Assembly (NCBI RefSeq): GCF_026898095.1 | Contig: NZ_CP114015.1 | Coordinates: forward strand, 930,001-994,000 | Length of the DNA stretch: 64,000 nt | Source of the DNA: Arthrobacter sp. ATA002 | GTDB taxonomy: Bacteria; Actinomycetota; Actinomycetes; Actinomycetales; Micrococcaceae | Reading direction: 5' to 3' | Shown: one piece after another, positions 1 to 64,000 of the stretch | Layout of the letters: every line of letters begins with the position of its first letter | Position numbering within the stretch: the first letter of the stretch is position 1 | Notes under the pieces: model-generated | Told to the model about the DNA's origin: nothing | The model's input: the letters and a program-made list of their open reading frames with translations, nothing else | Databases searched by the model: none | Translations under genes and position numbers: made by a program

Positions 1-3000
1 TTCGGTCCGTCCCGTGACTGGGAGTGCTACTGCGGTAAGTACAAGCGCGTGCGCTTCAAGGGCATCATCTGTGAGCGCTGCGGCGTCGAGGTTACCCGCG
101 CCAAGGTTCGCCGCGAGCGCATGGGCCACATTGAGCTCGCCGCCCCCGTAACCCACATCTGGTACTTCAAGGGTGTTCCGTCCCGCCTGGGCTACCTGCT
201 GGACCTGGCGCCGAAGGACCTGGAGAAGGTCATTTACTTCGCCGCTTACATGATCACCTCGGTTGACGAAGAAAACCGCCACGCGGAACTTCCGAACCTG
301 CAGGCTGAACACGACCTGGAGCGCAAGCACCTCGTCGACCAGCGCGACTCCGATATTGCTGCCATTGCCAAGGACCTCGAAGGCGAGATTGCCCGCCTCG
401 AGGGCGAAGGCGCCAAGGCTGCCGACAAGAAGAAGGCCCGCGACTCCGCCGACCGCCAGATGGCCAAGGTCCGCCGCGACGCCGACAACAACATCGAGCG
501 CCTCGAGCAGGTTTGGGAACGCTTCAAGAACCTCAAGGTCGGCGACCTCGAGGGCGATGAGGGCCTGTACCGCGAACTGCGTGACCGCTACGGCCTGTAC
601 TTCGAAGGCTCCATGGGTGCCGAAGCCATCAAGCAGCGCCTTGAGGACTTCGACATGCAGGCTGAGTCCGAGCTGCTGCGCGACATCATCCAGAACGGCA
701 AGGGCCAGCGCAAGACGCGTGCCCTGAAGCGCCTGAAGGTTGTCAACGCCTTCCTGACCACGACCAACAGCCCGCTCGGCATGGTCCTGGACGCAGTTCC
801 GGTGATCCCGCCGGAACTGCGCCCGATGGTTCAGCTCGACGGCGGACGTTTCGCGACGTCCGACCTCAACGACCTGTACCGCCGCGTGATCAACCGCAAC
901 AACCGCCTGAAGCGCCTGCTGGACCTCGGTGCCCCCGAGATCATCGTGAACAACGAAAAGCGCATGCTCCAGGAAGCTGTTGACTCCCTGTTCGACAACG
1001 GCCGCCGCGGCCGTCCGGTCACCGGTCCGGGCAACCGTCCGCTGAAGTCGCTCTCCGACATGCTCAAGGGCAAGCAGGGACGTTTCCGCCAGAACCTGCT
1101 GGGTAAGCGTGTTGACTACTCCGGCCGTTCCGTCATCGTTGTTGGCCCGCAGCTGAAGCTGCACCAGTGCGGTCTGCCCAAGCAGATGGCCCTGGAGCTC
1201 TTCAAGCCGTTCGTGATGAAGCGCCTGGTTGACCTCAACCACGCACAGAACATCAAGAGCGCCAAGCGCATGGTCGAGCGTTTCCGCCCGCAGGTCTGGG
1301 ACGTGCTGGAAGAGATCATCACCGAACACCCGGTGCTGCTCAACCGTGCACCCACCCTGCACCGCCTCGGTATCCAGGCCTTCGAGCCGCAGCTCGTTGA
1401 GGGCAAGGCCCTTCAGCTGCACCCGCTGGTCTGCGGCGCGTTCAATGCTGACTTCGACGGTGACCAGATGGCAGTGCACCTGCCGCTGAGCCCCGAAGCC
1501 CAGGCTGAAGCACGCATCCTGATGCTGTCCTCGAACAACATCCTGAAGCCGTCCGACGGCCGCCCGGTGACCCTGCCGTCGCAGGATATGATCATCGGCC
1601 TGCACCACCTCACCACCAAGAAGGAAGGCGCAGCAGGCGAGGGCCGGTTCTTCACGACGCCGTCCGAAGCCCTGATGGCGTACGACCTTGGTGAGCTGGA
1701 CCTGAACGCCCAGATCAGCATGCGCCTGGAAGGCTTCGTGCCCTCCGCCGACCGTCCGGCCCCGGAAGGCTGGGAAGAAGGCACTCCCGCCCTCATCCAG
1801 ACCTCCCTCGGCCAGGTCATCTTCAACCAGGCACTGCCCTCGGATTACCCGTGGGTCGAGAAGGTTGCCGATAAGGGCCAGCTGTCAGCGATCGTGAACG
1901 ACCTGGCTGAGCGCTACCCGAAGGTCATTACGGCGGCAACGCTGGATAACCTGAAGGACGCCGGTTTCTACTGGGCCACCCGCTCGGGCGTTACCGTTGC
2001 CATCTCGGACATCTCCGCGCCGATCGACAAGCCTGCCATCATGGAGGTTTACGAAACGCAGGCTGCCAAGGTTGAAAGCCAGTACGGCAAGGGCCTGATC
2101 GCCGAAGACGAGCGCCGCCAGGAACTCATCGACATCTGGAACAAGGCTACGAACGAAGTTGCCGCGGCCATGCGTTCGAACATGCCCAAGGAAAACAACA
2201 TCAACCGCATGGTGTCTTCCGGTGCCCGTGGTAACTGGCTGCAGGTTCGCCAGATTGCCGGTATCCGCGGCCTGGTGGCAAACCCCAAGGGTGAGATCAT
2301 CCCGCGCCCGATCAAGTCGTCGTACCGTGAGGGCCTGTCGGTGCTGGAGTACTTCATCGCCACCCACGGTGCCCGAAAGGGTCTTGCCGACACCGCTCTG
2401 CGTACCGCCAACTCGGGTTACCTGACCCGCCGTCTGGTGGACGTTTCCCAGGACGTCATTGTCCGCGAGGAAGACTGCGGCACCGAGCGCGGCCTGAACG
2501 TGACCATTGCGGTTCCGGACTCCAACGGTGAACTGCAGCTGCACGAAGAGGTCGAGAACTCGGCGTACGCCCGTACGCTGGCCACCGACGTCGCCGACGC
2601 CCAGGGCAACGTCCTGGCCAAGGGCGGCGACGATGTTGGCGACGTCCTCATCGCCAAGCTGTTCGAAGCCGGCGTCACCGATATCAAGGTCCGCTCCGTA
2701 CTCACCTGTGAGTCCGCCGTCGGCACCTGTGCCCTGTGCTACGGACGCTCCCTGGCCACGGGTAAGACCGTGGACATCGGCGAGGCTGTCGGCATTATCG
2801 CTGCTCAGTCCATTGGCGAGCCGGGCACTCAGCTGACCATGCGTACCTTCCACACCGGTGGTGTTGCTTCCGCGGAAGATATCACCCAGGGTCTGCCCCG
2901 TATCCAGGAGCTCTTCGAAGCACGCACCCCCAAGGGCGTTGCTCCGATCTCCGAGACTGCGGGCCGGGTCACCATCGAAGAGTCCGACCGCCAGATGCGT

Positions 3001-3738
3001 CTGGTTGTCACTCCCGATGACGGCTCCGAGGAAATCGCGTACCCGGTCCTGCGCCGTGCCCGCCTGCTGGTTGCCGACGGCGACCACGTCGAGGTTGGCC
3101 AGCAGCTGGTCTTCGGTGCGGTGGATCCCAAGCAGATCCTCCGTATCCTCGGCCCGCGCAAGGCACAGGAATTCCTGGTGGACGAAGTCCAGCGCGTGTA
3201 CCGCAGCCAGGGCGTAGGCATCCACGACAAGCACGTGGAAGTCATCGTCCGGCAGATGCTGCGCCGCGTGACCGTGATTGAGTCCGGCGACTCCGAGCTG
3301 CTTCCGGGCGAGCTCGCCGAGCGCCGCCGCTTCGAAAGCGAGAACCGCCGCGTTGTCTCCGAGGGCAAGAAGCCGGCTTCAGGCCGTCCCGAGCTCATGG
3401 GTATCACCAAGGCGTCGCTGGCAACCGAGTCCTGGCTGTCCGCTGCTTCCTTCCAGGAAACCACCCGCGTCCTGACGCAGGCGGCCATGGAAGGCAAGAG
3501 CGATCCGCTGCTCGGCCTCAAGGAGAACGTCATCATCGGTAAGCTGATCCCGGCCGGAACGGGCCTGCCCCGTTACACCGAGGTCACTGTCGAGCCGACC
3601 GAAGAAGCAAAGGCCAATCTGTTCACCGGCCCGAGCGCCTTCAGCGACTTCGACTACGCCGGAGTAGACGGCGGCCTGAGCCCCGAGTTCCACGCCATCC
3701 CGCTGGATGACTACGACATGGGCAGCGACTTCCGCTAA
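1..3738 (+). CDS. rpoC: RNA polymerase beta' subunit, 5' end missing
   Basis: This is the largest core RNA polymerase subunit and carries most of the catalytic centre. The reading frame is open from base 1, so the start lies outside the window; 1245 residues are visible and roughly 50 are missing. The first visible residues contain the N-terminal zinc ribbon (CYCGKYK and CERCG). The Mg-binding NADFDGDQM motif lies at 1444-1470. The second zinc site is visible as [11 protein letters not shown] near 2707-2739. Insert lengths are typical of actinobacteria. It ends at TAA and is followed by a strong hairpin. rpoB should lie just upstream. Confidence 0.98.
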
Positions 3739-3752
3739 GGAGGCCGCCCGCA

Positions 3753-3791
3753 GCGGCAGGTCCCGCACCCTTTGGGTGCGGGACCTGCCGC
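3753..3791 (+). terminator. rpoC terminator hairpin
   Basis: A perfect 18-bp inverted repeat (3753-3770 and 3774-3791) with a TTT loop starts 14 bases after the rpoC stop. No U tract follows, which is common for high-GC terminators. It separates rpoBC transcription from the pca genes. Confidence 0.8.
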
Positions 3792-3851
3792 ATCTAACCG
3801 GCCATCCGCTCTCTGCGGGACGGGAAGGGCCGGCCGGTGGAGCCTTCTCCT

Positions 3852-3885
3852 GTTCGTATAGTGAACCACTGTGCACTAAATGAAC
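3852..3885 (+). promoter_or_regulatory. candidate pca operator/promoter region
   Basis: Two related 15-base elements, GTTCGTATAGTGAAC (3852-3866) and GTGCACTAAATGAAC (3871-3885), lie 19 bases apart. The first is an imperfect dyad with GTTC/GAAC ends and contains a -10-like TATAGT (3857-3862) with no obvious -35. A third dyad, GTGGTC-TT-GACCAC, lies at 3898-3911. Repeated half-sites are typical for IclR-type regulators, and one is encoded at the end of this cluster. The link to that regulator is inference. Confidence 0.35.
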
Positions 3886-3970
3886 ACGCCGTGTAGTGTG
3901 GTCTTGACCACGCTAATGCTTGTTGGAGAGCCGGAGCGCGAAGATGCGCTCGAAGCCGAAAGGAAGAACC

Positions 3971-4795
3971 ATGGGATTGGAAAAGGATCTTTTCTCGAAC
4001 AGCCATGTCATCGAGAAGCTGGATGCGGCGCAGGCGCCGCAGGACCAGATCTCGGCGGAGATTGCCTCGGTCCACGCGGCGTATGACAAGTCCGTACACG
4101 ACGGCGCCGAACCGGAAAGCCAGCCCCGGATCGACTTCTCTCCCTACCGCAGCTCCATCCTGCGCCACCCCACCAAGGATCCGCACCACGTGGACCCCGA
4201 GACGATCGAGCTGTGGTCACCGGCGTTCGGACACCAGGACGTGCACGCCCTGGAGAGCGATCTGACCATCCAGCACAACGGCGAGCCGCTGGGGGAGCGC
4301 ATCATTGTCCGCGGCCGGATCCTCGACGGCGGCGGACGGCCCGTGCGCAACCAGCTGGTGGAAATCTGGCAGGCCAACTCCGCCGGCCGCTACATCCACA
4401 AGCGCGATCAGCATCCGGCTCCGCTGGACCCGAACTTCACCGGCGTCGGCCGCTGCATCACCACCGATGACGGCTTCTACGAGTTCACCACCATCAAGCC
4501 CGGACCCTACCCCTGGAAGAACCACTTCAACGCCTGGCGTCCGGCCCACATCCACTTCTCCCTGTTCGGCACCGACTTCACCCAGCGCATGATCACCCAG
4601 ATGTACTTCCCCGGTGATCCGCTTTTTGCGCTGGACCCGATTTACCAGTCGATTACCGATCAGAAGGCGCGTGACCGCCTCGTGGCCACGTATGACCACA
4701 ACCTGACATCGCACGAGTGGGCCACCGGCTACAACTGGGACATTGTGCTCACCGGCAGCAACCGCACGTGGATGGAAGACGAGGACGCAGAGTAA
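3971..4795 (+). CDS. pcaH: protocatechuate 3,4-dioxygenase beta subunit
   Basis: This is the iron-carrying subunit of the intradiol dioxygenase that opens protocatechuate to 3-carboxy-cis,cis-muconate. With the start at ATG 3971, after AAAGGAAG, the protein has 274 residues. The four Fe(III) ligands fit the family: Y141 (in GRYIHKR), Y180 (PGPYPW), H193 and H195 (RPAHIHF). The spacings of 39, 13 and 2 match the Tyr408/Tyr447/His460/His462 set of the Pseudomonas enzyme. An upstream in-frame start exists near 3920 but lacks a ribosome site. The stop overlaps the pcaG start by one base. Confidence 0.95.
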   Translation: MGLEKDLFSNSHVIEKLDAAQAPQDQISAEIASVHAAYDKSVHDGAEPESQPRIDFSPYRSSILRHPTKDPHHVDPETIELWSPAFGHQDVHALESDLTIQHNGEPLGERIIVRGRILDGGGRPVRNQLVEIWQANSAGRYIHKRDQHPAPLDPNFTGVGRCITTDDGFYEFTTIKPGPYPWKNHFNAWRPAHIHFSLFGTDFTQRMITQMYFPGDPLFALDPIYQSITDQKARDRLVATYDHNLTSHEWATGYNWDIVLTGSNRTWMEDEDAE

Positions 4796-5361
4796 TGAGC
4801 GAGCAGAAGCTAACCGCCACGCCCGGCCAGACCATCGGCCCGTTCTACGGCTACGCCCTTCCCTTCGAGAAGGACAACCAGCTCCTTGCACCGGGGCTGC
4901 CCGGCAGCATCCGGCTGCAGGGAACGGTCACGGACGGAGCCGGAGACACCATTCCGGACGCCCTGCTGGAAATCTGGCAGGCTGATGCCGAAGGCAACGT
5001 CCCGCAGCAGACAGGCTCCCTGGTCCGGGACGGCTACACCTTCACGGGCTGGGGCCGCACGGCCGTGGACAATACCGGAAACTACACGTTCACCACGGTG
5101 AACCCCGGGCCCACCGAAGCAGGCTCGGCGCCCTTCATCTCCTTCGTGATCTTCGCCCGCGGCCTGTTGAACAAGCTGCATACCCGCATGTACCTGCCCG
5201 ATGACGAGGAAGCGCTGGCACGCGACGCCCTGCTCTCCTCACTCCCCGAGGACCGGCGGCGCACGCTCATTGCCACGCGCGAGGCCGACGGCGGACTGCG
5301 CTGGGACATCTCGCTGCAGGGGGAGAACGAAACCGCTTTCCTCACCTACCCGGGAGCCTAG
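4795..5361 (+). CDS. pcaG: protocatechuate 3,4-dioxygenase alpha subunit
   Basis: This is the partner of PcaH in the dioxygenase heteromer. It has the same beta-sandwich fold but lacks the iron ligands. The protein has 188 residues and opens MSEQKLTATPGQTIGPFYGY, with the family TxxQTxGPF signature. ALLEIWQADAEG and the FTGWGRTA segment are typical of alpha chains. The start at 4795 overlaps the pcaH stop (TAATG), indicating translational coupling and one-to-one synthesis. pcaB starts two bases after the stop. Confidence 0.95.
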   Translation: MSEQKLTATPGQTIGPFYGYALPFEKDNQLLAPGLPGSIRLQGTVTDGAGDTIPDALLEIWQADAEGNVPQQTGSLVRDGYTFTGWGRTAVDNTGNYTFTTVNPGPTEAGSAPFISFVIFARGLLNKLHTRMYLPDDEEALARDALLSSLPEDRRRTLIATREADGGLRWDISLQGENETAFLTYPGA

Positions 5362-5363
5362 GC

Positions 5364-6770
5364 ATGGGTGCAGCGGAGAGTGCCGACTACGGCCTGCTCG
5401 CACCGGCGTGGGCCGGCACACGGGTGGCCGCACTGACGGGGGACACGGCCCTGCTGCAGGCCCTCTTGGACGTGGAACTGGCCTGGGTGCGGGTGCTGGA
5501 CGACGCCGGGCTGGCCGACCCCGAAGCGGCTGCTGCCGTGGCGGCCGTCAGCGACGCCTCCCTATATGACGCCGCATCCCTGGCCGAGCGGGCACAGGGC
5601 GGCGGCAACCCGGTGATCCCCCTCCTCGCGGACCTGAGGAAGCTGGCACAGGCGGAATCCCCGGCTGCCGCCGCCGCAATCCACCGCGGCGCCACCAGCC
5701 AGGACATCATGGACACCGCTCTGATGCTTCTGGCCCGCCGGGCACTGGAGGCCATCCTGGCCGACGCAGACCGGGCCGTCACGGCACTGGGAGACCTTGC
5801 CGGCCGCCATGCCCGAACCCTGTGTGTTGCCCGGACCCTGGCCCGGCACTCCCTGCCTTCCACTTTCGGACTCCGCGCCGCGCAGTGGCTGAACGGCGTC
5901 GGACAGGCTGTTGACGGGCTGCGCACTGCCGCCTCCCGGTTGCCCCTGCAGTGGGGCGGGGCATCCGGAACCATGGCCGCCCTGACCACCGCGACTTCGG
6001 CGGACGGTGGCCCTGACGGGCCCTTTGACCTGACCTCACGCCTTGCCGGTGCCCTGGGGCTCGCGGACCCGGTAGCGCCGTGGCAGACCAACCGGCTGCC
6101 CGTCACCGGCCTTGGAGCAGCACTGCAGGATTTCACTGCAGCGGCAGGCAAAATGGCCAACGACGTGCTGCTGCTGAGCCGGCCGGAGATCGGCGAGGTC
6201 TCCGAACCCCGCGCCGCCGGCCGCGGCGGCTCCTCCGCCATGCCGCAGAAGCAGAACCCGGTGCTGTCCGTGCTGATCCGCAGCGCGGCGCTTGCCGCCC
6301 CCGGGCACGGCGTGCAGTTGCAGGCTGCCGCCGCCGCGGCGGATGACGAGCGTCCCAGCGGTTCCTGGCACGTTGAGTGGCAGGCCCTGCGCTCCCTGCT
6401 CCGCCTCGCCGGGGGAGCAGCCGCCAAACTCGCGGAGCTGGCCGGGGGCCTGCAGGTCCACACCGAGGCACTGGAACGGAATCTGGCAGCCGCCGGCCCG
6501 CTGGTGGTCAGCGAGAAGATTATGGCCGTCGTCGCTCCGCTGCTCGACAACGGCGTGGCCGGCCGTGGAAAGAAGCTGGTGTCCGAGGCCGTTGCCCGGT
6601 CACTCTCCACCGGTGAGCCGTTCGCAGCGGTGCTGCGCAGCACCGTTCCGGAAGAAATCCTCTCCGACGCACAGCTCGCGGACATCCTCGACCCCGCCAA
6701 CTACGTAGGGGAGGCCGCCTTGCTCGTAGAGCGCATCACGGTTGCCTACTCCGGAAAGCCCTCAGCATGA
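5364..6770 (+). CDS. pcaB: 3-carboxy-cis,cis-muconate cycloisomerase
   Basis: It lactonises 3-carboxy-cis,cis-muconate to 4-carboxymuconolactone. The protein has 468 residues and belongs to the fumarase/aspartase/adenylosuccinate lyase superfamily. The signature loop reads GSSAMPQKQNP at residues 289-299; the usual MPxKxNP pattern is kept, with Q where other members often have H. RGATSQDIMDTALML near residue 110 is the second conserved region. The C-terminal third is Ala-rich and helical as expected. Two bases separate it from pcaG, and its stop overlaps pcaD by four bases. Confidence 0.93.
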   Translation: MGAAESADYGLLAPAWAGTRVAALTGDTALLQALLDVELAWVRVLDDAGLADPEAAAAVAAVSDASLYDAASLAERAQGGGNPVIPLLADLRKLAQAESPAAAAAIHRGATSQDIMDTALMLLARRALEAILADADRAVTALGDLAGRHARTLCVARTLARHSLPSTFGLRAAQWLNGVGQAVDGLRTAASRLPLQWGGASGTMAALTTATSADGGPDGPFDLTSRLAGALGLADPVAPWQTNRLPVTGLGAALQDFTAAAGKMANDVLLLSRPEIGEVSEPRAAGRGGSSAMPQKQNPVLSVLIRSAALAAPGHGVQLQAAAAAADDERPSGSWHVEWQALRSLLRLAGGAAAKLAELAGGLQVHTEALERNLAAAGPLVVSEKIMAVVAPLLDNGVAGRGKKLVSEAVARSLSTGEPFAAVLRSTVPEEILSDAQLADILDPANYVGEAALLVERITVAYSGKPSA

Positions 6771-7579
6771 GCGTTCCCGCCATTAAAGCCACCCGCCTCT
6801 CCGACGCCGGCCCCGCGGCGCCTGTCCTGATTGCCGGCCCGTCGCTGGGAACAGCCGTCACACCGCTGTGGAGCCGGGCGGCAGCTGCCCTGGACACCTT
6901 CACCGTCATCGGCTGGGACCTGCCCGGCCACGGTGCCAGCCCCGCCGCAACCGGGGGCTTCAGCGTGGCAGACCTGGCCGCCGGCGTCGCCAACCTGGTC
7001 AGCGGGGCCCGGACCGCCGGTGATATTGCCCCCGAAGCACCGGTCTTCTACGCCGGTGTTTCGCTGGGCGGTGCCGTGGGACTGCAGCTGGCGCTGGACC
7101 ACGGCGAACTCTTCCAGGCCCTGGCCGTGCTGTGTTCCGGCGCAAAAATCGGCGAAGCCGACGGCTGGGAAGAGCGCGCCGAAACCGTCAGGGTCCAGGG
7201 CACCCCCACCCAGGTGGCCGGTTCCGGACAGCGCTGGTTCGCCCCCGGATTCATGGAACGCGAACCCTCTGCGGCGTCCTCACTGCTGCACTCCCTGCAG
7301 AACGCCGACCGATTCTCCTACGCCTTCTGCTGTTCCGCGCTGGCCGGCTTCGATGTCCGCGGCCGGCTCGCCGGCATCACCGTCCCCGTGCTTGCCGTGG
7401 CCGGCGCCGAAGACGTGGTCACCCCGCCGTCGTTCGCGGAACTCATCGCGGACCGGGTGGCCAACGGAACAGCCGCCGTCGTTGAGGACGCCGCCCACCT
7501 GGTCCCGGTCGAGCAGCCGGGACGGACCGCCGACCTGCTGAAGGAATTCTTCGGCACCCAGTATCCGGAAGGGAAATAA
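6767..7579 (+). CDS. pcaD: 3-oxoadipate enol-lactonase
   Basis: This alpha/beta hydrolase opens 3-oxoadipate enol-lactone to 3-oxoadipate. The protein has 270 residues. The nucleophile elbow is GVSLGG with Ser99. The acid lies in AVAGAEDVVTPPS and the histidine in VEDAAHLVPVEQP, completing the triad. ATG 6767 overlaps the pcaB stop (ATGA). Many actinobacteria fuse this domain to PcaC as PcaL; here the two are separate genes four bases apart. Homoserine-acetyltransferase-like relatives are less likely given the context. Confidence 0.9.
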   Translation: MSVPAIKATRLSDAGPAAPVLIAGPSLGTAVTPLWSRAAAALDTFTVIGWDLPGHGASPAATGGFSVADLAAGVANLVSGARTAGDIAPEAPVFYAGVSLGGAVGLQLALDHGELFQALAVLCSGAKIGEADGWEERAETVRVQGTPTQVAGSGQRWFAPGFMEREPSAASSLLHSLQNADRFSYAFCCSALAGFDVRGRLAGITVPVLAVAGAEDVVTPPSFAELIADRVANGTAAVVEDAAHLVPVEQPGRTADLLKEFFGTQYPEGK

Positions 7580-7583
7580 CACC

Positions 7584-7988
7584 GTGATCGCAGACGGACA
7601 CAAGAACCGGCAGGACGTGTACAACGAGGGCATGGCCGTTCGCCGGGAAGTCCTGGGCTCGGAGCATGTGGACCGTGCCAACGCAGCCAAGGACGAGTTC
7701 ACCACCGACTTCCAGGATCTAATCACCCAGTACGCCTGGGGAACCATCTGGACCCGCCCCGGCCTGCCCCGCACCATGCGGAGCGCCGTGACGCTCACCG
7801 CGCTGATTGCGCACGGGCATCTGGAGGAATTCGCCATGCATGTGCGGGCGGCGCTGCGCAACGGCCTGAGCCGGGACGAGATCAAGGAAATTGTCCTGCA
7901 GTCGGCCATCTATTGCGGGGTTCCGGCCGCGAACTCCGCCTTCAAGGTGGCGCAGGGCGTCTTCGCCGAGATCGACGCCGCGGCCTAG
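7584..7988 (+). CDS. pcaC: 4-carboxymuconolactone decarboxylase
   Basis: It decarboxylates 4-carboxymuconolactone to 3-oxoadipate enol-lactone, the PcaD substrate. The protein has 134 residues and the AhpD-like all-helical fold, and starts at GTG 7584. The conserved segments WTRPGLPRTMRSAVTLTAL and EEFAMHVRAALRNGLSRDE are present, and the C-terminal QSAIYCGVPAANSAFK motif is intact. It is a free-standing small enzyme, not fused to the lactonase. Confidence 0.93.
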   Translation: MIADGHKNRQDVYNEGMAVRREVLGSEHVDRANAAKDEFTTDFQDLITQYAWGTIWTRPGLPRTMRSAVTLTALIAHGHLEEFAMHVRAALRNGLSRDEIKEIVLQSAIYCGVPAANSAFKVAQGVFAEIDAAA

Positions 7989-8045
7989 CGGCCGCAAACC
8001 TTCCCAGCCATTCGAGTTTCAGTTTCTGAGTTTCAAGGAGCACCG

Positions 8046-9245
8046 GTGAACCAGGCCTATATCTACGACGCAGTCCGTACGCCCTTCGGCAGGTTCGGCG
8101 GAGCCCTCGCCGGCGTTCGCCCGGATGACCTCGCCGCCCAGGTCATCAAGGCCTCCGTCTCCCGTGCACCGGGCCTGGACCCGGCACGCATCGACGAAGT
8201 GATCTTCGGCAACGCCAACGGCGCCGGCGAGGAAAACCGCAACGTGGCCAGGATGGCCACCCTGCTGGCCGGCCTGCCCACCTCCATCCCGGGCACCACG
8301 GTGAACCGCCTCTGCGGGTCCTCACTGGACGCGGCCCTCATCGCCTCCCGGCAGATCAACACCGGGGAAGCGGACCTGATGCTCATCGGCGGCGCCGAGT
8401 CCATGAGCCGCGCCCCCTGGGTACTGCCGAAAAACGAAAAGCCCTACCCGGCCGGAGACCAGACCCTGGCCTCCACCACCCTGGGCTGGCGCCTGGTCAA
8501 CCCGGCCATGCCTCAGGAATGGACCGTCTCCCTGGGTGAAGCCACCGAGCAGCTGCGCGAGAAGTACGGCATCAGCCGTGAACGCCAGGACGAGTTCGCC
8601 GCCGCCTCCCACGCCCTGGCCGCCAAGGCCTGGGACGAGGGCAAGTATGCGGATCACACCGTCGCCGTGGACGGCGTGGAGCTGGACCGCGACGAGAGCA
8701 TCCGGGCAGGTTCCACCGTGGAAAAGCTGGCCACCCTTCGCACCGTCTTCCGCCCCGCCTCGGATGATGCCTCCGGCGGCACCGTGACCGCAGGCAACGC
8801 CTCACCGCTGAACGACGGCGCTTCGGCAGCCTGGCTGGGCAGCGAAAACGCCGCCGGCATCCTGGGCCTGGCACCGCTGGCCCGGATTGCCGGACGCGGC
8901 GCCGCCGCCAACGATCCGCAGTTCTTCGGCTACGCGCCCGTGGAGGCGGCCAACCTCGCCCTGAAGCGTGCCGGCATCAGCTGGAGCGACGTCGGAGCGG
9001 TGGAACTAAACGAGGCCTTTGCCGCCCAGTCACTGGCGTGCCTGGACGCCTGGGACGTGGACCCGGCCATCGTCAACGCATGGGGCGGGGCGGTAGCCAT
9101 CGGCCACCCGCTGGGTGCCTCCGGTACCCGCATCCTGGGCACGCTGGCCCGCCGCCTGCAGGATTCGGGAGAGCGCTGGGGCGTGGCAGCCATCTGCATC
9201 GGCGTCGGCCAGGGCCTCGCCGTCGTCCTCGAAAACGCCAACTGA
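8046..9245 (+). CDS. pcaF: beta-ketoadipyl-CoA thiolase
   Basis: It cleaves 3-oxoadipyl-CoA to succinyl-CoA and acetyl-CoA, the last step of the pathway. The protein has 399 residues and starts at GTG 8046 after AAGGAG. The thiolase catalytic set is complete: C90 (VNRLCGSS), H354 (AIGHPLGASG) and C384 (ICIGVGQG). A general acetyl-CoA acetyltransferase would look similar; the position inside the pca cluster decides the assignment. Confidence 0.9.
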   Translation: MNQAYIYDAVRTPFGRFGGALAGVRPDDLAAQVIKASVSRAPGLDPARIDEVIFGNANGAGEENRNVARMATLLAGLPTSIPGTTVNRLCGSSLDAALIASRQINTGEADLMLIGGAESMSRAPWVLPKNEKPYPAGDQTLASTTLGWRLVNPAMPQEWTVSLGEATEQLREKYGISRERQDEFAAASHALAAKAWDEGKYADHTVAVDGVELDRDESIRAGSTVEKLATLRTVFRPASDDASGGTVTAGNASPLNDGASAAWLGSENAAGILGLAPLARIAGRGAAANDPQFFGYAPVEAANLALKRAGISWSDVGAVELNEAFAAQSLACLDAWDVDPAIVNAWGGAVAIGHPLGASGTRILGTLARRLQDSGERWGVAAICIGVGQGLAVVLENAN

Positions 9246-9276
9246 TACCCAGACACCGCACACGTTAGGAAAAACC

Positions 9277-9960
9277 GTGCTCAACATAGTGCAGGACGTG
9301 GATGAGGCCGTAGCACCCATCCACGACGGGTCCACCGTCATGATCGGCGGATTCGGCCGCGCCGGCCAGCCCGTGGAACTGATCGAGGCGCTGCTGCGCC
9401 GGGGCGCCACGGACCTGACCGTGGTCAACAACAACGCAGGCAACGGGGAACAGGGCCTGGCGGCCCTGATCGGTGCCGGCCGGGTGAAGAAAATCATCTG
9501 CTCCTTCCCGCGGCAGTCCGATTCGCAGATCTTCGACGCCCGCTACCGGGCCGGGGAAATCGAACTGGAACTGGTGCCCCAGGGCAACCTCGCCGAACGC
9601 ATCCGTGCCGCCGGTGCCGGCATCGGCGGCTTCTTCACGCCCACCGCCTACGGAACCCCGCTGGCCGAGGGAAAGGAAACCCGGGTCATTGACGGCCGCG
9701 GCTACGTCTTCGAAACACCCCTGCACGCGGACTTTGCCCTGGTGAAGGCGCTGCGGGCTGACACGGCCGGCAACCTGGTCTACCGCAGGACGGCCCGGAA
9801 CTTCGGACCCATCATGGCCGCCGCCGCCGGGCACGCCATCGTGCAGGTACGCGAGATCGTGGACGTTGGGGGACTGGACCCCGAAAACATTGTCACCCCC
9901 GGGATCTACGTCAACAGCCTGGTCCGCGTGGACCGGGAGAAAGCACCGGCCGCAGCATGA
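9277..9960 (+). CDS. pcaI: 3-oxoadipate CoA-transferase subunit A
   Basis: This is the alpha subunit of the enzyme that moves CoA from succinyl-CoA to 3-oxoadipate. GTG 9277, preceded by TTAGGAAAAA, gives 227 residues opening MLNIVQDVDEAVAPIHDGS. The family signature GGFGRAGQPVELIEAL lies near residue 24. The oxyanion-loop region is NNNAGNGEQG, and FFTPTAYGTPLAEGKE is conserved. The stop overlaps the pcaJ start (ATGA). The open frame extends further upstream into pcaF, but no start there is plausible. Confidence 0.92.
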   Translation: MLNIVQDVDEAVAPIHDGSTVMIGGFGRAGQPVELIEALLRRGATDLTVVNNNAGNGEQGLAALIGAGRVKKIICSFPRQSDSQIFDARYRAGEIELELVPQGNLAERIRAAGAGIGGFFTPTAYGTPLAEGKETRVIDGRGYVFETPLHADFALVKALRADTAGNLVYRRTARNFGPIMAAAAGHAIVQVREIVDVGGLDPENIVTPGIYVNSLVRVDREKAPAAA

Positions 9961-10625
9961 GCACCGACAAGAAGCTGGATAAGAACGAACTCGCGGCTTT
10001 GGTCGCCTCCGACATTGCCCCCGGGTCCTTCGTGAACCTGGGCATCGGGCAGCCCACCCTGGTCTCGAACTATCTGGTGCCCGAGCAGAAAGTCACCCTG
10101 CACACCGAGAACGGCATGCTCGGCATGGGTCCGGAAGCGCACGGCGACGAGGTGGATCCGGACCTGATCAACGCCGGAAAGATCCCGGTAACGGAGCTGC
10201 CGGGCGCAGCCTACTTCCACCATGCCGACTCCTTTGCCATCATGCGGGGCGGACACCTGGATGTCTGCGTGCTGGGCGCCTTCCAGGTCTCCGCCACCGG
10301 CGACCTGGCCAACTGGCACACCGGCGCCCCCGACGCCATCCCCGCCGTTGGCGGTGCGATGGACCTGGCCACCGGAGCCAAGGACGTCTACGTGATGATG
10401 TCCCTGTTCACGCGCGACGGCGTGAGCAAGCTGGTTCAGGAGTGCAGCTATCCCCTGACCGGGCTGGGATGCGTGACCCGCGTCTACACTGGTGAAGCAG
10501 TCTTTTTGCTGAAGGACGACGGCGTACACGTACGCGAGACCTTCGGCATTACCTTCGATGAGCTGGCGGCGAAGATGGACATTGACCTGATCCGCGCCGC
10601 GGACGGAAGCCAGCACGACAGATGA
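9957..10625 (+). CDS. pcaJ: 3-oxoadipate CoA-transferase subunit B
   Basis: This is the beta subunit that pairs with PcaI. The protein has 222 residues. The catalytic glutamate is E51 in TENGMLGMGP, which forms the covalent glutamyl-CoA intermediate in the family. The GGAMDLATGAKDVYVMM segment is conserved. It is translationally coupled to pcaI through a four-base overlap. The regulator gene follows after ten bases, suggesting one long pcaHGBDCFIJ-regulator transcript. Confidence 0.92.
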   Translation: MSTDKKLDKNELAALVASDIAPGSFVNLGIGQPTLVSNYLVPEQKVTLHTENGMLGMGPEAHGDEVDPDLINAGKIPVTELPGAAYFHHADSFAIMRGGHLDVCVLGAFQVSATGDLANWHTGAPDAIPAVGGAMDLATGAKDVYVMMSLFTRDGVSKLVQECSYPLTGLGCVTRVYTGEAVFLLKDDGVHVRETFGITFDELAAKMDIDLIRAADGSQHDR

Positions 10626-10635
10626 TGGGTGACAG

Positions 10636-11427
10636 ATGAGCGGGACGATGCCGGCCAGCGGCCAATATGTGCAGTCGCTGGCCCGCGGCCTGCTGGTGAT
10701 CCGTGCTTTCGACGCCGACCACGTGCAGATGACGCTCAGTGAGGTCTCCCGGCGCACCGGCCTGACCCGGGCCACCGCCCGGCGTTTTCTGCTCACTCTG
10801 GTGGAACTGGGCTACATCCGCACGGACGGGCGGACCTTCGAGCTCACCGCACTGGTGCTGCAGCTGGGGTATTCGTACCTGTCCGGGCAGACCCTGCCCC
10901 AGCTGGCCCAGCCGGTGCTGGAAGACCTGTCCCGGGAAATGTCCGAATCAACGTCCGCGTCCGTGCTGGACGGAAACGACATTGTCTACATTGCCCGCAT
11001 CCACACCCGCCGGCTGATGACCGTCGGAATCGCCGTGGGCACGCGCTTCCCGGCCTACGCAACCTCCATGGGCCGCGTACTGCTTGCCGGGCTGCCGGAA
11101 GAGCGGTTCGAGGAATATCTTTCCACCGTCCGGCTGCTACCCCTGACGGACCGGACCGTGACGGACCCCGTGCGGCTGCGCGAGGTGGTCACCGGCGTAC
11201 GGGAGCAGGGCTGGGCCGTCGTGGACCAGGAACTGGAACAGGGGCTGCGCTCCGTCGCCGTCCCCGTGTACGACCCGCAGGGCCGGGTCGCCGCGGCCCT
11301 GAACACGTCCATGCAGGCCACCATGGGGCTGGCCGGGCCTACACTGGAAGATGCGGCGGCCCGCGTGCTGCCGCACCTCCGGCAGGCTTCAGCCACCATC
11401 ACCGCCGCCCTGGCCGCCCGCAGCTAG
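10636..11427 (+). CDS. IclR-family regulator of the pca cluster
   Basis: This is an IclR-type transcription factor of 263 residues. The N-terminal winged helix-turn-helix spans about residues 10-75 (TLSEVSRRTGLTRATARRFL is the recognition region). The C-terminal ligand-binding GAF-like domain contains ARIHTRRLMTVGIAVGTRFPA and RSVAVPVYDP. PcaR/PcaU-type proteins of this family sense beta-ketoadipate or protocatechuate. It lies ten bases after pcaJ in the same direction, so it is probably co-transcribed and controls the cluster; whether it activates or represses cannot be told. Confidence 0.85.
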   Translation: MSGTMPASGQYVQSLARGLLVIRAFDADHVQMTLSEVSRRTGLTRATARRFLLTLVELGYIRTDGRTFELTALVLQLGYSYLSGQTLPQLAQPVLEDLSREMSESTSASVLDGNDIVYIARIHTRRLMTVGIAVGTRFPAYATSMGRVLLAGLPEERFEEYLSTVRLLPLTDRTVTDPVRLREVVTGVREQGWAVVDQELEQGLRSVAVPVYDPQGRVAAALNTSMQATMGLAGPTLEDAAARVLPHLRQASATITAALAARS

Positions 11428-11766
11428 TGATCCTGCACTCATATCGGCGCGGCAGGCGTTAAGTCTGCTAGACTGAAAACCAATTGTTTGTGTGGCAGTG
11501 GATGAAGGCCGCTCGCGTGCCCTCCGTGGTGAGATACTCGGGGGAATGCATTCCGAAAGGAATGGGCGGGCCTGTTTCCGGGTTGCGGGCTTCTTGCGCA
11601 ACGAATGCCACACTTTTGCACGCCTACGGTCGCTTTCGGCGAGAATACGGAACTTCTCGGGGCATTGCGGCAACGACTTTAAGCGCGTCGCCCCTGAGCC
11701 GGTCCCAAGCCGGCGGCGGGGCGGGGCAACCAGAGAATTATCTCGAGAAAAACGGAGAACACGAAA
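11428..11766 (+). other. intergenic region and rpsL 5' leader
   Basis: This 339-base stretch holds no convincing gene. It contains a -10-like TAGACT at 11469-11474, part of TGCTAGACT (extended -10). The palindrome GGAATGCATTCC lies at about 11554-11565, and its second half forms CATTCC-GAAA-GGAATG, a hairpin with a GNRA loop. If transcription starts near 11481, the rpsL leader is about 285 bases long, enough for regulation by a ribosomal protein. Confidence 0.5.
11469..11474 (+). promoter_or_regulatory. candidate -10 box for the rpsL operon
   Basis: TAGACT fits the actinobacterial main-sigma -10 pattern (TAnnnT) and is preceded by TGC as an extended -10. No good -35 is visible. The same hexamer occurs upstream of tuf, rpsJ and secY. 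Confidence 0.4.
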
Positions 11767-12141
11767 GTGCCTACGATTCAGCAGCTGGTCCGCAAGGGCC
11801 GCTCACCCAAGGTCTCCAAGACCAAGGCTCCTGCCCTTCAGGGCAGCCCGATGCGCCGTGGTGTTTGCACCCGCGTTTACACGACCACCCCGAAGAAGCC
11901 GAACTCGGCTCTGCGCAAGGTTGCGCGTGTCCGCCTCAACGGCGGCATCGAAGTAACCGCCTACATCCCCGGTGTGGGTCACAACCTTCAGGAACACTCC
12001 ATCGTGCTCGTGCGCGGCGGCCGTGTGAAGGACCTTCCCGGTGTCCGCTACAAGATTGTCCGCGGTGCCCTCGATACCCAGGGTGTCAAGAACCGCAAGC
12101 AGGCTCGCAGCCGCTACGGCGCGAAGATGGAGAAGAAGTAA
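11767..12141 (+). CDS. rpsL: 30S ribosomal protein S12
   Basis: S12 sits at the decoding centre and controls accuracy. The protein has 124 residues and starts at GTG 11767 after GGAGAAC. The streptomycin-relevant segment [12 protein letters not shown] has lysine at residue 43 (E. coli Lys42), and [10 protein letters not shown] is unaltered, so the common resistance substitutions are absent. rpsG follows after one base. Confidence 0.98.
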
Positions 12142-12142
12142 T

Positions 12143-12613
12143 ATGCCCCGCAAGGGTCCGGCCCCCAAGCGGCCGCTAGTACTGGATCCCGTCTACGGCT
12201 CCCCGCTGGTCACGCAGCTGATCAACAAGGTTCTCGTGGACGGCAAGAAGTCCACCGCCGAGCGCATCGTGTACGGTGCGCTGGCAGGCGCTCAGGAAAA
12301 GACCGGGGGAGACCCCGTTGCAGCCCTGAAGAAGGCCATGGACAACATCAAGCCCAGCCTTGAGGTCAAGTCCCGCCGTGTTGGTGGCGCGACCTACCAG
12401 GTTCCCGTTGAGGTCAAGCCGGGCCGTGCAACCGCACTGGCCCTGCGCTGGCTGGTTGGCTACTCCAAGGCCCGCCGCGAGAAGACCATGACCGAGCGTC
12501 TGCGCAACGAGATCCTGGATGCTTCCAACGGTCTCGGTGCTGCAGTGAAGCGCCGCGAAGACACCCATAAGATGGCCGAATCCAACAAGGCCTTCGCCCA
12601 CTACCGCTGGTAA
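12143..12613 (+). CDS. rpsG: 30S ribosomal protein S7
   Basis: S7 nucleates assembly of the 30S head. ATG 12143 gives 156 residues opening [20 protein letters not shown], the expected family length. The frame is open further upstream inside rpsL, but only this start follows the rpsL stop. A strong hairpin follows, so fusA may be partly uncoupled from rpsL-rpsG. Confidence 0.98.
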
Positions 12614-12642
12614 AAAGCCTGGCCGACGGCGGCCGCTTCGAA

Positions 12643-12676
12643 GGCCCTGCATCCCGCCTTGGCGGGGTGCAGGGCC
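12643..12676 (+). terminator. rpsG-fusA intergenic hairpin
   Basis: A 16-base inverted repeat with one G-U pair (12643-12658 and 12661-12676) has a very tight loop and no U tract. It may attenuate transcription or protect the mRNA end before fusA. Confidence 0.55.
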
Positions 12677-12727
12677 CGAAGCAGATAAACGCAGTCGAAC
12701 CGGCGAACACCAAATAAGGGAGAAACC

Positions 12728-14842
12728 GTGGCACTTGACGTGCTTACCGACCTGAATAAGGTCCGCAACATCGGCATCATGGCCCACATTGATGCCGGCA
12801 AGACCACCACCACCGAGCGCATCCTGTTCTACACGGGCGTCAACCACAAGATCGGCGAGACCCACGACGGTGCGTCCACGATGGACTGGATGGCGCAGGA
12901 GCAGGAGCGGGGTATCACCATCACCTCCGCAGCTACCACGTGCTACTGGGACAACAACCAGATCAACATCATCGACACGCCGGGTCACGTTGACTTCACT
13001 GTCGAGGTTGAGCGGTCGCTGCGCGTGCTCGACGGCGCCGTAGCCGTTTTCGACGGCAAGGAAGGCGTGGAGCCGCAGTCCGAGACTGTGTGGCGCCAGG
13101 CTGACAAGTACAACGTGCCGCGCATCTGCTTCGTCAACAAGATGGACAAGCTCGGCGCCGACTTCTACTTCACCGTAGACACGATCATCAACCGCCTTGG
13201 CGCCAAGCCGCTGGTTATTCAGCTGCCCATCGGTGCCGAGAGCGAGTTCGAAGGCGTTGTCGACCTCGTTGAAATGCGTGCCCTGACCTGGCGCGGCGAT
13301 TCCAAGGGTGATGTCACCATGGGCGCCAAGTACGAGATCGAGCCCATCCCGGCCGATCTTCAGGAAAAGGCAGAGGAATACCGCGCTGCGCTGCTTGAGG
13401 CTGTTGCCGAAGCCAGCGACGAGCTGATGGACAAGTACCTCGAAGGCGAAGAATTCACCACCGAGGAAATCAAGGCCGGCATCCGCCACCTGACCATCAA
13501 CTCGCTGGTGTACCCGGTGCTCTGCGGCTCGGCGTTCAAGAACCGCGGCGTACAGCCGATGCTGGACGCCGTCGTTGCCTACCTTCCGAACCCGCTGGAC
13601 GTGCCCAACATCAAGGGCCACGACATCCGCGACGAAGAGATCGTCCTCGAGCGTGCCGCTGACGCCAATGCACCGTTCTCGGCGCTGGCGTTCAAGGTTG
13701 TGACGCACCCGTTCTTCGGCCGTCTGACCTATATCCGCGTGTACTCCGGTTCCGCTGCTTCCGGCGCCCAGGTCATGAATGCGACCAAGCAGAAGAAGGA
13801 GCGCATCGGAAAGCTCTTCCAGATGCACGCCAACAAGGAAAACCCGGTCGAGGAAATCACGACGGGCCACATCTACGCTGCAATCGGACTGAAGGACACC
13901 ACCACGGGCGACACCCTGTGCGACCTTCAGAACCCGATCGTGCTGGAATCCATGAGCTTCCCGGAGCCCGTGATTTCCGTGGCCATCGAACCGAAGACCA
14001 AGGGTGACCAGGAGAAGCTCTCCACGGCCATCCAGAAGCTCTCCGAAGAGGATCCGACCTTCCAGGTCTCCCTCGACGAGGACACGGGCCAGACCATCAT
14101 CGCCGGTATGGGCGAGCTGCACCTGGACATCCTGGTTGACCGTATGCGCCGTGAATTCCGCGTCGAGGCAAACGTGGGCAAGCCCCAGGTTGCCTACCGC
14201 GAAACCATCAAGCGCGCTGTGGCCAAGCACGACTACACGCACAAGAAGCAGACCGGTGGTTCGGGCCAGTTCGCAAAGGTCCAGATCGCAATCGAGCCGC
14301 TGGATACTTCCGACGGCACGTTCTACGAGTTCGACAATAAGGTCACCGGTGGCCGTATTCCGCGCGAATACATCCCCAGCGTTGACCAGGGTATCCAGAG
14401 CGCCCTCACTGACGGTGTGCTCGCCGGGTACCCCGTGGTTGGCATCAAGGCGATCCTGCTTGACGGCGCCTACCACGACGTCGACTCCTCGGAAATGGCG
14501 TTCAAGATCGCCGGACGGCAGGCTTTCAAGGAAGCCGCCCGTATGGCGAACCCTGTGCTGCTCGAACCGCTGATGGATGTTGAAGTCCGCACCCCTGAGG
14601 AATACATGGGTGAAGTTATCGGTGACATCAACTCCCGCCGCGGCCAGATGCAGTCCATGGAAGACGCCGCAGGCGTGAAGGTCATCCGTGCTCACGTACC
14701 GCTGTCCGGCATGTTCGGCTACATCGGTGACCTGCGTTCCAAGACGCAGGGACGCGCTGTGTACTCCATGTCGTTCAACAGCTACGCGGAGGTCCCGAAG
14801 GCAGTTGCCGACGAGATCATCCAGAAGACGCGCGGCGAATAA
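12728..14842 (+). CDS. fusA: elongation factor G
   Basis: EF-G is the GTPase that drives translocation and, with RRF, ribosome recycling. The protein has 704 residues and starts at GTG 12728 after AGGGAGAAA. GTPase motifs: [15 protein letters not shown] (G1), ERGITI (G2), DTPGHVD (G3) and NKMDKLGAD (G4). The domain IV segment [17 protein letters not shown] and the C-terminal [11 protein letters not shown] loop are conserved. No unusual feature is seen. Confidence 0.98.
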
Positions 14843-14852
14843 AAACCCTGGT

Positions 14853-14882
14853 CGGTGTTCCGGGGGAAACCGCGGAACACCG
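14853..14882 (+). terminator. fusA terminator hairpin
   Basis: A 10-bp inverted repeat (14853-14862 and 14873-14882) with a 10-base loop follows the fusA stop by ten bases. No U tract follows. tuf then has its own -10-like box downstream. Confidence 0.6.
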
Positions 14883-14996
14883 CACCGGTGCAGCGGGCCA
14901 AGGGCCCCGGCCTGAGGTCCGCTGCATAGCCAGACTGGGCGGCCTCGCCAGGCTGCTGCGGAAATACGGCAATTTCATCAAATAATCAGCCCCCAG

Positions 14997-15002
14997 TAGA
15001 CT
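14997..15002 (+). promoter_or_regulatory. candidate -10 box for tuf
   Basis: TAGACT lies 66 bases before the tuf start, with a weak -35-like TTTCAT at 14973-14978. It is placed between the fusA hairpin and tuf, as expected for an independent tuf promoter. Confidence 0.45.
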
Positions 15003-15068
15003 TACATCAGTTTCATCAGCGAGAAGCGCTGGTGAAGATTGAGTCTTCTAACTCTCTAGGAGGAACCC

Positions 15069-16259
15069 GTGGCGAAGGCAAAGTTCGAGCGGACTAAGCC
15101 GCACGTCAACATCGGCACCATTGGTCACGTTGACCATGGCAAGACCACGTTGACCGCTGCCATTTCGAAGGTGCTTGCTGACAAGTACCCTGATCTGAAC
15201 GAAAAGCGCGATTTCGCTGCTATCGACTCTGCACCTGAAGAGCGCCAGCGCGGTATCACCATCAACATCTCGCACATCGAGTACCAGACCGAGAAGCGCC
15301 ACTACGCACACGTAGACGCCCCCGGTCACGCTGACTACATCAAGAACATGATCACCGGTGCAGCTCAGATGGACGGCGCAATCCTCGTGGTTGCCGCTAC
15401 TGACGGTCCGATGGCCCAGACCCGCGAGCACGTTCTGCTCGCCCGCCAGGTTGGCGTTCCCTACCTGCTGGTCGCACTGAACAAGTCCGACATGGTTGAG
15501 GACGAGGAACTGCTGGACCTCGTTGAAATGGAAGTTCGCGAACTGCTGAGCTCCCAGGAATTCGACGGCGACAACGCTCCCGTCGTGCGCGTCTCCGGCC
15601 TCAAGGCTCTGGAAGGCGACCCCAAGTGGGTTGCATCCGTCGAAGAGCTGATGGAAGCCGTTGACAACAACGTGCCGGACCCGATCCGCGACAAGGACAA
15701 GCCGTTCCTGATGCCGATCGAGGACGTCTTCACGATCACCGGTCGTGGAACCGTTGTCACGGGCCGCGCCGAGCGCGGTACCCTCGCCATCAACTCCGAG
15801 GTCGAGATCGTCGGCATCCGTCCGGTCCAGAAGACCACGGTTACCGGTATCGAGATGTTCCACAAGCAGCTTGACGAAGCATGGGCCGGCGAGAACTGTG
15901 GCCTCCTGCTCCGCGGCATCAAGCGCGAAGACGTAGAGCGCGGCCAGGTCATCGTGAAGCCGGGTTCCATCACCCCGCACACCGACTTCGAGGCTAACGT
16001 CTACATCCTGTCCAAGGATGAAGGCGGACGCCACAACCCGTTCTACTCGAACTACCGCCCGCAGTTCTACTTCCGCACCACGGACGTAACCGGTGTCATC
16101 ACCCTCCCCGAGGGCACTGAAATGGTTATGCCCGGCGACAACACTGAGATGACCGTTGAGCTCATCCAGCCGATCGCCATGGAAGAGGGCCTCGGCTTCG
16201 CTATCCGCGAAGGCGGCCGCACCGTTGGTTCAGGCCGTGTCACCAAGATCATCAAGTAA
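15069..16259 (+). CDS. tuf: elongation factor Tu
   Basis: EF-Tu delivers aminoacyl-tRNA to the ribosome. The protein has 396 residues and starts at GTG 15069 behind a strong TAGGAGGAACCC ribosome site. GTPase motifs: [10 protein letters not shown] (G1), RGITI (G2), DAPGHADY (G3) and NKSDMV (G4). The C-terminus ends [10 protein letters not shown]. It is a single copy in this window and is followed by a strong terminator. Confidence 0.98.
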
Positions 16260-16321
16260 TTTCCTTACTTGCTGAATCTCCGGTGAGTTGCCGGCCCTAA
16301 CAGGCCGGTCACGAACTGACA

Positions 16322-16358
16322 AGGAAGTCCCCGCTGCCCCAGGCAGCGGGGACTTCCT
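16322..16358 (+). terminator. tuf terminator
   Basis: A perfect 17-bp inverted repeat (16322-16338 and 16342-16358) with a three-base loop, followed by GCGTTT. It ends the rpsL-tuf block. Confidence 0.8.
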
Positions 16359-16470
16359 GCGTTTCACCCTCCCCGGAACTTGTCCACAGCGTGGGGCCCC
16401 GGCCGGAAAATTCTCCGGCCGCGCCTAGGATGTGGAACAGGCCAAAGTTACAACCGGGGGGTTTCACGCT

Positions 16471-19400
16471 ATGGGCACACTGCTAACGGTGCTGGTGCTG
16501 ATCTTGACGGGGATCGGTTTTGCCCTCGGCTGGACCTCCCATCGGGCCGCTTCATCCCGGCGGGCCGCGGCCGCTGAAGACACGCTTGCCGCATCCGCTT
16601 CCGGGGTTGTGTCCCGGGCATACAACGACGGGTTCCGGGCCGGCTACCGCAGTGCCCTGGCGGCGGCAGGCGCGTCAGTTTCCGGGGAACAAGCCCCGGC
16701 GCGGCAGGCCGGTTCCGCGCAGGCAACGGCGGAGCGCAGCCCTGGCCCGCCGTCCCCATCTCCGGCACCTGCGGCGTTCAGCCCTCCGGTGGCGTTCGGC
16801 GTTTCGGCTCCGTCTAGTTCTCCTTCCGCTTTTGGCACGCCTGCAGCGGCGGCGCGCCCGGTGCCGCCGCCGTCCACGCCGCTGCTCCCGGGTCCCCCGC
16901 CCGGGCCTCCGGCACCGGATGAGGACCGGTTCCGGGGTAGCCCGGAAGCAGCGCCGCCCAAGCCCCTGCCCTGGGTCCAGCCTGATACTGACCCGGTTCC
17001 GTCCCCCGAGCAGCTGGCCGGCCAGGCGGCAGCGCAGGAGGCCCGCAAGCTGAGCCGGGACCTGCGCAACATCAACATCACGCTGTATGCCGCATGCCTG
17101 CTCCTTGTCGCCGCGGCATCCCTGTTCATCGGCCTGGCGATACCGGAGGGCGCCAGATTTGCGGGTGTCACGCTGGTAGCCGGCCTGTTCTACGCCGGCG
17201 GGCTGGTCATCCACGCCCGCAGCGGGCGGTTGCGTCCGGCCGCAGTGGCCTTCACCGGAACCGGACTTGCCCTCATTCCCGTAGTTGGGCTGGCACTGCA
17301 CAATCTCGTACTGCACGACGCGCCCCTGGCGTGGCTGGGGACGTCGGCCACGGGGACTGCGGCTTTTGCTTATGCGGCTGCCCGGTTGGACAGCCGGGTG
17401 GTGGCGTATCTGTCGATGACGTTTCTGCTGTCCACCGCGCTTGCCTCGGGAGCATCGATGCGGTCCGGGATCATCTGGTATTTCCTGTTCACGGTCCTCC
17501 TGGCTACTGCCGTGTCGCTTGTGGCGATGCGCCGCCCCGCGTGGCTGGGAAACATCTACCTGGACGCCTTCGTGCGGGCGCACCGCTATCTGGTCCCGGC
17601 GGCGGCAGCGGTGGCCCTGCTGACAGCGGGAGAACTGGGAGGATGGCAGTTTTCCTTCCTGTTCCTGGGCTTCTCCTGCTATTACGCGGTCGTTTATTTA
17701 CAGTCCGCGCTCCGGGAACGGCTGTACAGCAGCTACGGTTGCAGGGCGGCAGCCACAGTCGGCCTGACTGCGCTGACCTACATGATCACCGAGGACACAG
17801 CCGCGGCGGTGCTGGCGCTGGCGCTGCTGCTGCTCGTGCAGGCCGCCGGCCTGCTGGCCCTCCGGCGCCGGTATTCCGAACTGGCCGGCGAACAGTACTT
17901 TGATTCCGACTACGTATTCCTGATCGTGCTGCAGATCCTGGCCGGACTGGCCGCCGGGCAGTCCGCGGCGGGGTGGCTGCCCGGAGGCAGCACGGGCCAG
18001 GTCCTGTTCACCGCCACGGCTGCAGCTGTACTGCTCACGTGCATGGCAGGTGCGTGGGCAGTCGCCGGCGTCCCCGAGGCACTTCCGGCCGGTGCGGCGC
18101 TTCTCGGTTTCCTTGGGCGGCTGAACGGGGAAACGGGAACGTTCTGGCCGGCGGTTGTCCTGGGCGCTCTGCTCACCGGTTATTACAGCGTGCGGGCTGT
18201 GCGCAGTTCCGAACCGGCGCAGCAGCGCCTGTGGCTGTGGGCGCGGGGAGCGGCCGCCGTACTGGCTGCGGTGGTGCCGCTGGCAGTGCTGGAGGGGGCA
18301 GGGGCGGATGACCGCGAAACCTGGACCTGGGCCCTGGCCGCCGGCGGAGCTGCCCTGATTTTGAACCAGCTGGGCTCGGTGCTCTTTCTGGCCCGTGGTC
18401 GGTCCGGTAAGCGGGTGAGGGCGGGCCTGGAGACGGTGCGCCGGGAGACCCCGGTCCTTGCCGCCACGGCCGGAGGAGCGGCACTGTTGGCGCTCTGGCT
18501 GCGGTATACCGAGCATCCGGAGGCGGCCGTAACGCTGTGGGTGATGTTCTCGGCGTTGTCGGTCAACGTGCTGACTTCCCTGGTGCTGCGCCCGTTCTTC
18601 CGGCGATGGACCTGGTTCGAATGGATCGGTCCTGCCGGTTTTGCCGGTGCTGCTCTCCTGGGCGCCGACCTGCTGGGGATGCGCGGATATGAAGTCCTCG
18701 CCGCCGGTGCGCTGGCCTACAGCATGTTCATGGCGGTGCGCGGCGCCAGGGTTGGCTGCCGCGGCGGTTACCTGCTGGCCGGGCAGGGACTGCTGTCGGT
18801 GCTGGTGGGCCTGACGGCGGCCGACCTGGATTACTCCGTGCATGAACAGTTCATGGCCGTAGCGCTCTCCGTGGTTCTACAACAGGTGCTGCGCGCCCTG
18901 CTGCAGGACCGGATTGCCGGAGCCGGCATGGACCAGTTTGGTACTACGGCCCAGTGGGGGAGTGTCGGCATACTCGTGCTCCTGGCGGTGGCCTACGGGG
19001 CATTCGCGGCAGATCCCCTGACATGGGTGCAGCCCGTGCTCCTGCTCATGGCAGCCGGCAGTGCAATGTTTATCCAGCTGGCGGTGGCCGGACGGAGGGC
19101 CGGCGGCAGGCCCGTGCCGTTCGCCGGCGTCTCGCTGGCGGCCGCCGCGGCGCTGGTCACGGTGCTGACGGCTGGGCTGCGGCTGGCGGAGGATCCGCAG
19201 ACCATTTTGACGCTGTGGGTCCTGTTCGCGGCCCTGGCCGTCAATGTGCTGGTTTCGCTGGTGCTGTTCCAGCTTTTCGCCGAGCGGTACTGGCTGGAGC
19301 GGGTTACCCCGGCAGCGTTTGCGGCAGCGGGAGTGCTTGGCGCCGGCCTGCTCGGGATCCGGGGCTATGAGACGCTCACCGTGGCCGCGCTGGGGTACTG

Positions 19401-20916
19401 CGCGTTCATGGTGGTGCGCGGAGCCCGGCCCGGCCTCCGCGGCGGCTACCTGCTGGCGGGTCAGGTGCTGCTGGCAGTGCTGACCGCCCTGGTGGCGGCG
19501 GATCTGGACCTGACCGTACACGGCACATTCATTGCGGTGGCACTCGTGGTGGCCGGACAGCAGGCAGCGCGGACCCTGTTGCAGGGGCGGTATGGCGCTG
19601 CGGGGCTGGGCTGGCTGGGAGCGGTGGCGCTCTGGGGAAGCGCCGGTGTGCTGATCCTCCTGCCCCTGGTTTACGCAGTTGTCTCCTACGACGATACCCA
19701 GCGCCACGTGGTCGTGATCTGCCTGTCCCTGCTCCTTGCCATGGCGGCAGCAGTTAGCGTCCTGGACCGGAACGCCGAAGTCCTGTACCCCGCGGTGTAT
19801 GCGGTGGGAATGCTGCCGCTGGTACTCACCGACGTGTTTGCCTTCGGCGGCGCGGCACCGCTGAGCCTTGCCTCCGCAGGCGTCGTCCTGCTGGTTCTCG
19901 CTGCGGCTGCCCTGGCAGGGGAAACCCGCAGTAACGTCAGCGCCGCCGTGCGGAACCCGGCGCTTGCCGGTCTCGCGCTGTTCTGCGCGCTGGCATTTAC
20001 CCTGGGCGAACTGGACGGGCAGGGACTGCTCACCGGGATGGCCGTCCTGCTGCCGGCTGCGGCCTTCCTGGCGGTTTCCTTTACCCGCGGCCTTCCACTG
20101 CTGACCGCCGCGACCGTGGCCCTGGTCCCGGCCGCGGCCTTCCTCATCCAGTCGTGGTTCGTCCGGGACGTGCTGATGATCATTCCGCACCCCGCCGCGG
20201 CCCGGCTGGGCTCCGGCTTCACGGCCGCACTGCTGCTGTACGCGGCGGGCTACGTGCTGTCGATCCTGGCGCCGACCGCAGGCACGGTGCTGCGCCGGCG
20301 CATCCTTGCTTCCGGAGCCGCAGTCATTGCTGCCGGCGCGGGCGTCTCTGCCATGCCGTACGACCACATTTCAGCCGTGTACGGATCCGTGGTGCTTGCC
20401 GCTGCCGTGGCAGCTGCCGTGCTTGAATTCCCGCCGGCCCGGCGGGAACTTGCCGGAGAAGCCGCCGCACTGGTTGCCGCCCTGGCTGTCCAGCGGATCA
20501 TCTGGTACGTGATTGACGGAGCAGACTGGTTCTGGTTCCTGCAGTACTGGGTGGTCATCCTGGCGGCACTTGCCGCCTATGAATACAGCCGGGGCCGGGC
20601 ACCGCGCGGCACGGCTGTGCTGTCGGCATCGGCGGCGCTGCTTTCCTGCACGGGGCTAACCAGTATCCTCAGTGCAGACACCGGTGAGCAGGTGTGGGCG
20701 CTGCTGGCACACGCCGGACTCCTGGCATTCGGCGTGACAACAGACAGGCGCCTCTTCACTGTGTGGGGAGCGGCGGGCGTTGCCCTGGCCGTTCTTTGGT
20801 ACCTGCGCGGGTACACTTTCCTGCTCCTGGCTCTGCTCGCTGCCGCATTGATTGCACTGGCAGTGTGGCGCCTAACCCGCGTGCGTTCCAACGCTGCGGC
20901 TGACGGCGGGAACTAG
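16471..20916 (+). CDS. very large multi-pass membrane protein, function unknown
   Basis: I do not recognise a named family. ATG 16471, nine bases after GGGGGG, gives 1481 residues; an upstream GTG at 16432 lacks a ribosome site. One membrane helix spans residues 4-20. A low-complexity Pro/Ser/Ala-rich stretch follows at about 70-165. From about residue 200 to the end there are dozens of hydrophobic Ala/Leu/Val helices. Two consecutive units near residues 660-886 and 887-1112 align without gaps over most of their length at an exact offset of 226 residues; GYEVL and GYETL, GGYLLAGQ in both, and TLWVMF and TLWVLF are matching points. No catalytic motif is visible. Large DUF2339-type proteins have a similar layout, but that is only a resemblance. 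It is flanked by tuf and the S10 region and is probably transcribed alone. Confidence 0.75.
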   Translation: MGTLLTVLVLILTGIGFALGWTSHRAASSRRAAAAEDTLAASASGVVSRAYNDGFRAGYRSALAAAGASVSGEQAPARQAGSAQATAERSPGPPSPSPAPAAFSPPVAFGVSAPSSSPSAFGTPAAAARPVPPPSTPLLPGPPPGPPAPDEDRFRGSPEAAPPKPLPWVQPDTDPVPSPEQLAGQAAAQEARKLSRDLRNINITLYAACLLLVAAASLFIGLAIPEGARFAGVTLVAGLFYAGGLVIHARSGRLRPAAVAFTGTGLALIPVVGLALHNLVLHDAPLAWLGTSATGTAAFAYAAARLDSRVVAYLSMTFLLSTALASGASMRSGIIWYFLFTVLLATAVSLVAMRRPAWLGNIYLDAFVRAHRYLVPAAAAVALLTAGELGGWQFSFLFLGFSCYYAVVYLQSALRERLYSSYGCRAAATVGLTALTYMITEDTAAAVLALALLLLVQAAGLLALRRRYSELAGEQYFDSDYVFLIVLQILAGLAAGQSAAGWLPGGSTGQVLFTATAAAVLLTCMAGAWAVAGVPEALPAGAALLGFLGRLNGETGTFWPAVVLGALLTGYYSVRAVRSSEPAQQRLWLWARGAAAVLAAVVPLAVLEGAGADDRETWTWALAAGGAALILNQLGSVLFLARGRSGKRVRAGLETVRRETPVLAATAGGAALLALWLRYTEHPEAAVTLWVMFSALSVNVLTSLVLRPFFRRWTWFEWIGPAGFAGAALLGADLLGMRGYEVLAAGALAYSMFMAVRGARVGCRGGYLLAGQGLLSVLVGLTAADLDYSVHEQFMAVALSVVLQQVLRALLQDRIAGAGMDQFGTTAQWGSVGILVLLAVAYGAFAADPLTWVQPVLLLMAAGSAMFIQLAVAGRRAGGRPVPFAGVSLAAAAALVTVLTAGLRLAEDPQTILTLWVLFAALAVNVLVSLVLFQLFAERYWLERVTPAAFAAAGVLGAGLLGIRGYETLTVAALGYCAFMVVRGARPGLRGGYLLAGQVLLAVLTALVAADLDLTVHGTFIAVALVVAGQQAARTLLQGRYGAAGLGWLGAVALWGSAGVLILLPLVYAVVSYDDTQRHVVVICLSLLLAMAAAVSVLDRNAEVLYPAVYAVGMLPLVLTDVFAFGGAAPLSLASAGVVLLVLAAAALAGETRSNVSAAVRNPALAGLALFCALAFTLGELDGQGLLTGMAVLLPAAAFLAVSFTRGLPLLTAATVALVPAAAFLIQSWFVRDVLMIIPHPAAARLGSGFTAALLLYAAGYVLSILAPTAGTVLRRRILASGAAVIAAGAGVSAMPYDHISAVYGSVVLAAAVAAAVLEFPPARRELAGEAAALVAALAVQRIIWYVIDGADWFWFLQYWVVILAALAAYEYSRGRAPRGTAVLSASAALLSCTGLTSILSADTGEQVWALLAHAGLLAFGVTTDRRLFTVWGAAGVALAVLWYLRGYTFLLLALLAAALIALAVWRLTRVRSNAAADGGN
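18448..19803 (+). repeat. two in-frame copies of a 678-bp coding unit
   Basis: Unit boundaries are approximate (18448-19125 and 19126-19803). Anchor points all lie exactly 678 bases apart: GTAACGCTGTGG 18529 against TTGACGCTGTGG 19207, the GY codons 18685 against 19363, the CAG codon 18904 against 19582, and the TGG codon 18955 against 19633. The copies have clearly diverged at the DNA level, so the duplication is old. Confidence 0.8.
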
Positions 20917-20936
20917 GGTGCGGCGCCGGGCTGGTC

Positions 20937-20942
20937 TATCAT
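20937..20942 (+). promoter_or_regulatory. -10 box for a leaderless small gene
   Basis: TATCAT is followed by exactly six bases and then ATG 20949, so a transcript would start on the start codon. No ribosome site is present. Confidence 0.45.
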
Positions 20943-20948
20943 CGACAG

Positions 20949-21080
20949 ATGGAATTACTGATTATTCTCGCCGTGGTGCTGGCAGTGGCAGGCTCCGTGG
21001 CCTGGGGCAGGCGGAAATTCCGGCGTGAGATCGACCGGGCCAAGCGCATCCGGCGGGCCAACCGGGACCCCCGGTCCTAG
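20949..21080 (+). CDS. 43-residue single-pass membrane peptide
   Basis: This short gene encodes MELLIILAVVLAVAGSVAWG followed by a strongly basic tail (RRKFRREIDRAKRIRRANRD). Residues 2-19 form one membrane helix and the charged tail should remain in the cytoplasm. No Shine-Dalgarno sequence precedes it, but a well-placed -10-like box suggests leaderless expression. It follows the large membrane protein by 32 bases. I do not know its function; it resembles small basic membrane peptides common in actinobacteria. Confidence 0.55.
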   Translation: MELLIILAVVLAVAGSVAWGRRKFRREIDRAKRIRRANRDPRS

Positions 21081-21146
21081 GGGACGGTAACCGGACAGAC
21101 CCGCGCGCCGCCGGCGGCCCGGTTTTCGGACGAGCGTCGGCTGCGT

Positions 21147-21152
21147 TAGACT
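21147..21152 (+). promoter_or_regulatory. candidate distal -10 box for the S10 operon
   Basis: TAGACT lies about 435 bases before rpsJ, with TTTTCG (21123-21128) 18 bases upstream as a weak -35. Confidence 0.35.
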
Positions 21153-21220
21153 GGCACCTGTCGACTTGCCGGTGACCGCTGCTTCCCCTGGAACCACGCA
21201 CCGGAGAAGATACAGTCGGA

Positions 21221-21250
21221 TTGGCGGAATCTCCGCGAATCTGGCAGACT
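21221..21250 (+). promoter_or_regulatory. candidate proximal promoter for the S10 operon
   Basis: TTGGCG and CAGACT are separated by 18 bases, a reasonable main-sigma promoter. The start would lie near 21257. Confidence 0.4.
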
Positions 21251-21587
21251 AGAGAAGTTGTTCAAGCGCTTTGGTGCCCGCATGTGCTCGGCCGGCCGGT
21301 TTCTGCCGGCAACCGGTGCATGGTGAGATATCGTCCCGGTCAGGATAATGCCTGACGCAGGGTCGGATCCTTCAGGGTAAAAGCCCATATATAACCCGCC
21401 CCCAATCTTGCCCGGGTATCGCAGATCCAGAATCCGCGACACGCCCGAGCGCGGGGGTCGGAGCCTCGGCAGGGTGAGGAACCCGGATTTATCCGGATTC
21501 AGTCTGTTGGAGGAGTGCCAGGCCGTAAAGGCAGCTAGGTGCAAAAACTGTACAGAGAGCAATACTCGAAGAAAGAGGCACGACGCC

Positions 21588-21896
21588 ATGGCGGGACAAA
21601 AAATCCGCATCCGGCTGAAGTCGTATGACCACGAGGTCATCGACGTATCAGCGCGGAAGATCGTTGAGACGGTCACGCGTGCAGGCGCAACGGTAGTAGG
21701 CCCCGTGCCGCTGCCCACGGAAAAGAACGTGTACTGCGTTATCCGTTCGCCGCACAAGTACAAGGACAGCCGCGAGCACTTTGAAATGCGCACGCACAAG
21801 CGTCTGATCGACATCATTGACCCCACGCCTAAGGCCGTTGACTCGCTGATGCGTCTCGACCTGCCTGCAGACGTGAACATCGAAATCAAGCTGTAG
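21588..21896 (+). CDS. rpsJ: 30S ribosomal protein S10
   Basis: S10 is a 30S head protein that also joins NusB in antitermination. ATG 21588 after AAAGAGG gives 102 residues, [20 protein letters not shown] at the start, the normal size. The frame is open upstream, but the N-terminus is fixed by homology. It is the first gene of the S10 operon, and rplC starts 15 bases later. Confidence 0.98.
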
Positions 21897-21911
21897 GGGG
21901 AGCGGATACTT

Positions 21912-22567
21912 ATGTCTACTTCACTTACACGCCAGGTCAAGGGCCTTCTGGGCACCAAGCTGGGCATGACCCAGGTCTGGGACGAGAACAACAAGCTCAT
22001 CCCCGTCACCGTCGTTCAGGCTGACTCAAACGTTGTTACGCAGCTGCGCAACGCGGAGAAGGACGGCTACACCGCCGTGCAGATCGGCTACGGCCAGATC
22101 GACCCGCGCAAGGTGACCAAGCCGCTGGCCGGCCACTTTGAAAAGGCAGGCGTCACGCCTCGCCGCCACGTTGTTGAACTGCGCACCGCAGATGCCGACA
22201 CCTACGAACTGGGCCAGGAACTCTCCGTTGAGATTTTCGAAGCCGGCCAGAAGGTCGACATCACCGGAACCTCCAAGGGCAAGGGCTTTGCCGGTGTCAT
22301 GAAGCGTCACGGCTTCCACGGCGTCGGTGCCTCCCACGGTGCACACAAGAACCACCGTAAGCCCGGTTCCATCGGTGGCGCATCCACCCCGGGCCGCGTC
22401 TTCAAGGGCGTTCGGATGGCTGGCCGTATGGGCGCCGTCCGCCACACCACCATGAACCTCACGGTTCACGGTGTGGATGCCGAGAAGTCGCTCCTGCTGA
22501 TCAAGGGTGCCGTTCCCGGCGCCCGCGGCCAGGTCGTCCTCGTACGCACCGCCGTGAAGGAGCTTAG
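21912..22567 (+). CDS. rplC: 50S ribosomal protein L3, stop codon lost by an apparent 1-base deletion
   Basis: L3 is an early-assembly 50S protein near the peptidyl-transferase centre. ATG 21912 opens [20 protein letters not shown], and [19 protein letters not shown] and [16 protein letters not shown] are conserved. As given, the frame runs without a stop into rplD. Adding one G to the GG at 22559-22560 turns the end into V-K-G-A-stop (TAG 22565-22567), the usual L3 terminus, and gives 218 residues. The rplD ribosome site and ATG remain in place. I take the apparent L3-L4 fusion as a sequence error. Confidence 0.9.
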
Positions 22568-22571
22568 TCTC

Positions 22572-23186
22572 ATGGCTAACGAAACCACTGTTGAATTCCC
22601 CGCAGCGCTCTTCGACGTTCAGACGAACGTTCCGCTTCTGCACCAGGTAGTAGTTGCTCAGCTTGCAGCTGCCCGCCAGGGTACGCACAAGACGAAGACC
22701 CGCGCAGAGGTCTCCGGTGCCGGCCGCAAGCCGTTCAAGCAGAAGGGTACCGGCCGCGCCCGTCAGGGTTCCATCCGTGCTCCTCACATGACCGGTGGTG
22801 GCGTCGTCCACGGGCCGACGCCCCGCGACTACAGCCAGCGCACCCCCAAGAAGATGATTGCCGCCGCGCTTCGCGGTGCACTCTCCGACCGGGCACGCAA
22901 CGGCCGCATTCACGTGCTGGAAACCCTGGTAGCCGGCGATACGCCGTCGACCAAGGCCGCACGCGAGTCCCTGCGTTCACTGACCGACCGCAAGAACATG
23001 CTCGTTGTCATCGAGCGCGCCAACGATGTTGCTGCACTGTCCGTGCGCAACCTCACCGCTGTTCACGTGATCTACGTAGATCAGCTGAACACGTACGACG
23101 TGCTGGTTGCTGACGACGTGGTCTTCACCAAGGCTGCCTACGACGAGTTCGTCGGCAAGAACACTGTCAAGGAGGACGCCAAGTGA
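22572..23186 (+). CDS. rplD: 50S ribosomal protein L4
   Basis: L4 lines the exit tunnel and in some bacteria represses its own operon. ATG 22572, after AAGGAG at 22558-22563, gives 204 residues opening [17 protein letters not shown]. The tunnel-loop segment [19 protein letters not shown] is intact. It lies in frame with the upstream L3 gene only because the L3 stop appears to be lost. The stop overlaps the rplW start (GTGA). Confidence 0.95.
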
Positions 23187-23487
23187 GCGCGACCACCGCA
23201 AGGACCCCCGCGACGTGGTGCTGGCACCCGTCGTTTCGGAAAAGAGCTACGGCCTGATCGACGAAGGTAAGTACACCTTCCTGGTCGACCCCCGCTCCAA
23301 CAAGACCGAGATCAAGCTGGCCGTGGAGAAAATCTTCTCCGTCAAGGTCGACTCGATCAACACCATCAACCGTGCCGGTAAGCGCAAGCGGACCAAGTTC
23401 GGATGGGGACAGCGCAAGAACACCAAGCGCGCCATTGTCACCCTGAAGGACGGCACAATCGACATCTTCGGCGGTCCGCTCAGCTAG
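23183..23487 (+). CDS. rplW: 50S ribosomal protein L23, apparent 1-base deletion near the start
   Basis: L23 lies at the tunnel exit and docks trigger factor and SRP. GTG 23183 overlaps the rplD stop and reads M-S-A-T-T-A, but then the frame is wrong. One extra A at about 23200 joins it to [20 protein letters not shown] and the rest of a normal L23 of 101 residues. A shorter start at GTG 23215 would need no repair, but it has no ribosome site and loses conserved N-terminal residues. Confidence 0.9.
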
Positions 23488-23517
23488 GGCGGAGACCACT
23501 TTAACGAGGAATAAATA

Positions 23518-24357
<840 letters not shown>

Positions 24358-24369
24358 GAGCCTGGAAAC

Positions 24370-24651
24370 ATGCCACGCAGCCTGAAGAAAGGCCCCTTCG
24401 TCGACCAGCACCTGTTCCTTAAGGTAGCGGCCGAAAACGAAAAGGGCACCAAGAACGTCATCAAGACGTGGTCCCGCCGTTCGATGATCATCCCCGACAT
24501 GCTCGGGCACACGATCGCCGTACACGATGGACGTAAGCACATTCCGGTGTTTGTCACGGAGTCGATGGTCGGGCACAAGCTCGGCGAATTCGCCCTGACG
24601 CGGACATTCCGCGGCCATGTGAAGGACGACCGCAAGGGCAAGCGCCGCTAG
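24370..24651 (+). CDS. rpsS: 30S ribosomal protein S19
   Basis: S19 pairs with S13 in the 30S head. The protein has 93 residues with [15 protein letters not shown] at the N-terminus and [16 protein letters not shown] at the C-terminus. Length and motifs are normal. It starts 12 bases after rplB. Confidence 0.98.
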
Positions 24652-24689
24652 GCGCTGCTCTTTCGGCAGAAGACGAGAGAAGGAAAGCA

Positions 24690-25055
24690 ATGGAAGCCAA
24701 GGCAATTGCGCGTCATATCCGCGTAACGCCTATGAAGGCCCGGCGCGTCGTCAACCTTGTTCGTGGCAAGCAAGCGAATGAGGCAATGGCAATTCTGAAG
24801 TTTGCCCCCCAGGCAGCATCGGAGCCGGTACTTAAGGTAGTTCAGTCGGCCATGGCCAACGCACGTGTCCTCGCGGACCGTGACGGCCTGGCCTTCAACG
24901 AGGGTGACCTCTTCATCAGCGAAGCATTCGTTGATGAAGGGCCCACCATGAAGCGGTTCCAGCCCCGTGCCCAGGGCCGCGCGTACCGCATCAACAAGCG
25001 GACCAGCCACGTCACCGTGGTTGTCGCAACCCCCAAAATCGAGGAGGAACGCTAA
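24690..25055 (+). CDS. rplV: 50S ribosomal protein L22
   Basis: L22 lines the exit tunnel beside L4. ATG 24690 after GAAAGGAAAG gives 121 residues. The hairpin-loop segment [21 protein letters not shown], which contacts macrolides in other bacteria, is intact. rpsC starts directly at the next base. Confidence 0.98.
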
Positions 25056-25886
25056 GTGGGACAGAAGGTTAACCCGCACGGGTTCCGACTCGGCATCACC
25101 ACTGACCATGTGTCGCACTGGTTTGCTGACAGCAACAAGCCGGGCCAGCGCTACAAGGACTTCGTCCGCGAGGACATCAAGATCCGTCAGCTGATGTCCA
25201 CCGGCATGGACCGTGCCGGCATCGCCAAGGTTGAGATCGAGCGCACCCGTGACCGTGTCCGCGTGGATATCCACACGGCCCGCCCGGGTATCGTCATCGG
25301 ACGCCGCGGCGCAGAGGCAGACCGCATCCGCGGCGAGCTGGAGAAGCTCACCGGCAAGCAGGTTCAGCTGAACATCCTCGAGGTCAAGAATCCCGAGATG
25401 GAAGCCCAGCTTGTTGCCCAGGGCGTTGCTGAGCAGCTCTCTTCCCGCGTGGCTTTCCGCCGTGCGATGAAGAAGGCCATCCAGTCCGCACAGCGTGCCG
25501 GCGCCAAGGGTATCCGTATCCAGTGCTCCGGCCGTCTGGGCGGCGCTGAAATGAGCCGTTCGGAGTTCTACCGCGAAGGCCGTGTGCCCCTGCACACCCT
25601 CCGCGCGCAGATCGACTACGGCTTCTTTGAAGCCAAGACCACCTTCGGCCGCATCGGCGTGAAGGTTTGGATCTACAAGGGTGACGTTACCGCCAAGGAA
25701 CTGGCTGCACAGCAGGCTGCTGCACCGTCCCGCGGACGTTCCAGCGACCGTCCGGGCCGTGGCCCGGCCGACCGCGGAGACCGCCGTCGTCGTCCCGAGC
25801 GTGCCGACAAGGCCGCCGCGCCTGCTGCTGCAGAGGCTCCGGCCGCTGAGGCAGCCGCTCCCGCAGCAGAAGGAGGACAGGCTTAA
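25056..25886 (+). CDS. rpsC: 30S ribosomal protein S3
   Basis: S3 forms the mRNA entry channel. GTG 25056 starts immediately after the rplV stop, behind GAGGAACG. The KH domain shows [16 protein letters not shown]. The protein has 276 residues, with an Arg/Ala/Glu-rich low-complexity tail from about residue 220 ([19 protein letters not shown]), an extension usual in actinobacterial S3. Confidence 0.97.
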
Positions 25887-26303
25887 ATGCTTATCCCACG
25901 TCGAGTCAAGTTCCGCAAGCAGCACCACCCGGGTCGTTCCGGCGCTGCTACCGGCGGCACCGCAGTCAGCTTTGGCGAGTGGGGTATTCAGGCTCTGACG
26001 CCTGCATACGTCACCAACCGCCAGATCGAAGCTGCACGTATTGCCATGACGCGCCACATCAAGCGCGGCGGTAAGGTCTGGATCAACATCTACCCTGACC
26101 GTCCGTTGACGAAGAAGCCGGCCGAAACCCGCATGGGTTCCGGTAAGGGTTCCCCGGAGTGGTGGGTTGCAAACGTCAAGCCGGGCCGCGTTCTCTTTGA
26201 GATCTCCGGTGTTAATGAAGAGGTAGCTCGTGAGGCCCTGCGCCTGGCGATCCATAAGCTGCCGTTGAAGGCACGCATTGTGCGTCGCGAGGGTGGTGAA
26301 TAG
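25887..26303 (+). CDS. rplP: 50S ribosomal protein L16
   Basis: L16 binds near the A site. The protein has 138 residues and opens [17 protein letters not shown]. The conserved GEWGIQAL and [20 protein letters not shown] segments are intact. It starts directly after the rpsC stop. Confidence 0.98.
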
Positions 26304-26305
26304 AA

Positions 26306-26638
26306 ATGGCAATTGGTTCAAAGGAACTGGCACCGAAGCAGCTGGACGGCTTCGATAAGGACCGTCTCGTCGAGGAACTTCGCAAGGCCAAGGAAGAGCT
26401 GTTCAACCTCCGCTTCCAGTCCGCAACCGGCCAGCTGGAAAGCCACGGCCGCCTGCGCGTCGTAAAGCGCGACATCGCTCGCATTTACACCGTGCTGCGT
26501 GAGCGCGAGCTGGGGATTCGTCCCGAGGTTGTTGCTCCCGTTGAGGAAGCAGCTCCCGAAAAGGCAGCGAAGAAGTCCAAGAAGAAGGCTACTGAGTCTG
26601 AAGCTGAAGCCAAGGTCGCTGAGGATGATGCCAAATGA
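26306..26638 (+). CDS. rpmC: 50S ribosomal protein L29 with acidic/basic tail
   Basis: L29 lies at the tunnel exit beside L23. The conserved core ([20 protein letters not shown]-like region and the RRDIAR-type helix) covers about residues 10-72. The protein is 110 residues, longer than the usual 65-80, because of an Ala/Glu/Lys-rich C-terminal tail from about residue 78. The stop overlaps rpsQ by four bases. Confidence 0.95.
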
Positions 26639-26940
26639 GTGAAAACAAGAATGAGGCAGCAGTGACAACTGACGCAAACGGAGCCGATGCCCGCGGGTAC
26701 CGGAAGACCGCACGCGGCTACGTGGTTTCGGACAAGATGGACAAGACCGTTGTTGTCCAGGTTGAAGACCGCGTCAAGCACGCCCTGTACGGCAAGGTGC
26801 TTCGCCGCACCTCGAAGCTCAAGGCCCACGACGAGCAGAATGCTGCCGGCGTTGGAGACCTCGTGCTGATCGCCGAAACCCGGCCGCTTTCCGCTACCAA
26901 GCGGTGGCGCCTGGTCGAGATCCTCGAGAAGGCCAAGTAA
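26635..26940 (+). CDS. rpsQ: 30S ribosomal protein S17
   Basis: S17 is an early 16S rRNA binder. The protein has 101 residues. The OB-fold core begins near residue 20 ([20 protein letters not shown]) after an Ala/Asn-rich extension. ATG 26635 overlaps the rpmC stop. It is the last gene before a strong hairpin. Confidence 0.97.
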
Positions 26941-26965
26941 CTAAAGCAGTACATCCGGCCGGCCG

Positions 26966-27000
26966 CCGGCGGGCCGCTCCCTGAGGGAGGAGCCCGCCGG
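26966..27000 (+). terminator. terminator-like hairpin after rpsQ
   Basis: A 9-bp stem (26966-26974 with 26992-27000) encloses a second 5-bp stem (CTCCC/GGGAG) with a TGA loop. No U tract follows. Confidence 0.65.
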
Positions 27001-27018
27001 TAACCGCCAACCGGCGAC

Positions 27019-27062
27019 AGGGCCCCGGCCGCGTTATCATCCGATTTCGCATCCGGGGCCCT
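27019..27062 (+). terminator. second hairpin between rpsQ and rplN
   Basis: AGGGCCCCGG and CCGGGGCCCT form a perfect 10-bp stem around a 24-base loop, followed by TTCG. It may back up the first hairpin. Confidence 0.45.
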
Positions 27063-27297
27063 TTCGCGGTAAACTTGAAATCTTGTCTGTGCGGTGCGGA
27101 AGTGTGTCCAGTTTTGGACCAGGCATCCTCACCGCCGTATGAGACAAAAGCCCGATAATCTTGTTCGGCACTGCACCGCGGCCACGCTGCGGCGCCGCCC
27201 CTGCGGGGGAGTGCTGAGTACCAGTATTACGGGGTCCACCCATATCCGTTCCGCAAGGCTCAATAGATGAGAACCGGCGCGACGACAGGAGTTATAA

Positions 27298-27666
27298 GTG
27301 ATTCAGCAGGAGTCGCGGCTTAAGGTCGCCGACAACACTGGTGCCAAGGAAATCTTGACCATCCGTGTTCTCGGTGGATCCGGACGCCGCTACGCAGGCA
27401 TTGGCGACACCATCGTTGCCACCGTCAAGGATGCAATTCCCGGCGGCAACGTCAAGAAGGGCGATGTGGTCAAGGCCGTCATCGTTCGCACCAAGAAGGA
27501 ACGCCGTCGCCAGGACGGTTCCTACATCAAGTTCGATGAGAACGCTGCAGTGATCTTGAAGAATGACGGAGACCCCCGCGGTACCCGCATCTTCGGCCCG
27601 GTCGGCCGCGAGCTTCGCGACAAGAAGTTCATGAAGATCATTTCGCTGGCTCCGGAGGTGCTGTAG
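27298..27666 (+). CDS. rplN: 50S ribosomal protein L14
   Basis: L14 contacts the 30S subunit at bridge B8. The protein has 122 residues and starts at GTG 27298. It opens [20 protein letters not shown], and [19 protein letters not shown] is conserved. It is the first gene of the spc operon. Confidence 0.98.
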
Positions 27667-27669
27667 TCC

Positions 27670-28028
27670 ATGGCAAAAATCAAGAAGGGTGACCTGGTAC
27701 AGGTCATCAGCGGAGCAACTGCTGCCCGCGGCGGAGACCGCGGCAAGCAGGGCAAGGTCCTGAAGGTTTACACCGACACGAACCGCGTCCTGGTTGAAGG
27801 CATCAACACGGTTAAGAAGCACACCAAGGTTGGACAGTCCTCCAAGGGCTCCAAGACCGGTGGCATTGAAACCGTCGAAGCCCCCTCCACGTTTCCAACG
27901 TCGCAATCGTTGACCCGGAAACGAAGAAGCCGACCCGTGTTGGCTACCGCCAGGAAATCGTCGAAAAAGACGGCCGTGAGCGCACTGTGCGTATCCGCGT
28001 CGCCAAGGGCTCTGGGAAGGACCTCTAA
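27670..28028 (+). CDS. rplX: 50S ribosomal protein L24, apparent 1-base deletion
   Basis: L24 starts 50S assembly. ATG 27670 gives [20 protein letters not shown] and is normal up to GGIETVEAP. One extra A between 27885 and 27886 then restores [18 protein letters not shown] and continues to VAKGSGKDL and TAA 28026-28028, giving 119 residues. Without it the frame runs on to an unrelated tail ending at 28035. The repaired stop overlaps the rplE start by one base, as is normal here, which supports a sequence error. Confidence 0.92.
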
Positions 28029-28597
28029 TGACTGAGACTGTCACCAAGACCGTCCCCCGTCTGAAGACCCGCTACGCAGCGGAGATCAAGCAGACCCTGC
28101 AGGACGAATTCAACTACGCGAACGTCAACCAGGTTCCCCGCCTTGTCAAGGTTGTTGTGAACATGGGTGTTGGAGACGCCGCCAAGGACTCCAAGCTCAT
28201 TGACGGCGCCGTCAAGGACCTGACCCAGATCACGGGCCAGAAGCCGCAGGTCACGAAGGCCCGCAAGTCGATCGCTCAGTTCAAGCTGCGCGAAGGCATG
28301 CCCATCGGCTGCCACGCAACTCTGCGCGGAGACCGCATGTGGGAATTCGTCGACCGCCTGGTCACTCTGGCGCTGCCGCGTATCCGCGACTTCCGCGGCC
28401 TCAACGGCAAGCAGTTCGACGGCAACGGCAACTACACGTTCGGTCTGACCGAGCAGTCGATGTTCCACGAAATCGATCAGGACAAGATCGACCGCGTTCG
28501 CGGCATGGACATCACCGTGGTTACCACCGCAAAGACCGATGACGAGGGACGCGCGCTGCTGAAGGCGCTCGGCTTCCCGTTTACATCCGAAGATTAA
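28028..28597 (+). CDS. rplE: 50S ribosomal protein L5
   Basis: L5 binds 5S rRNA. The protein has 189 residues. Conserved segments include [31 protein letters not shown] and [18 protein letters not shown]. It is followed by a 90-base gap where some actinobacteria carry rpsN; none is present here. Confidence 0.98.
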
Positions 28598-28687
28598 TTA
28601 CTACGTAACAGGTCCGACGGACTTCCGTTCAGGTGCGCCCGGACGCGGACTCCGCAGGAAACCGTTACGAGGGAGGGCAAGAGCCCA

Positions 28688-29086
28688 ATGACAATGACAG
28701 ATCCTGTCGCAGACATGCTTACGCGTCTGCGCAATGCAAACTCGGCATATCACGACACCGTGTCCATGCCTTACAGCAAGCTCAAGGCACGTGTTGCTGA
28801 CATCCTGAAGGCCGAGGGCTACATTGCCGGCTGGAAGGAAGAAGAGGCCGTCGTCGGCAAGAAGCTGACCCTTGATCTCAAATTCGGTCCGAACCGCGAG
28901 CGTTCCATCGCCGGCGTGCGTCGTATCTCCAAGCCCGGTCTGCGCGTTTACGCAAAGTCCACGAACCTGCCGCGTGTTCTCGGCGGTTTGGGCATCGCAA
29001 TCCTGTCGACGTCGTCAGGTCTCCTGACCGACCGCCAGGCCGCCAAGAAGGGTGTAGGTGGGGAAGTCCTCGCCTACGTCTGGTAG
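28688..29086 (+). CDS. rpsH: 30S ribosomal protein S8
   Basis: S8 binds the central domain of 16S rRNA and represses the spc operon in E. coli. The protein has 132 residues. ATG 28688 and ATG 28694 are both possible; the first lies closer to the GAGGGAGGG ribosome site (28671-28679). [20 protein letters not shown] is the conserved C-terminal RNA-binding motif. Confidence 0.97.
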
Positions 29087-29104
29087 CAGGGAAGGGAAAG
29101 AAAA

Positions 29105-29641
29105 ATGTCACGTATTGGACGTCTGCCCATCCCGGTTCCTGCCGGAGTAGATATCACCGTCAACGGTGACCTCGTATCCGTCAAGGGTGCCAAGGGCGAG
29201 CTGAGCCACACTGTGCCCAGCCCGATCACTGTCACGCTTGAGGACGGCACCATCACGGTCGCCCGCCCGAATGACGAGCGCGAATCCCGTTCCCTCCACG
29301 GCCTGACCCGCACCCTGATCAGCAACATGATCACCGGTGTGACCGAAGGCTACAAGAAGGACCTGGAAATCGTCGGCACCGGTTACCGCGTGCAGGCCAA
29401 GGGCGCGGACCTCGAGTTCGCCCTGGGCTACAGCCACCCGGTTCCGGTCACGGCACCCGAAGGCATCACGCTTACCGTCGTGGGTCCCACGAAGGTCACA
29501 GTGTCCGGCATCGACAAGCAGCAGGTGGGCGAGGTTTCGGCCAACATCCGCAAGCTGCGCAAGCCCGATCCTTACAAGGGCAAGGGTATTCGTTATGCCG
29601 GCGAGATTGTCCGCCGCAAGGTCGGAAAGGCTGGTAAGTAA
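29105..29641 (+). CDS. rplF: 50S ribosomal protein L6
   Basis: L6 lies near the sarcin-ricin loop. The protein has 178 residues from ATG 29105 after GGGAAAGAA. The conserved [22 protein letters not shown]-terminal segment is intact. rplR starts two bases after the stop. Confidence 0.98.
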
Positions 29642-29643
29642 CC

Positions 29644-30027
29644 ATGGCCATCAGCATTAATAAGAAGCGCAATTCCAAGAGCAAGTCGGCTGCCCGCAGC
29701 CGCCGCCAGCTTCGCATCCGCAAGCGGATCTCCGGTACCGCGGCTCGTCCGCGCCTGGTGGTCAACCGCTCGGCCCGCCACGTATTCGTCCAGGTTGTCG
29801 ATGACACCCGCGGCGTTACCGTTGCCTCGGCTTCCACCATGGAAGCAGACCTGCGCGCACTGGAAGGCGACAAAACCGCCAAGTCCAAGCGTGTAGGCGA
29901 GCTCGTTGCAGAACGTGCCAAGGCTGCCGGCGTCGAAGCCGTTGTCTTTGACCGAGGCGGCAACCGTTACCACGGCCGCATCGCGGCCGTTGCCGACGGC
30001 GCACGTGAAGGTGGGCTGTCACTGTGA
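29644..30027 (+). CDS. rplR: 50S ribosomal protein L18
   Basis: L18 binds 5S rRNA with L5. The protein has 127 residues. [20 protein letters not shown] and the C-terminal [20 protein letters not shown] are family hallmarks. The stop overlaps the rpsE GTG start (GTGA). Confidence 0.98.
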
Positions 30028-30734
30028 CCGAGGTTAACAAGGAAAAGGAAAACCAGGTGACTGAAGCTACAGCTGCGCAGGCAACTGAGACCAAGGACGC
30101 CGCAGCTCCCGCCACTGACGACCGCCGCGGCGGCCGCAAGGGCGAGCAGCGCTCCGACCGTGGAGGCCGCGGCGAACGCGGCGGCCGCGGTGGCCGCGAC
30201 GGCGGACGCAACGATGAGAAGGACAAGTTCATTGAACGCGTCGTGACCATCAACCGCGTTGCCAAGGTAGTCAAGGGTGGTCGTCGCTTCAGCTTCACCG
30301 CCCTGGTGGTTGTCGGAGACGGCAACGGCATGGTTGGTGTCGGTTACGGCAAGGCCAAGGAAGTTCCCTCCGCTATCGCCAAGGCCGTTGAAGAAGCCAA
30401 GAAGACTTTCTTCCGCGTCCCGCGCATCGGTGGAACCGTTCCCCACCTGGTCCAGGGCGAAGCTGCTGCAGGCGTTGTCCTGCTGCGTCCGGCTTCCCCG
30501 GGTACCGGTGTTATCGCTGGTGGTCCGGTCCGCGCCATTCTCGAATGCGCCGGAATCCACGACGTGCTGTCCAAGTCGCTCGGGTCCTCCAACGCCATCA
30601 ACATCGTGCACGCCACGGTTGATGCGCTGAAGCGCCTCGAAGAGCCGCAGGCAGTGGCTGCACGCCGCGGCCTGCCGCTGGACGAGGTTGTGCCTGCCGC
30701 GATGCTCCGCAACATGCAGAAGGCAGGTGCCTGA
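30024..30734 (+). CDS. rpsE: 30S ribosomal protein S5 with RG-rich N-terminus
   Basis: S5 takes part in decoding fidelity. GTG 30024 gives 236 residues. A second GTG at 30057 has a better ribosome site (AAGGAAAAGGAAAA) and would remove 11 residues; either is possible. Residues about 30-67 are rich in Arg, Gly and Asp ([16 protein letters not shown]), so the protein is longer than the 167-residue E. coli form. The S5 core follows, with [20 protein letters not shown] conserved. Confidence 0.96.
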
Positions 30735-30946
30735 TGACTACTCCGAAGAACGTTGCCGTCAGCACGGCAACACTGAAGATCACCCAGATTAAGTCCACCA
30801 TCGGTGGTAAGCAGAATCAGAAGGACACGCTGCGCTCACTGGGCCTGCGGCACATCGGTGCTACCACCGTTCGTACCGCCGACGCCGTGACTGTTGGCAT
30901 GATCAACACGGTTCCGCACCTCGTGAAGGTTGAGGAGGCGAATTAA
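30734..30946 (+). CDS. rpmD: 50S ribosomal protein L30
   Basis: L30 is a small 50S protein absent from some bacteria. The protein has 70 residues with [20 protein letters not shown] and the C-terminal [14 protein letters not shown]. The start shares one base with the rpsE stop. Confidence 0.97.
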
Positions 30947-30947
30947 C

Positions 30948-31412
30948 ATGGCCGAAGATAACAACAACGAACACGCGCTGAAGGTTCACCACCTGCGTCC
31001 GGCACCCGGTGCCAAGACGGCCAAGACCCGTGTTGGCCGTGGTGAAGGTTCCAAGGGTAAGACGGCCGGCCGCGGTATGAAGGGCACCAAGGCCCGCTAC
31101 CAGGTCAAGGCCGGATTCGCAGGCGGGCAGCTGCCGCTGCACATGCGCCTGCCGAAGCTTCGCGGCTTCAAGAACCCGTTCCGCGTCGAGTTCCAGGTAG
31201 TAAACCTGGACCGCATCTCGGAGCTGTTCCCCGAAGGCGGCGACATCACTGTTGCCGACCTGGTGGCCAAGGGTGCTGTTCGCAAGAACCAGCCCGTCAA
31301 GGTCCTGGGCACCGGCGACATCACCGTCAAGGTGAACGTCACGGCCGATGCCTTCTCCGCCAGTGCGGCAGAGAAGATTGCCGCAGCAGGCGGAACGACC
31401 ACGGCGCTCTAA
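30948..31412 (+). CDS. rplO: 50S ribosomal protein L15
   Basis: L15 joins late in 50S assembly. ATG 30948 after TGAGGAGG gives 154 residues. The glycine-rich [21 protein letters not shown] segment is present in slightly variant form. It is the last gene of the spc block before a U-tract terminator. Confidence 0.97.
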
Positions 31413-31498
31413 GCACCGTGTCCGTTTTGTGCAACGACGGCGGGCGGCCGGGAAACCGGCCCCCGGCGGTCGTCTGCGCAGCGATCAGGACAGGCACT

Positions 31499-31547
31499 AA
31501 ACTCCAGGCGGGCCGCACTGCGGTCCGCCCGGAGTTTAGTTTTGTTT
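31499..31547 (+). terminator. spc operon terminator
   Basis: AAACTCC (31499-31505) pairs with GGAGTTT (31531-31537) around an inner GC-rich stem, followed by AGTTTTGTTT. This is one of the few hairpins in the window with a real U tract. It implies that secY is transcribed separately. Confidence 0.85.
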
Positions 31548-31599
31548 AAGGCACTACAACGCCGCGGGCTTCGTTAACGTTCTACGGGGCTTGAGCGGA

Positions 31600-31605
31600 T
31601 AGACT
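31600..31605 (+). promoter_or_regulatory. candidate -10 box for secY-adk-map
   Basis: TAGACT lies 58 bases before secY and after the spc terminator. Only poor -35 matches are seen (TTAACG, 20 bases upstream). Confidence 0.45.
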
Positions 31606-31663
31606 CTGTTTTTGTTACCAGTCCAATCGGACCACCTACTTCAGATCTCATTCAGGAGGACGC

Positions 31664-32974
31664 TTGCTTAGCGCTATTGGCCGGGCTTTCCGGACGCCAG
31701 ACCTGCGACGCAAGCTGTTGTTTACGCTGGGAATCATCACTATCTTCCGCATGGGTGCTTTTATCCCGGCCCCGGGTGTTGACTACGGCAATGTGCAGCA
31801 GTGCTTGGCTCTGGGTGCCACTTCGGGTGGCCTCTACGAATTCGTTAACCTTTTTAGCGGCGGCGCCCTGCTGCAGGTCTCCATCTTTGCCCTGGGCATC
31901 ATGCCGTACATCACTGCCAGCATCATCGTTCAGCTGCTGCGCGTCGTGATTCCCCACTTCCAGGCACTCTACGAGGAAGGCGCACAGGGCCAGTCCAAGC
32001 TGACGCAGTACACGCGGTACCTGACGATCGCGCTCGGCCTCCTCAATGCCACCACCGTCGTGTCCCTGGCCCGCACCGGAGCCCTCTTCAACAACACCTG
32101 CTCCGTGCCGATCATCCCCGACGACAACATCATCACCGTCCTGCTGCTGATCATCACGCTGACCGCCGGTACCGGCCTCATTATGTGGATGGGCGAACTG
32201 GTCACTGAAAAGGGTGTCGGCAACGGTATGTCCCTGCTGATCTTTACCTCCATCGCCGCAGGATTCCCCAGCTCGCTCGGGGCCATCCTCAGCGCCCAGG
32301 GCTGGACGGTTTTCCTCGCCGTCATCGGCGTCGGCGTCCTGGTGGTCGCCCTCGTGATCTTCGTCGAGCAGTCGCAGCGGCGCATCCCGGTGCAGTACGC
32401 CAAGCGCATGGTCGGGCGGCGGACCGTCGGCGGCACCAACACCTACATCCCGATCAAGGTGAACATGGCCGGGGTTATCCCCGTCATCTTCGCGTCGTCG
32501 ATGCTGTACCTGCCGTCGCTGGTTGCCCAGTTCAACACCCCCGCCACCGGAACTCCGCCGGAATGGGTGGTCTGGATCAACAACTACCTCACCAGCGGAG
32601 ACCATCCCTTCTACATGGCGGTCTACTTCCTGCTGATCGTGTTCTTTACGTACTTCTACGTGTCGATCACGTTCAACCCGGAGGAAGTCTCCGAGAACAT
32701 GAAGAAATACGGCGGCTTCATCCCCGGCATCCGGGCCGGCCGCCCCACCGCCGAGTACCTGCAGTACGTGCTCTCGCGCATTACCCTGCCCGGCGCCCTC
32801 TACCTGGGCTTTGTAGCCCTGATTCCGTTGATTGCTCTGGTGCTGGTCGGAGCGAACGCGAACTTCCCGTTCGGCGGAACCTCGATCCTCATCATGGTTG
32901 GTGTGGGACTCGAAACAGTCAAACAGATCGACGCGCAACTGCAGCAACGTCACTACGAAGGGTTATTGCGATGA
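31664..32974 (+). CDS. secY: preprotein translocase channel SecY
   Basis: SecY is the membrane channel of the Sec system. The start is TTG 31664, directly after AGGAGGA, giving 436 residues opening MLSAIGRAFRTPDLRRKLLF. About ten membrane helices are visible. ALGIMPYITASIIVQLL (plug/TM2 region) and FFTYFYVSITFNPEEVSENMKKYGG-type cytosolic loop segments are conserved. The stop overlaps the adk start (ATGA). Confidence 0.97.
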   Translation: MLSAIGRAFRTPDLRRKLLFTLGIITIFRMGAFIPAPGVDYGNVQQCLALGATSGGLYEFVNLFSGGALLQVSIFALGIMPYITASIIVQLLRVVIPHFQALYEEGAQGQSKLTQYTRYLTIALGLLNATTVVSLARTGALFNNTCSVPIIPDDNIITVLLLIITLTAGTGLIMWMGELVTEKGVGNGMSLLIFTSIAAGFPSSLGAILSAQGWTVFLAVIGVGVLVVALVIFVEQSQRRIPVQYAKRMVGRRTVGGTNTYIPIKVNMAGVIPVIFASSMLYLPSLVAQFNTPATGTPPEWVVWINNYLTSGDHPFYMAVYFLLIVFFTYFYVSITFNPEEVSENMKKYGGFIPGIRAGRPTAEYLQYVLSRITLPGALYLGFVALIPLIALVLVGANANFPFGGTSILIMVGVGLETVKQIDAQLQQRHYEGLLR

Positions 32975-33543
32975 CAAGAATGCTCATTATCGGGCCGCCC
33001 GGCGCCGGTAAAGGTACCCAGGCCGCCCGAATCTCGGACCGGCTTGGAGTCACTGCAATCTCCACGGGGGACATCTTCCGCGCCAACGTCAAGAACGAGA
33101 CCCCGCTGGGCCTTGAGGCCAAGAAGTACATCGACGCCGGTAACTTCGTTCCCGACAGCGTCACCAATGACATGGTGCGCGCCCGCCTGATGGAAGAGGA
33201 CGCGGCCGACGGCTTCCTCCTGGACGGTTATCCGCGCACAGCAGCACAGGTGCGGGAACTGGATGACATCCTGGCCAGCAAGGGCCAGAAGCTCGACGTC
33301 GTACTCCAGCTGACCGCTGACGACGAAGAACTCGTCGAACGCCTGCTCAAGCGCTCCGAAATCGAAGGCCGTGCCGATGACAACGAGGACGTTATCCGGC
33401 ACCGTCTGGACCTCTATAAGGCCCAGACCGCCGACGTCGTCGCGAGCTATGACAACCGCGGGATCGTCGCGCGGGTGGACGGGCTGGGCGGCATCGACGA
33501 TGTCACCGAACGCGTCATGGAAGTCCTCAAGGATATTAGCTAA
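32971..33543 (+). CDS. adk: adenylate kinase, short-LID type
   Basis: It interconverts ATP plus AMP and two ADP. ATG 32971 gives 190 residues. The P-loop is GPPGAGKGTQAARIS, the NMP-binding region is STGDIFRANV, and DGYPRTAAQV is conserved. The LID is short and has no zinc cysteines. It is translationally coupled to secY. Confidence 0.97.
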   Translation: MTRMLIIGPPGAGKGTQAARISDRLGVTAISTGDIFRANVKNETPLGLEAKKYIDAGNFVPDSVTNDMVRARLMEEDAADGFLLDGYPRTAAQVRELDDILASKGQKLDVVLQLTADDEELVERLLKRSEIEGRADDNEDVIRHRLDLYKAQTADVVASYDNRGIVARVDGLGGIDDVTERVMEVLKDIS

Positions 33544-33558
33544 AGAGTTAGAAGAGAT

Positions 33559-34389
33559 ATGTTCGGCCAGCCTCGAATCCAGTACAAAACCAACGCGCAG
33601 ATGCGCACCATGCGTGAAGCCGGCCTTGTGCTGATTCGTGCGCTGGACGCGGCCGCAGCGTCCGCGGTGGCGGGCGCAACCACCGCGGACCTTGACGCGG
33701 CCTTCGCGGGCGTGCTCAAGGAAGCCGGGGCCACCTCGAACTTCCTCGGCTATCACGGCTACCCGGCCACGGTCTGCGTGTCCGTGAATGAGGAAGTCGT
33801 CCACGGCATCCCGGGGGAGAGGGTCCTCAAAGACGGGGACATCCTCTCCATCGACGGTGGCGCGGTAGTTGACGGATGGCACTCGGACTCAGCTCGCACC
33901 GTGATTGTCGGAACCGCGGATCCGGCGGACCAGCGGCTCTCCGACGTGACGGAACAGGCCATGTGGCACGGCATCGCTGCCGCAGCCAAAGGACGTTTCG
34001 TTGGTGACATCGGTGCTGCCATCGATGACTACGTCTCCGGCGTGCCGGGCAAACCGCTGGGAATCCTGGAGGACTACGTGGGTCACGGCATCGGCACCGA
34101 AATGCACCAGGCACCGGACGTGCTGAACTACCGGACCTCGCATAACGGACCCAAGCTCCGGCCGGGGCTGTGCCTGGCCATCGAGCCGATGCTGGTGCGC
34201 GGCGGGATCGATACGGTCACCCTGGAGGACGATTGGACGGTCATTACCACCGACGGTTCCCGGGCGTCCCAGTGGGAACATTCGGTCGCGATCCACGACA
34301 AGGGCGTTTGGGTCCTCACCTCGCCCGACGGCGGAGCGTCACGGCTTGCGCCGCTGGGCGTTACCCCGGCCCCCATTCCCGGGGACTAG
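33559..34389 (+). CDS. map: type I methionine aminopeptidase
   Basis: It removes the initiator methionine. The protein has 276 residues. The five metal ligands are visible: two Asp (SIDGGAVVDGWHSDSA region), His in GHGIGTEMHQAP, Glu in AIEPML, and Glu in SQWEHSVAI. The secY-adk-map order is the classic one. The first ~15 residues are a family-typical short extension. Confidence 0.96.
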   Translation: MFGQPRIQYKTNAQMRTMREAGLVLIRALDAAAASAVAGATTADLDAAFAGVLKEAGATSNFLGYHGYPATVCVSVNEEVVHGIPGERVLKDGDILSIDGGAVVDGWHSDSARTVIVGTADPADQRLSDVTEQAMWHGIAAAAKGRFVGDIGAAIDDYVSGVPGKPLGILEDYVGHGIGTEMHQAPDVLNYRTSHNGPKLRPGLCLAIEPMLVRGGIDTVTLEDDWTVITTDGSRASQWEHSVAIHDKGVWVLTSPDGGASRLAPLGVTPAPIPGD

Positions 34390-34437
34390 CCTTCGGAAAG
34401 GCAGGCATGCCGCGCTGCGCCCCTCCGGCTCAGAGGA

Positions 34438-34467
34438 TTTAACTTATTGGGCACTGTCGAGTACAGT
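34438..34467 (+). promoter_or_regulatory. candidate promoter for infA-rpmJ
   Basis: TTTAAC (34438-34443) and TACAGT (34462-34467) are separated by 18 bases. It lies in the 254-base gap between map and infA, which holds no gene. The leader would be about 170 bases. Confidence 0.5.
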
Positions 34468-34643
34468 TATCTGTTGGTTGTCTCTACATTCGTGCCCTTT
34501 TCCAAGGACGCCGGCCGTCTCAAAACGGCCTGCCGCGCGGTTGCCGCGCAGAAACACTGCGGAAACCCACAGGGCGTGCCGGGAGAGCCAAAGACATAAA
34601 CCGTCCTTCGTGCATACGGAGGACACAGACGTTAGCGGAGGAT

Positions 34644-34865
34644 ATGGCCAAGAAAGACGGCGTCATTGAGATTGAGGGCTCGGTCAACGAAGCCCTGCCC
34701 AACGCGATGTTCCGCGTTGAGCTGGCCAACGGCCACATTGTGCTCGCACACATCTCGGGAAAGATGCGTCAACACTACATTCGCATCCTCCCCGGAGACC
34801 GCGTTGTGGTGGAACTTAGCCCGTACGACCTCACCCGGGGCCGTATCGTCTACCGCTACAAGTAA
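34644..34865 (+). CDS. infA: translation initiation factor IF-1
   Basis: IF-1 blocks the A site during initiation. The protein has 73 residues and an OB fold. It opens [20 protein letters not shown], and the C-terminus is [11 protein letters not shown]. Size and sequence are normal. Confidence 0.98.
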
Positions 34866-34951
34866 GAACCGCTGCACCTGCAGGCAGCGTCCCGAACAAA
34901 GGGGGCGCCGGCTGCGTGCGGCCCAACCCTGCAACCACGCAAAGGATAACC

Positions 34952-35065
34952 ATGAAGGTCCAGCCGAGCGTCAAGCAGATCTGCGATAAGTGCAAGGTGA
35001 TTCGCCGTAACGGTCGAGTCATGGTGATCTGCGAGAACCCGCGCCACAAGCAGCGCCAGGGCTAA
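34952..35065 (+). CDS. rpmJ: 50S ribosomal protein L36
   Basis: L36 is a 37-residue zinc protein opening [19 protein letters not shown]. The zinc ligands C11, C14, C27 and H32 (C-x2-C-x12-C-x4-H) are all present, so this is the zinc-binding form. It has an AAAGGA ribosome site ten bases before ATG 34952. It lies in its usual place between infA and rpsM. Confidence 0.97.
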
Positions 35066-35145
35066 TTTCCTGCTTTCAGGGACAGCCCACGCGTAGTAGT
35101 AGTAAATGAATATGGCAGTGCAGCGTTGATACGCGTAGCGCATAC

Positions 35146-35165
35146 CCCCGGCCCGGAGGCCGGGG
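35146..35165 (+). terminator. hairpin between rpmJ and rpsM
   Basis: CCCCGGCC-CGGA-GGCCGGGG forms a perfect 8-bp stem in the 160-base gap before rpsM. It could terminate, or stabilise the mRNA. Confidence 0.4.
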
Positions 35166-35225
35166 ACCTGGCAACAGGGATGCACTGCTTCAGACCTCCG
35201 GTGACACAAAAGGAGAACCGCCGAT

Positions 35226-35603
35226 ATGGCACGTCTCGCTGGCGTTGACATTCCCCGCGAAAAGCGGGTTGTGATTGCGCTTACTTATATCTACGGCGTG
35301 GGTAAGACCCGTGCAGACCAGACCCTGGCAGAGACCGGCATCAGCCCGGACACTCGCGTCAAGGACCTCACGGATGCTGAGCTCGTTCAGCTGCGTGACT
35401 ACATCGAGGGCAACTTCAAGGTTGAGGGTGACCTCCGCCGCGAGGTAGCCGCCGACATTCGCCGCAAGGTTGAAATCGGCAGCTACCAGGGTATCCGCCA
35501 CCGTCGCGGCATGCCCGTTCACGGCCAGCGCACGAAGACCAACGCTCGTACCCGCAAGGGCCCGAAGCGTACGGTTGCCGGTAAGAAGAAGGCCGCCCGC
35601 TAA
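35226..35603 (+). CDS. rpsM: 30S ribosomal protein S13
   Basis: S13 contacts the 50S subunit and P-site tRNA. The protein has 125 residues, opening [20 protein letters not shown]. The C-terminal [20 protein letters not shown] is the conserved tRNA-contacting tail. A clear AAAGGAGAA ribosome site precedes it. Confidence 0.98.
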
Positions 35604-35668
35604 ACACAGCGGTGTGAGGCCACGGCCCTAAACGGGCCACCTAAACCAAACTCTTTGTAGGAGAAGTA

Positions 35669-36070
35669 ATGCCCCCCAAGACTCGTGGAGCGGTCCGCAA
35701 ACCGCGTCGCAAGGATAAGAAGAATATTGCGCTTGGCCAGGCGCATATCAAGAGCACCTTTAACAACACCATCGTGTCCATCACGGACCCCTCCGGTGCT
35801 GTTATCTCATGGGCTTCCGCCGGTGAGGTTGGCTTCAAGGGCTCGCGTAAGTCCACCCCGTTCGCCGCGCAGATGGCTGCTGAAGCCGCTGCAAAGCGCG
35901 CCCAGGAGCACGGCGTCCGCAAGGTCGACGTCTTCGTGAAGGGCCCGGGTTCCGGCCGCGAAACCGCGATCCGTTCGCTTCAGGCCACCGGCCTGGAGGT
36001 TGGCTCCATTTCGGACGTCACCCCGAGCGCGCACAACGGCTGCCGTCCCCCGAAGCGCCGCCGCGTCTAA
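35669..36070 (+). CDS. rpsK: 30S ribosomal protein S11
   Basis: S11 lies on the 30S platform. The protein has 133 residues. [20 protein letters not shown] and the C-terminal [16 protein letters not shown] are hallmarks. In many bacteria rpsD follows; here rpoA follows directly. Confidence 0.98.
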
Positions 36071-36100
36071 GCAGCACTTGCGGTTCCGGTAATATCCGGC

Positions 36101-36130
36101 GGGCGGTCCACCCTTTGGGGCGGGCCGCCC
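36101..36130 (+). terminator. hairpin between rpsK and rpoA
   Basis: A 13-bp stem with one mismatch and one G-U pair has a TTT-containing loop and no U tract. It lies in a 187-base gap and could tune rpoA levels relative to the ribosomal proteins. Confidence 0.5.
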
Positions 36131-36257
36131 ATCGGACGCCTCCGGCTCCGGGCACGTGGCTGTTAAGCCGTCCAAGACGCCCGCGGAAGACCCGTCGTCG
36201 TCGTTTCCACCATTTGTGTTGCGTCATATAGCGGACGCTCGCTGAAAGGAAATGCAA

Positions 36258-37267
36258 GTGCTCATTGCACAGCGCCCCACCCTCACTGAAGAAGTCGTAG
36301 CCGACAACCGTTCACGGTTCATCATCGAGCCGCTGGAACCCGGTTTCGGCTACACCCTGGGTAACTCCCTCCGCCGTACGCTCCTGTCCTCGATCCCCGG
36401 TGCTGCAGTAACCAGCATTCGGATCGACGGCGTGCTGCACGAGTTCACCACGGTTCCGGGCGTGAAGGAAGATGTCACCGAGATCATCCTGAACGTGAAG
36501 AACCTGTCGGTCTCCTCCGAGCACGACGAACCCGTTGTCGCCTACCTGCGCAAGCAGGGTCCCGGCGTCGTGACGGCTGCGGACATTGCTCCGCCGGCCG
36601 GCGTGGAGTTCCACAACCCGGATCTGCACATTGCCACGCTCAATTCGAAGGGCAAGTTCGAGCTCGAACTGACCATCGAACGCGGCCGCGGCTACGTTTC
36701 CGCTAGCCAGAACAAGTCCGGTGACCAGGAGATCGGCCGTATTCCGGTTGACTCCATCTACTCGCCGGTCCTGAAGGTCACCTTCCGCGTGGAGGCTACC
36801 CGTGTTGAACAGCGCACCGACTTCGATCGCCTGATCGTTGACGTTGAAACCAAGGATGCCATTGCACCGCGCGACGCCGTCGCCTCTGCCGGCACCACCC
36901 TGGTTGAGCTGTTTGGCCTGGCCCGTGAACTGAACAGCGCCGCTGAAGGTATCGAAATCGGTCCGAGCCCCACGGATGCCGCACTGGCAGCCGACATGGC
37001 CCTGCCGATCGAAGACCTCGAGCTGACTGTGCGTTCCTACAACTGCCTCAAGCGTGAAGGCATCCACACTGTGGGTGAACTCGTTGCCCGCTCCGAGGCT
37101 GACCTGATGGACATTCGCAACTTCGGTGCAAAGTCCATTGATGAGGTAAAGGCAAAGCTGGTCGAGCTCGGTCTGTCCCTGAAGGATTCCCCTCCGGGTT
37201 TGATCTGGCCGCCCGTGCCGCAGCTATTGAAGAGGACGAGTCCGAATACTCGGACGACGAGCTCTAA
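36258..37267 (+). CDS. rpoA: RNA polymerase alpha subunit, apparent 1-base deletion near the end
   Basis: Alpha dimerises to start polymerase assembly, and its C-terminal domain binds UP elements and activators. GTG 36258 ([20 protein letters not shown]) is eight bases after AAAGGA; ATG 36252 is too close to it. The C-terminal domain helices ([20 protein letters not shown]) are intact. After SLKDSPPG the frame fails. One extra base at the GGGTTT run (37197-37201) restores [22 protein letters not shown] and TAA 37265-37267, 336 residues. As given, the frame runs on to 37355 and through the start of rplQ. Confidence 0.93.
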
Positions 37268-37332
37268 CACACGCAAAATTTTGCTGTCCGGACCTGTTGG
37301 CTCCGTACGGCACCGTTTGAGGAGAAAATGTA

Positions 37333-37875
37333 ATGCCTACACCCACCAAGGGTAAGCGCCTCGGAGGCAGCCCGGCCCACCAGCGCCTGATGCTGGCGAA
37401 CCTGGCCGCCCAGCTGTTCGAGCACAAGCAGATCACCACCACGGTGACGAAGGCCAAGCGTCTGCGTCCCTACGCCGAGCGCCTGATCACGTTCGCAAAG
37501 CGCGGAGACCTGTCTTCCCGCCGCCGCGTCCTGGGTCTGATCTCGGACAAGGGTATTGTCCACGAGCTCTTCACTGACATTGCTCCGGCAGTCGAGAAGC
37601 GCGACGGCGGCTACACCCGCATCACCAAGATCGGCAACCGCAAGGGCGACAACGCTCCCATGGCTGTCATCGAACTGGTTCTCGAGCCCGTCTCTGCCAA
37701 GCAGGCTGTCGTGGCCGAGGCCGAAACCGCAGCAGCCGTGGCTGCTCCGGCACCGGTCGAGGAATCCGCTGAGTCCGCCGACTCGGCTGAATCCGCCGAT
37801 TCTGCTGAGTCCGCCGATTCCGCTGAGTCTGCTGATTCCGCTGACGAAGCAGTGGAGGCCGAAGAGAAGAAGTAA
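37333..37875 (+). CDS. rplQ: 50S ribosomal protein L17 with acidic repeat tail
   Basis: L17 lies near the tunnel exit. The core (residues 1-120) opens [20 protein letters not shown]. The protein has 180 residues because of an acidic tail from about residue 135 that contains four ESADSA repeats. Acidic L17 tails are common in actinobacteria. A U-tract terminator follows at 37924. Confidence 0.97.
37771..37842 (+). repeat. four 18-bp tandem repeats in rplQ
   Basis: Four copies of an 18-base unit encode E-S-A-D-S-A each. They differ mostly at third positions, so the repeat is kept at the protein level. A half copy (GAATCCGCT) precedes them. Confidence 0.85.
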
Positions 37876-37900
37876 TTCTTCGCTTCGCTCCCGTGTCCCT

Positions 37901-37906
37901 TAATAT
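37901..37906 (+). promoter_or_regulatory. -10 box for leaderless truA transcript
   Basis: TAATAT is followed by seven bases and ATG 37914, so a transcript from it would start on the truA start codon. No -35 stands out. Confidence 0.4.
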
Positions 37907-37913
37907 TGAGGAC

Positions 37914-38855
37914 ATGAGTATCGAAAGGCCCGCCGCACCCTCACGGGACGGCGGGCTTTTTCGTATCCGGATGGACCTGTCCTACGACGGCGCCGCTTTT
38001 TACGGCTGGGCTGCGCAGGACGGCCTTCCCACAATCCAGGGCAGTCTTGAGGCGGCCCTGGAGGTGCTGATCCGCCGTCCTGTGCGTTTGACCGTCGCCG
38101 GCCGGACTGATTCGGGAGTGCACGCCCGGGGCCAGGTTGTGCACTTCGACCTCACCGAATCCGAGTGGGCGGGGCTTTCGCGAGGCGCGGCACTTACCCC
38201 CGCAGAAGCCCTGGTCCGCCGTATGCGCGGAATCCTGAACAAGGACCTCACCATGGCTCTGCGCAGGGCGAAGGCACCCAAGCGGGCTATTCATGCCATG
38301 GAAGGGGCGATCACGGTCCGGTCGGCCTCTGTGGCACCCGAGGGCTTCGATGCGAGGTTTTCAGCCCTGTGGCGCCGCTACAGCTACCGGATCGCCGACC
38401 GGGATGCCAGCCGTGATCCCCTGACCCGCAATACAACGCTGTGGCATGACTTTGCACTGGACGTGGTCCGGATGAACGCAGCGGCCGAAGCCGTCCTTGG
38501 GGTGCGGGACTTCCTCTCGTACTGCAAGCCCCGCACCGGTGCCACCACCGTTCGGGAACTGCAGGAGTTCTCCTTCCTGCGGCGCCCCGACGGCGTCATC
38601 GAGGCCCATGTGCAGGCTGACGCCTTCTGTCACAACATGGTCCGGTCCCTCGTCGGAGGGGCCATACTCGTGGGGGCGGGGGAGCGGACTCCTGAGTGGC
38701 TGGAGCGCAGACTGCTGGCACGGATCCGTGATTCGAAGTCCCTCCTGGCCGCACCACATCCGCTGATCCTCGAAGAGGTAAGGTATCCGGCTGATGCGGA
38801 ACTGCACCGGCGGGCAGAGAGCACTCGGGCCAAACGTCCGGTGTCCGGCTTTTGA
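37914..38855 (+). CDS. truA: tRNA pseudouridine(38-40) synthase
   Basis: It makes pseudouridine at tRNA positions 38-40. ATG 37914 gives 313 residues; GTG 37893 is an alternative. The catalytic aspartate is D66 in AGRTDSGVHARG. FRIRMDLSYDGAAFYGWA is the first conserved strand, which rules out a later start at the internal ATG 37971. The rplQ terminator lies within codons 4-16 of this gene. The stop overlaps the -35 box of the rplM promoter. Confidence 0.93.
   Translation: MSIERPAAPSRDGGLFRIRMDLSYDGAAFYGWAAQDGLPTIQGSLEAALEVLIRRPVRLTVAGRTDSGVHARGQVVHFDLTESEWAGLSRGAALTPAEALVRRMRGILNKDLTMALRRAKAPKRAIHAMEGAITVRSASVAPEGFDARFSALWRRYSYRIADRDASRDPLTRNTTLWHDFALDVVRMNAAAEAVLGVRDFLSYCKPRTGATTVRELQEFSFLRRPDGVIEAHVQADAFCHNMVRSLVGGAILVGAGERTPEWLERRLLARIRDSKSLLAAPHPLILEEVRYPADAELHRRAESTRAKRPVSGF
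37924..37961 (+). terminator. U-tract terminator inside the 5' end of truA
   Basis: A 12-bp stem (37924-37935 with 37949-37960, one G-U pair) ends in TTTTT. It terminates the infA-rplQ transcript, yet lies inside the truA coding region. Any truA mRNA starting upstream must pass it. Confidence 0.75.
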
Positions 38856-38880
38856 CCTCCACCCGCAAGCAGGCTATTGT
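38852..38880 (+). promoter_or_regulatory. promoter for rplM-rpsI
   Basis: TTGACC (38852-38857) and TATTGT (38875-38880) are 17 bases apart. The -35 box includes the truA stop. The leader to rplM would be about 210 bases. Confidence 0.65.
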
Positions 38881-39097
38881 TTATAGTCGTTGTGCGTGTC
38901 CTACCTCGATAGGTCTATGCCCACGGGAGCGGCTCGGTTGCAGAGCCACCTGGCCCCGGGGAAATAGCCGAGTACATCAGGACCACTGGTTACATCAGTC
39001 CTCACCTGACCATCCGGTAAACGCATAGAGAAGCTGCGGACCATGTGGCATCCATATGAGCCGCGCCACCTAAGAAGAAGAAACGAAGGCAAAAACC

Positions 39098-39541
39098 GTG
39101 CGTACGTACACCCCGAAGCCCGGCGACATCAACCGCCAGTGGCACGTCATTGACGCCACCGACGTTGTCCTAGGCCGTCTTGCCAGCCAGACCGCAACAC
39201 TGCTGCGCGGAAAGCACAAGCCGACCTTCGCTCCCCACATGGACATGGGCGATTTCGTCATCATCATCAACGCTGAGAAGGTTGCCCTCACCGGCGCCAA
39301 GCTCGAACAGAAGCGTGCCTACCGCCACTCGGGTTACCCGGGCGGTCTGTCCTCCGTCAACTACGCAGAGCTGCTGGAGTCGAATCCGGTACGTGCAGTT
39401 GAGAAGGCCATCCGCGGCATGCTGCCCAAGAACTCCCTGGCTGCACAGCAGATCAGCAAGCTCAAGGTCTACCGCGGTGCAGAGCACCCGCATGGTGCCC
39501 AGCAGCCCAAGACCTTCGAAATCACCCAGGTCGCCCAGTAG
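39098..39541 (+). CDS. rplM: 50S ribosomal protein L13
   Basis: L13 is an early 50S assembly protein. The protein has 147 residues and starts at GTG 39098. [20 protein letters not shown] and [18 protein letters not shown] are conserved. It is co-transcribed with rpsI, which starts 39 bases after the stop. Confidence 0.98.
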
Positions 39542-39580
39542 TTCTGGCCCGCCAACTAAAGAATTAATTCAAGGAGAATC

Positions 39581-40078
39581 GTGGCTCAGAACACTGAAGA
39601 GCTCAATGAAACGACCGAGGAGCTTTCGAGCTACACCTCGGAAACCCCTGACGCAGCCGAGGCTGCCGTCAAGGAACGCCCGGCACTGACCGTTTCCGGT
39701 TCGGCTGTTGGCCGCCGCAAGCAGGCTATCGCCCGCGTGCGCGTTGTTCCCGGCACCGGCAAGTGGCTGGTCAACGGCCGCGATCTGGCTGCCTACTTCC
39801 CGAACAAGCTGCACCAGCAGGACGTCAACGAGCCGTTCAAGGTCCTTGATCTCGACGGCGCCTACGACGTCATTGCCCGCATCCACGGCGGTGGCCCCTC
39901 CGGCCAGGCCGGTGCGCTGCGCCTGGGTGTTGCCCGCTCGCTGAACGAAATCGACCGCGAGAACAACCGCCCGACCCTGAAGAAGGCCGGCTACCTGACC
40001 CGTGACGCCCGCGTCATCGAGCGCAAGAAGGCCGGTCTCAAGAAGGCCCGCAAGGCTCCGCAGTACTCCAAGCGCTAA
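39581..40078 (+). CDS. rpsI: 30S ribosomal protein S9
   Basis: S9 contacts P-site tRNA with its C-terminal tail. The protein has 165 residues and starts at GTG 39581 after AAGGAGAA. Residues 1-40 are an acidic Glu/Thr-rich extension. The core opens [20 protein letters not shown], and the tail ends RKAPQYSKR, as required for tRNA contact. Confidence 0.98.
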
Positions 40079-40086
40079 AGCGCCTA

Positions 40087-40121
40087 CCCTGGCTGCTGCC
40101 GCTGCGCGTCAGCAGCCAGGG
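40087..40121 (+). terminator. rpsI terminator
   Basis: CCCTGGCTGCTG and CAGCAGCCAGGG form a perfect 12-bp stem with an 11-base loop, nine bases after the rpsI stop. Confidence 0.75.
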
Positions 40122-40136
40122 CCCTCGGCGCTTTTC

Positions 40137-40245
40137 GGCGCTTGGCTCCACAAACGCTAATTCAGGCGCTTGGCTCCACAAGCGCTAATTCAGCGACTGG
40201 CTCCCCAAGCGCTGGTTCGGGGCTTGGCTCCGTAAGCGCTACAGC
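40137..40245 (+). repeat. four tandem 26-28 bp repeats with palindromic cores
   Basis: Copies: 40137-40164, 40165-40192, 40193-40219 and 40220-40245. The first two differ at one base. The core CGCTTGGCTCCACAAGCG is a dyad: GCGCTTG and CAAGCGC flank GCTCCA. Copies 3 and 4 have diverged, but the TGGCTCC centre is kept. The array is not CRISPR because there are no spacers. Confidence 0.85.
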
Positions 40246-40250
40246 AAAAG

Positions 40251-40282
40251 GTGCGTCTTCCAGTATTTGGAAGGCGCACTTT
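40251..40282 (+). terminator. second hairpin with short U tract before glmM
   Basis: GTGCGTCTTCCA and TGGAAGGCGCAC form a 12-bp stem with one G-U pair and a 5-base loop. AAAAG precedes and TTT follows, extending the stem. Confidence 0.7.
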
Positions 40283-40461
40283 CTGCGTTTGGAGGGATAA
40301 CAATCTCCCCAAGCGGCCACCCCAATGTGTGTTCTTCATCACTGAAACTACCTGCCGCCCGGTCCGCACTTAGTCGGCCGCGGCATGGGAGTGGCACAAT
40401 AGCCCAGTGGGTTGCCAATGAGCGCCTGCAGCCCTGCCCCCCTGTTTGAGGATTATGTGCG

Positions 40462-41823
40462 ATGACGAGACTGTTTGGAACCGATGGCGTCCGAGGATTG
40501 GCCAACGGCCTGATCACTGCCGAAGTGGCAATGGGCCTGGCGCAGGCGGCCGCCGTCGTTCTGGGCCATCGGCGCGTCGAGGGCGGGCGCCGGCCCGTCG
40601 CCGTCGTGGCACGCGATCCCCGCATCAGCGGGCACTTCATTTCCGCGGCAGTGGAAGCAGGGCTCGCGAGCTCCGGCGTTGACGTTTTCGACGCCGGTGT
40701 CCTGCCGACCCCCGCGGCAGCGTTCCTGGTTGCGGACCTCGACGCCGACTTCGGCGTGATGATTTCCGCCTCGCACAACGCGGCACCTGACAACGGCATC
40801 AAGTTCCTGGCCCGCGGCGGTCAGAAGCTCGACGACGCCGCCGAGGACGACATCGAACGCGAAATGCTCAAGCCCAGCCTGCGTCCCACCGGTGCCAACG
40901 TTGGTCGTATCCACCGGTTCGCGGACGCCGAAGACCGCTATGTCATCCACCTGCTCCAAACCCTGCCCAACCGGCTCGACGGGCTGAAGGTTGTCCTGGA
41001 CTGCGCCCACGGTGCTGCCAGCGGCTGCTCACCCCAGGTCTTCGCCGACGCGGGCGCTGAGGTGGTGGTGATCGGAGCGGATCCCGACGGCGTCAACATC
41101 AACGACGGATACGGATCCACGCATCTGGAGAAGCTGCAGGCCGCTGTGATCGAGCACGGAGCGGACCTCGGTGTGGCGCACGACGGCGACGCCGACCGCT
41201 GCCTGGCCGTGGACCATGAGGGAACCGTCGTGGACGGCGACCAGATCATGGCGATCATGGCCGTGGCACTGAAGTCCGCCGGCAAACTCAAGGATGACAC
41301 CCTTGTGGCCACCGTCATGAGCAATCTGGGGCTGAAGCTCGCACTGCGCGAGGCCGGCATCAGCCTCCGCGAGACCGGGGTGGGGGACCGTTACGTGCTC
41401 GAAGGAATGCGCGAAGGCGGCTACAGCCTGGGCGGTGAGCAGTCCGGGCACGTCATTTTCTCCGAATACGCGACGACCGGTGACGGCGTCCTGACCGGTC
41501 TCCAGCTTGCCGCACAGGTGAAGCGCACCGGTCGGACGCTCAAGGAACTGGCCCAGGTCATGAACAAGCTTCCCCAGGTCCTGATTAACGTCAAGGGCGT
41601 CGACAAGGGGGCAGTCGGCAGCAACGAAGCCGTCCTCCGGTCCGTGACGGACGCCCGGATGCTTCTCGGCGAAACAGGCCGGGTGCTGCTGCGTCCCTCG
41701 GGCACGGAAGCCCTCGTCCGGGTCATGGTCGAAGCAGAGGACATGGAAACAGCTGCCTCGGTGGCCGCGGATCTGGCGGCAACAGTGGAGAACAACCTGG
41801 CGCTGGAGCCCACTGAGGCCTGA
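40462..41823 (+). CDS. glmM: phosphoglucosamine mutase
   Basis: It converts glucosamine-6-phosphate to glucosamine-1-phosphate for UDP-GlcNAc and the cell wall. The protein has 453 residues. The phosphoserine is S104 in [15 protein letters not shown]. The metal loop is [11 protein letters not shown], the sugar loop is GGEQSGHV, and the phosphate-binding [15 protein letters not shown] lies near the C-terminus. It acts after GlmS, encoded 2.5 kb downstream. Confidence 0.97.
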
Positions 41824-41843
41824 GGCCCGGGCCTGCGTCGTGC

Positions 41844-41863
41844 GGCCCCGGGTGCCCGGGGCC
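41844..41863. terminator. bidirectional hairpin between glmM and coaA
   Basis: GGCCCCGGG-TG-CCCGGGGCC is a perfect 9-bp inverted repeat between the convergent glmM and coaA genes. It could serve both. Confidence 0.6.
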
Positions 41864-41871
41864 AGGCGCGG

Positions 41872-42873
41872 CTACGTTTTGCGCAGCAGCATCCGGGTCA
41901 CCGAGTGGCCGGCATCCTTGCTGAGGACCAGCTGGGCGCGCCCGCGCGTCGGCAGGACGTTGGTCACCAGATTCGGTTCATTGATGCGCTTCCAAATATC
42001 CAGGGCCGTGGCGCGCGCCTCGCTGTCGGTGAGGCCCGCGTAGCGGTGAAAGTAGGATTCCGGATCGGCGAACGCTCCGCCGCGCAGTGACATGAAACGC
42101 TGGACGTACCATTCCTCAATGTAGGAGGTCCGGGCGTCCACATAAATGGAGAAGTCGAAGAAATCGCTCAGTGCGAGGCCCGCCCGGCCGTCGGCCCGGG
42201 TGCGGGCAGGTGCGAGGACGTTGAGGCCTTCAACGATCAGCACGTCGGGGCGGCGGACGACAATCTCCTCGTTTGGCACGATGTCGTAGGTCAGATGCGA
42301 GTAGCGCGGAGCCCGCACTTCTTCGGCGCCGCTCTTGACGGCGCTGACAAAGCGCAGCAGGGCACGGCGGTCGTAGGACTCCGGGAACCCCTTGCGATCC
42401 ATCAGCCCCCGCCGCTTAAGTTCAGCGTTCGGATAAAGGAACCCGTCCGTGGTCACCAGCTCGACATTCGGCGTTTCCGGCCAGCGGCGCAGCATCTCCC
42501 GCAGCACGCGTGCCGTCGTCGACTTGCCGACCGCCACCGATCCGGCCACACCGATCACGAACGGTGTCCGCGTGGTCTTCTCGCCCAGGAATGTGGTGGT
42601 GGCGCTGTGCAGCCGCCCGGCCGCGGCGACGTAGAGATTCAGCAGGCGGGAGAGCGGCAGGTAGACCTCCCGGACCTCATCCAGGTTCAGTTTCTCGCCC
42701 AGGCCGCGAAGCCTCAGGATGTCGTCCTGGTTCAGCGGCGACCGAATTTCATTGGAAAGACGGGACCAGGTCTGCCGGTCCAGTTCCACGAACGGCGAAA
42801 AACCGCTGTCGGCTGCATTCCCGGCGGAGGCCTTGGCCGGATGGGGGACTGCCTTGGATGTATGGTCTGTCAC
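41872..42873 (-). CDS. coaA: type I pantothenate kinase
   Basis: It phosphorylates pantothenate, the first step of CoA synthesis. The protein has 333 residues and starts at GTG 42873. The P-loop is [32 protein letters not shown] and VIVEGLNVL are conserved, and [10 protein letters not shown] is typical of the CoaA fold. It is divergent from glmS and probably leaderless. Confidence 0.96.
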
Positions 42874-42879
42874 TTTACG

Positions 42880-42907
42880 ATTCTGCCCTGCCTTGCAGCC
42901 ATTCCAA
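42880..42907 (-). promoter_or_regulatory. leaderless promoter for coaA
   Basis: On the minus strand TTGGAA and CAGAAT are 16 bases apart. Six bases after CAGAAT is the GTG start, so the mRNA would begin on the start codon. There is no ribosome site. Confidence 0.5.
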
Positions 42908-42984
42908 AACGGCCGTGCCGCGGCGCGGAGACCGTGTGTTTGGCGGCCGATACGGTCCTTTCGCGATGTAGCTGCTCCTGCCGG

Positions 42985-42990
42985 TAGTCT
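42985..42990 (+). promoter_or_regulatory. -10 box for leaderless glmS transcript
   Basis: TAGTCT lies seven bases before ATG 42998, with no Shine-Dalgarno sequence between them. Confidence 0.45.
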
Positions 42991-42997
42991 TAGCCCT

Positions 42998-44893
42998 ATG
43001 TGTGGAATCGTAGGATATGCCGGTCGCCGCCCCAGTGCCGCCGCCGCAGGGGAGCTTAAGAGTCACGCGCATGGCGCGCTCGACGTCGTCATGGAAGGCC
43101 TGCGCAGGCTGGAGTACCGGGGGTACGATTCGGCGGGCGTAGCGGTGCTGACCGAAGCCGGAATTGACTCACGTAAGAAATCGGGCAAGCTGGCCAACCT
43201 GACTGCCGAGCTGGCTGCGGCCCCGCTGCCGGAGGCAACCACAGGCATCGGGCATACCCGCTGGGCGACCCACGGCGGACCCACCGACGAAAACGCCCAC
43301 CCACACCTGGCTGATGGCGGGCGCCTGGCCCTGATCCACAACGGGATCATCGAGAACTTTGCCGAGCTCAAAGCGGAGCTGCTGGCCGCCGGCGCCGAGT
43401 TTATTTCCGAGACGGACACCGAGGTGGCCGCCGCCCTGCTGGCTTCGGTCTACCGCGGTGAGGGCGGGGGAGACCTGGCCCTGTCCATGCAGCTGGCCTG
43501 CCGCCGGCTCGAAGGTGCCTTCACCCTGCTGGCCATCCACGCCGATTCACCCGACGTCGTTGTCGCCGCCCGCCGCAATTCCCCGCTTGTCGTGGGGCTG
43601 GGCGACGGCGAGAACTTCCTGGGGTCGGATGTCTCGGGGTTTATCGACTTCACCCGCCGGGCCGTTGAACTGGGCCAGGACCAGATTGTCACCATCACTC
43701 CCGAATCGGTGGAAATCACCGACTTCTACGGCAATCCTGCCTCCGGCACCGAGTTCGAGGTGAATTGGGACGCCGCCGCTGCGGAAAAGGGCGGATACCC
43801 CTCCTTCATGGAGAAGGAAATCAATGACCAGCCCCAGGCCGTGGGCGACACCCTGCTGGGGCGGTCCGATCTGGAGGGCCGCCTGACCCTGGACGAGCTG
43901 CGCGTTGACCCCGAGGACCTGAAGGCCGTCAACAAGATCATGGTCCTGGCCTGCGGAACCTCCGCCTACGCCGGCCAGGTCGCCAAGTACGCCATTGAGC
44001 ACTGGTGCCGGATTCCGGTGGAGGTCGAGCTCAGCCACGAGTTCCGGTACCGCGATCCAATCGTGGACGGCAACACGCTGATCGTCGCCATTTCCCAGTC
44101 CGGCGAGACCATGGACACGCTTATGGCGGTCCGCTACGCCAAGGAACAGGGCGCCAAGGTGCTGGCGATCTGCAACACCAACGGCTCCACTATTCCGCGT
44201 GAATCCGACGCCGTGCTCTACACCCACGCCGGCCCTGAAATCGCCGTCGCCTCCACGAAGGCCTTCCTGGCCCAGATCACGGCCGCCTACCTGCTCGGCC
44301 TCTACCTGGCCCAGCTGCGCGGCGACAAGTTCCAGGGCGAGATTAAGGACATGTTGACGGACCTCGCCAAGGTTCCCGCCAAGATCCAGCAGGTGCTGGA
44401 CAACTCCGGGCAGATCAAGGAACTGGCCGGGCTGATGGCGGACGCCAAGTCCGTCCTCTTCCTCGGCCGCCACGTCGGATTCCCGGTGGCGATGGAAGGT
44501 GCCCTGAAGCTGAAGGAACTGGCCTACATCCACGCCGAGGGTTTCGCTGCGGGCGAGCTCAAGCACGGCCCGATAGCACTCATCGAAGAGGGGCAGCCCG
44601 TCTTCGTTGTGGTCCCCTCTCCGCGCGGCCGCGATTCGCTGCACGCCAAGGTGGTTTCCAACATCCAGGAGATCCGGGCCCGCGGTGCCAAGACCATTGT
44701 CATTGCCGAAGAAGGCGACGACGCCGTGAAGGCCTATGCCGAGCACGTCTTCTACGTGCCGGAAACACCCACCCTGCTGGCGCCGCTGCTGACCACCGTT
44801 CCGCTGCAGATTTTCGCCTGTGCCCTGGCCACGGCCAAGGGATATGACGTGGACCAGCCGCGCAACCTGGCCAAGTCCGTCACGGTCGAGTAG
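42998..44893 (+). CDS. glmS: glutamine-fructose-6-phosphate aminotransferase
   Basis: It makes glucosamine-6-phosphate from fructose-6-phosphate and glutamine. The start is fixed at ATG 42998 because Cys2 (MCGIVGYAG) must become the N-terminal nucleophile. The frame is open further upstream, but those starts would block the enzyme. The protein has 631 residues: a glutaminase domain to about 245, then two SIS domains ([13 protein letters not shown] and [20 protein letters not shown]). The C-terminus ends [12 protein letters not shown], as in the family. Confidence 0.97.
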
Positions 44894-44896
44894 CCG

Positions 44897-46807
44897 GTGA
44901 TTATCGGCATCGGGGTGGACGTGGTCGACGTGCCGCGGTTCGGGCGCCAGCTGGAACGGACGCCCGGCCTGCGCGCCCGGCTGTTCGTTCCGGCCGAACG
45001 TGAGCTGAACCTGCGGTCCCTTGCCGCGCGCTTCGCCGCGAAGGAAGCGGTTGCCAAGGCGCTGGGCGCACCGGCGGGGATGAACTGGCAGGACTGCCAA
45101 GTGGACCTCGACGCCGCCGGCGCTCCCAGCGTCAGCGTGCAGGGCACAGTTGCAGCGGCTGCCGACGCCAAGGGCGTGCGCACCTGGCACCTCTCGCTCA
45201 GCCATGACGGCGGCGTCGCCACTGCCATGGTGGTGGCCGAGGGCTGGTCTGGACCCATGATCAGTGCGTACTCCGGCACCGCTGTGCGGGCCGCGGAAAA
45301 GCCGTTGCTCGACGCCGGAGACGGTCCTGCACTGATGCAGCGGGCGGCGTACGGACTCTATGCCGCATGCGTGCGTGAACTGCTCGCCGTCCGGGGTTCG
45401 GTGTACGGGGCCCGGGTGGCGGTACTGGCCGGGGCCGGCAACAACGGCGGCGACGCCCTGTACGCTGCCGCCCGGCTGGCGCGGCGCGGGGCCGGCACCA
45501 CGGCGGTCCTGACGTCCGGTAGAGCGCACCCGGAAGCCCTCGCCGAATTCCGCCGGCAGGGCGGCCGGGTGGTGCGGCTCTCTGCCGGCTCGGCCTCCGC
45601 GGCAGCCCTCTGCGCGGACGCCGACCTGCTTCTTGACGGAATCCTCGGGACCGGAGGCAGGGGCGGCCTGCGCGGGGAGGCAGCAGCACTGGCACGGCAG
45701 CTGCCCGCGGACGCCGGGCCGCTGATTATTGCCTGCGACCTGCCCAGCGGTGTGGACGCCGACACCGGGGAAACCGGCGGCGTCCATCTGGCCGCCGATC
45801 TCACCGTCACTTTCGGGGCCGTGAAGACCGGACTGCTGGCCGGCCCGGGAGCAGTCGCGGCGGGACGCATTGAGGCCGTGGACATCGGACTGCCGCTGCC
45901 GGCGTCTCCGGACGTGCGCCGGCTCGAGCCGGCGGATCTGGCCGGGCTGCTGTCCGTTCCCGCCAAGACAGACCATAAATACACCCGTGGAGTGCTCGGC
46001 ATAGCCGCCGGGTCCGCCGCCTACCCCGGTGCCGCCGTTCTGGCCACCGGCGCGGCGCTGGCCGCCGGCGTCGGCATGGTCCGCTACCTGGGGCCCGAAG
46101 CAGTATGCCGCCTGGTCAACGCCGCACACCCCGAAGCCGTCTGCGCCACCGCAGCGGTTCCGCACACGCATGTCCAGGCGTGGCTTGCCGGTCCGGGAGC
46201 CGGTGCGGACGAAGACCAGCGCCGGCGCGCCCTGGACGCCATGGCGTCAGGGCTTCCCGCCGTCGTCGACGCCGATGCCGTGGGCTACGCACAGCCCGGC
46301 CTCGGGCAGCAGGTAGTTCTTACCCCGCATGCCGGTGAGCTGACGGCTCTCCTGACCAGGCTCGGCGAGACCGTCACCCGGGACCGCGTCGAAGCGGATC
46401 CGCTTCGGTACGCCCGCCTGGCGGCAGGCCTGACGGGAGCAACAGTCCTGCTCAAGGGGTGGGCCACCGTTACCGCTGCACCCACCGGCGAAACCTTCAG
46501 CCAGGCGGACGCAACGCCGTGGCTGGCCGCAGCCGGCAGCGGCGATACGCTGTCCGGCATCCTCGGATCCCTGCTCGCTACGGACCGGCACGGCCGGGAC
46601 GGGTATCCCGAGCCCCCGCCCGGACACTATGCGGCCCTGGCCGCTGCTGCGGCCGCCATCCACGGCCGGGCCGGCGCCCTTGCCGCAGCCTCCGGCCCGG
46701 TGGAGCCGTCCGGGCTGCCGGCCGCCGTACGCGCCGTCGTCGGGGATCTCGCCTCCGATCCGTCCCGCGCGGCCGCCGGCGGGGCAGATGCCGGGCGGGG
46801 CTGGTAA
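44897..46807 (+). CDS. acpS-nnrDE: fused holo-ACP synthase and NAD(P)HX epimerase/dehydratase
   Basis: One frame of 636 residues covers three activities. Residues 1-116 are a complete AcpS ([13 protein letters not shown] with the metal Asp, and [13 protein letters not shown]). It transfers 4'-phosphopantetheine to acyl carrier protein. A four-residue link (WSGP) leads to M121-I-S-A-Y-S-G-T, where an NnrE epimerase domain normally begins ([17 protein letters not shown]-like, [12 protein letters not shown]). From about residue 355 comes the NnrD ADP-dependent dehydratase ([24 protein letters not shown]). The two genes are usually separate. A single missing base does not give a stop at the junction, but a lost stop codon (TGG for TGA) could explain it. 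Confidence 0.88.
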
Positions 46808-46899
46808 TGTCCGCCGTTTAATGCTGGGCCGAGTCTGCGGTAGAAAGTAAGTCGACATACTATTTAATTGTTGTCATCTGGACTAGTCAGGAGCTCTAA

Positions 46900-49088
46900 A
46901 TGGAAGTTTGGCCGGGAGATGCCTATCCGCTGGGCGCGACCTATGACGGAAACGGCACCAACTTTGCCCTGTACAGCGAGGTGGCTGATTCGGTCACGCT
47001 GTGCCTGTTCGACGATGACGGCGGCGAAGAATGCGTTCGCCTTACCGAGGTGGACGGCTACGTATGGCACTGCTATCTGCCCCATGTCCAGCCCGGGCAG
47101 AAGTACGGTTACCGGGTGGACGGCCCGAACGACCCGGAAAACGGCAACCGGTGCAATCCGAACAAACTTCTCCTGGACCCCTACGCCAAGGCCGTCACCG
47201 GCGAAATCGACTGGGACCAGGCTCTGTTTGGCTACAACTTCGGCGACGAAAACTCGCGCAATGACGAAGACTCCGCGCCGCACATGATGATGGGCGTTGT
47301 CATCAACCCGTTCTTTGACTGGGACGGCGACCGCAAGCCCAGGATTCCGTACCACCAGTCGGTGATTTATGAAGCCCACGTCAAGGGACTGACCGAACGG
47401 CATCCGGACGTCCCCGAGGAGCAGCGCGGCACCTACGCCGGAGTGGCCCATCCCTCGGTCATCGCGCACCTGCAGAAGCTGGGCATCACCGCAATCGAGC
47501 TGATGCCGGTACATCAGTTCGTGAACGATTCCACGCTGCAGGACAAAGGCCTGTCCAACTACTGGGGCTACAACACCATCGGGTTCTTCGCGCCGCAGAA
47601 CACCTACAGCGCCACCGGCGACAGGGGCCAGCAGGTACAGGAGTTCAAAGCCATGGTGCGCGCGCTGCATCTGGCCGGCATTGAAGTGATCCTTGACGTG
47701 GTGTACAACCACACAGCCGAGGGCAACCACCTGGGCCCCACGCTTTCCTTCCGCGGTATCGACAACCAGGCGTACTACCGGCTGATGGATGACGACAAGC
47801 GGTACTACATGGACTACACCGGCACGGGCAACTCGCTGAACGTGGGCAACCCGCACTCGCTGCAGCTGCTCATGGACTCGCTGCGTTACTGGGTGACGGA
47901 GATGCATGTGGACGGCTTCCGGTTTGACCTCGCGTCCACCCTGGCCCGCGAGTTCTACGACGTCGACAAGCTCTCCACCTTCTTCGAACTGGTGCAGCAG
48001 GACCCCGTGGTTTCCCAGGTGAAGCTGATCGCCGAGCCCTGGGACATCGGTCCGGGCGGTTACCAGGTGGGCAACTTCCCGCCGCAGTGGACGGAATGGA
48101 ACGGCAAGTACCGCGACACCGTCCGTGACTTCTGGCGCGGTGAACCGTCGACGCTGGGCGAGTTCGCTTCGCGGATCACCGGTTCCGCCGATCTCTACGA
48201 GTCCTCGGCCCGCCGCCCGGTGGCCTCGATCAACTTCGTGACCGCCCACGACGGCTTTACACTGCATGACTTGGTCTCGTACAACGAGAAACACAACGAA
48301 GCCAACGGCGAAGACAACAACGACGGCGAATCCCACAACCGCTCCTGGAACTGCGGCGTGGAGGGGCCCACCGACGACCCCGCGGTGCTCTCGCTCCGTG
48401 CCCGGCAGCAGCGGAACTTCCTGGCGACCCTGCTGCTCTCGCAGGGTGTGCCGATGATCGCGCACGGCGACGAACTCGGACGCACCCAGCAGGGCAACAA
48501 CAACACCTACGCGCAGGACTCCGAACTCAGCTGGATCAACTGGGACGCCATGGACGCACCGCTGATGGAATTCACGGCGGCGGTGAACACCCTGCGGGCC
48601 GAGCACCCGACATTCCGGCGCCGCCGGTTCTTCGACGGCGCCCGGTGCGCCGCGGCGAGGGCGAGGCGCTGCCGGACATCGTATGGCTGACGGAGGACGG
48701 CACGCCGATGACCCAGGATGACTGGGACACCCCGGTCAGCCGCTCGCTCGGCGTGTTCCTCAACGGCCAGGGAATCTCCGGCAAGGACGCCCGCGGGCAG
48801 CGCATCACCGACCTGAACTTCCTGCTGTACTTCAACGCCCACGACGAGGCCGTCAAGGTCACCATTCCGTCGCAGGAATACGCCCCCATGTGGGACCAGG
48901 TCATTGACACTGCGGGGGAGTACGCGGACTCGGCACCCATTCCCGCCGACGGCCAGATCACCGTCGCGGCCAAATCCATGGTGGTGCTGCGCGCCCACGA
49001 GGAGGAAGAGGAACACGACCACTCAGTGGCGGCATCCCTCGCCGTGCTGGCCGGCTCCAAGGCACAGAACCCGGCGGCCGCGGTATGA
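46900..49088 (+). CDS. glgX: glycogen debranching enzyme GlgX, apparent 1-base deletion
   Basis: It removes limit-dextrin branches from glycogen and releases maltooligosaccharides for TreY. ATG 46900 follows CAGGAG. GH13 motifs: [19 protein letters not shown] (nucleophile Asp), LIAEPWD (acid Glu) and [10 protein letters not shown]. After FRRRRFFDG the frame fails. One extra base in 48637-48641 gives R-P-V-R-R-G-E-G and joins the C-terminal part to TGA 49086-49088, 729 residues. The stop overlaps treY (ATGA). Confidence 0.93.
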
Positions 49089-51418
49089 GGACCCCGCTGT
49101 CCACCTACCGTCTCCAGATCCGCCCCTCCTTCACGCTCCACGATGCCGCCGAACTCGTGCCGTACCTCTCGGACCTGGGCGTGGACTGGGTATATCTCTC
49201 GCCCATCCTCACGGCCGAGGAGGGATCGGACCACGGGTACGACGTCGTCGACCCCTCCGCCGTGGACCCGGCGCGCGGCGGGCCGGAGGGGCTGAAGGCC
49301 CTTTCCGGCGCCGCCCACGCCGCGGGTATGGGAGTGCTGGTGGATATCGTGCCCAACCACATGGGCATCGCGACGCCGCCCACCAATCCGTGGTGGTGGT
49401 CGGTGCTGGCGCAGGGCCGGCAATCACGGTATGCGGAAGCGTTCGACATCGACTGGGACGCCGGCAACGGGAAGCTTCGCCTGCCCGTGCTGGGGGACGG
49501 AGACAACGAGCTGGCCGAGCTGAAGCTGGCCGGCGGTGAACTGCACTACTACGGACACCGCTTCCCGGTAGCCGAAGGCACCGCCGGAGACAGCGACTCC
49601 GCGCAGGACGTCCATGCCCGCCAGCACTATGAACTGGTGAACTGGCGCCGCGCGGACAGCGAGCTGAACTATCGGCGTTTCTTCGGCGTCAACACCCTCG
49701 CCGGTATCCGGGTGGAGGAACCCTGGGTCTTTGAGGAGTCCCATGCCGAAATCAAGCGCTGGTTTGATGAAGGGCTTGTGGACGGACTGCGGATCGACCA
49801 CCCGGACGGCCTGGCAGACCCCAAGGGCTACCTGGCCCGGCTCCGTGAACTGACCGGCGGGGCATACATCCTGGTCGAGAAAATTCTGGAGCCGGGGGAG
49901 GCCCTGCCCGGGACTGGGAAACCGAAGGCACCACCGGATATGACGCGCTCGCCGACATCGACCGGCTCTTTGTCGATCCGGAGGGCATGAAGCCGCTCAC
50001 CGATCTCGTGCCCACGGAAGCCTTTGGCCACATGATCCACGGCACCAAACGGACCATCGCCGACCAGCTGCTGAACTCGGAAGTGCAGCGGCTGGTCCGC
50101 CTGCTGCCCGGCGACAGCGGACTGGATGCCGGGACAGCTGCGGACGCAGTGGCTGAGCTGCTCGCGTGCTTCCCCGTGTACCGCAGTTACCTGCCCGAGG
50201 GAGCGCAGTATCTTGCCGACGCGGTAACCGCTGCCAAGGTCCAGCGCCCCGACCTGGCCGGTGCGCTGGACAAGCTGCATCCGCTCCTCAACCCGCTGTC
50301 CGCCGCCGGGGCTGATGTGCCCGGCGGAGCAGACCTGGGTGAGCTGGCCACAAGGTTCCAGCAAACGTCGGGCATGGTGATGGCCAAAGGCGTGGAAGAT
50401 ACCGCGTTCTACCGGTATGCCCGGCTGACGTCGCTCAATGAAGTCGGGGCCGACCCGGCGCACTTTGCCGTGGAACCCTACGAGCTGCACAACCGGCTTC
50501 TCCGCCGGCAGCAGGAGCAGCCTGCCGCAATGACCGCCCTGAGCACTCACGACACGAAGCGCAGCGAAGACACACGGGCCCGGATTTCTGTGCTGGCCGA
50601 AATTCCGGACGAGTGGCGGGAAGCCTTCACGGCGTTGTCCTCGCTGGCGCCGATGGGCGATCCAGCCATGGAAAACCTGCTGTGGCAGGCGATTGTCGGG
50701 GCCTGGCCGCTGAGCCGGGAACGGGCTCATGCCTACGCTGAGAAAGCATCACGGGAGGCCTCCGCCAGCACCACCTGGACAGCGCCGAACCCCGAGTTCG
50801 AAGACCGGATGCACGCGGCGGTCGACGCGGCATTCGATAACGCGGAGGTGAACGCCGTCGTCGAGTCCCTGGTCGAACGCACACGTTCCGCGGGCTATTC
50901 CAACTCGCTCTCCGCGAAGCTGCTTCAGCTGACCATGCCCGGCGTACCCGACGTTTATCAGGGAACGGAGTTTTGGGACCGTTCCCTCGTGGATCCGGAC
51001 AACCGCAGGGAAGTTGACTTCAACCTCCGGCGCGGGGTGCTGGCGTCCCTCACGGACACGGCCGAAGCCCCCGTCATCGACGAGGAAGCCGCCGCCAAGC
51101 TGCTGCTGGTGTCGCGCGCCCTGGGGCTCAAGCGCTCCCGTCCCGACCTGTTCACGGACTACCTGCCGGTTTCGGCAACGGGACCCGCAGCGGAACATGT
51201 GTTCGCTTTGACCGGGGCGGTGCCGTGGGCCTGGTGACCCGGCTGCCGCTGGGACTGGAACGCTCCGGCGGCTGGCGGGACACCGCCGTCGTCCTGCCGG
51301 CGGGGACCTACTCGGACGTCCTGACCGGCAGGGCCCACGAAGCAGCGGCGCCGTGCGGGCTGCGGATTTGTTTGGCATTTATCCGGTGGTGCTGCTGGTA
51401 CGGAAGGACAGCGAATGA
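49085..51418 (+). CDS. treY: maltooligosyl trehalose synthase TreY, three apparent 1-base deletions
   Basis: It turns the reducing end of maltooligosaccharides into a trehalose unit. Family motifs: [45 protein letters not shown] (nucleophile Asp), [11 protein letters not shown] (acid Glu) and [15 protein letters not shown]. The frame breaks at 49907-49909 (needs a [21 protein letters not shown]), at 51212-51213 (needs a [21 protein letters not shown]) and at 51342 (needs a [21 protein letters not shown]). The repaired protein has 778 residues and stops at TGA 51416-51418, overlapping treZ as ATGA. In the sequence as given, no full enzyme can be made. Confidence 0.9.
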
Positions 51419-53162
51419 AGACCGATTTCGATGTGTGGGCGCCCAAAGCCAACACCGTGACGCTCGTAGCGGACGACCGGAAGCTGTCGATGAGCCGGGG
51501 GAGAACGGCTGGTGGCATGTCCAGCACGCGGAGCTTCCCGGAGACATCGACTACGGCTACCTTATCGACGACGCCGAAACGCCGGTGCCGGATCCCCGGT
51601 CCCGCCGGCAGCCGGAAGGGGTCCATGCGCTCTCGCGCACCTTCGACCCCGACCGGTATGAATGGCACGACGGGGACTGGTCCTCGCCGGGCCTCGACGG
51701 CGGTGCGGTCTACGAGCTGCACATCGGCACGTTTACGCCCGAGGGAACATTCGATGCTGCTGCCGGCAAGCTGGACTACCTCGTGGACCTCGGCGTGCGG
51801 TACGTGGAACTGCTTCCGGTGAACGCATTCAACGGAACACACAACTGGGGATACGACGGCGTGCTCTGGTATGCCGTACAGGAAACCTACGGGGGACCGG
51901 AAGGCTATCAGCGGTTCGTGGACGCCGCCCACGAAGCCGGACTGGGCGTCATTCAGGACGTGGTCTACAACCATCTCGGACCCAGCGGAAATTACCTTCC
52001 CATGTTCGGCCCCTACCTTTCCGACGGAAAGGGCAACACCTGGGGTGACTCGGTAAACCTCGACGGGCCGCTGTCCGACGTGGTCCGCCGCTACATCCTG
52101 GACAACATTCAGATGTGGTTCCGGGACTTTCACGTGGACGGGCTGCGGCTGGACGCGGTCCATGCCCTGCACGACGAACGGGCCGTGCACATCCTGGAGG
52201 AAATGGCCGCTGAAACCGAGAACTGTGCCCGGGAACTGGGCAAGCCGCTGTTCCTCATAGCGGAGTCCGACCTCAACGACCCGCGCCTTATCACTCCCCG
52301 GGAGCTGAACGGCTACGGCCTCACCGGACAGTGGTCGGATGACTTCCACCATGCTGCCCATACCAACCTCACAGGGGAGAACGGCGGCTACTACGAAGAC
52401 TTCGATTCGCTGGCGGCCCTGGCGAAGGTGCTGCAGGACGGCTTCTTCCATGACGGTTCCTTCTCATCCTTCCGGGGCCGCACCCACGGCCGTCCGCTGA
52501 ACAAGGAGGTCGTGGGCGCCCGTCAAATGGTGACCTGCATCCAAAACCACGACCAGATCGGCAACCGTGCCGCCGGGGACCGGCTCAGCGGTTCGCTGGA
52601 CTACTCCCGGCTGGCCCTGGGAGCGGTGCTGAACCTGACGTCCCCGTTCACACCCATGATCTTCATGGGCGAAGAATTTGGTGCCTCCACACCGTGGCAG
52701 TTCTTCACCTCCCATCCTGAGCCCGAGCTGGGTAAAGCCACGGCGGAAGGCCGGCTGCGGGAGTTTGAGCGCATGGGTTGGGACCCCGCCACGGTACCCA
52801 ACCCCCAGGATCCGGCGACGTTCGCCAACTCCAAGCTGGATTGGTCGGAGGTGGACCGGGACGGGCACGCCAGGCTGCATGACCTGTACCGCCGCCTCCT
52901 GCAGCTGCGGGCCGACCGCCCGGATTTGACGGACCCCGACCTGCGCAGCGTGCACGTGGAGTTTGACGAGGTGGGGCGCTGGCTGCTCATGCGGCGCGGA
53001 GAGACTGCCGTGGCGCTCAATTTCGCCGACGCTCCCCGGGAAATACCGGTTCCGTTCGGGAGCAGGACGAAGGTGCTGCTTGAGACGGGCGCGCCGGCCG
53101 AAGTGTACGGGGATGCCCTCCAGCTGCCGCCCTACGGGGCCGCGGTCCTGGCCGCCGGATAA
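51415..53162 (+). CDS. treZ: maltooligosyl trehalose trehalohydrolase TreZ, apparent 1-base deletion
   Basis: It cuts free trehalose from the TreY product. ATG 51415 opens [20 protein letters not shown]. The frame fails at 51492, and one extra G (ATG-GAG) continues as [19 protein letters not shown]13 motifs: [23 protein letters not shown] (nucleophile Asp), LIAESDLND and [12 protein letters not shown]. The repaired length is 582 residues. It is the last gene of glgX-treY-treZ. Confidence 0.92.
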
Positions 53163-53199
53163 GCACCGCGTTGTCCGCGGCAGTGGCAAGATGTAACCC

Positions 53200-54246
53200 A
53201 TGACATACACTGCCGCGGACAACCGCTACGATTCCATGCCCTACCGCCGTGTCGGCCGCAGCGGGCTGCACCTGCCTGCAGTCTCGCTCGGCCTGTGGCA
53301 CAACTTCGGCGACGACAAGAGCTTCGAGACCCAGCGCGCCATCCTCCGCCGGGCTTTCGACCTGGGCGTCACCCACTTCGACCTCGCCAACAATTACGGT
53401 CCGCCGTACGGATCGGCTGAAACGAACTTTGGCCGCCATTTCAAGGACGATTTCCGCCCGTACCGGGACGAACTGGTCATCTCGTCCAAAGCCGGCTACG
53501 ACATGTGGCCCGGACCGTACGGCAACTGGGGATCACGCAAGTACCTGCTCGCCAGCCTGGACCAGTCGCTGGAGCGCATGGGCCTGGACTACGTGGATAT
53601 TTTCTACAGCCACCGTCCCGATCCCGAGACGCCGCTGGAGGAAACGATGGGCGCCCTGGACACCGCGGTGCGGTCCGGCCGGGCCCTTTACGCCGGCATT
53701 TCCTCCTACTCACCGGATAAGACGCTCGAAGCCGCCCGTATCCTGCGTGAAATGGGCACTCCGCTGCTGATTCACCAGCCCTCCTATTCCATGCTGAACC
53801 GCTGGGTCGAGCAGGGGGACCCAAACCTGTTTGCGGCGCTGGACGAGGCCGGAGCCGGATCCATTGCCTTCTCACCGCTGGCCCAGGGCCTGCTCACAAA
53901 CAAGTACCTCAACGGAATTCCGGAAGATTCACGCGCCGCAGCGGGCAAGTCCCTGGAACAGTCGCAGTTGTCGGAGGACAACCTCCGGCGCGTGCGTGGC
54001 CTGAATGACCTGGCCCAGTCCCGGGGGCAGAGCCTGGCGCAGATGGCGATTGCCTGGGTCCTGCGCCCGCAGTCCGGCGGCCCAGCCATCACCTCGGCAC
54101 TCGTTGGCGCCTCGAGTGTAAAGCAGCTCGAGGACAGCCTGGCGGCGGTGACCAACCTGGACTTCACCGCCGAGGAACTGTCCGCCATCGACGCCTATGC
54201 CGTCGACTCCGACATCAACCTGTGGGCCTCGGCGCTCAAAGCCTGA
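53200..54246 (+). CDS. aldo/keto reductase, YghZ-like
   Basis: This NADPH-dependent oxidoreductase resembles the YghZ/GPR group, which reduces L-glyceraldehyde-3-phosphate and methylglyoxal. The protein has 348 residues. The catalytic tetrad is visible: Asp and Tyr in DLANNYGPPYG, Lys in ISSKAGYDMW, and His in FYSHRPDPETP. The C-terminal cofactor segment is ALVGASSVKQLEDSLAAV. It starts 37 bases after treZ and ends at a hairpin. The substrate is not certain. Confidence 0.88.
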   Translation: MTYTAADNRYDSMPYRRVGRSGLHLPAVSLGLWHNFGDDKSFETQRAILRRAFDLGVTHFDLANNYGPPYGSAETNFGRHFKDDFRPYRDELVISSKAGYDMWPGPYGNWGSRKYLLASLDQSLERMGLDYVDIFYSHRPDPETPLEETMGALDTAVRSGRALYAGISSYSPDKTLEAARILREMGTPLLIHQPSYSMLNRWVEQGDPNLFAALDEAGAGSIAFSPLAQGLLTNKYLNGIPEDSRAAAGKSLEQSQLSEDNLRRVRGLNDLAQSRGQSLAQMAIAWVLRPQSGGPAITSALVGASSVKQLEDSLAAVTNLDFTAEELSAIDAYAVDSDINLWASALKA

Positions 54247-54253
54247 CCGGCAC

Positions 54254-54283
54254 GGCCGCAGCCGGTTCACCCCGGCTGCGGCC
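54254..54283 (+). terminator. terminator after the aldo/keto reductase gene
   Basis: GGCCGCAGCCGG and CCGGCTGCGGCC form a perfect 12-bp stem around TTCACC, eight bases after the stop. It separates the gene from alr. Confidence 0.75.
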
Positions 54284-54327
54284 GCCCTGTGCGCCCGAAT
54301 CACGGGGCCGCTGCCGTGAGTGAAAGA

Positions 54328-55530
54328 ATGGTTCATGTGAATGACCAACAAGCTCCTCCCGCCGCCGAACGCCAAGCCCTCATCGATTTGGCCGCCGTGC
54401 GGCACAATGTCCGCCACCTTGTTCGGCTGGCGAGCCCGGCGCGCGTAATGGCAGTCGTGAAGGCCGACGCCTACGGCCACGGTGCCGAAACGATTGCGCG
54501 CACCGCCCTGGAGGCAGGTGCATCGTGGCTCGGCGTTGCCCACATTTCGGAAGCGCTGGCCCTGCGAGACGCCGGTATTTCCGCTCCGCTCCTGGCCTGG
54601 CTGCACACCGTGGACAGTTCTTTCACTGCTGCGGTCGCAGCCGATATTGATCTTGGCCTGTCCGGCTGGGAACTGGAAAACGTAGTGGCGGCCGCCCGGG
54701 AACTCCAAATCCCGGCCCGGGTGCACCTGAAGATCGACACCGGCCTTGGCCGCAACGGTTGTCCGCCGGATCAATGGGAAGCCTTTGTCGGCCGTGCGCT
54801 GGCTTATCAGGAAGAGGGACTTCTGCGCGTCGTCGGAATCTTCTCCCATTTCTCCGTCGCCGACGAACCCGAGCGTCCCGAGACCGACGAGCAGCTCGAC
54901 AGGTTCCGTACAGCCGTTGCCGTAGCTGAGGACGCCGGCGTGGACCACGAGGTGCGGCACATCGCCAACACCCCGGCGGCACTCTCGCGCCCGGACACCC
55001 ACTTCGACATGGTGCGCGTGGGCCTGGGCTTGTACGGGCTTTCGCCCTTCCCCGGGCAGTCTCCGGCCGAACTGGGGCTGCGTCCGGCCATGACCCTCAA
55101 GACCACCATCGCCAACTGCAAGGAGGTCCGTGCCGGCCAGGGGGTGTCCTACGGCCTGCAGTACTCCACATCCGAGCCCACGACTCTGGCTCTGGTGCCC
55201 CTGGGCTACGCCGACGGCGTTCCCCGCGCGGGCACCGGCGGTCCCGTGTGGGTCGACGGCACCGTGTACCCCGTGGTTGGCCGCATCGCCATGGACCAGA
55301 TGGTCATCGACCTCAAAGCCTCCGGCATTGCGGGCACCGGCAAGGATCTCGTGGGACGGGAAGCCGTGCTGTTTGGTGGTGTCGGGATGCCCTCGGTCGA
55401 TGAATGGGCCGATGCCTGCGGCAGTATCAACTACGAGCTCATCACCCGCATCGGCTCCAGGGTGGAGCGCAAATACACGGACTCGGAAGCTGCCGAGGCC
55501 ACCGGCCTGAACGGGACGGCAGAGGCATGA
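54328..55530 (+). CDS. alr: alanine racemase
   Basis: This PLP enzyme makes D-alanine for peptidoglycan. ATG 54328 gives 400 residues; GTG 54337 is equally possible and would fit a leaderless start after AAGAAT. The PLP lysine is K45 (MAVVKADAYGHG). RVGLGLYGLSPFP and the catalytic-tyrosine region GVSYGLQYS are present. GRIAMDQMVIDL is typical. The stop overlaps tsaE (ATGA). Confidence 0.95.
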   Translation: MVHVNDQQAPPAAERQALIDLAAVRHNVRHLVRLASPARVMAVVKADAYGHGAETIARTALEAGASWLGVAHISEALALRDAGISAPLLAWLHTVDSSFTAAVAADIDLGLSGWELENVVAAARELQIPARVHLKIDTGLGRNGCPPDQWEAFVGRALAYQEEGLLRVVGIFSHFSVADEPERPETDEQLDRFRTAVAVAEDAGVDHEVRHIANTPAALSRPDTHFDMVRVGLGLYGLSPFPGQSPAELGLRPAMTLKTTIANCKEVRAGQGVSYGLQYSTSEPTTLALVPLGYADGVPRAGTGGPVWVDGTVYPVVGRIAMDQMVIDLKASGIAGTGKDLVGREAVLFGGVGMPSVDEWADACGSINYELITRIGSRVERKYTDSEAAEATGLNGTAEA

Positions 55531-56119
55531 GCGGGCAGAACGGCGGCAACGGCGTGCCCGTGTGGGAAGAAGAGATCCGCACTGCCAATCCGGACGAAAC
55601 CCAGGCGGCAGCAGAGCGGATCGGCCGCAGGCTGGAGGCCGGTGACCTGATCCTGCTGACCGGCGAGCTTGGGGCCGGAAAAACGACCTTCACCCAGGGC
55701 CTGGGCCGGGGGCTGGGGGTGCGGCCGGGCATCATTTCCCCCACCTTCGTGCTGGTGCGCATCCATCCCAGCCTCGGAGACGGGCCGAACCTGGTGCACG
55801 TGGATGCCTACCGGCTCGGCTCCAGCGGAGAGATTGACGACATCGACCTGGAGAACACCATGGACAGCTCCGTCACCGTGGTGGAGTGGGGCCGCGGATT
55901 GGTGGAGCACCTTCGGACAGCCGGCTCGAGATCACCCTGGTGCGGCCGACCGGGGCTGACACCGCCCCCAACCGGGATACCGACGGGTGGAGCTTCGACT
56001 TCGACGATGATCCTGATGAAGAGCGGAGAATTCGAATCGCCGCCTACGGTCCCCGATGGCAGGAAACTCCCCTGCGGCCCGCCGGGCCCGCGGATGGTGC
56101 CGCGCCGGCGGAGACGTAA
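55527..56119 (+). CDS. tsaE: tRNA t6A ATPase TsaE, apparent 1-base deletion
   Basis: TsaE is the ATPase partner of TsaB and TsaD in t6A37 synthesis. ATG 55527 gives MSGQNGGNGVPVWEEEIRTA. The P-loop is GELGAGKTTFTQGLGRGLG, with ISPTFVLVR and HVDAYRLGS next. At CACCTT (55908-55913) the frame fails. One extra base gives SDSRLEITLVRPTGADT and an Asp/Glu-rich tail to TAA 56117-56119, 197 residues. As given, the frame runs on into tsaB and fakes a TsaE-TsaB fusion. Confidence 0.92.
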
Positions 56120-56120
56120 A

Positions 56121-56798
56121 ATGGACACCGTGCTTATTCTCTCCATTGACACCTCCGCCATCGCCAGTGCGGCACTGTTGACCGGGGAAGGGGAGATCCT
56201 GGCCGCCTTTGCCACGGAAGACACCCGTTCCCACGCCGAAGTGCTGGCTCCCGGTATCTCCAGCCTGATGGTCACCGCGGGCGTCACCTCCGCTGACCTC
56301 AACGCCGTCGTGGTGGGAACAGGGCCGGGCCCCTTCACGGGCCTGCGCTCCGGCATTGCCACCGCCCGCACCCTCGGATTCGCCTGGAACAAGCCGGTGC
56401 ACGGGGTCATGAGTCTGGACGCCATCGCCGTCGATGCCGCACTGGACGCCTGGCGGCTCGGTATCGACGAGTTTGCCGTGGCTACCGATGCCAGGCGCAA
56501 GGAAGTGTACTGGGCCCATTACCGCAGTACCGGAGGCACAGCAGAACTCCTGGCCGGCCCGTTTGTCAGCGCTCCTGCCGACGTTCCGGCACTGCCTGTC
56601 TACGGCGCTGGGGCAGGCCTCTATCCGGAAATCCTGCACGGCGTTAACGGGTTCACGGATCTGCAGCCCACGGCATCCGCACTGGGACGCACCGCCGCCG
56701 TGCGTCTGGTCCGCGGGCTGCCGCTGCTGGATACCACTCCGCTCTACCTGCGTGAATCCGATGCCAAGATTCCCGGCCCCCGAAAGCGCGCGCTGTGA
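56121..56798 (+). CDS. tsaB: tRNA t6A protein TsaB
   Basis: TsaB is an inactive TsaD relative that scaffolds the t6A complex. ATG 56121 gives 225 residues; GTG 56130 is possible. LSIDTSAIASAALL and VVVGTGPGPFTGLRSGIATA are the conserved segments. It starts one base after the repaired tsaE stop and overlaps rimI by four bases. Confidence 0.93.
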   Translation: MDTVLILSIDTSAIASAALLTGEGEILAAFATEDTRSHAEVLAPGISSLMVTAGVTSADLNAVVVGTGPGPFTGLRSGIATARTLGFAWNKPVHGVMSLDAIAVDAALDAWRLGIDEFAVATDARRKEVYWAHYRSTGGTAELLAGPFVSAPADVPALPVYGAGAGLYPEILHGVNGFTDLQPTASALGRTAAVRLVRGLPLLDTTPLYLRESDAKIPGPRKRAL

Positions 56799-57310
56799 CT
56801 GGCCCGTCCCGTCCGGACAGCTTCACCGCCATCCGGCCGATGACCTTTGACGACATTGCCGCCGTCAACGGGCTCGAGCAGGCACTGTTCCCGGTGGATG
56901 CCTGGCCGCTGCAAATGTTCTACGACGAGCTGAACCAGGCGGACACCCGTTCCTATTACGTTGCCGAGGATCCCGACGGAGATGTTGTTGGCTACGCGGG
57001 GCTGATGTGCGTGCTGCCCATTGCCGACGTGCAGACGATCGCCGTCGCGCCGGGGGCCGAGGGCGCCGGCATCGGTTCGGCGCTGCTGGAAACCCTCATT
57101 AACGAGGCGAAGCAGCGGGGAGCCGACGACGTGCTGTTGGAAGTTCGCGCCGATAATCCCCGGGCGCAGCGGCTCTACCGCTGGTTCGGGTTCGAGCAGA
57201 TCCACGTCCGGCCGCGCTATTACCGCGACGGCGCTGACGCACTCATTATGCGGCTGCCCCTTTCCGCCTGGAACGGGTCTCCGCGAGCCACAACGAAGGA
57301 CACTGAATGA
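56795..57310 (+). CDS. rimI: ribosomal protein S18-alanine N-acetyltransferase
   Basis: This GNAT-fold acetyltransferase acts on the N-terminus of S18 in E. coli. GTG 56795 gives 171 residues. The acetyl-CoA loop is [40 protein letters not shown] is the typical C-terminal segment. It lies in the standard place between tsaB and tsaD. Confidence 0.93.
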
Positions 57311-58374
57311 ACCGCACCGACCCCCTGGTGCTTGGCATCGAATCATCCTGTGACGAAACCGGCGTCGGCATTGTCCGCGGCGCCAAGCTGCTGACCAATA
57401 CGGTGTCCTCCTCCATGGAGGAGCACGTTCGCTTTGGCGGAGTCATTCCGGAAATTGCCTCCCGCGCCCATCTGGATGCGTTTGTGCCGACGCTCAGGCA
57501 GGCCCTGGACGACGCCGGAGTGACGCTTGAAGAGGTTGACGCGATCGCAGTGACGTCCGGGCCGGGGCTGGCCGGCGCCCTGATGGTCGGTGTCTGCGCC
57601 GCGAAGGCGCTCGCCGCCGCCACCGGAAAGCCGTTGTATGCCATCAACCACCTGGTGGCGCACGTGGGGGTGGGCGTGCTCGACGGCGGTGACCTGCCGG
57701 AGAACCTTGGAGCCCTGCTGGTTTCCGGAGGCCACACCGAGATCCTCCGGGTGAAGTCGCTGACGGGGGATGTTCAGTTGCTGGGGTCGACGATCGACGA
57801 CGCCGCCGGCGAGGCCTATGACAAGGTGGCCCGGATTCTCGGGCTGGGGTATCCCGGCGGTCCCGCCATCGACAAGCTCGCCCGGAGCGGCAACCCGAAG
57901 GCGGTCCGCTTTCCCCGCGGCCTGACCCAGCCCAAATACATGGGCACCGCCGAGGAACCCGGGCCCCACCGCTACGACTGGTCCTTCTCCGGGCTCAAGA
58001 CGGCCGTGGCCCGGTGCGTGGAACAGTATGAGGCCGCCGGGGAAGAGCTTCCCGTGGCCGACATCGCAGCGTCCTTCCAGGAAGCCGTGGTGGACGTCAT
58101 CACGACCAAGGCGGTTCTGGCCTGCACTGAACACGGCATCACAAACCTGCTGCTCGGCGGGGGAGTAGCCGCCAACTCCCGGCTCCGGGAGCTGACGGCG
58201 CAGCGCTGTGCGGCCAAAGGCATCACGCTGCGCGTGCCGCCAATATCCCTGTGCACGGACAACGGTGCCATGGTTGCAGCGTTGGGTGCACAGGTGGTGA
58301 TGGCGGGCGCCGAGCCTTCGGGTCTTGGCTTTGCTCCGGACCCGTCCATGCCGGTCACCAGCATCCATCTTTAG
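57307..58374 (+). CDS. tsaD: tRNA N6-threonylcarbamoyladenosine transferase
   Basis: TsaD transfers the threonylcarbamoyl group to A37 of tRNAs. The protein has 355 residues and opens [20 protein letters not shown]. Metal-site histidines lie in [25 protein letters not shown] and [14 protein letters not shown] (ATP site) are conserved. The 3' end overlaps the convergent DUF222 gene by 20 bases. Confidence 0.97.
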
Positions 58375-60106
58375 CGGTTCTCCGAGGGTCTGGTGGCTCT
58401 TGGGCCCGGCTGGCCCTGAAGGCCCTGCTGGTTAGGGAGGCCTTGGAACCGGGAGGCCCCGGTGCCGCAGAGGTGTAGCAGTGTCCGGTGGGAGTCACCG
58501 TTTCGACGGTGTGCCTGCTGCTGGCCGGTGTCGCTGCCGAATCTGTGCCGGCGGCGGTGGCGGAAAGGGCGTGCGTCGTCCAGCCGGGTGCTTCCTTGGC
58601 CTGGTTACAGGCCTGGCAGAGTCCCTGGATGTTCACCACGGTGGTAGGTCCGCCTTCGCGGGCGGGCTGGATGTGGTCGTAGTGGCGGATCGGGGCACCG
58701 CACCACGGGGTCCGGCAGATTTGGTCCCGGGCCGCGATCAGCCGGGCCAGCCCGTGGGGCACCAGCCGGGCACGGGAATCCATCGCCGTGAGCGCCCCCG
58801 TATCCGGGGCCACGTAGAGCCGGCGGAGCCAGGTCTCAGTCTGCGGGTCCGGCCGGCGCGGCGGGGCTGCACCCCAGGCTGGCCCGACACGTCCGGTTCC
58901 GGCCCAGCCGGAAGGACCTTGTGAATGGTCGGGACGTCCTGCCTGATCACCGGACCTGCCCTGAGCATCGAACCGGTCGTCGGGGTGAGAATCCGGGTAA
59001 GTGCCGCTTGAAGGAGGATCATCTGGTTGTGGGTCATCCGGTTCCGAGTTTGGTTCTAGGTCCGATTCCGGGTTAGGTCCGCGGATCAGGTCCCGAGCCC
59101 ACTGCGCGGGAACCATTCCATAACCAGCCAGAACCGCCGGCTCCGCCCCGTCAGGCACGAAGGACTCGGCTACGTCTGTTGGGATCCGGTCCTGCCCCTG
59201 CTCCTGGCTCTTATCTGTGTCTCTAACCTTGTCCTGGCCCTGGCCCTGGCCCTGGCCCTGGCCCTGGCCGTGGCCGTGGCCGTGGCCCTGTCGCTGGGGC
59301 AGGATGCCGTGGAGTAGGGCCTGGTCCGTCATGATCAGTTGCACCTCGATCCGGGCGTCTTCGGCCCGGGCCTGACCGGTAGCCCGCTCCACGAACGTGT
59401 CCGCCATGATCTGGCCCTTCGTCCGGGGATCCCCGGCAGCCCGCAACCGGTCCGCTTCCCGGGTCAACGCCGCATACACGCCCACCCCCTGCGCCACCGG
59501 CAGCAGAGCCGTCAGATACGTCATGGTGTCCGGAGCCGGACGGCAGGACACAAACCGCTCCGACACCGCATGCGCGGCCCGCTTGACCACCGCATGCGGA
59601 TCCAACCCGTACGACAACGACTTGATCCTCGCGATGAGTTTCCGGTCCCCGAGCTGCTCCAGCTCGGCCAGGTTCCCCGCGACCACCTCGTCGACTTTTT
59701 GCCGGTCCGCCAGGGTCAGGCACGCTGTTTCCCGGACCAGGAGCATCGCCCGCCACTCACTAATCACCCCCAGGGTCAGGGCGTGCAGGGTGTGGGGCAT
59801 TTCCGTGGTCAGGATCCGCGCCAACCCCAGCAACCGGGTCCCGTGATGCGGGGATTCCCGGCGGGCCAGCGCGATCTGCGCCGCGACGCCGCGGCCCAGC
59901 TGTTCCTTCTTCACCCCGGCAGCGGCCTGCGCGCGGCGGGTCGCGGCGTCGAAGATGGCGGCGGCCTGGGCCTGGGCCGCGGACGCGGCGGCTTTCAGCT
60001 CCTCCAGAGCACGGATTTGGTCAATCAACCCGGCGAGAAGTTCGGCTTCTGCTGGGACAGGCGCAGTAGGGCTGACGGCTCGGTGACTCTGCAGCGATTC
60101 GTACAT
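58355..60106 (-). CDS. DUF222/HNH endonuclease family protein
   Basis: This is a member of the 13E12-type group with an N-terminal DUF222 region and a C-terminal HNH nuclease-like domain; these are common multi-copy genes in actinobacteria, often linked to mobile DNA. ATG 60106 gives 583 residues; GTG 60133 adds nine residues. The DUF222 part spans about residues 15-280. A (GH)3(GQ)6 run and an acidic Pro/Asp stretch follow. The nuclease motif is [20 protein letters not shown] with [11 protein letters not shown]. The function is not established. Confidence 0.85.
59234..59287 (-). repeat. nine 6-bp tandem repeats inside the DUF222 gene
   Basis: Six CTGGCC and three GTGGCC units (plus strand) encode Gly-Gln and Gly-His pairs. 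Changes in copy number would keep the frame. Confidence 0.9.
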
Positions 60107-60113
60107 GTGTTCT

Positions 60114-60119
60114 ATGTTA
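60114..60119 (-). promoter_or_regulatory. -10 box for the DUF222 gene
   Basis: On the minus strand TAACAT is followed by seven bases and ATG 60106. This supports the shorter start as a leaderless gene. No good -35 is visible. Confidence 0.35.
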
Positions 60120-60229
60120 GTAACGCATGTCACAGAATGGACGGTTTGTCGCTACGGGACAAATACTCGACTGCCGCGAACTGCCACCGGTCCGCACGGC
60201 AGAAACCCGCCGCCGTCGTCCCCGCGGTC

Positions 60230-61378
60230 TTAGCCTTCGCCGCGCAGCTGGCGGATGCCGTCCTGGACCACTGCGCGCAGGTCGCCGCCGTTTTCAGCAG
60301 CTATGCGGCGCTGCCGCTGGTAGCCCGCTCCACGTTCGATGATGGTGCGCACATCGGCCAGCTCGGCGGTGCAGCCGAGCTTCTCGGCTACCGGTGCCAG
60401 GCGCGGCAGGACGTCTTCGAGGAGGTGGTCGGTCACCAGCTTCTCGTTGCCCGCAGCGTCGAGGATGATGATGGCGTCCAGTCCATACCGGGCCGCGCGC
60501 CATTTGTTTTCCTGTACGTGCCACGGAGGCATGGTGGGAATGGTGCCGCCGTTGTCGAGGATGGTCGAGAACTCGTCCACCAGACACTGGGTCAGGGCGG
60601 CAAGGGCGCCAACGTCCTGAATAGTGGCCATTCCGTCACAGATGCGCATTTCAATAGTTCCCAGACCGGGAACCGGACGTACGTCCCAGCGGATCTCGCT
60701 GATCGAGTCGATGACTCCGGTGGTGAACATGTCCTGCACGTAGGACTCATACTCTGCCCAGGAACCGAACTGGAAAGGCAGCCCCGCCGTCGGCAGCTGC
60801 TGGAACATCAGCGCACGCTGCGACGCGTAACCGGTGTCCTCGCCCGACCAGTACGGGGAGGAAGCGGACAGAGCCTGGAAATGCGGGAAGTAATTGACCA
60901 GCCCGTCAAGGACCGGCAGCGCCTTGTCCCTGGAATCCAGGCCTACGTGCACATGTACGCCGTAAATGAGCATCTGCTGGCCCCACCACTGCGTACGGTC
61001 GATCAGCTTGGCGTAGCGTTCCTTGTCCGTGACCGGCTGTGACCGCGGGGCGCTGAACGGATGCGAACCGGAACAGAACAGTTCCACGCCCATGGGGTCG
61101 GTGACCCGGCGCAGGGCGTCGAGGGAGCGGGTCAGGTCTGCCTTGGCCTCGGCGACGGTGTTGCACACGCCGGTAACCAGCTCGACAGTATTCTCGAGGA
61201 GCTCCTGCTTAATGTGCGGATGCTCGTCATCTTCGCTGATGCCCGGATGCGCTGCGCTGACGCCGCGCAGGACTTCGTCCGCCACGGACACCAGATCTCC
61301 CGTGGTCCGGTCGACAAGTGCCAGCTCCCATTCAACGCCGAGCGTGGACTGAGCTGATTGGGCGAAACCGATTTCCAA
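60230..61378 (-). CDS. GCS2-family carboxylate-amine ligase (YbdK-like)
   Basis: It belongs to glutamate-cysteine ligase family 2, which forms an amide between a carboxylate and an amine using ATP; several members make gamma-glutamylcysteine-like products. The start is TTG 61378 with an AGGAGA ribosome site. The protein has 382 residues. LGVEWELALVDRTTGDLV is the N-terminal motif. GVHVHVGLDSRDKAL and VPGLGTIEMRICDG are conserved. Mycothiol producers do not need glutathione, so the true substrate is open. Confidence 0.87.
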   Translation of the reverse strand: MEIGFAQSAQSTLGVEWELALVDRTTGDLVSVADEVLRGVSAAHPGISEDDEHPHIKQELLENTVELVTGVCNTVAEAKADLTRSLDALRRVTDPMGVELFCSGSHPFSAPRSQPVTDKERYAKLIDRTQWWGQQMLIYGVHVHVGLDSRDKALPVLDGLVNYFPHFQALSASSPYWSGEDTGYASQRALMFQQLPTAGLPFQFGSWAEYESYVQDMFTTGVIDSISEIRWDVRPVPGLGTIEMRICDGMATIQDVGALAALTQCLVDEFSTILDNGGTIPTMPPWHVQENKWRAARYGLDAIIILDAAGNEKLVTDHLLEDVLPRLAPVAEKLGCTAELADVRTIIERGAGYQRQRRIAAENGGDLRAVVQDGIRQLRGEG

Positions 61379-61455
61379 ACTGTCTCCTGCTGTAATGCAT
61401 ATTCTTCGGAGGAACCCCGACCCGCATCATCGCGCTTGAGAACCCGGGTTCAATC

Positions 61456-62627
61456 CTAGCCGTGCAGGGGAGGCAAACCGTCCACCAGCCGGGACAGGGC
61501 ATCTGCGGTGAGCGCCGTGTACAGCGGGACGGCATCCGGATAGATGAATTCGCCGCGGGCATGCGCTCCGCCGCCGACGGCGCCCATGCCGCACAGCACC
61601 GGCACGCCCAGCGCGGCAACAAAGTTGGCGTCGCTGGCGCCGCCCACGGACGTATCCTGCAAGTCGAGGCCCATTGAATGGGCGGCTTCGCGGACAAGTG
61701 CCAGCAGCGGGTCGCCGGGCTGCGCCGTCATCGGCGGGCGGTTCCAGTAATGGTCGATTTCCAGGCGCACCCGGGGGTCACTGACCCCGACGGCGTCCAG
61801 CTCCCGGTCCACGCGCTCCATTTCGGCTGCCGTTTCCACCCGGATATCGATCGTGGCGCTGGCCCGCCCTGCGGAAACGTTGCTTCCTGAACCGCCCTCA
61901 ATGAGCCCCACGTTGACTGAGGTACCGCGGCTGAGATCGGCGACGCCGACGGCGGCCGTCACGAATTCCGCCAGCGCATGGATGGCGCTGGCGCCGCTGC
62001 CGGATCCAGCCCGGCATGGGCCTCCACCCCGGTGGAGGTTACGGTGAAGATGCCCACGCCCTTGCGGCCCGTCTTGACCGCTCCGCCGGCGGTGGCCTCC
62101 AGCACCAGGACGGCGTCGGCGTCGTGGGCGGCCTTTTCGATCGCTGCACGAGAGCCGTCTGAGCCGATTTCCTCATCGCCGTTGAAGAGGAAAGTTATCG
62201 TCGGACGAGGCTTTCCACTGTCCTGCAGGAGCTTCAACGCCCAGATTCCCTGGACCAGCCCGGTTTTCATGTCGAAGATGCCCGGGCCGGATAATGTCGT
62301 CCGGGCAGTGTCGTCGGTTCCTTCGGTGAGCGGCCATCCGGCCAGAGTGCCCGCCGGCCACACTGTGTCGTAGTGGGCCAGGATGAGCACGTGACCCGGC
62401 CCGGAACCCGGATAGGTGACTTTCAGCGTGGCGCCGAGAACACCGTCGTCCTCCAGCTGTTCAGCCGCCGGTGCGCCCAGCCGCAGCTGGATCAGGGAGC
62501 GCACCTGATTCAATCCGGCATCGAGCCCGGCGCGGTCCCTGCTGTAGGTTTCAATCTCCACCAGGGAAGCGATGTCGGCGATGATCTCGGGAAGGCTGGA
62601 GCGGGCGGTGTCGAGCAGGTTGTTCAT
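61456..62627 (-). CDS. M20 peptidase, carboxypeptidase-G2-like, apparent 1-base deletion
   Basis: This zinc metallopeptidase resembles glutamate carboxypeptidases that cut folate-type aminobenzoyl-glutamates. ATG 62627. Metal ligands: His in LILAHYDTVW, Asp in GIFDMKTG, Glu pair in FNGDEEIGS and Glu in VLVLEAT. GVEAHAGLDP begins the dimerisation domain. The frame fails at 61994-61995. One extra base gives AAGASAIHALAEFVTAAVGV and continues to TAG at 61458-61456, 390 residues. The next gene upstream on this strand is an AbgT transporter, which fits a shared substrate. Confidence 0.88.
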
Positions 62628-62703
62628 GGTTCTCCTGGTAGGGCAGTAACAGCACCGGGTGCAACGGAAACGGCGTGGAATGGGAACGACGTGGAACGGG
62701 AAC

Positions 62704-64000
62704 TTAGATCCCGAACGGAATGCCGAGCGCGTACCACAGCATGAAGAAGGCCATCCATACCACCCAGATGACCATGGCCAGCGGGATAGTGAAGGAAGCC
62801 AGGGTGCCGATACCTGCGGACTGGCGGTACTTTTGGACGAATCCCAGGGCCATCACGAAATAGGGGCTCATCGGAGTGACGCAGTTGGTGACGGAATCCG
62901 CGATCCGGTACATCGCCTGCGTCGTCGCCGGCTCTATGTCCAGGAGCATGAGCATTGGCACGAAAATCGGAGCGGCCAGCGACCACATGGCGGATCCAGA
63001 CGTGATGATGAAGTTCATGACCGAAATCAGGACGGCGATTCCGAGGAGGATGGCCCAGCCGGGTGCATTGATGCTGTCCAGGGTCCGTGCCCGCTGATGG
63101 CGAGGACTTCACCCATGCCCGTCCATTTGAAGTAGGCCAGGAACTGTGAAATGGCGAAAAACAGGACCAGGATCGGTGCCATCGACTTGATGCCCTCGAT
63201 CATGGCCCCCGTGACGTCGGAGCCACTCGTGAACGTTCCGGCCGAGCGCCCGTAGACGACGCCGATCACGGCGAAAAAGAGCCCGATGACAAAGGCCATG
63301 CCGCCGATGACCGGCGAGTTCAGCACTCCGCCCGCTTCTCCGCGGAAGGGGAGCCGGCGGGAATCAGCGATGCGGCCATTGCGGCCAGGAACAGCAGCGC
63401 GGTGATGCCGGCGAGGCGCAGTGCGCGGCGTTCGCGGGTGGAGATGCGCAGGTCGGCCACCGAGCCGGCTGGCTCGTCGCTGGCATCGGCTTCCAGATCC
63501 GGGCGTTTGGAAAGGACTTTCTCAACGACCACCGTGATGGTCAGGGAGATCAGGACGGAGGACGCCAGGCTGAAAAAGTAGTTGGCCAGCGGCGTGACGA
63601 CGACGGAGGAATCGATGGTGCCCGCAGCGGCCGTGGTGATGGAGGAAAGCAGGACGTCGGTGGTGGTGAGCGAGGGGGACGCGTCGTATCCGGCGGAAAT
63701 GGAGACGAAGGCGACAATGGCGCCTAGGACCGGGCTCTTGCCGACGGCCCGGAAAACCAGGGCTCCGAGGGGATCAGCGTTACGTAGGCAGCGTCTCCGG
63801 CCACATGGCCCAGCATGGCTGCCATGGCCAGGGCGAAGGTCACGTACTTGGCCGGGACCTTCGTGACGGTGTTCCGCAGCAGCGTGTCGATCAGGCCGCT
63901 CTTCTCCGCAATCGCGATGCCGAGCATGGTGGTCAGGATGGTTGCCAGCGGAGGAAACGACGCGAAGTTTGCGACGGCGTCACCGATCATGGTCTGGATG
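62704..64000 (-). CDS. AbgT-family transporter, N-terminus outside the window, three apparent 1-base deletions
   Basis: AbgT proteins move p-aminobenzoyl-glutamate or related compounds across the membrane. About 433 residues are visible. Helices include PLATILTTMLGIAIAEKSGL, AMAAMLGHVAGDAAYVTLIP and SAMWSLAAPIFVPMLMLL; TNCVTPMSPYFVM is a family signature. The frame breaks, in plus-strand positions, at 63769-63772 (restores LIPLGALVFRAV), 63348-63351 (restores AGSPFRGEAGGVLNS) and 63090-63092 (restores SGARTLDSINAPGW). The stop is TAA at 62706-62704. Confidence 0.87.

What the first reader, a model, noticed from the sequence alone, without database searches (positions are those of the whole stretch)
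22500..64000. Fourteen single-base deletions, all of the same sign, across the second two thirds of the window
Each of rplC, rplW, rplX, rpoA, glgX, treY (3), treZ, tsaE, the M20 gene and the AbgT gene (3) becomes a full family-typical protein if one base is added at a defined point. Repaired lengths are whole codons and the repaired stops overlap the next start in the local style (TAATG, ATGA). Most sites are next to G or C runs. None was seen before 22.5 kb. Essential genes cannot tolerate this, so the likely cause is under-called homopolymers in reads or an unpolished assembly.
Basis: partly seen in the sequence, partly recalled or inferred. Interest (0 to 1): 0.75.

Follow-up and report, generated by a model that had tools for sequence, protein, structure and literature searches.

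The report
Missing-base errors in a genome assembly
The broken genes are very probably sequencing mistakes: single bases are missing at many places in this deposited bacterial chromosome and the living bacterium should have intact genes, so the finding is ordinary and useful mainly as a warning about data quality.

Summary
All fourteen sites are in the deposited sequence: one base is lacking in rplC, rplW, rplX, rpoA, glgX, treY (3), treZ, tsaE, an M20 peptidase gene and an abgT-like gene (3). Ten are seen against 5 of 5 relatives, four against the one of the five that maps there. The fault is not confined to this part. In 264 kb around the window, 39 frame breaks are shared by two references, 37 of them a missing base; 16 of the 37 lie in the 100 kb upstream. 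The two references give 1 and 2. The six rRNA operons of this chromosome disagree by one-base run-length differences, in 16S at nine columns where all 25 copies of four relatives agree. Breaks sit at homopolymers more than simulated random deletions do (mean longest run 3.54 against 2.46, P about 5e-5), and codon-position constraint continues past the breaks as in unbroken genes. So these are residual base-calling or assembly errors, most likely from long reads without adequate polishing; the platform is inferred. Not a biological feature.

The parts
21912..23186 (+). rplC and rplD in one 424-aa frame; one base lacking near 22560, at the end of rplC
   Evidence: one-base gap against 5 of 5 relatives; TIGR03625 L3 and TIGR03953 L4 in one frame
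23183..23487 (+). rplW, one base lacking near 23199; the predicted open frame starts only at 23215
   Evidence: one-base gap against 5 of 5 relatives; relatives' 306-bp gene maps to 23183-23487; predicted frame 23215-23487
27670..28035 (+). rplX, one base lacking near 27881; this frame matches only positions 1-65 of 104 of the L24 profile
   Evidence: 5 of 5 relatives; TIGR01079; the genome's only matches are two overlapping pieces at this place
36258..37355 (+). rpoA, one base lacking near 37193; C-terminal end replaced, frame 365 aa
   Evidence: 5 of 5 relatives; NF003514 matched 1-315 of 338; only match in the genome
46900..49085 (+). glgX, one base lacking near 48636
   Evidence: 5 of 5 relatives; TIGR02100 matched 2-583 of 688
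49085..51415 (+). treY, one base lacking near 49905, 51204 and 51339
   Evidence: 5 of 5 relatives at each; TIGR02401 split over two frames
51415..53162 (+). treZ, one base lacking near 51496
   Evidence: 5 of 5 relatives; TIGR02402
55527..56798 (+). tsaE running into tsaB in one 423-aa frame; one base lacking near 55911
   Evidence: 5 of 5 relatives; TIGR00150 and TIGR03725 in one frame
61456..62627 (-). M20 family peptidase gene in two frames, break near 61995
   Evidence: one relative, G007; Peptidase_M20 in both pieces
62704..64000 (-). AbgT family transporter gene in at least four pieces, breaks near 63090, 63347 and 63769; gene runs off the window end
   Evidence: one relative, G007; PF03806 in four pieces, one of them (63323-63532) below the family cut-off

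Best explanation
These are errors in the deposited consensus sequence, not mutations. Reads that under-call the length of short homopolymer runs gave a consensus with about one missing base per 4.7 kb of compared gene sequence around the window (37 in 175,395 bases); the living strain should have intact genes. Shown: the spread beyond the window, the sign bias in protein genes, the association with runs, the continued codon constraint past the breaks, and the disagreement among the six rRNA copies of one chromosome. Inferred: that the source is a long-read-only or poorly polished assembly, and that the rate holds for the whole chromosome; platform and pipeline are not shown.
For: 39 breaks shared by both references in 264 kb, 37 lacking a base, against 1 and 2 in the references treated the same way. 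Away from gene ends the method detected 1496 of 1500 simulated single deletions. Longest run within 4 nt averages 3.54 at the 37 sites against 2.46 for the simulated deletions, P about 5e-5; 18 of 37 have a run of 4 or more against 151 of 1496. At runs identical in both references, one-base losses are 2 of 21369, 2 of 6316, 3 of 936, 2 of 150, 1 of 31 and 1 of 6 for runs of 1 to 6. Differences by codon position after the first break (0.066, 0.052, 0.325) resemble unbroken genes (0.058, 0.041, 0.285). Six 16S copies, 1528-1532 long, differ among themselves by one-base indels at nine columns where all 25 copies of four relatives agree. 32 one-base indel columns among the six copies in the 23S stretch. 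Breaks in four of five far stretches compared. rpoA and rplX have no second copy. Published descriptions match (passages of PMC12007338, PMC8812927, PMC8011154).
Against: The rRNA copies show gains as well as losses (16 gains, 14 losses, 2 ties in 23S; four of the nine 16S columns are gains), so a pure under-call model is incomplete; 31 further 23S columns differ in other ways and were not explained. 4 of the 37 sites, and 5 of the window's 14, have no run longer than 2 nearby. The run-length table rests on 11 losses, this genome also has 3 gains in it, and reference G001 shows a loss at 1 of 6 runs of six too. The spread is slightly uneven: the longest break-free stretch exceeds chance at P 0.015, though that count leaves out the rplC and rplW sites. 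One far stretch, L120, had no break in 14 genes. Two of G001's six 16S copies are also short by one and two bases. At least one shared break, 63.7 kb upstream of the window, and both extra-base breaks have ragged alignments. No reads were available.
Confidence: 0.97

Rival explanations
1. The one-base losses are real mutations in the sequenced clone, from slippage in a hypermutating or decaying lineage.
For: Real slippage also favours runs (general knowledge); the association with runs is there.
Against: The only copies of rpoA and rplX are hit, genes held to be essential (general knowledge); codon constraint continues past the breaks, so such mutations would have to be very recent; 16S positions identical in all 25 relatives' copies are changed in some copies of this genome and not in others.
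Confidence: 0.01
2. The genes are read through by programmed or unusually frequent ribosomal frameshifting.
For: The parts after the breaks stay conserved.
Against: 37 such breaks in 31 genes within 264 kb, each judged against references that lack them; rRNA, which is not translated, has the same kind of fault.
Confidence: 0.005
3. The errors are artefacts, but driven mostly by modified bases or particular sequence motifs rather than by run length.
For: 4 of 37 sites lack a run longer than 2; by eye, several local alignments could also be read as a base lost between two like bases. No motif enrichment was computed.
Against: The association with runs is strong against simulated deletions and points the same way at conserved sites.
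Confidence: 0.1

Closest known systems
Residual homopolymer indel errors in long-read-only bacterial assemblies
   Same: Short indels at homopolymers that cause frameshifts in genes; false deletions are the majority of indels in the assembly profiled in PMC12007338 (passages read of PMC12007338, PMC8812927, PMC8011154).
   Different: In the assembly of PMC12007338 A and T runs were commonest; here the longest run near the site is G or C at 11 of the 14 window sites, in a 61-69% GC window, with no background computed for the base. PMC8011154 also shows drafts dominated by insertions, so the sign depends on the pipeline.
Errors left in repeats after short-read polishing
   Same: PMC8812927 describes errors that survive polishing in repeats; here rRNA copies disagree.
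   Different: Here unique protein genes are affected too, so repeats alone do not explain it.

Membership tests
homopolymer-type assembly errors | predominantly one-base indels, mostly losses, in coding sequence | tested here: met
   37 of 39 shared breaks are losses; in rRNA the sign is mixed
homopolymer-type assembly errors | associated with homopolymer runs beyond chance | tested here: met
homopolymer-type assembly errors | spread through the assembly, not tied to one region or function | tested here: met
   264 kb around the window; four of five far stretches compared, five more not compared; rRNA operons at six places
homopolymer-type assembly errors | contradicted by accurate reads of the same strain | not testable with these tools
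   no reads available
true pseudogenes | relaxed codon-position constraint after the break | tested here: not met
   a very recent loss would not show this

The most novel reading that the evidence does not exclude
The sequenced culture really carried a burst of one-base slippage deletions in essential genes and rRNA copies, tolerated by some unknown recoding or by heterogeneity of the culture.
Probability: 0.01. Interest if true: 0.9.

Novelty: not a real feature. Interest (0 to 1): 0.08.

Why it matters
As biology it does not. As data quality it does: around the window this one-contig genome has about one false frame break per 4.7 kb of compared genes, so gene counts, pseudogene claims, apparent fusions (rplC-rplD, tsaE-tsaB) and 16S copy variation from this record should not be trusted without reads.

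Tried and rejected
The first reference gene set included antisense open frames of a GC-rich genome and missed several genes; it was replaced by one chosen with codon log-odds. With that first set and at least 3 references the counts were 8 for the window (7 losses, 1 gain) and 1, 1, 0, 1 and 5 for the relatives, the 5 in G015 falling on minus-strand frames. Raw gap counting gave 40 gaps in the window, many between genes or in compensating pairs, and 14 to 64 in the relatives; it was used only for the two gene-end sites. One search failed by a script error; a corrected script ran. Of the ten far stretches fetched from the same genome, five were compared and five (L123 to L127) were not; no control on relatives was run there. 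In L129 the two breaks are a loss and a gain in one gene; L122 had only 4 mapped genes.

A real cause for the clean first 22.5 kb was considered: 0 found against 3.9 expected, P 0.02, on a boundary chosen after looking, 18,646 bases compared. No regional cause is claimed.

Only listings were seen, passages of three papers were read. The domain scans covered the broken genes and two neighbours; other genes named here follow general knowledge. An earlier count gave 22 relatives' 16S copies of 1528 bases; one search shows 23, one of 1527 and one of 1526.

Full report
Place. The window is bases 930001-994000 of a 3,904,590-base one-contig genome rated 94.24% complete and 1.97% contaminated; the 18 same-genus relatives examined are rated 99-100% complete. 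The best-scoring named records for one window protein are Arthrobacter, first A. gandavensis.

Observation. Five relatives were fetched over 80 kb each and their gene order checked against the window. Genes were predicted by codon log-odds and each relative's genes were aligned to the window, following the reading phase. Eight places in the window lack one base against 5 of 5 relatives and none gains one. The five relatives, treated alike, gave 2, 1, 0, 1 and 0. Unfiltered clusters were 26 for the window and 20, 30, 22, 25 and 15 for the relatives. The gene-end sites in rplC and rplW, which this method cannot see, are one-base gaps against 5 of 5 relatives. The M20 and abgT-like sites rest on one relative and on domain pieces lying in different frames.

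Extent. Ten neighbouring stretches of the same genome and matching stretches of G001 and G004 extend the view to 264 kb. This genome has 53 breaks against G001 and 52 against G004, of which 39 are shared: 37 lacking a base, 2 with a base too many. G001 has 43 against this genome and 17 against G004, 1 shared; G004 has 30 and 12, 2 shared. Over 175,395 bases compared with both references the 37 fall as 16 in the 100 kb upstream, 0 in window 1-22500, 8 in window 22501-64000 and 13 in the 100 kb downstream; 3.9 would be expected in the clean part. In five far stretches compared with G001 (one search fetched the references), the counts were 4, 9, 2, 3 and 0; G004 gave 5 and 6 in the first two. Of the 18 against G001, 15 are losses. 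The fault is therefore not regional.

Copies that should agree. The genome has six 16S matches, 1528 to 1532 long. Aligned with 25 copies from four relatives, they differ among themselves by one-base indels at nine columns at which all 25 copies agree: at five a base is lost in some copies, at four a base is gained. Five further columns differ by substitution, two of which also vary among the relatives. In the 23S stretch of the six operons, with limits set by eye, there are 32 one-base indel columns, 26 of them with 3 to 6 bases in the longer form of the run: 16 gains, 14 losses and 2 ties by majority of the copies. Another 31 columns differ in other ways. No relative was compared for 23S. 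The relatives are not spotless: two of the 25 16S copies, both in G001, are one and two bases short.

Mechanism. At the 37 missing-base sites the longest run within 4 nt averages 3.54; for the 1496 detected of 1500 simulated random deletions it averages 2.46, P about 5e-5. At runs identical in both references with identical flanks, the share with one base lost in this genome is 0.009% for single bases, 0.03% for runs of 2, 0.3% for 3, 1.3% for 4, 3.2% for 5 and 1 of 6 for 6, on 11 losses in all, with 3 gains. The same count gives 6 losses and 2 gains in G001, one of the losses among its 6 runs of six, and 2 losses and 5 gains in G004. For the window's 14 sites alone the effect is weaker: 9 have a run of 3 or more against 38% of random positions.

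Not mutations. Differences from G004 by codon position are 0.091, 0.043, 0.281 before the first break, 0.066, 0.052, 0.325 after it, and 0.058, 0.041, 0.285 in unbroken genes, for 31 broken genes. Selection has thus kept the downstream parts in frame until recently at least. rpoA and rplX have no other copy in the genome.

Known counterpart. Long-read-only bacterial assemblies are described as keeping residual homopolymer-length errors that cause frameshifts (passages of PMC8812927, and PMC8011154); in one assembly false deletions are the majority of indels and are tied to runs of two to eight bases (passages of PMC12007338). That is the best reading here. The platform is inferred, and the mixed sign in the rRNA copies is not explained.

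Noticed in passing
six rRNA operons, L181-L186: One-base differences among the copies include about as many gains as losses, unlike the protein genes, where losses dominate; not explained.
   Followed up: partly
L128, 16259-16995: One 789-bp gene of G001 maps with five missing-base breaks and one extra-base break; G004 gives three missing-base breaks there. True pseudogene or error cluster.
   Followed up: no
window 58355-60133, minus strand: 592-aa open frame with an HNH domain; relatives' proteins match it in one frame only, at 54-66% identity, so it does not look broken.
   Followed up: no
window 62704 to about 65300, minus strand: In relative G007 the frame covering the abgT-like gene was predicted as 2559 bp, longer than the 502-position AbgT profile needs; start choice or fusion was not examined.
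   Followed up: no
window 21912-23186: The L4 part scores 364.9 bits on the 'L4, sunset domain variant' model, below its cut-off of 385.
   Followed up: no
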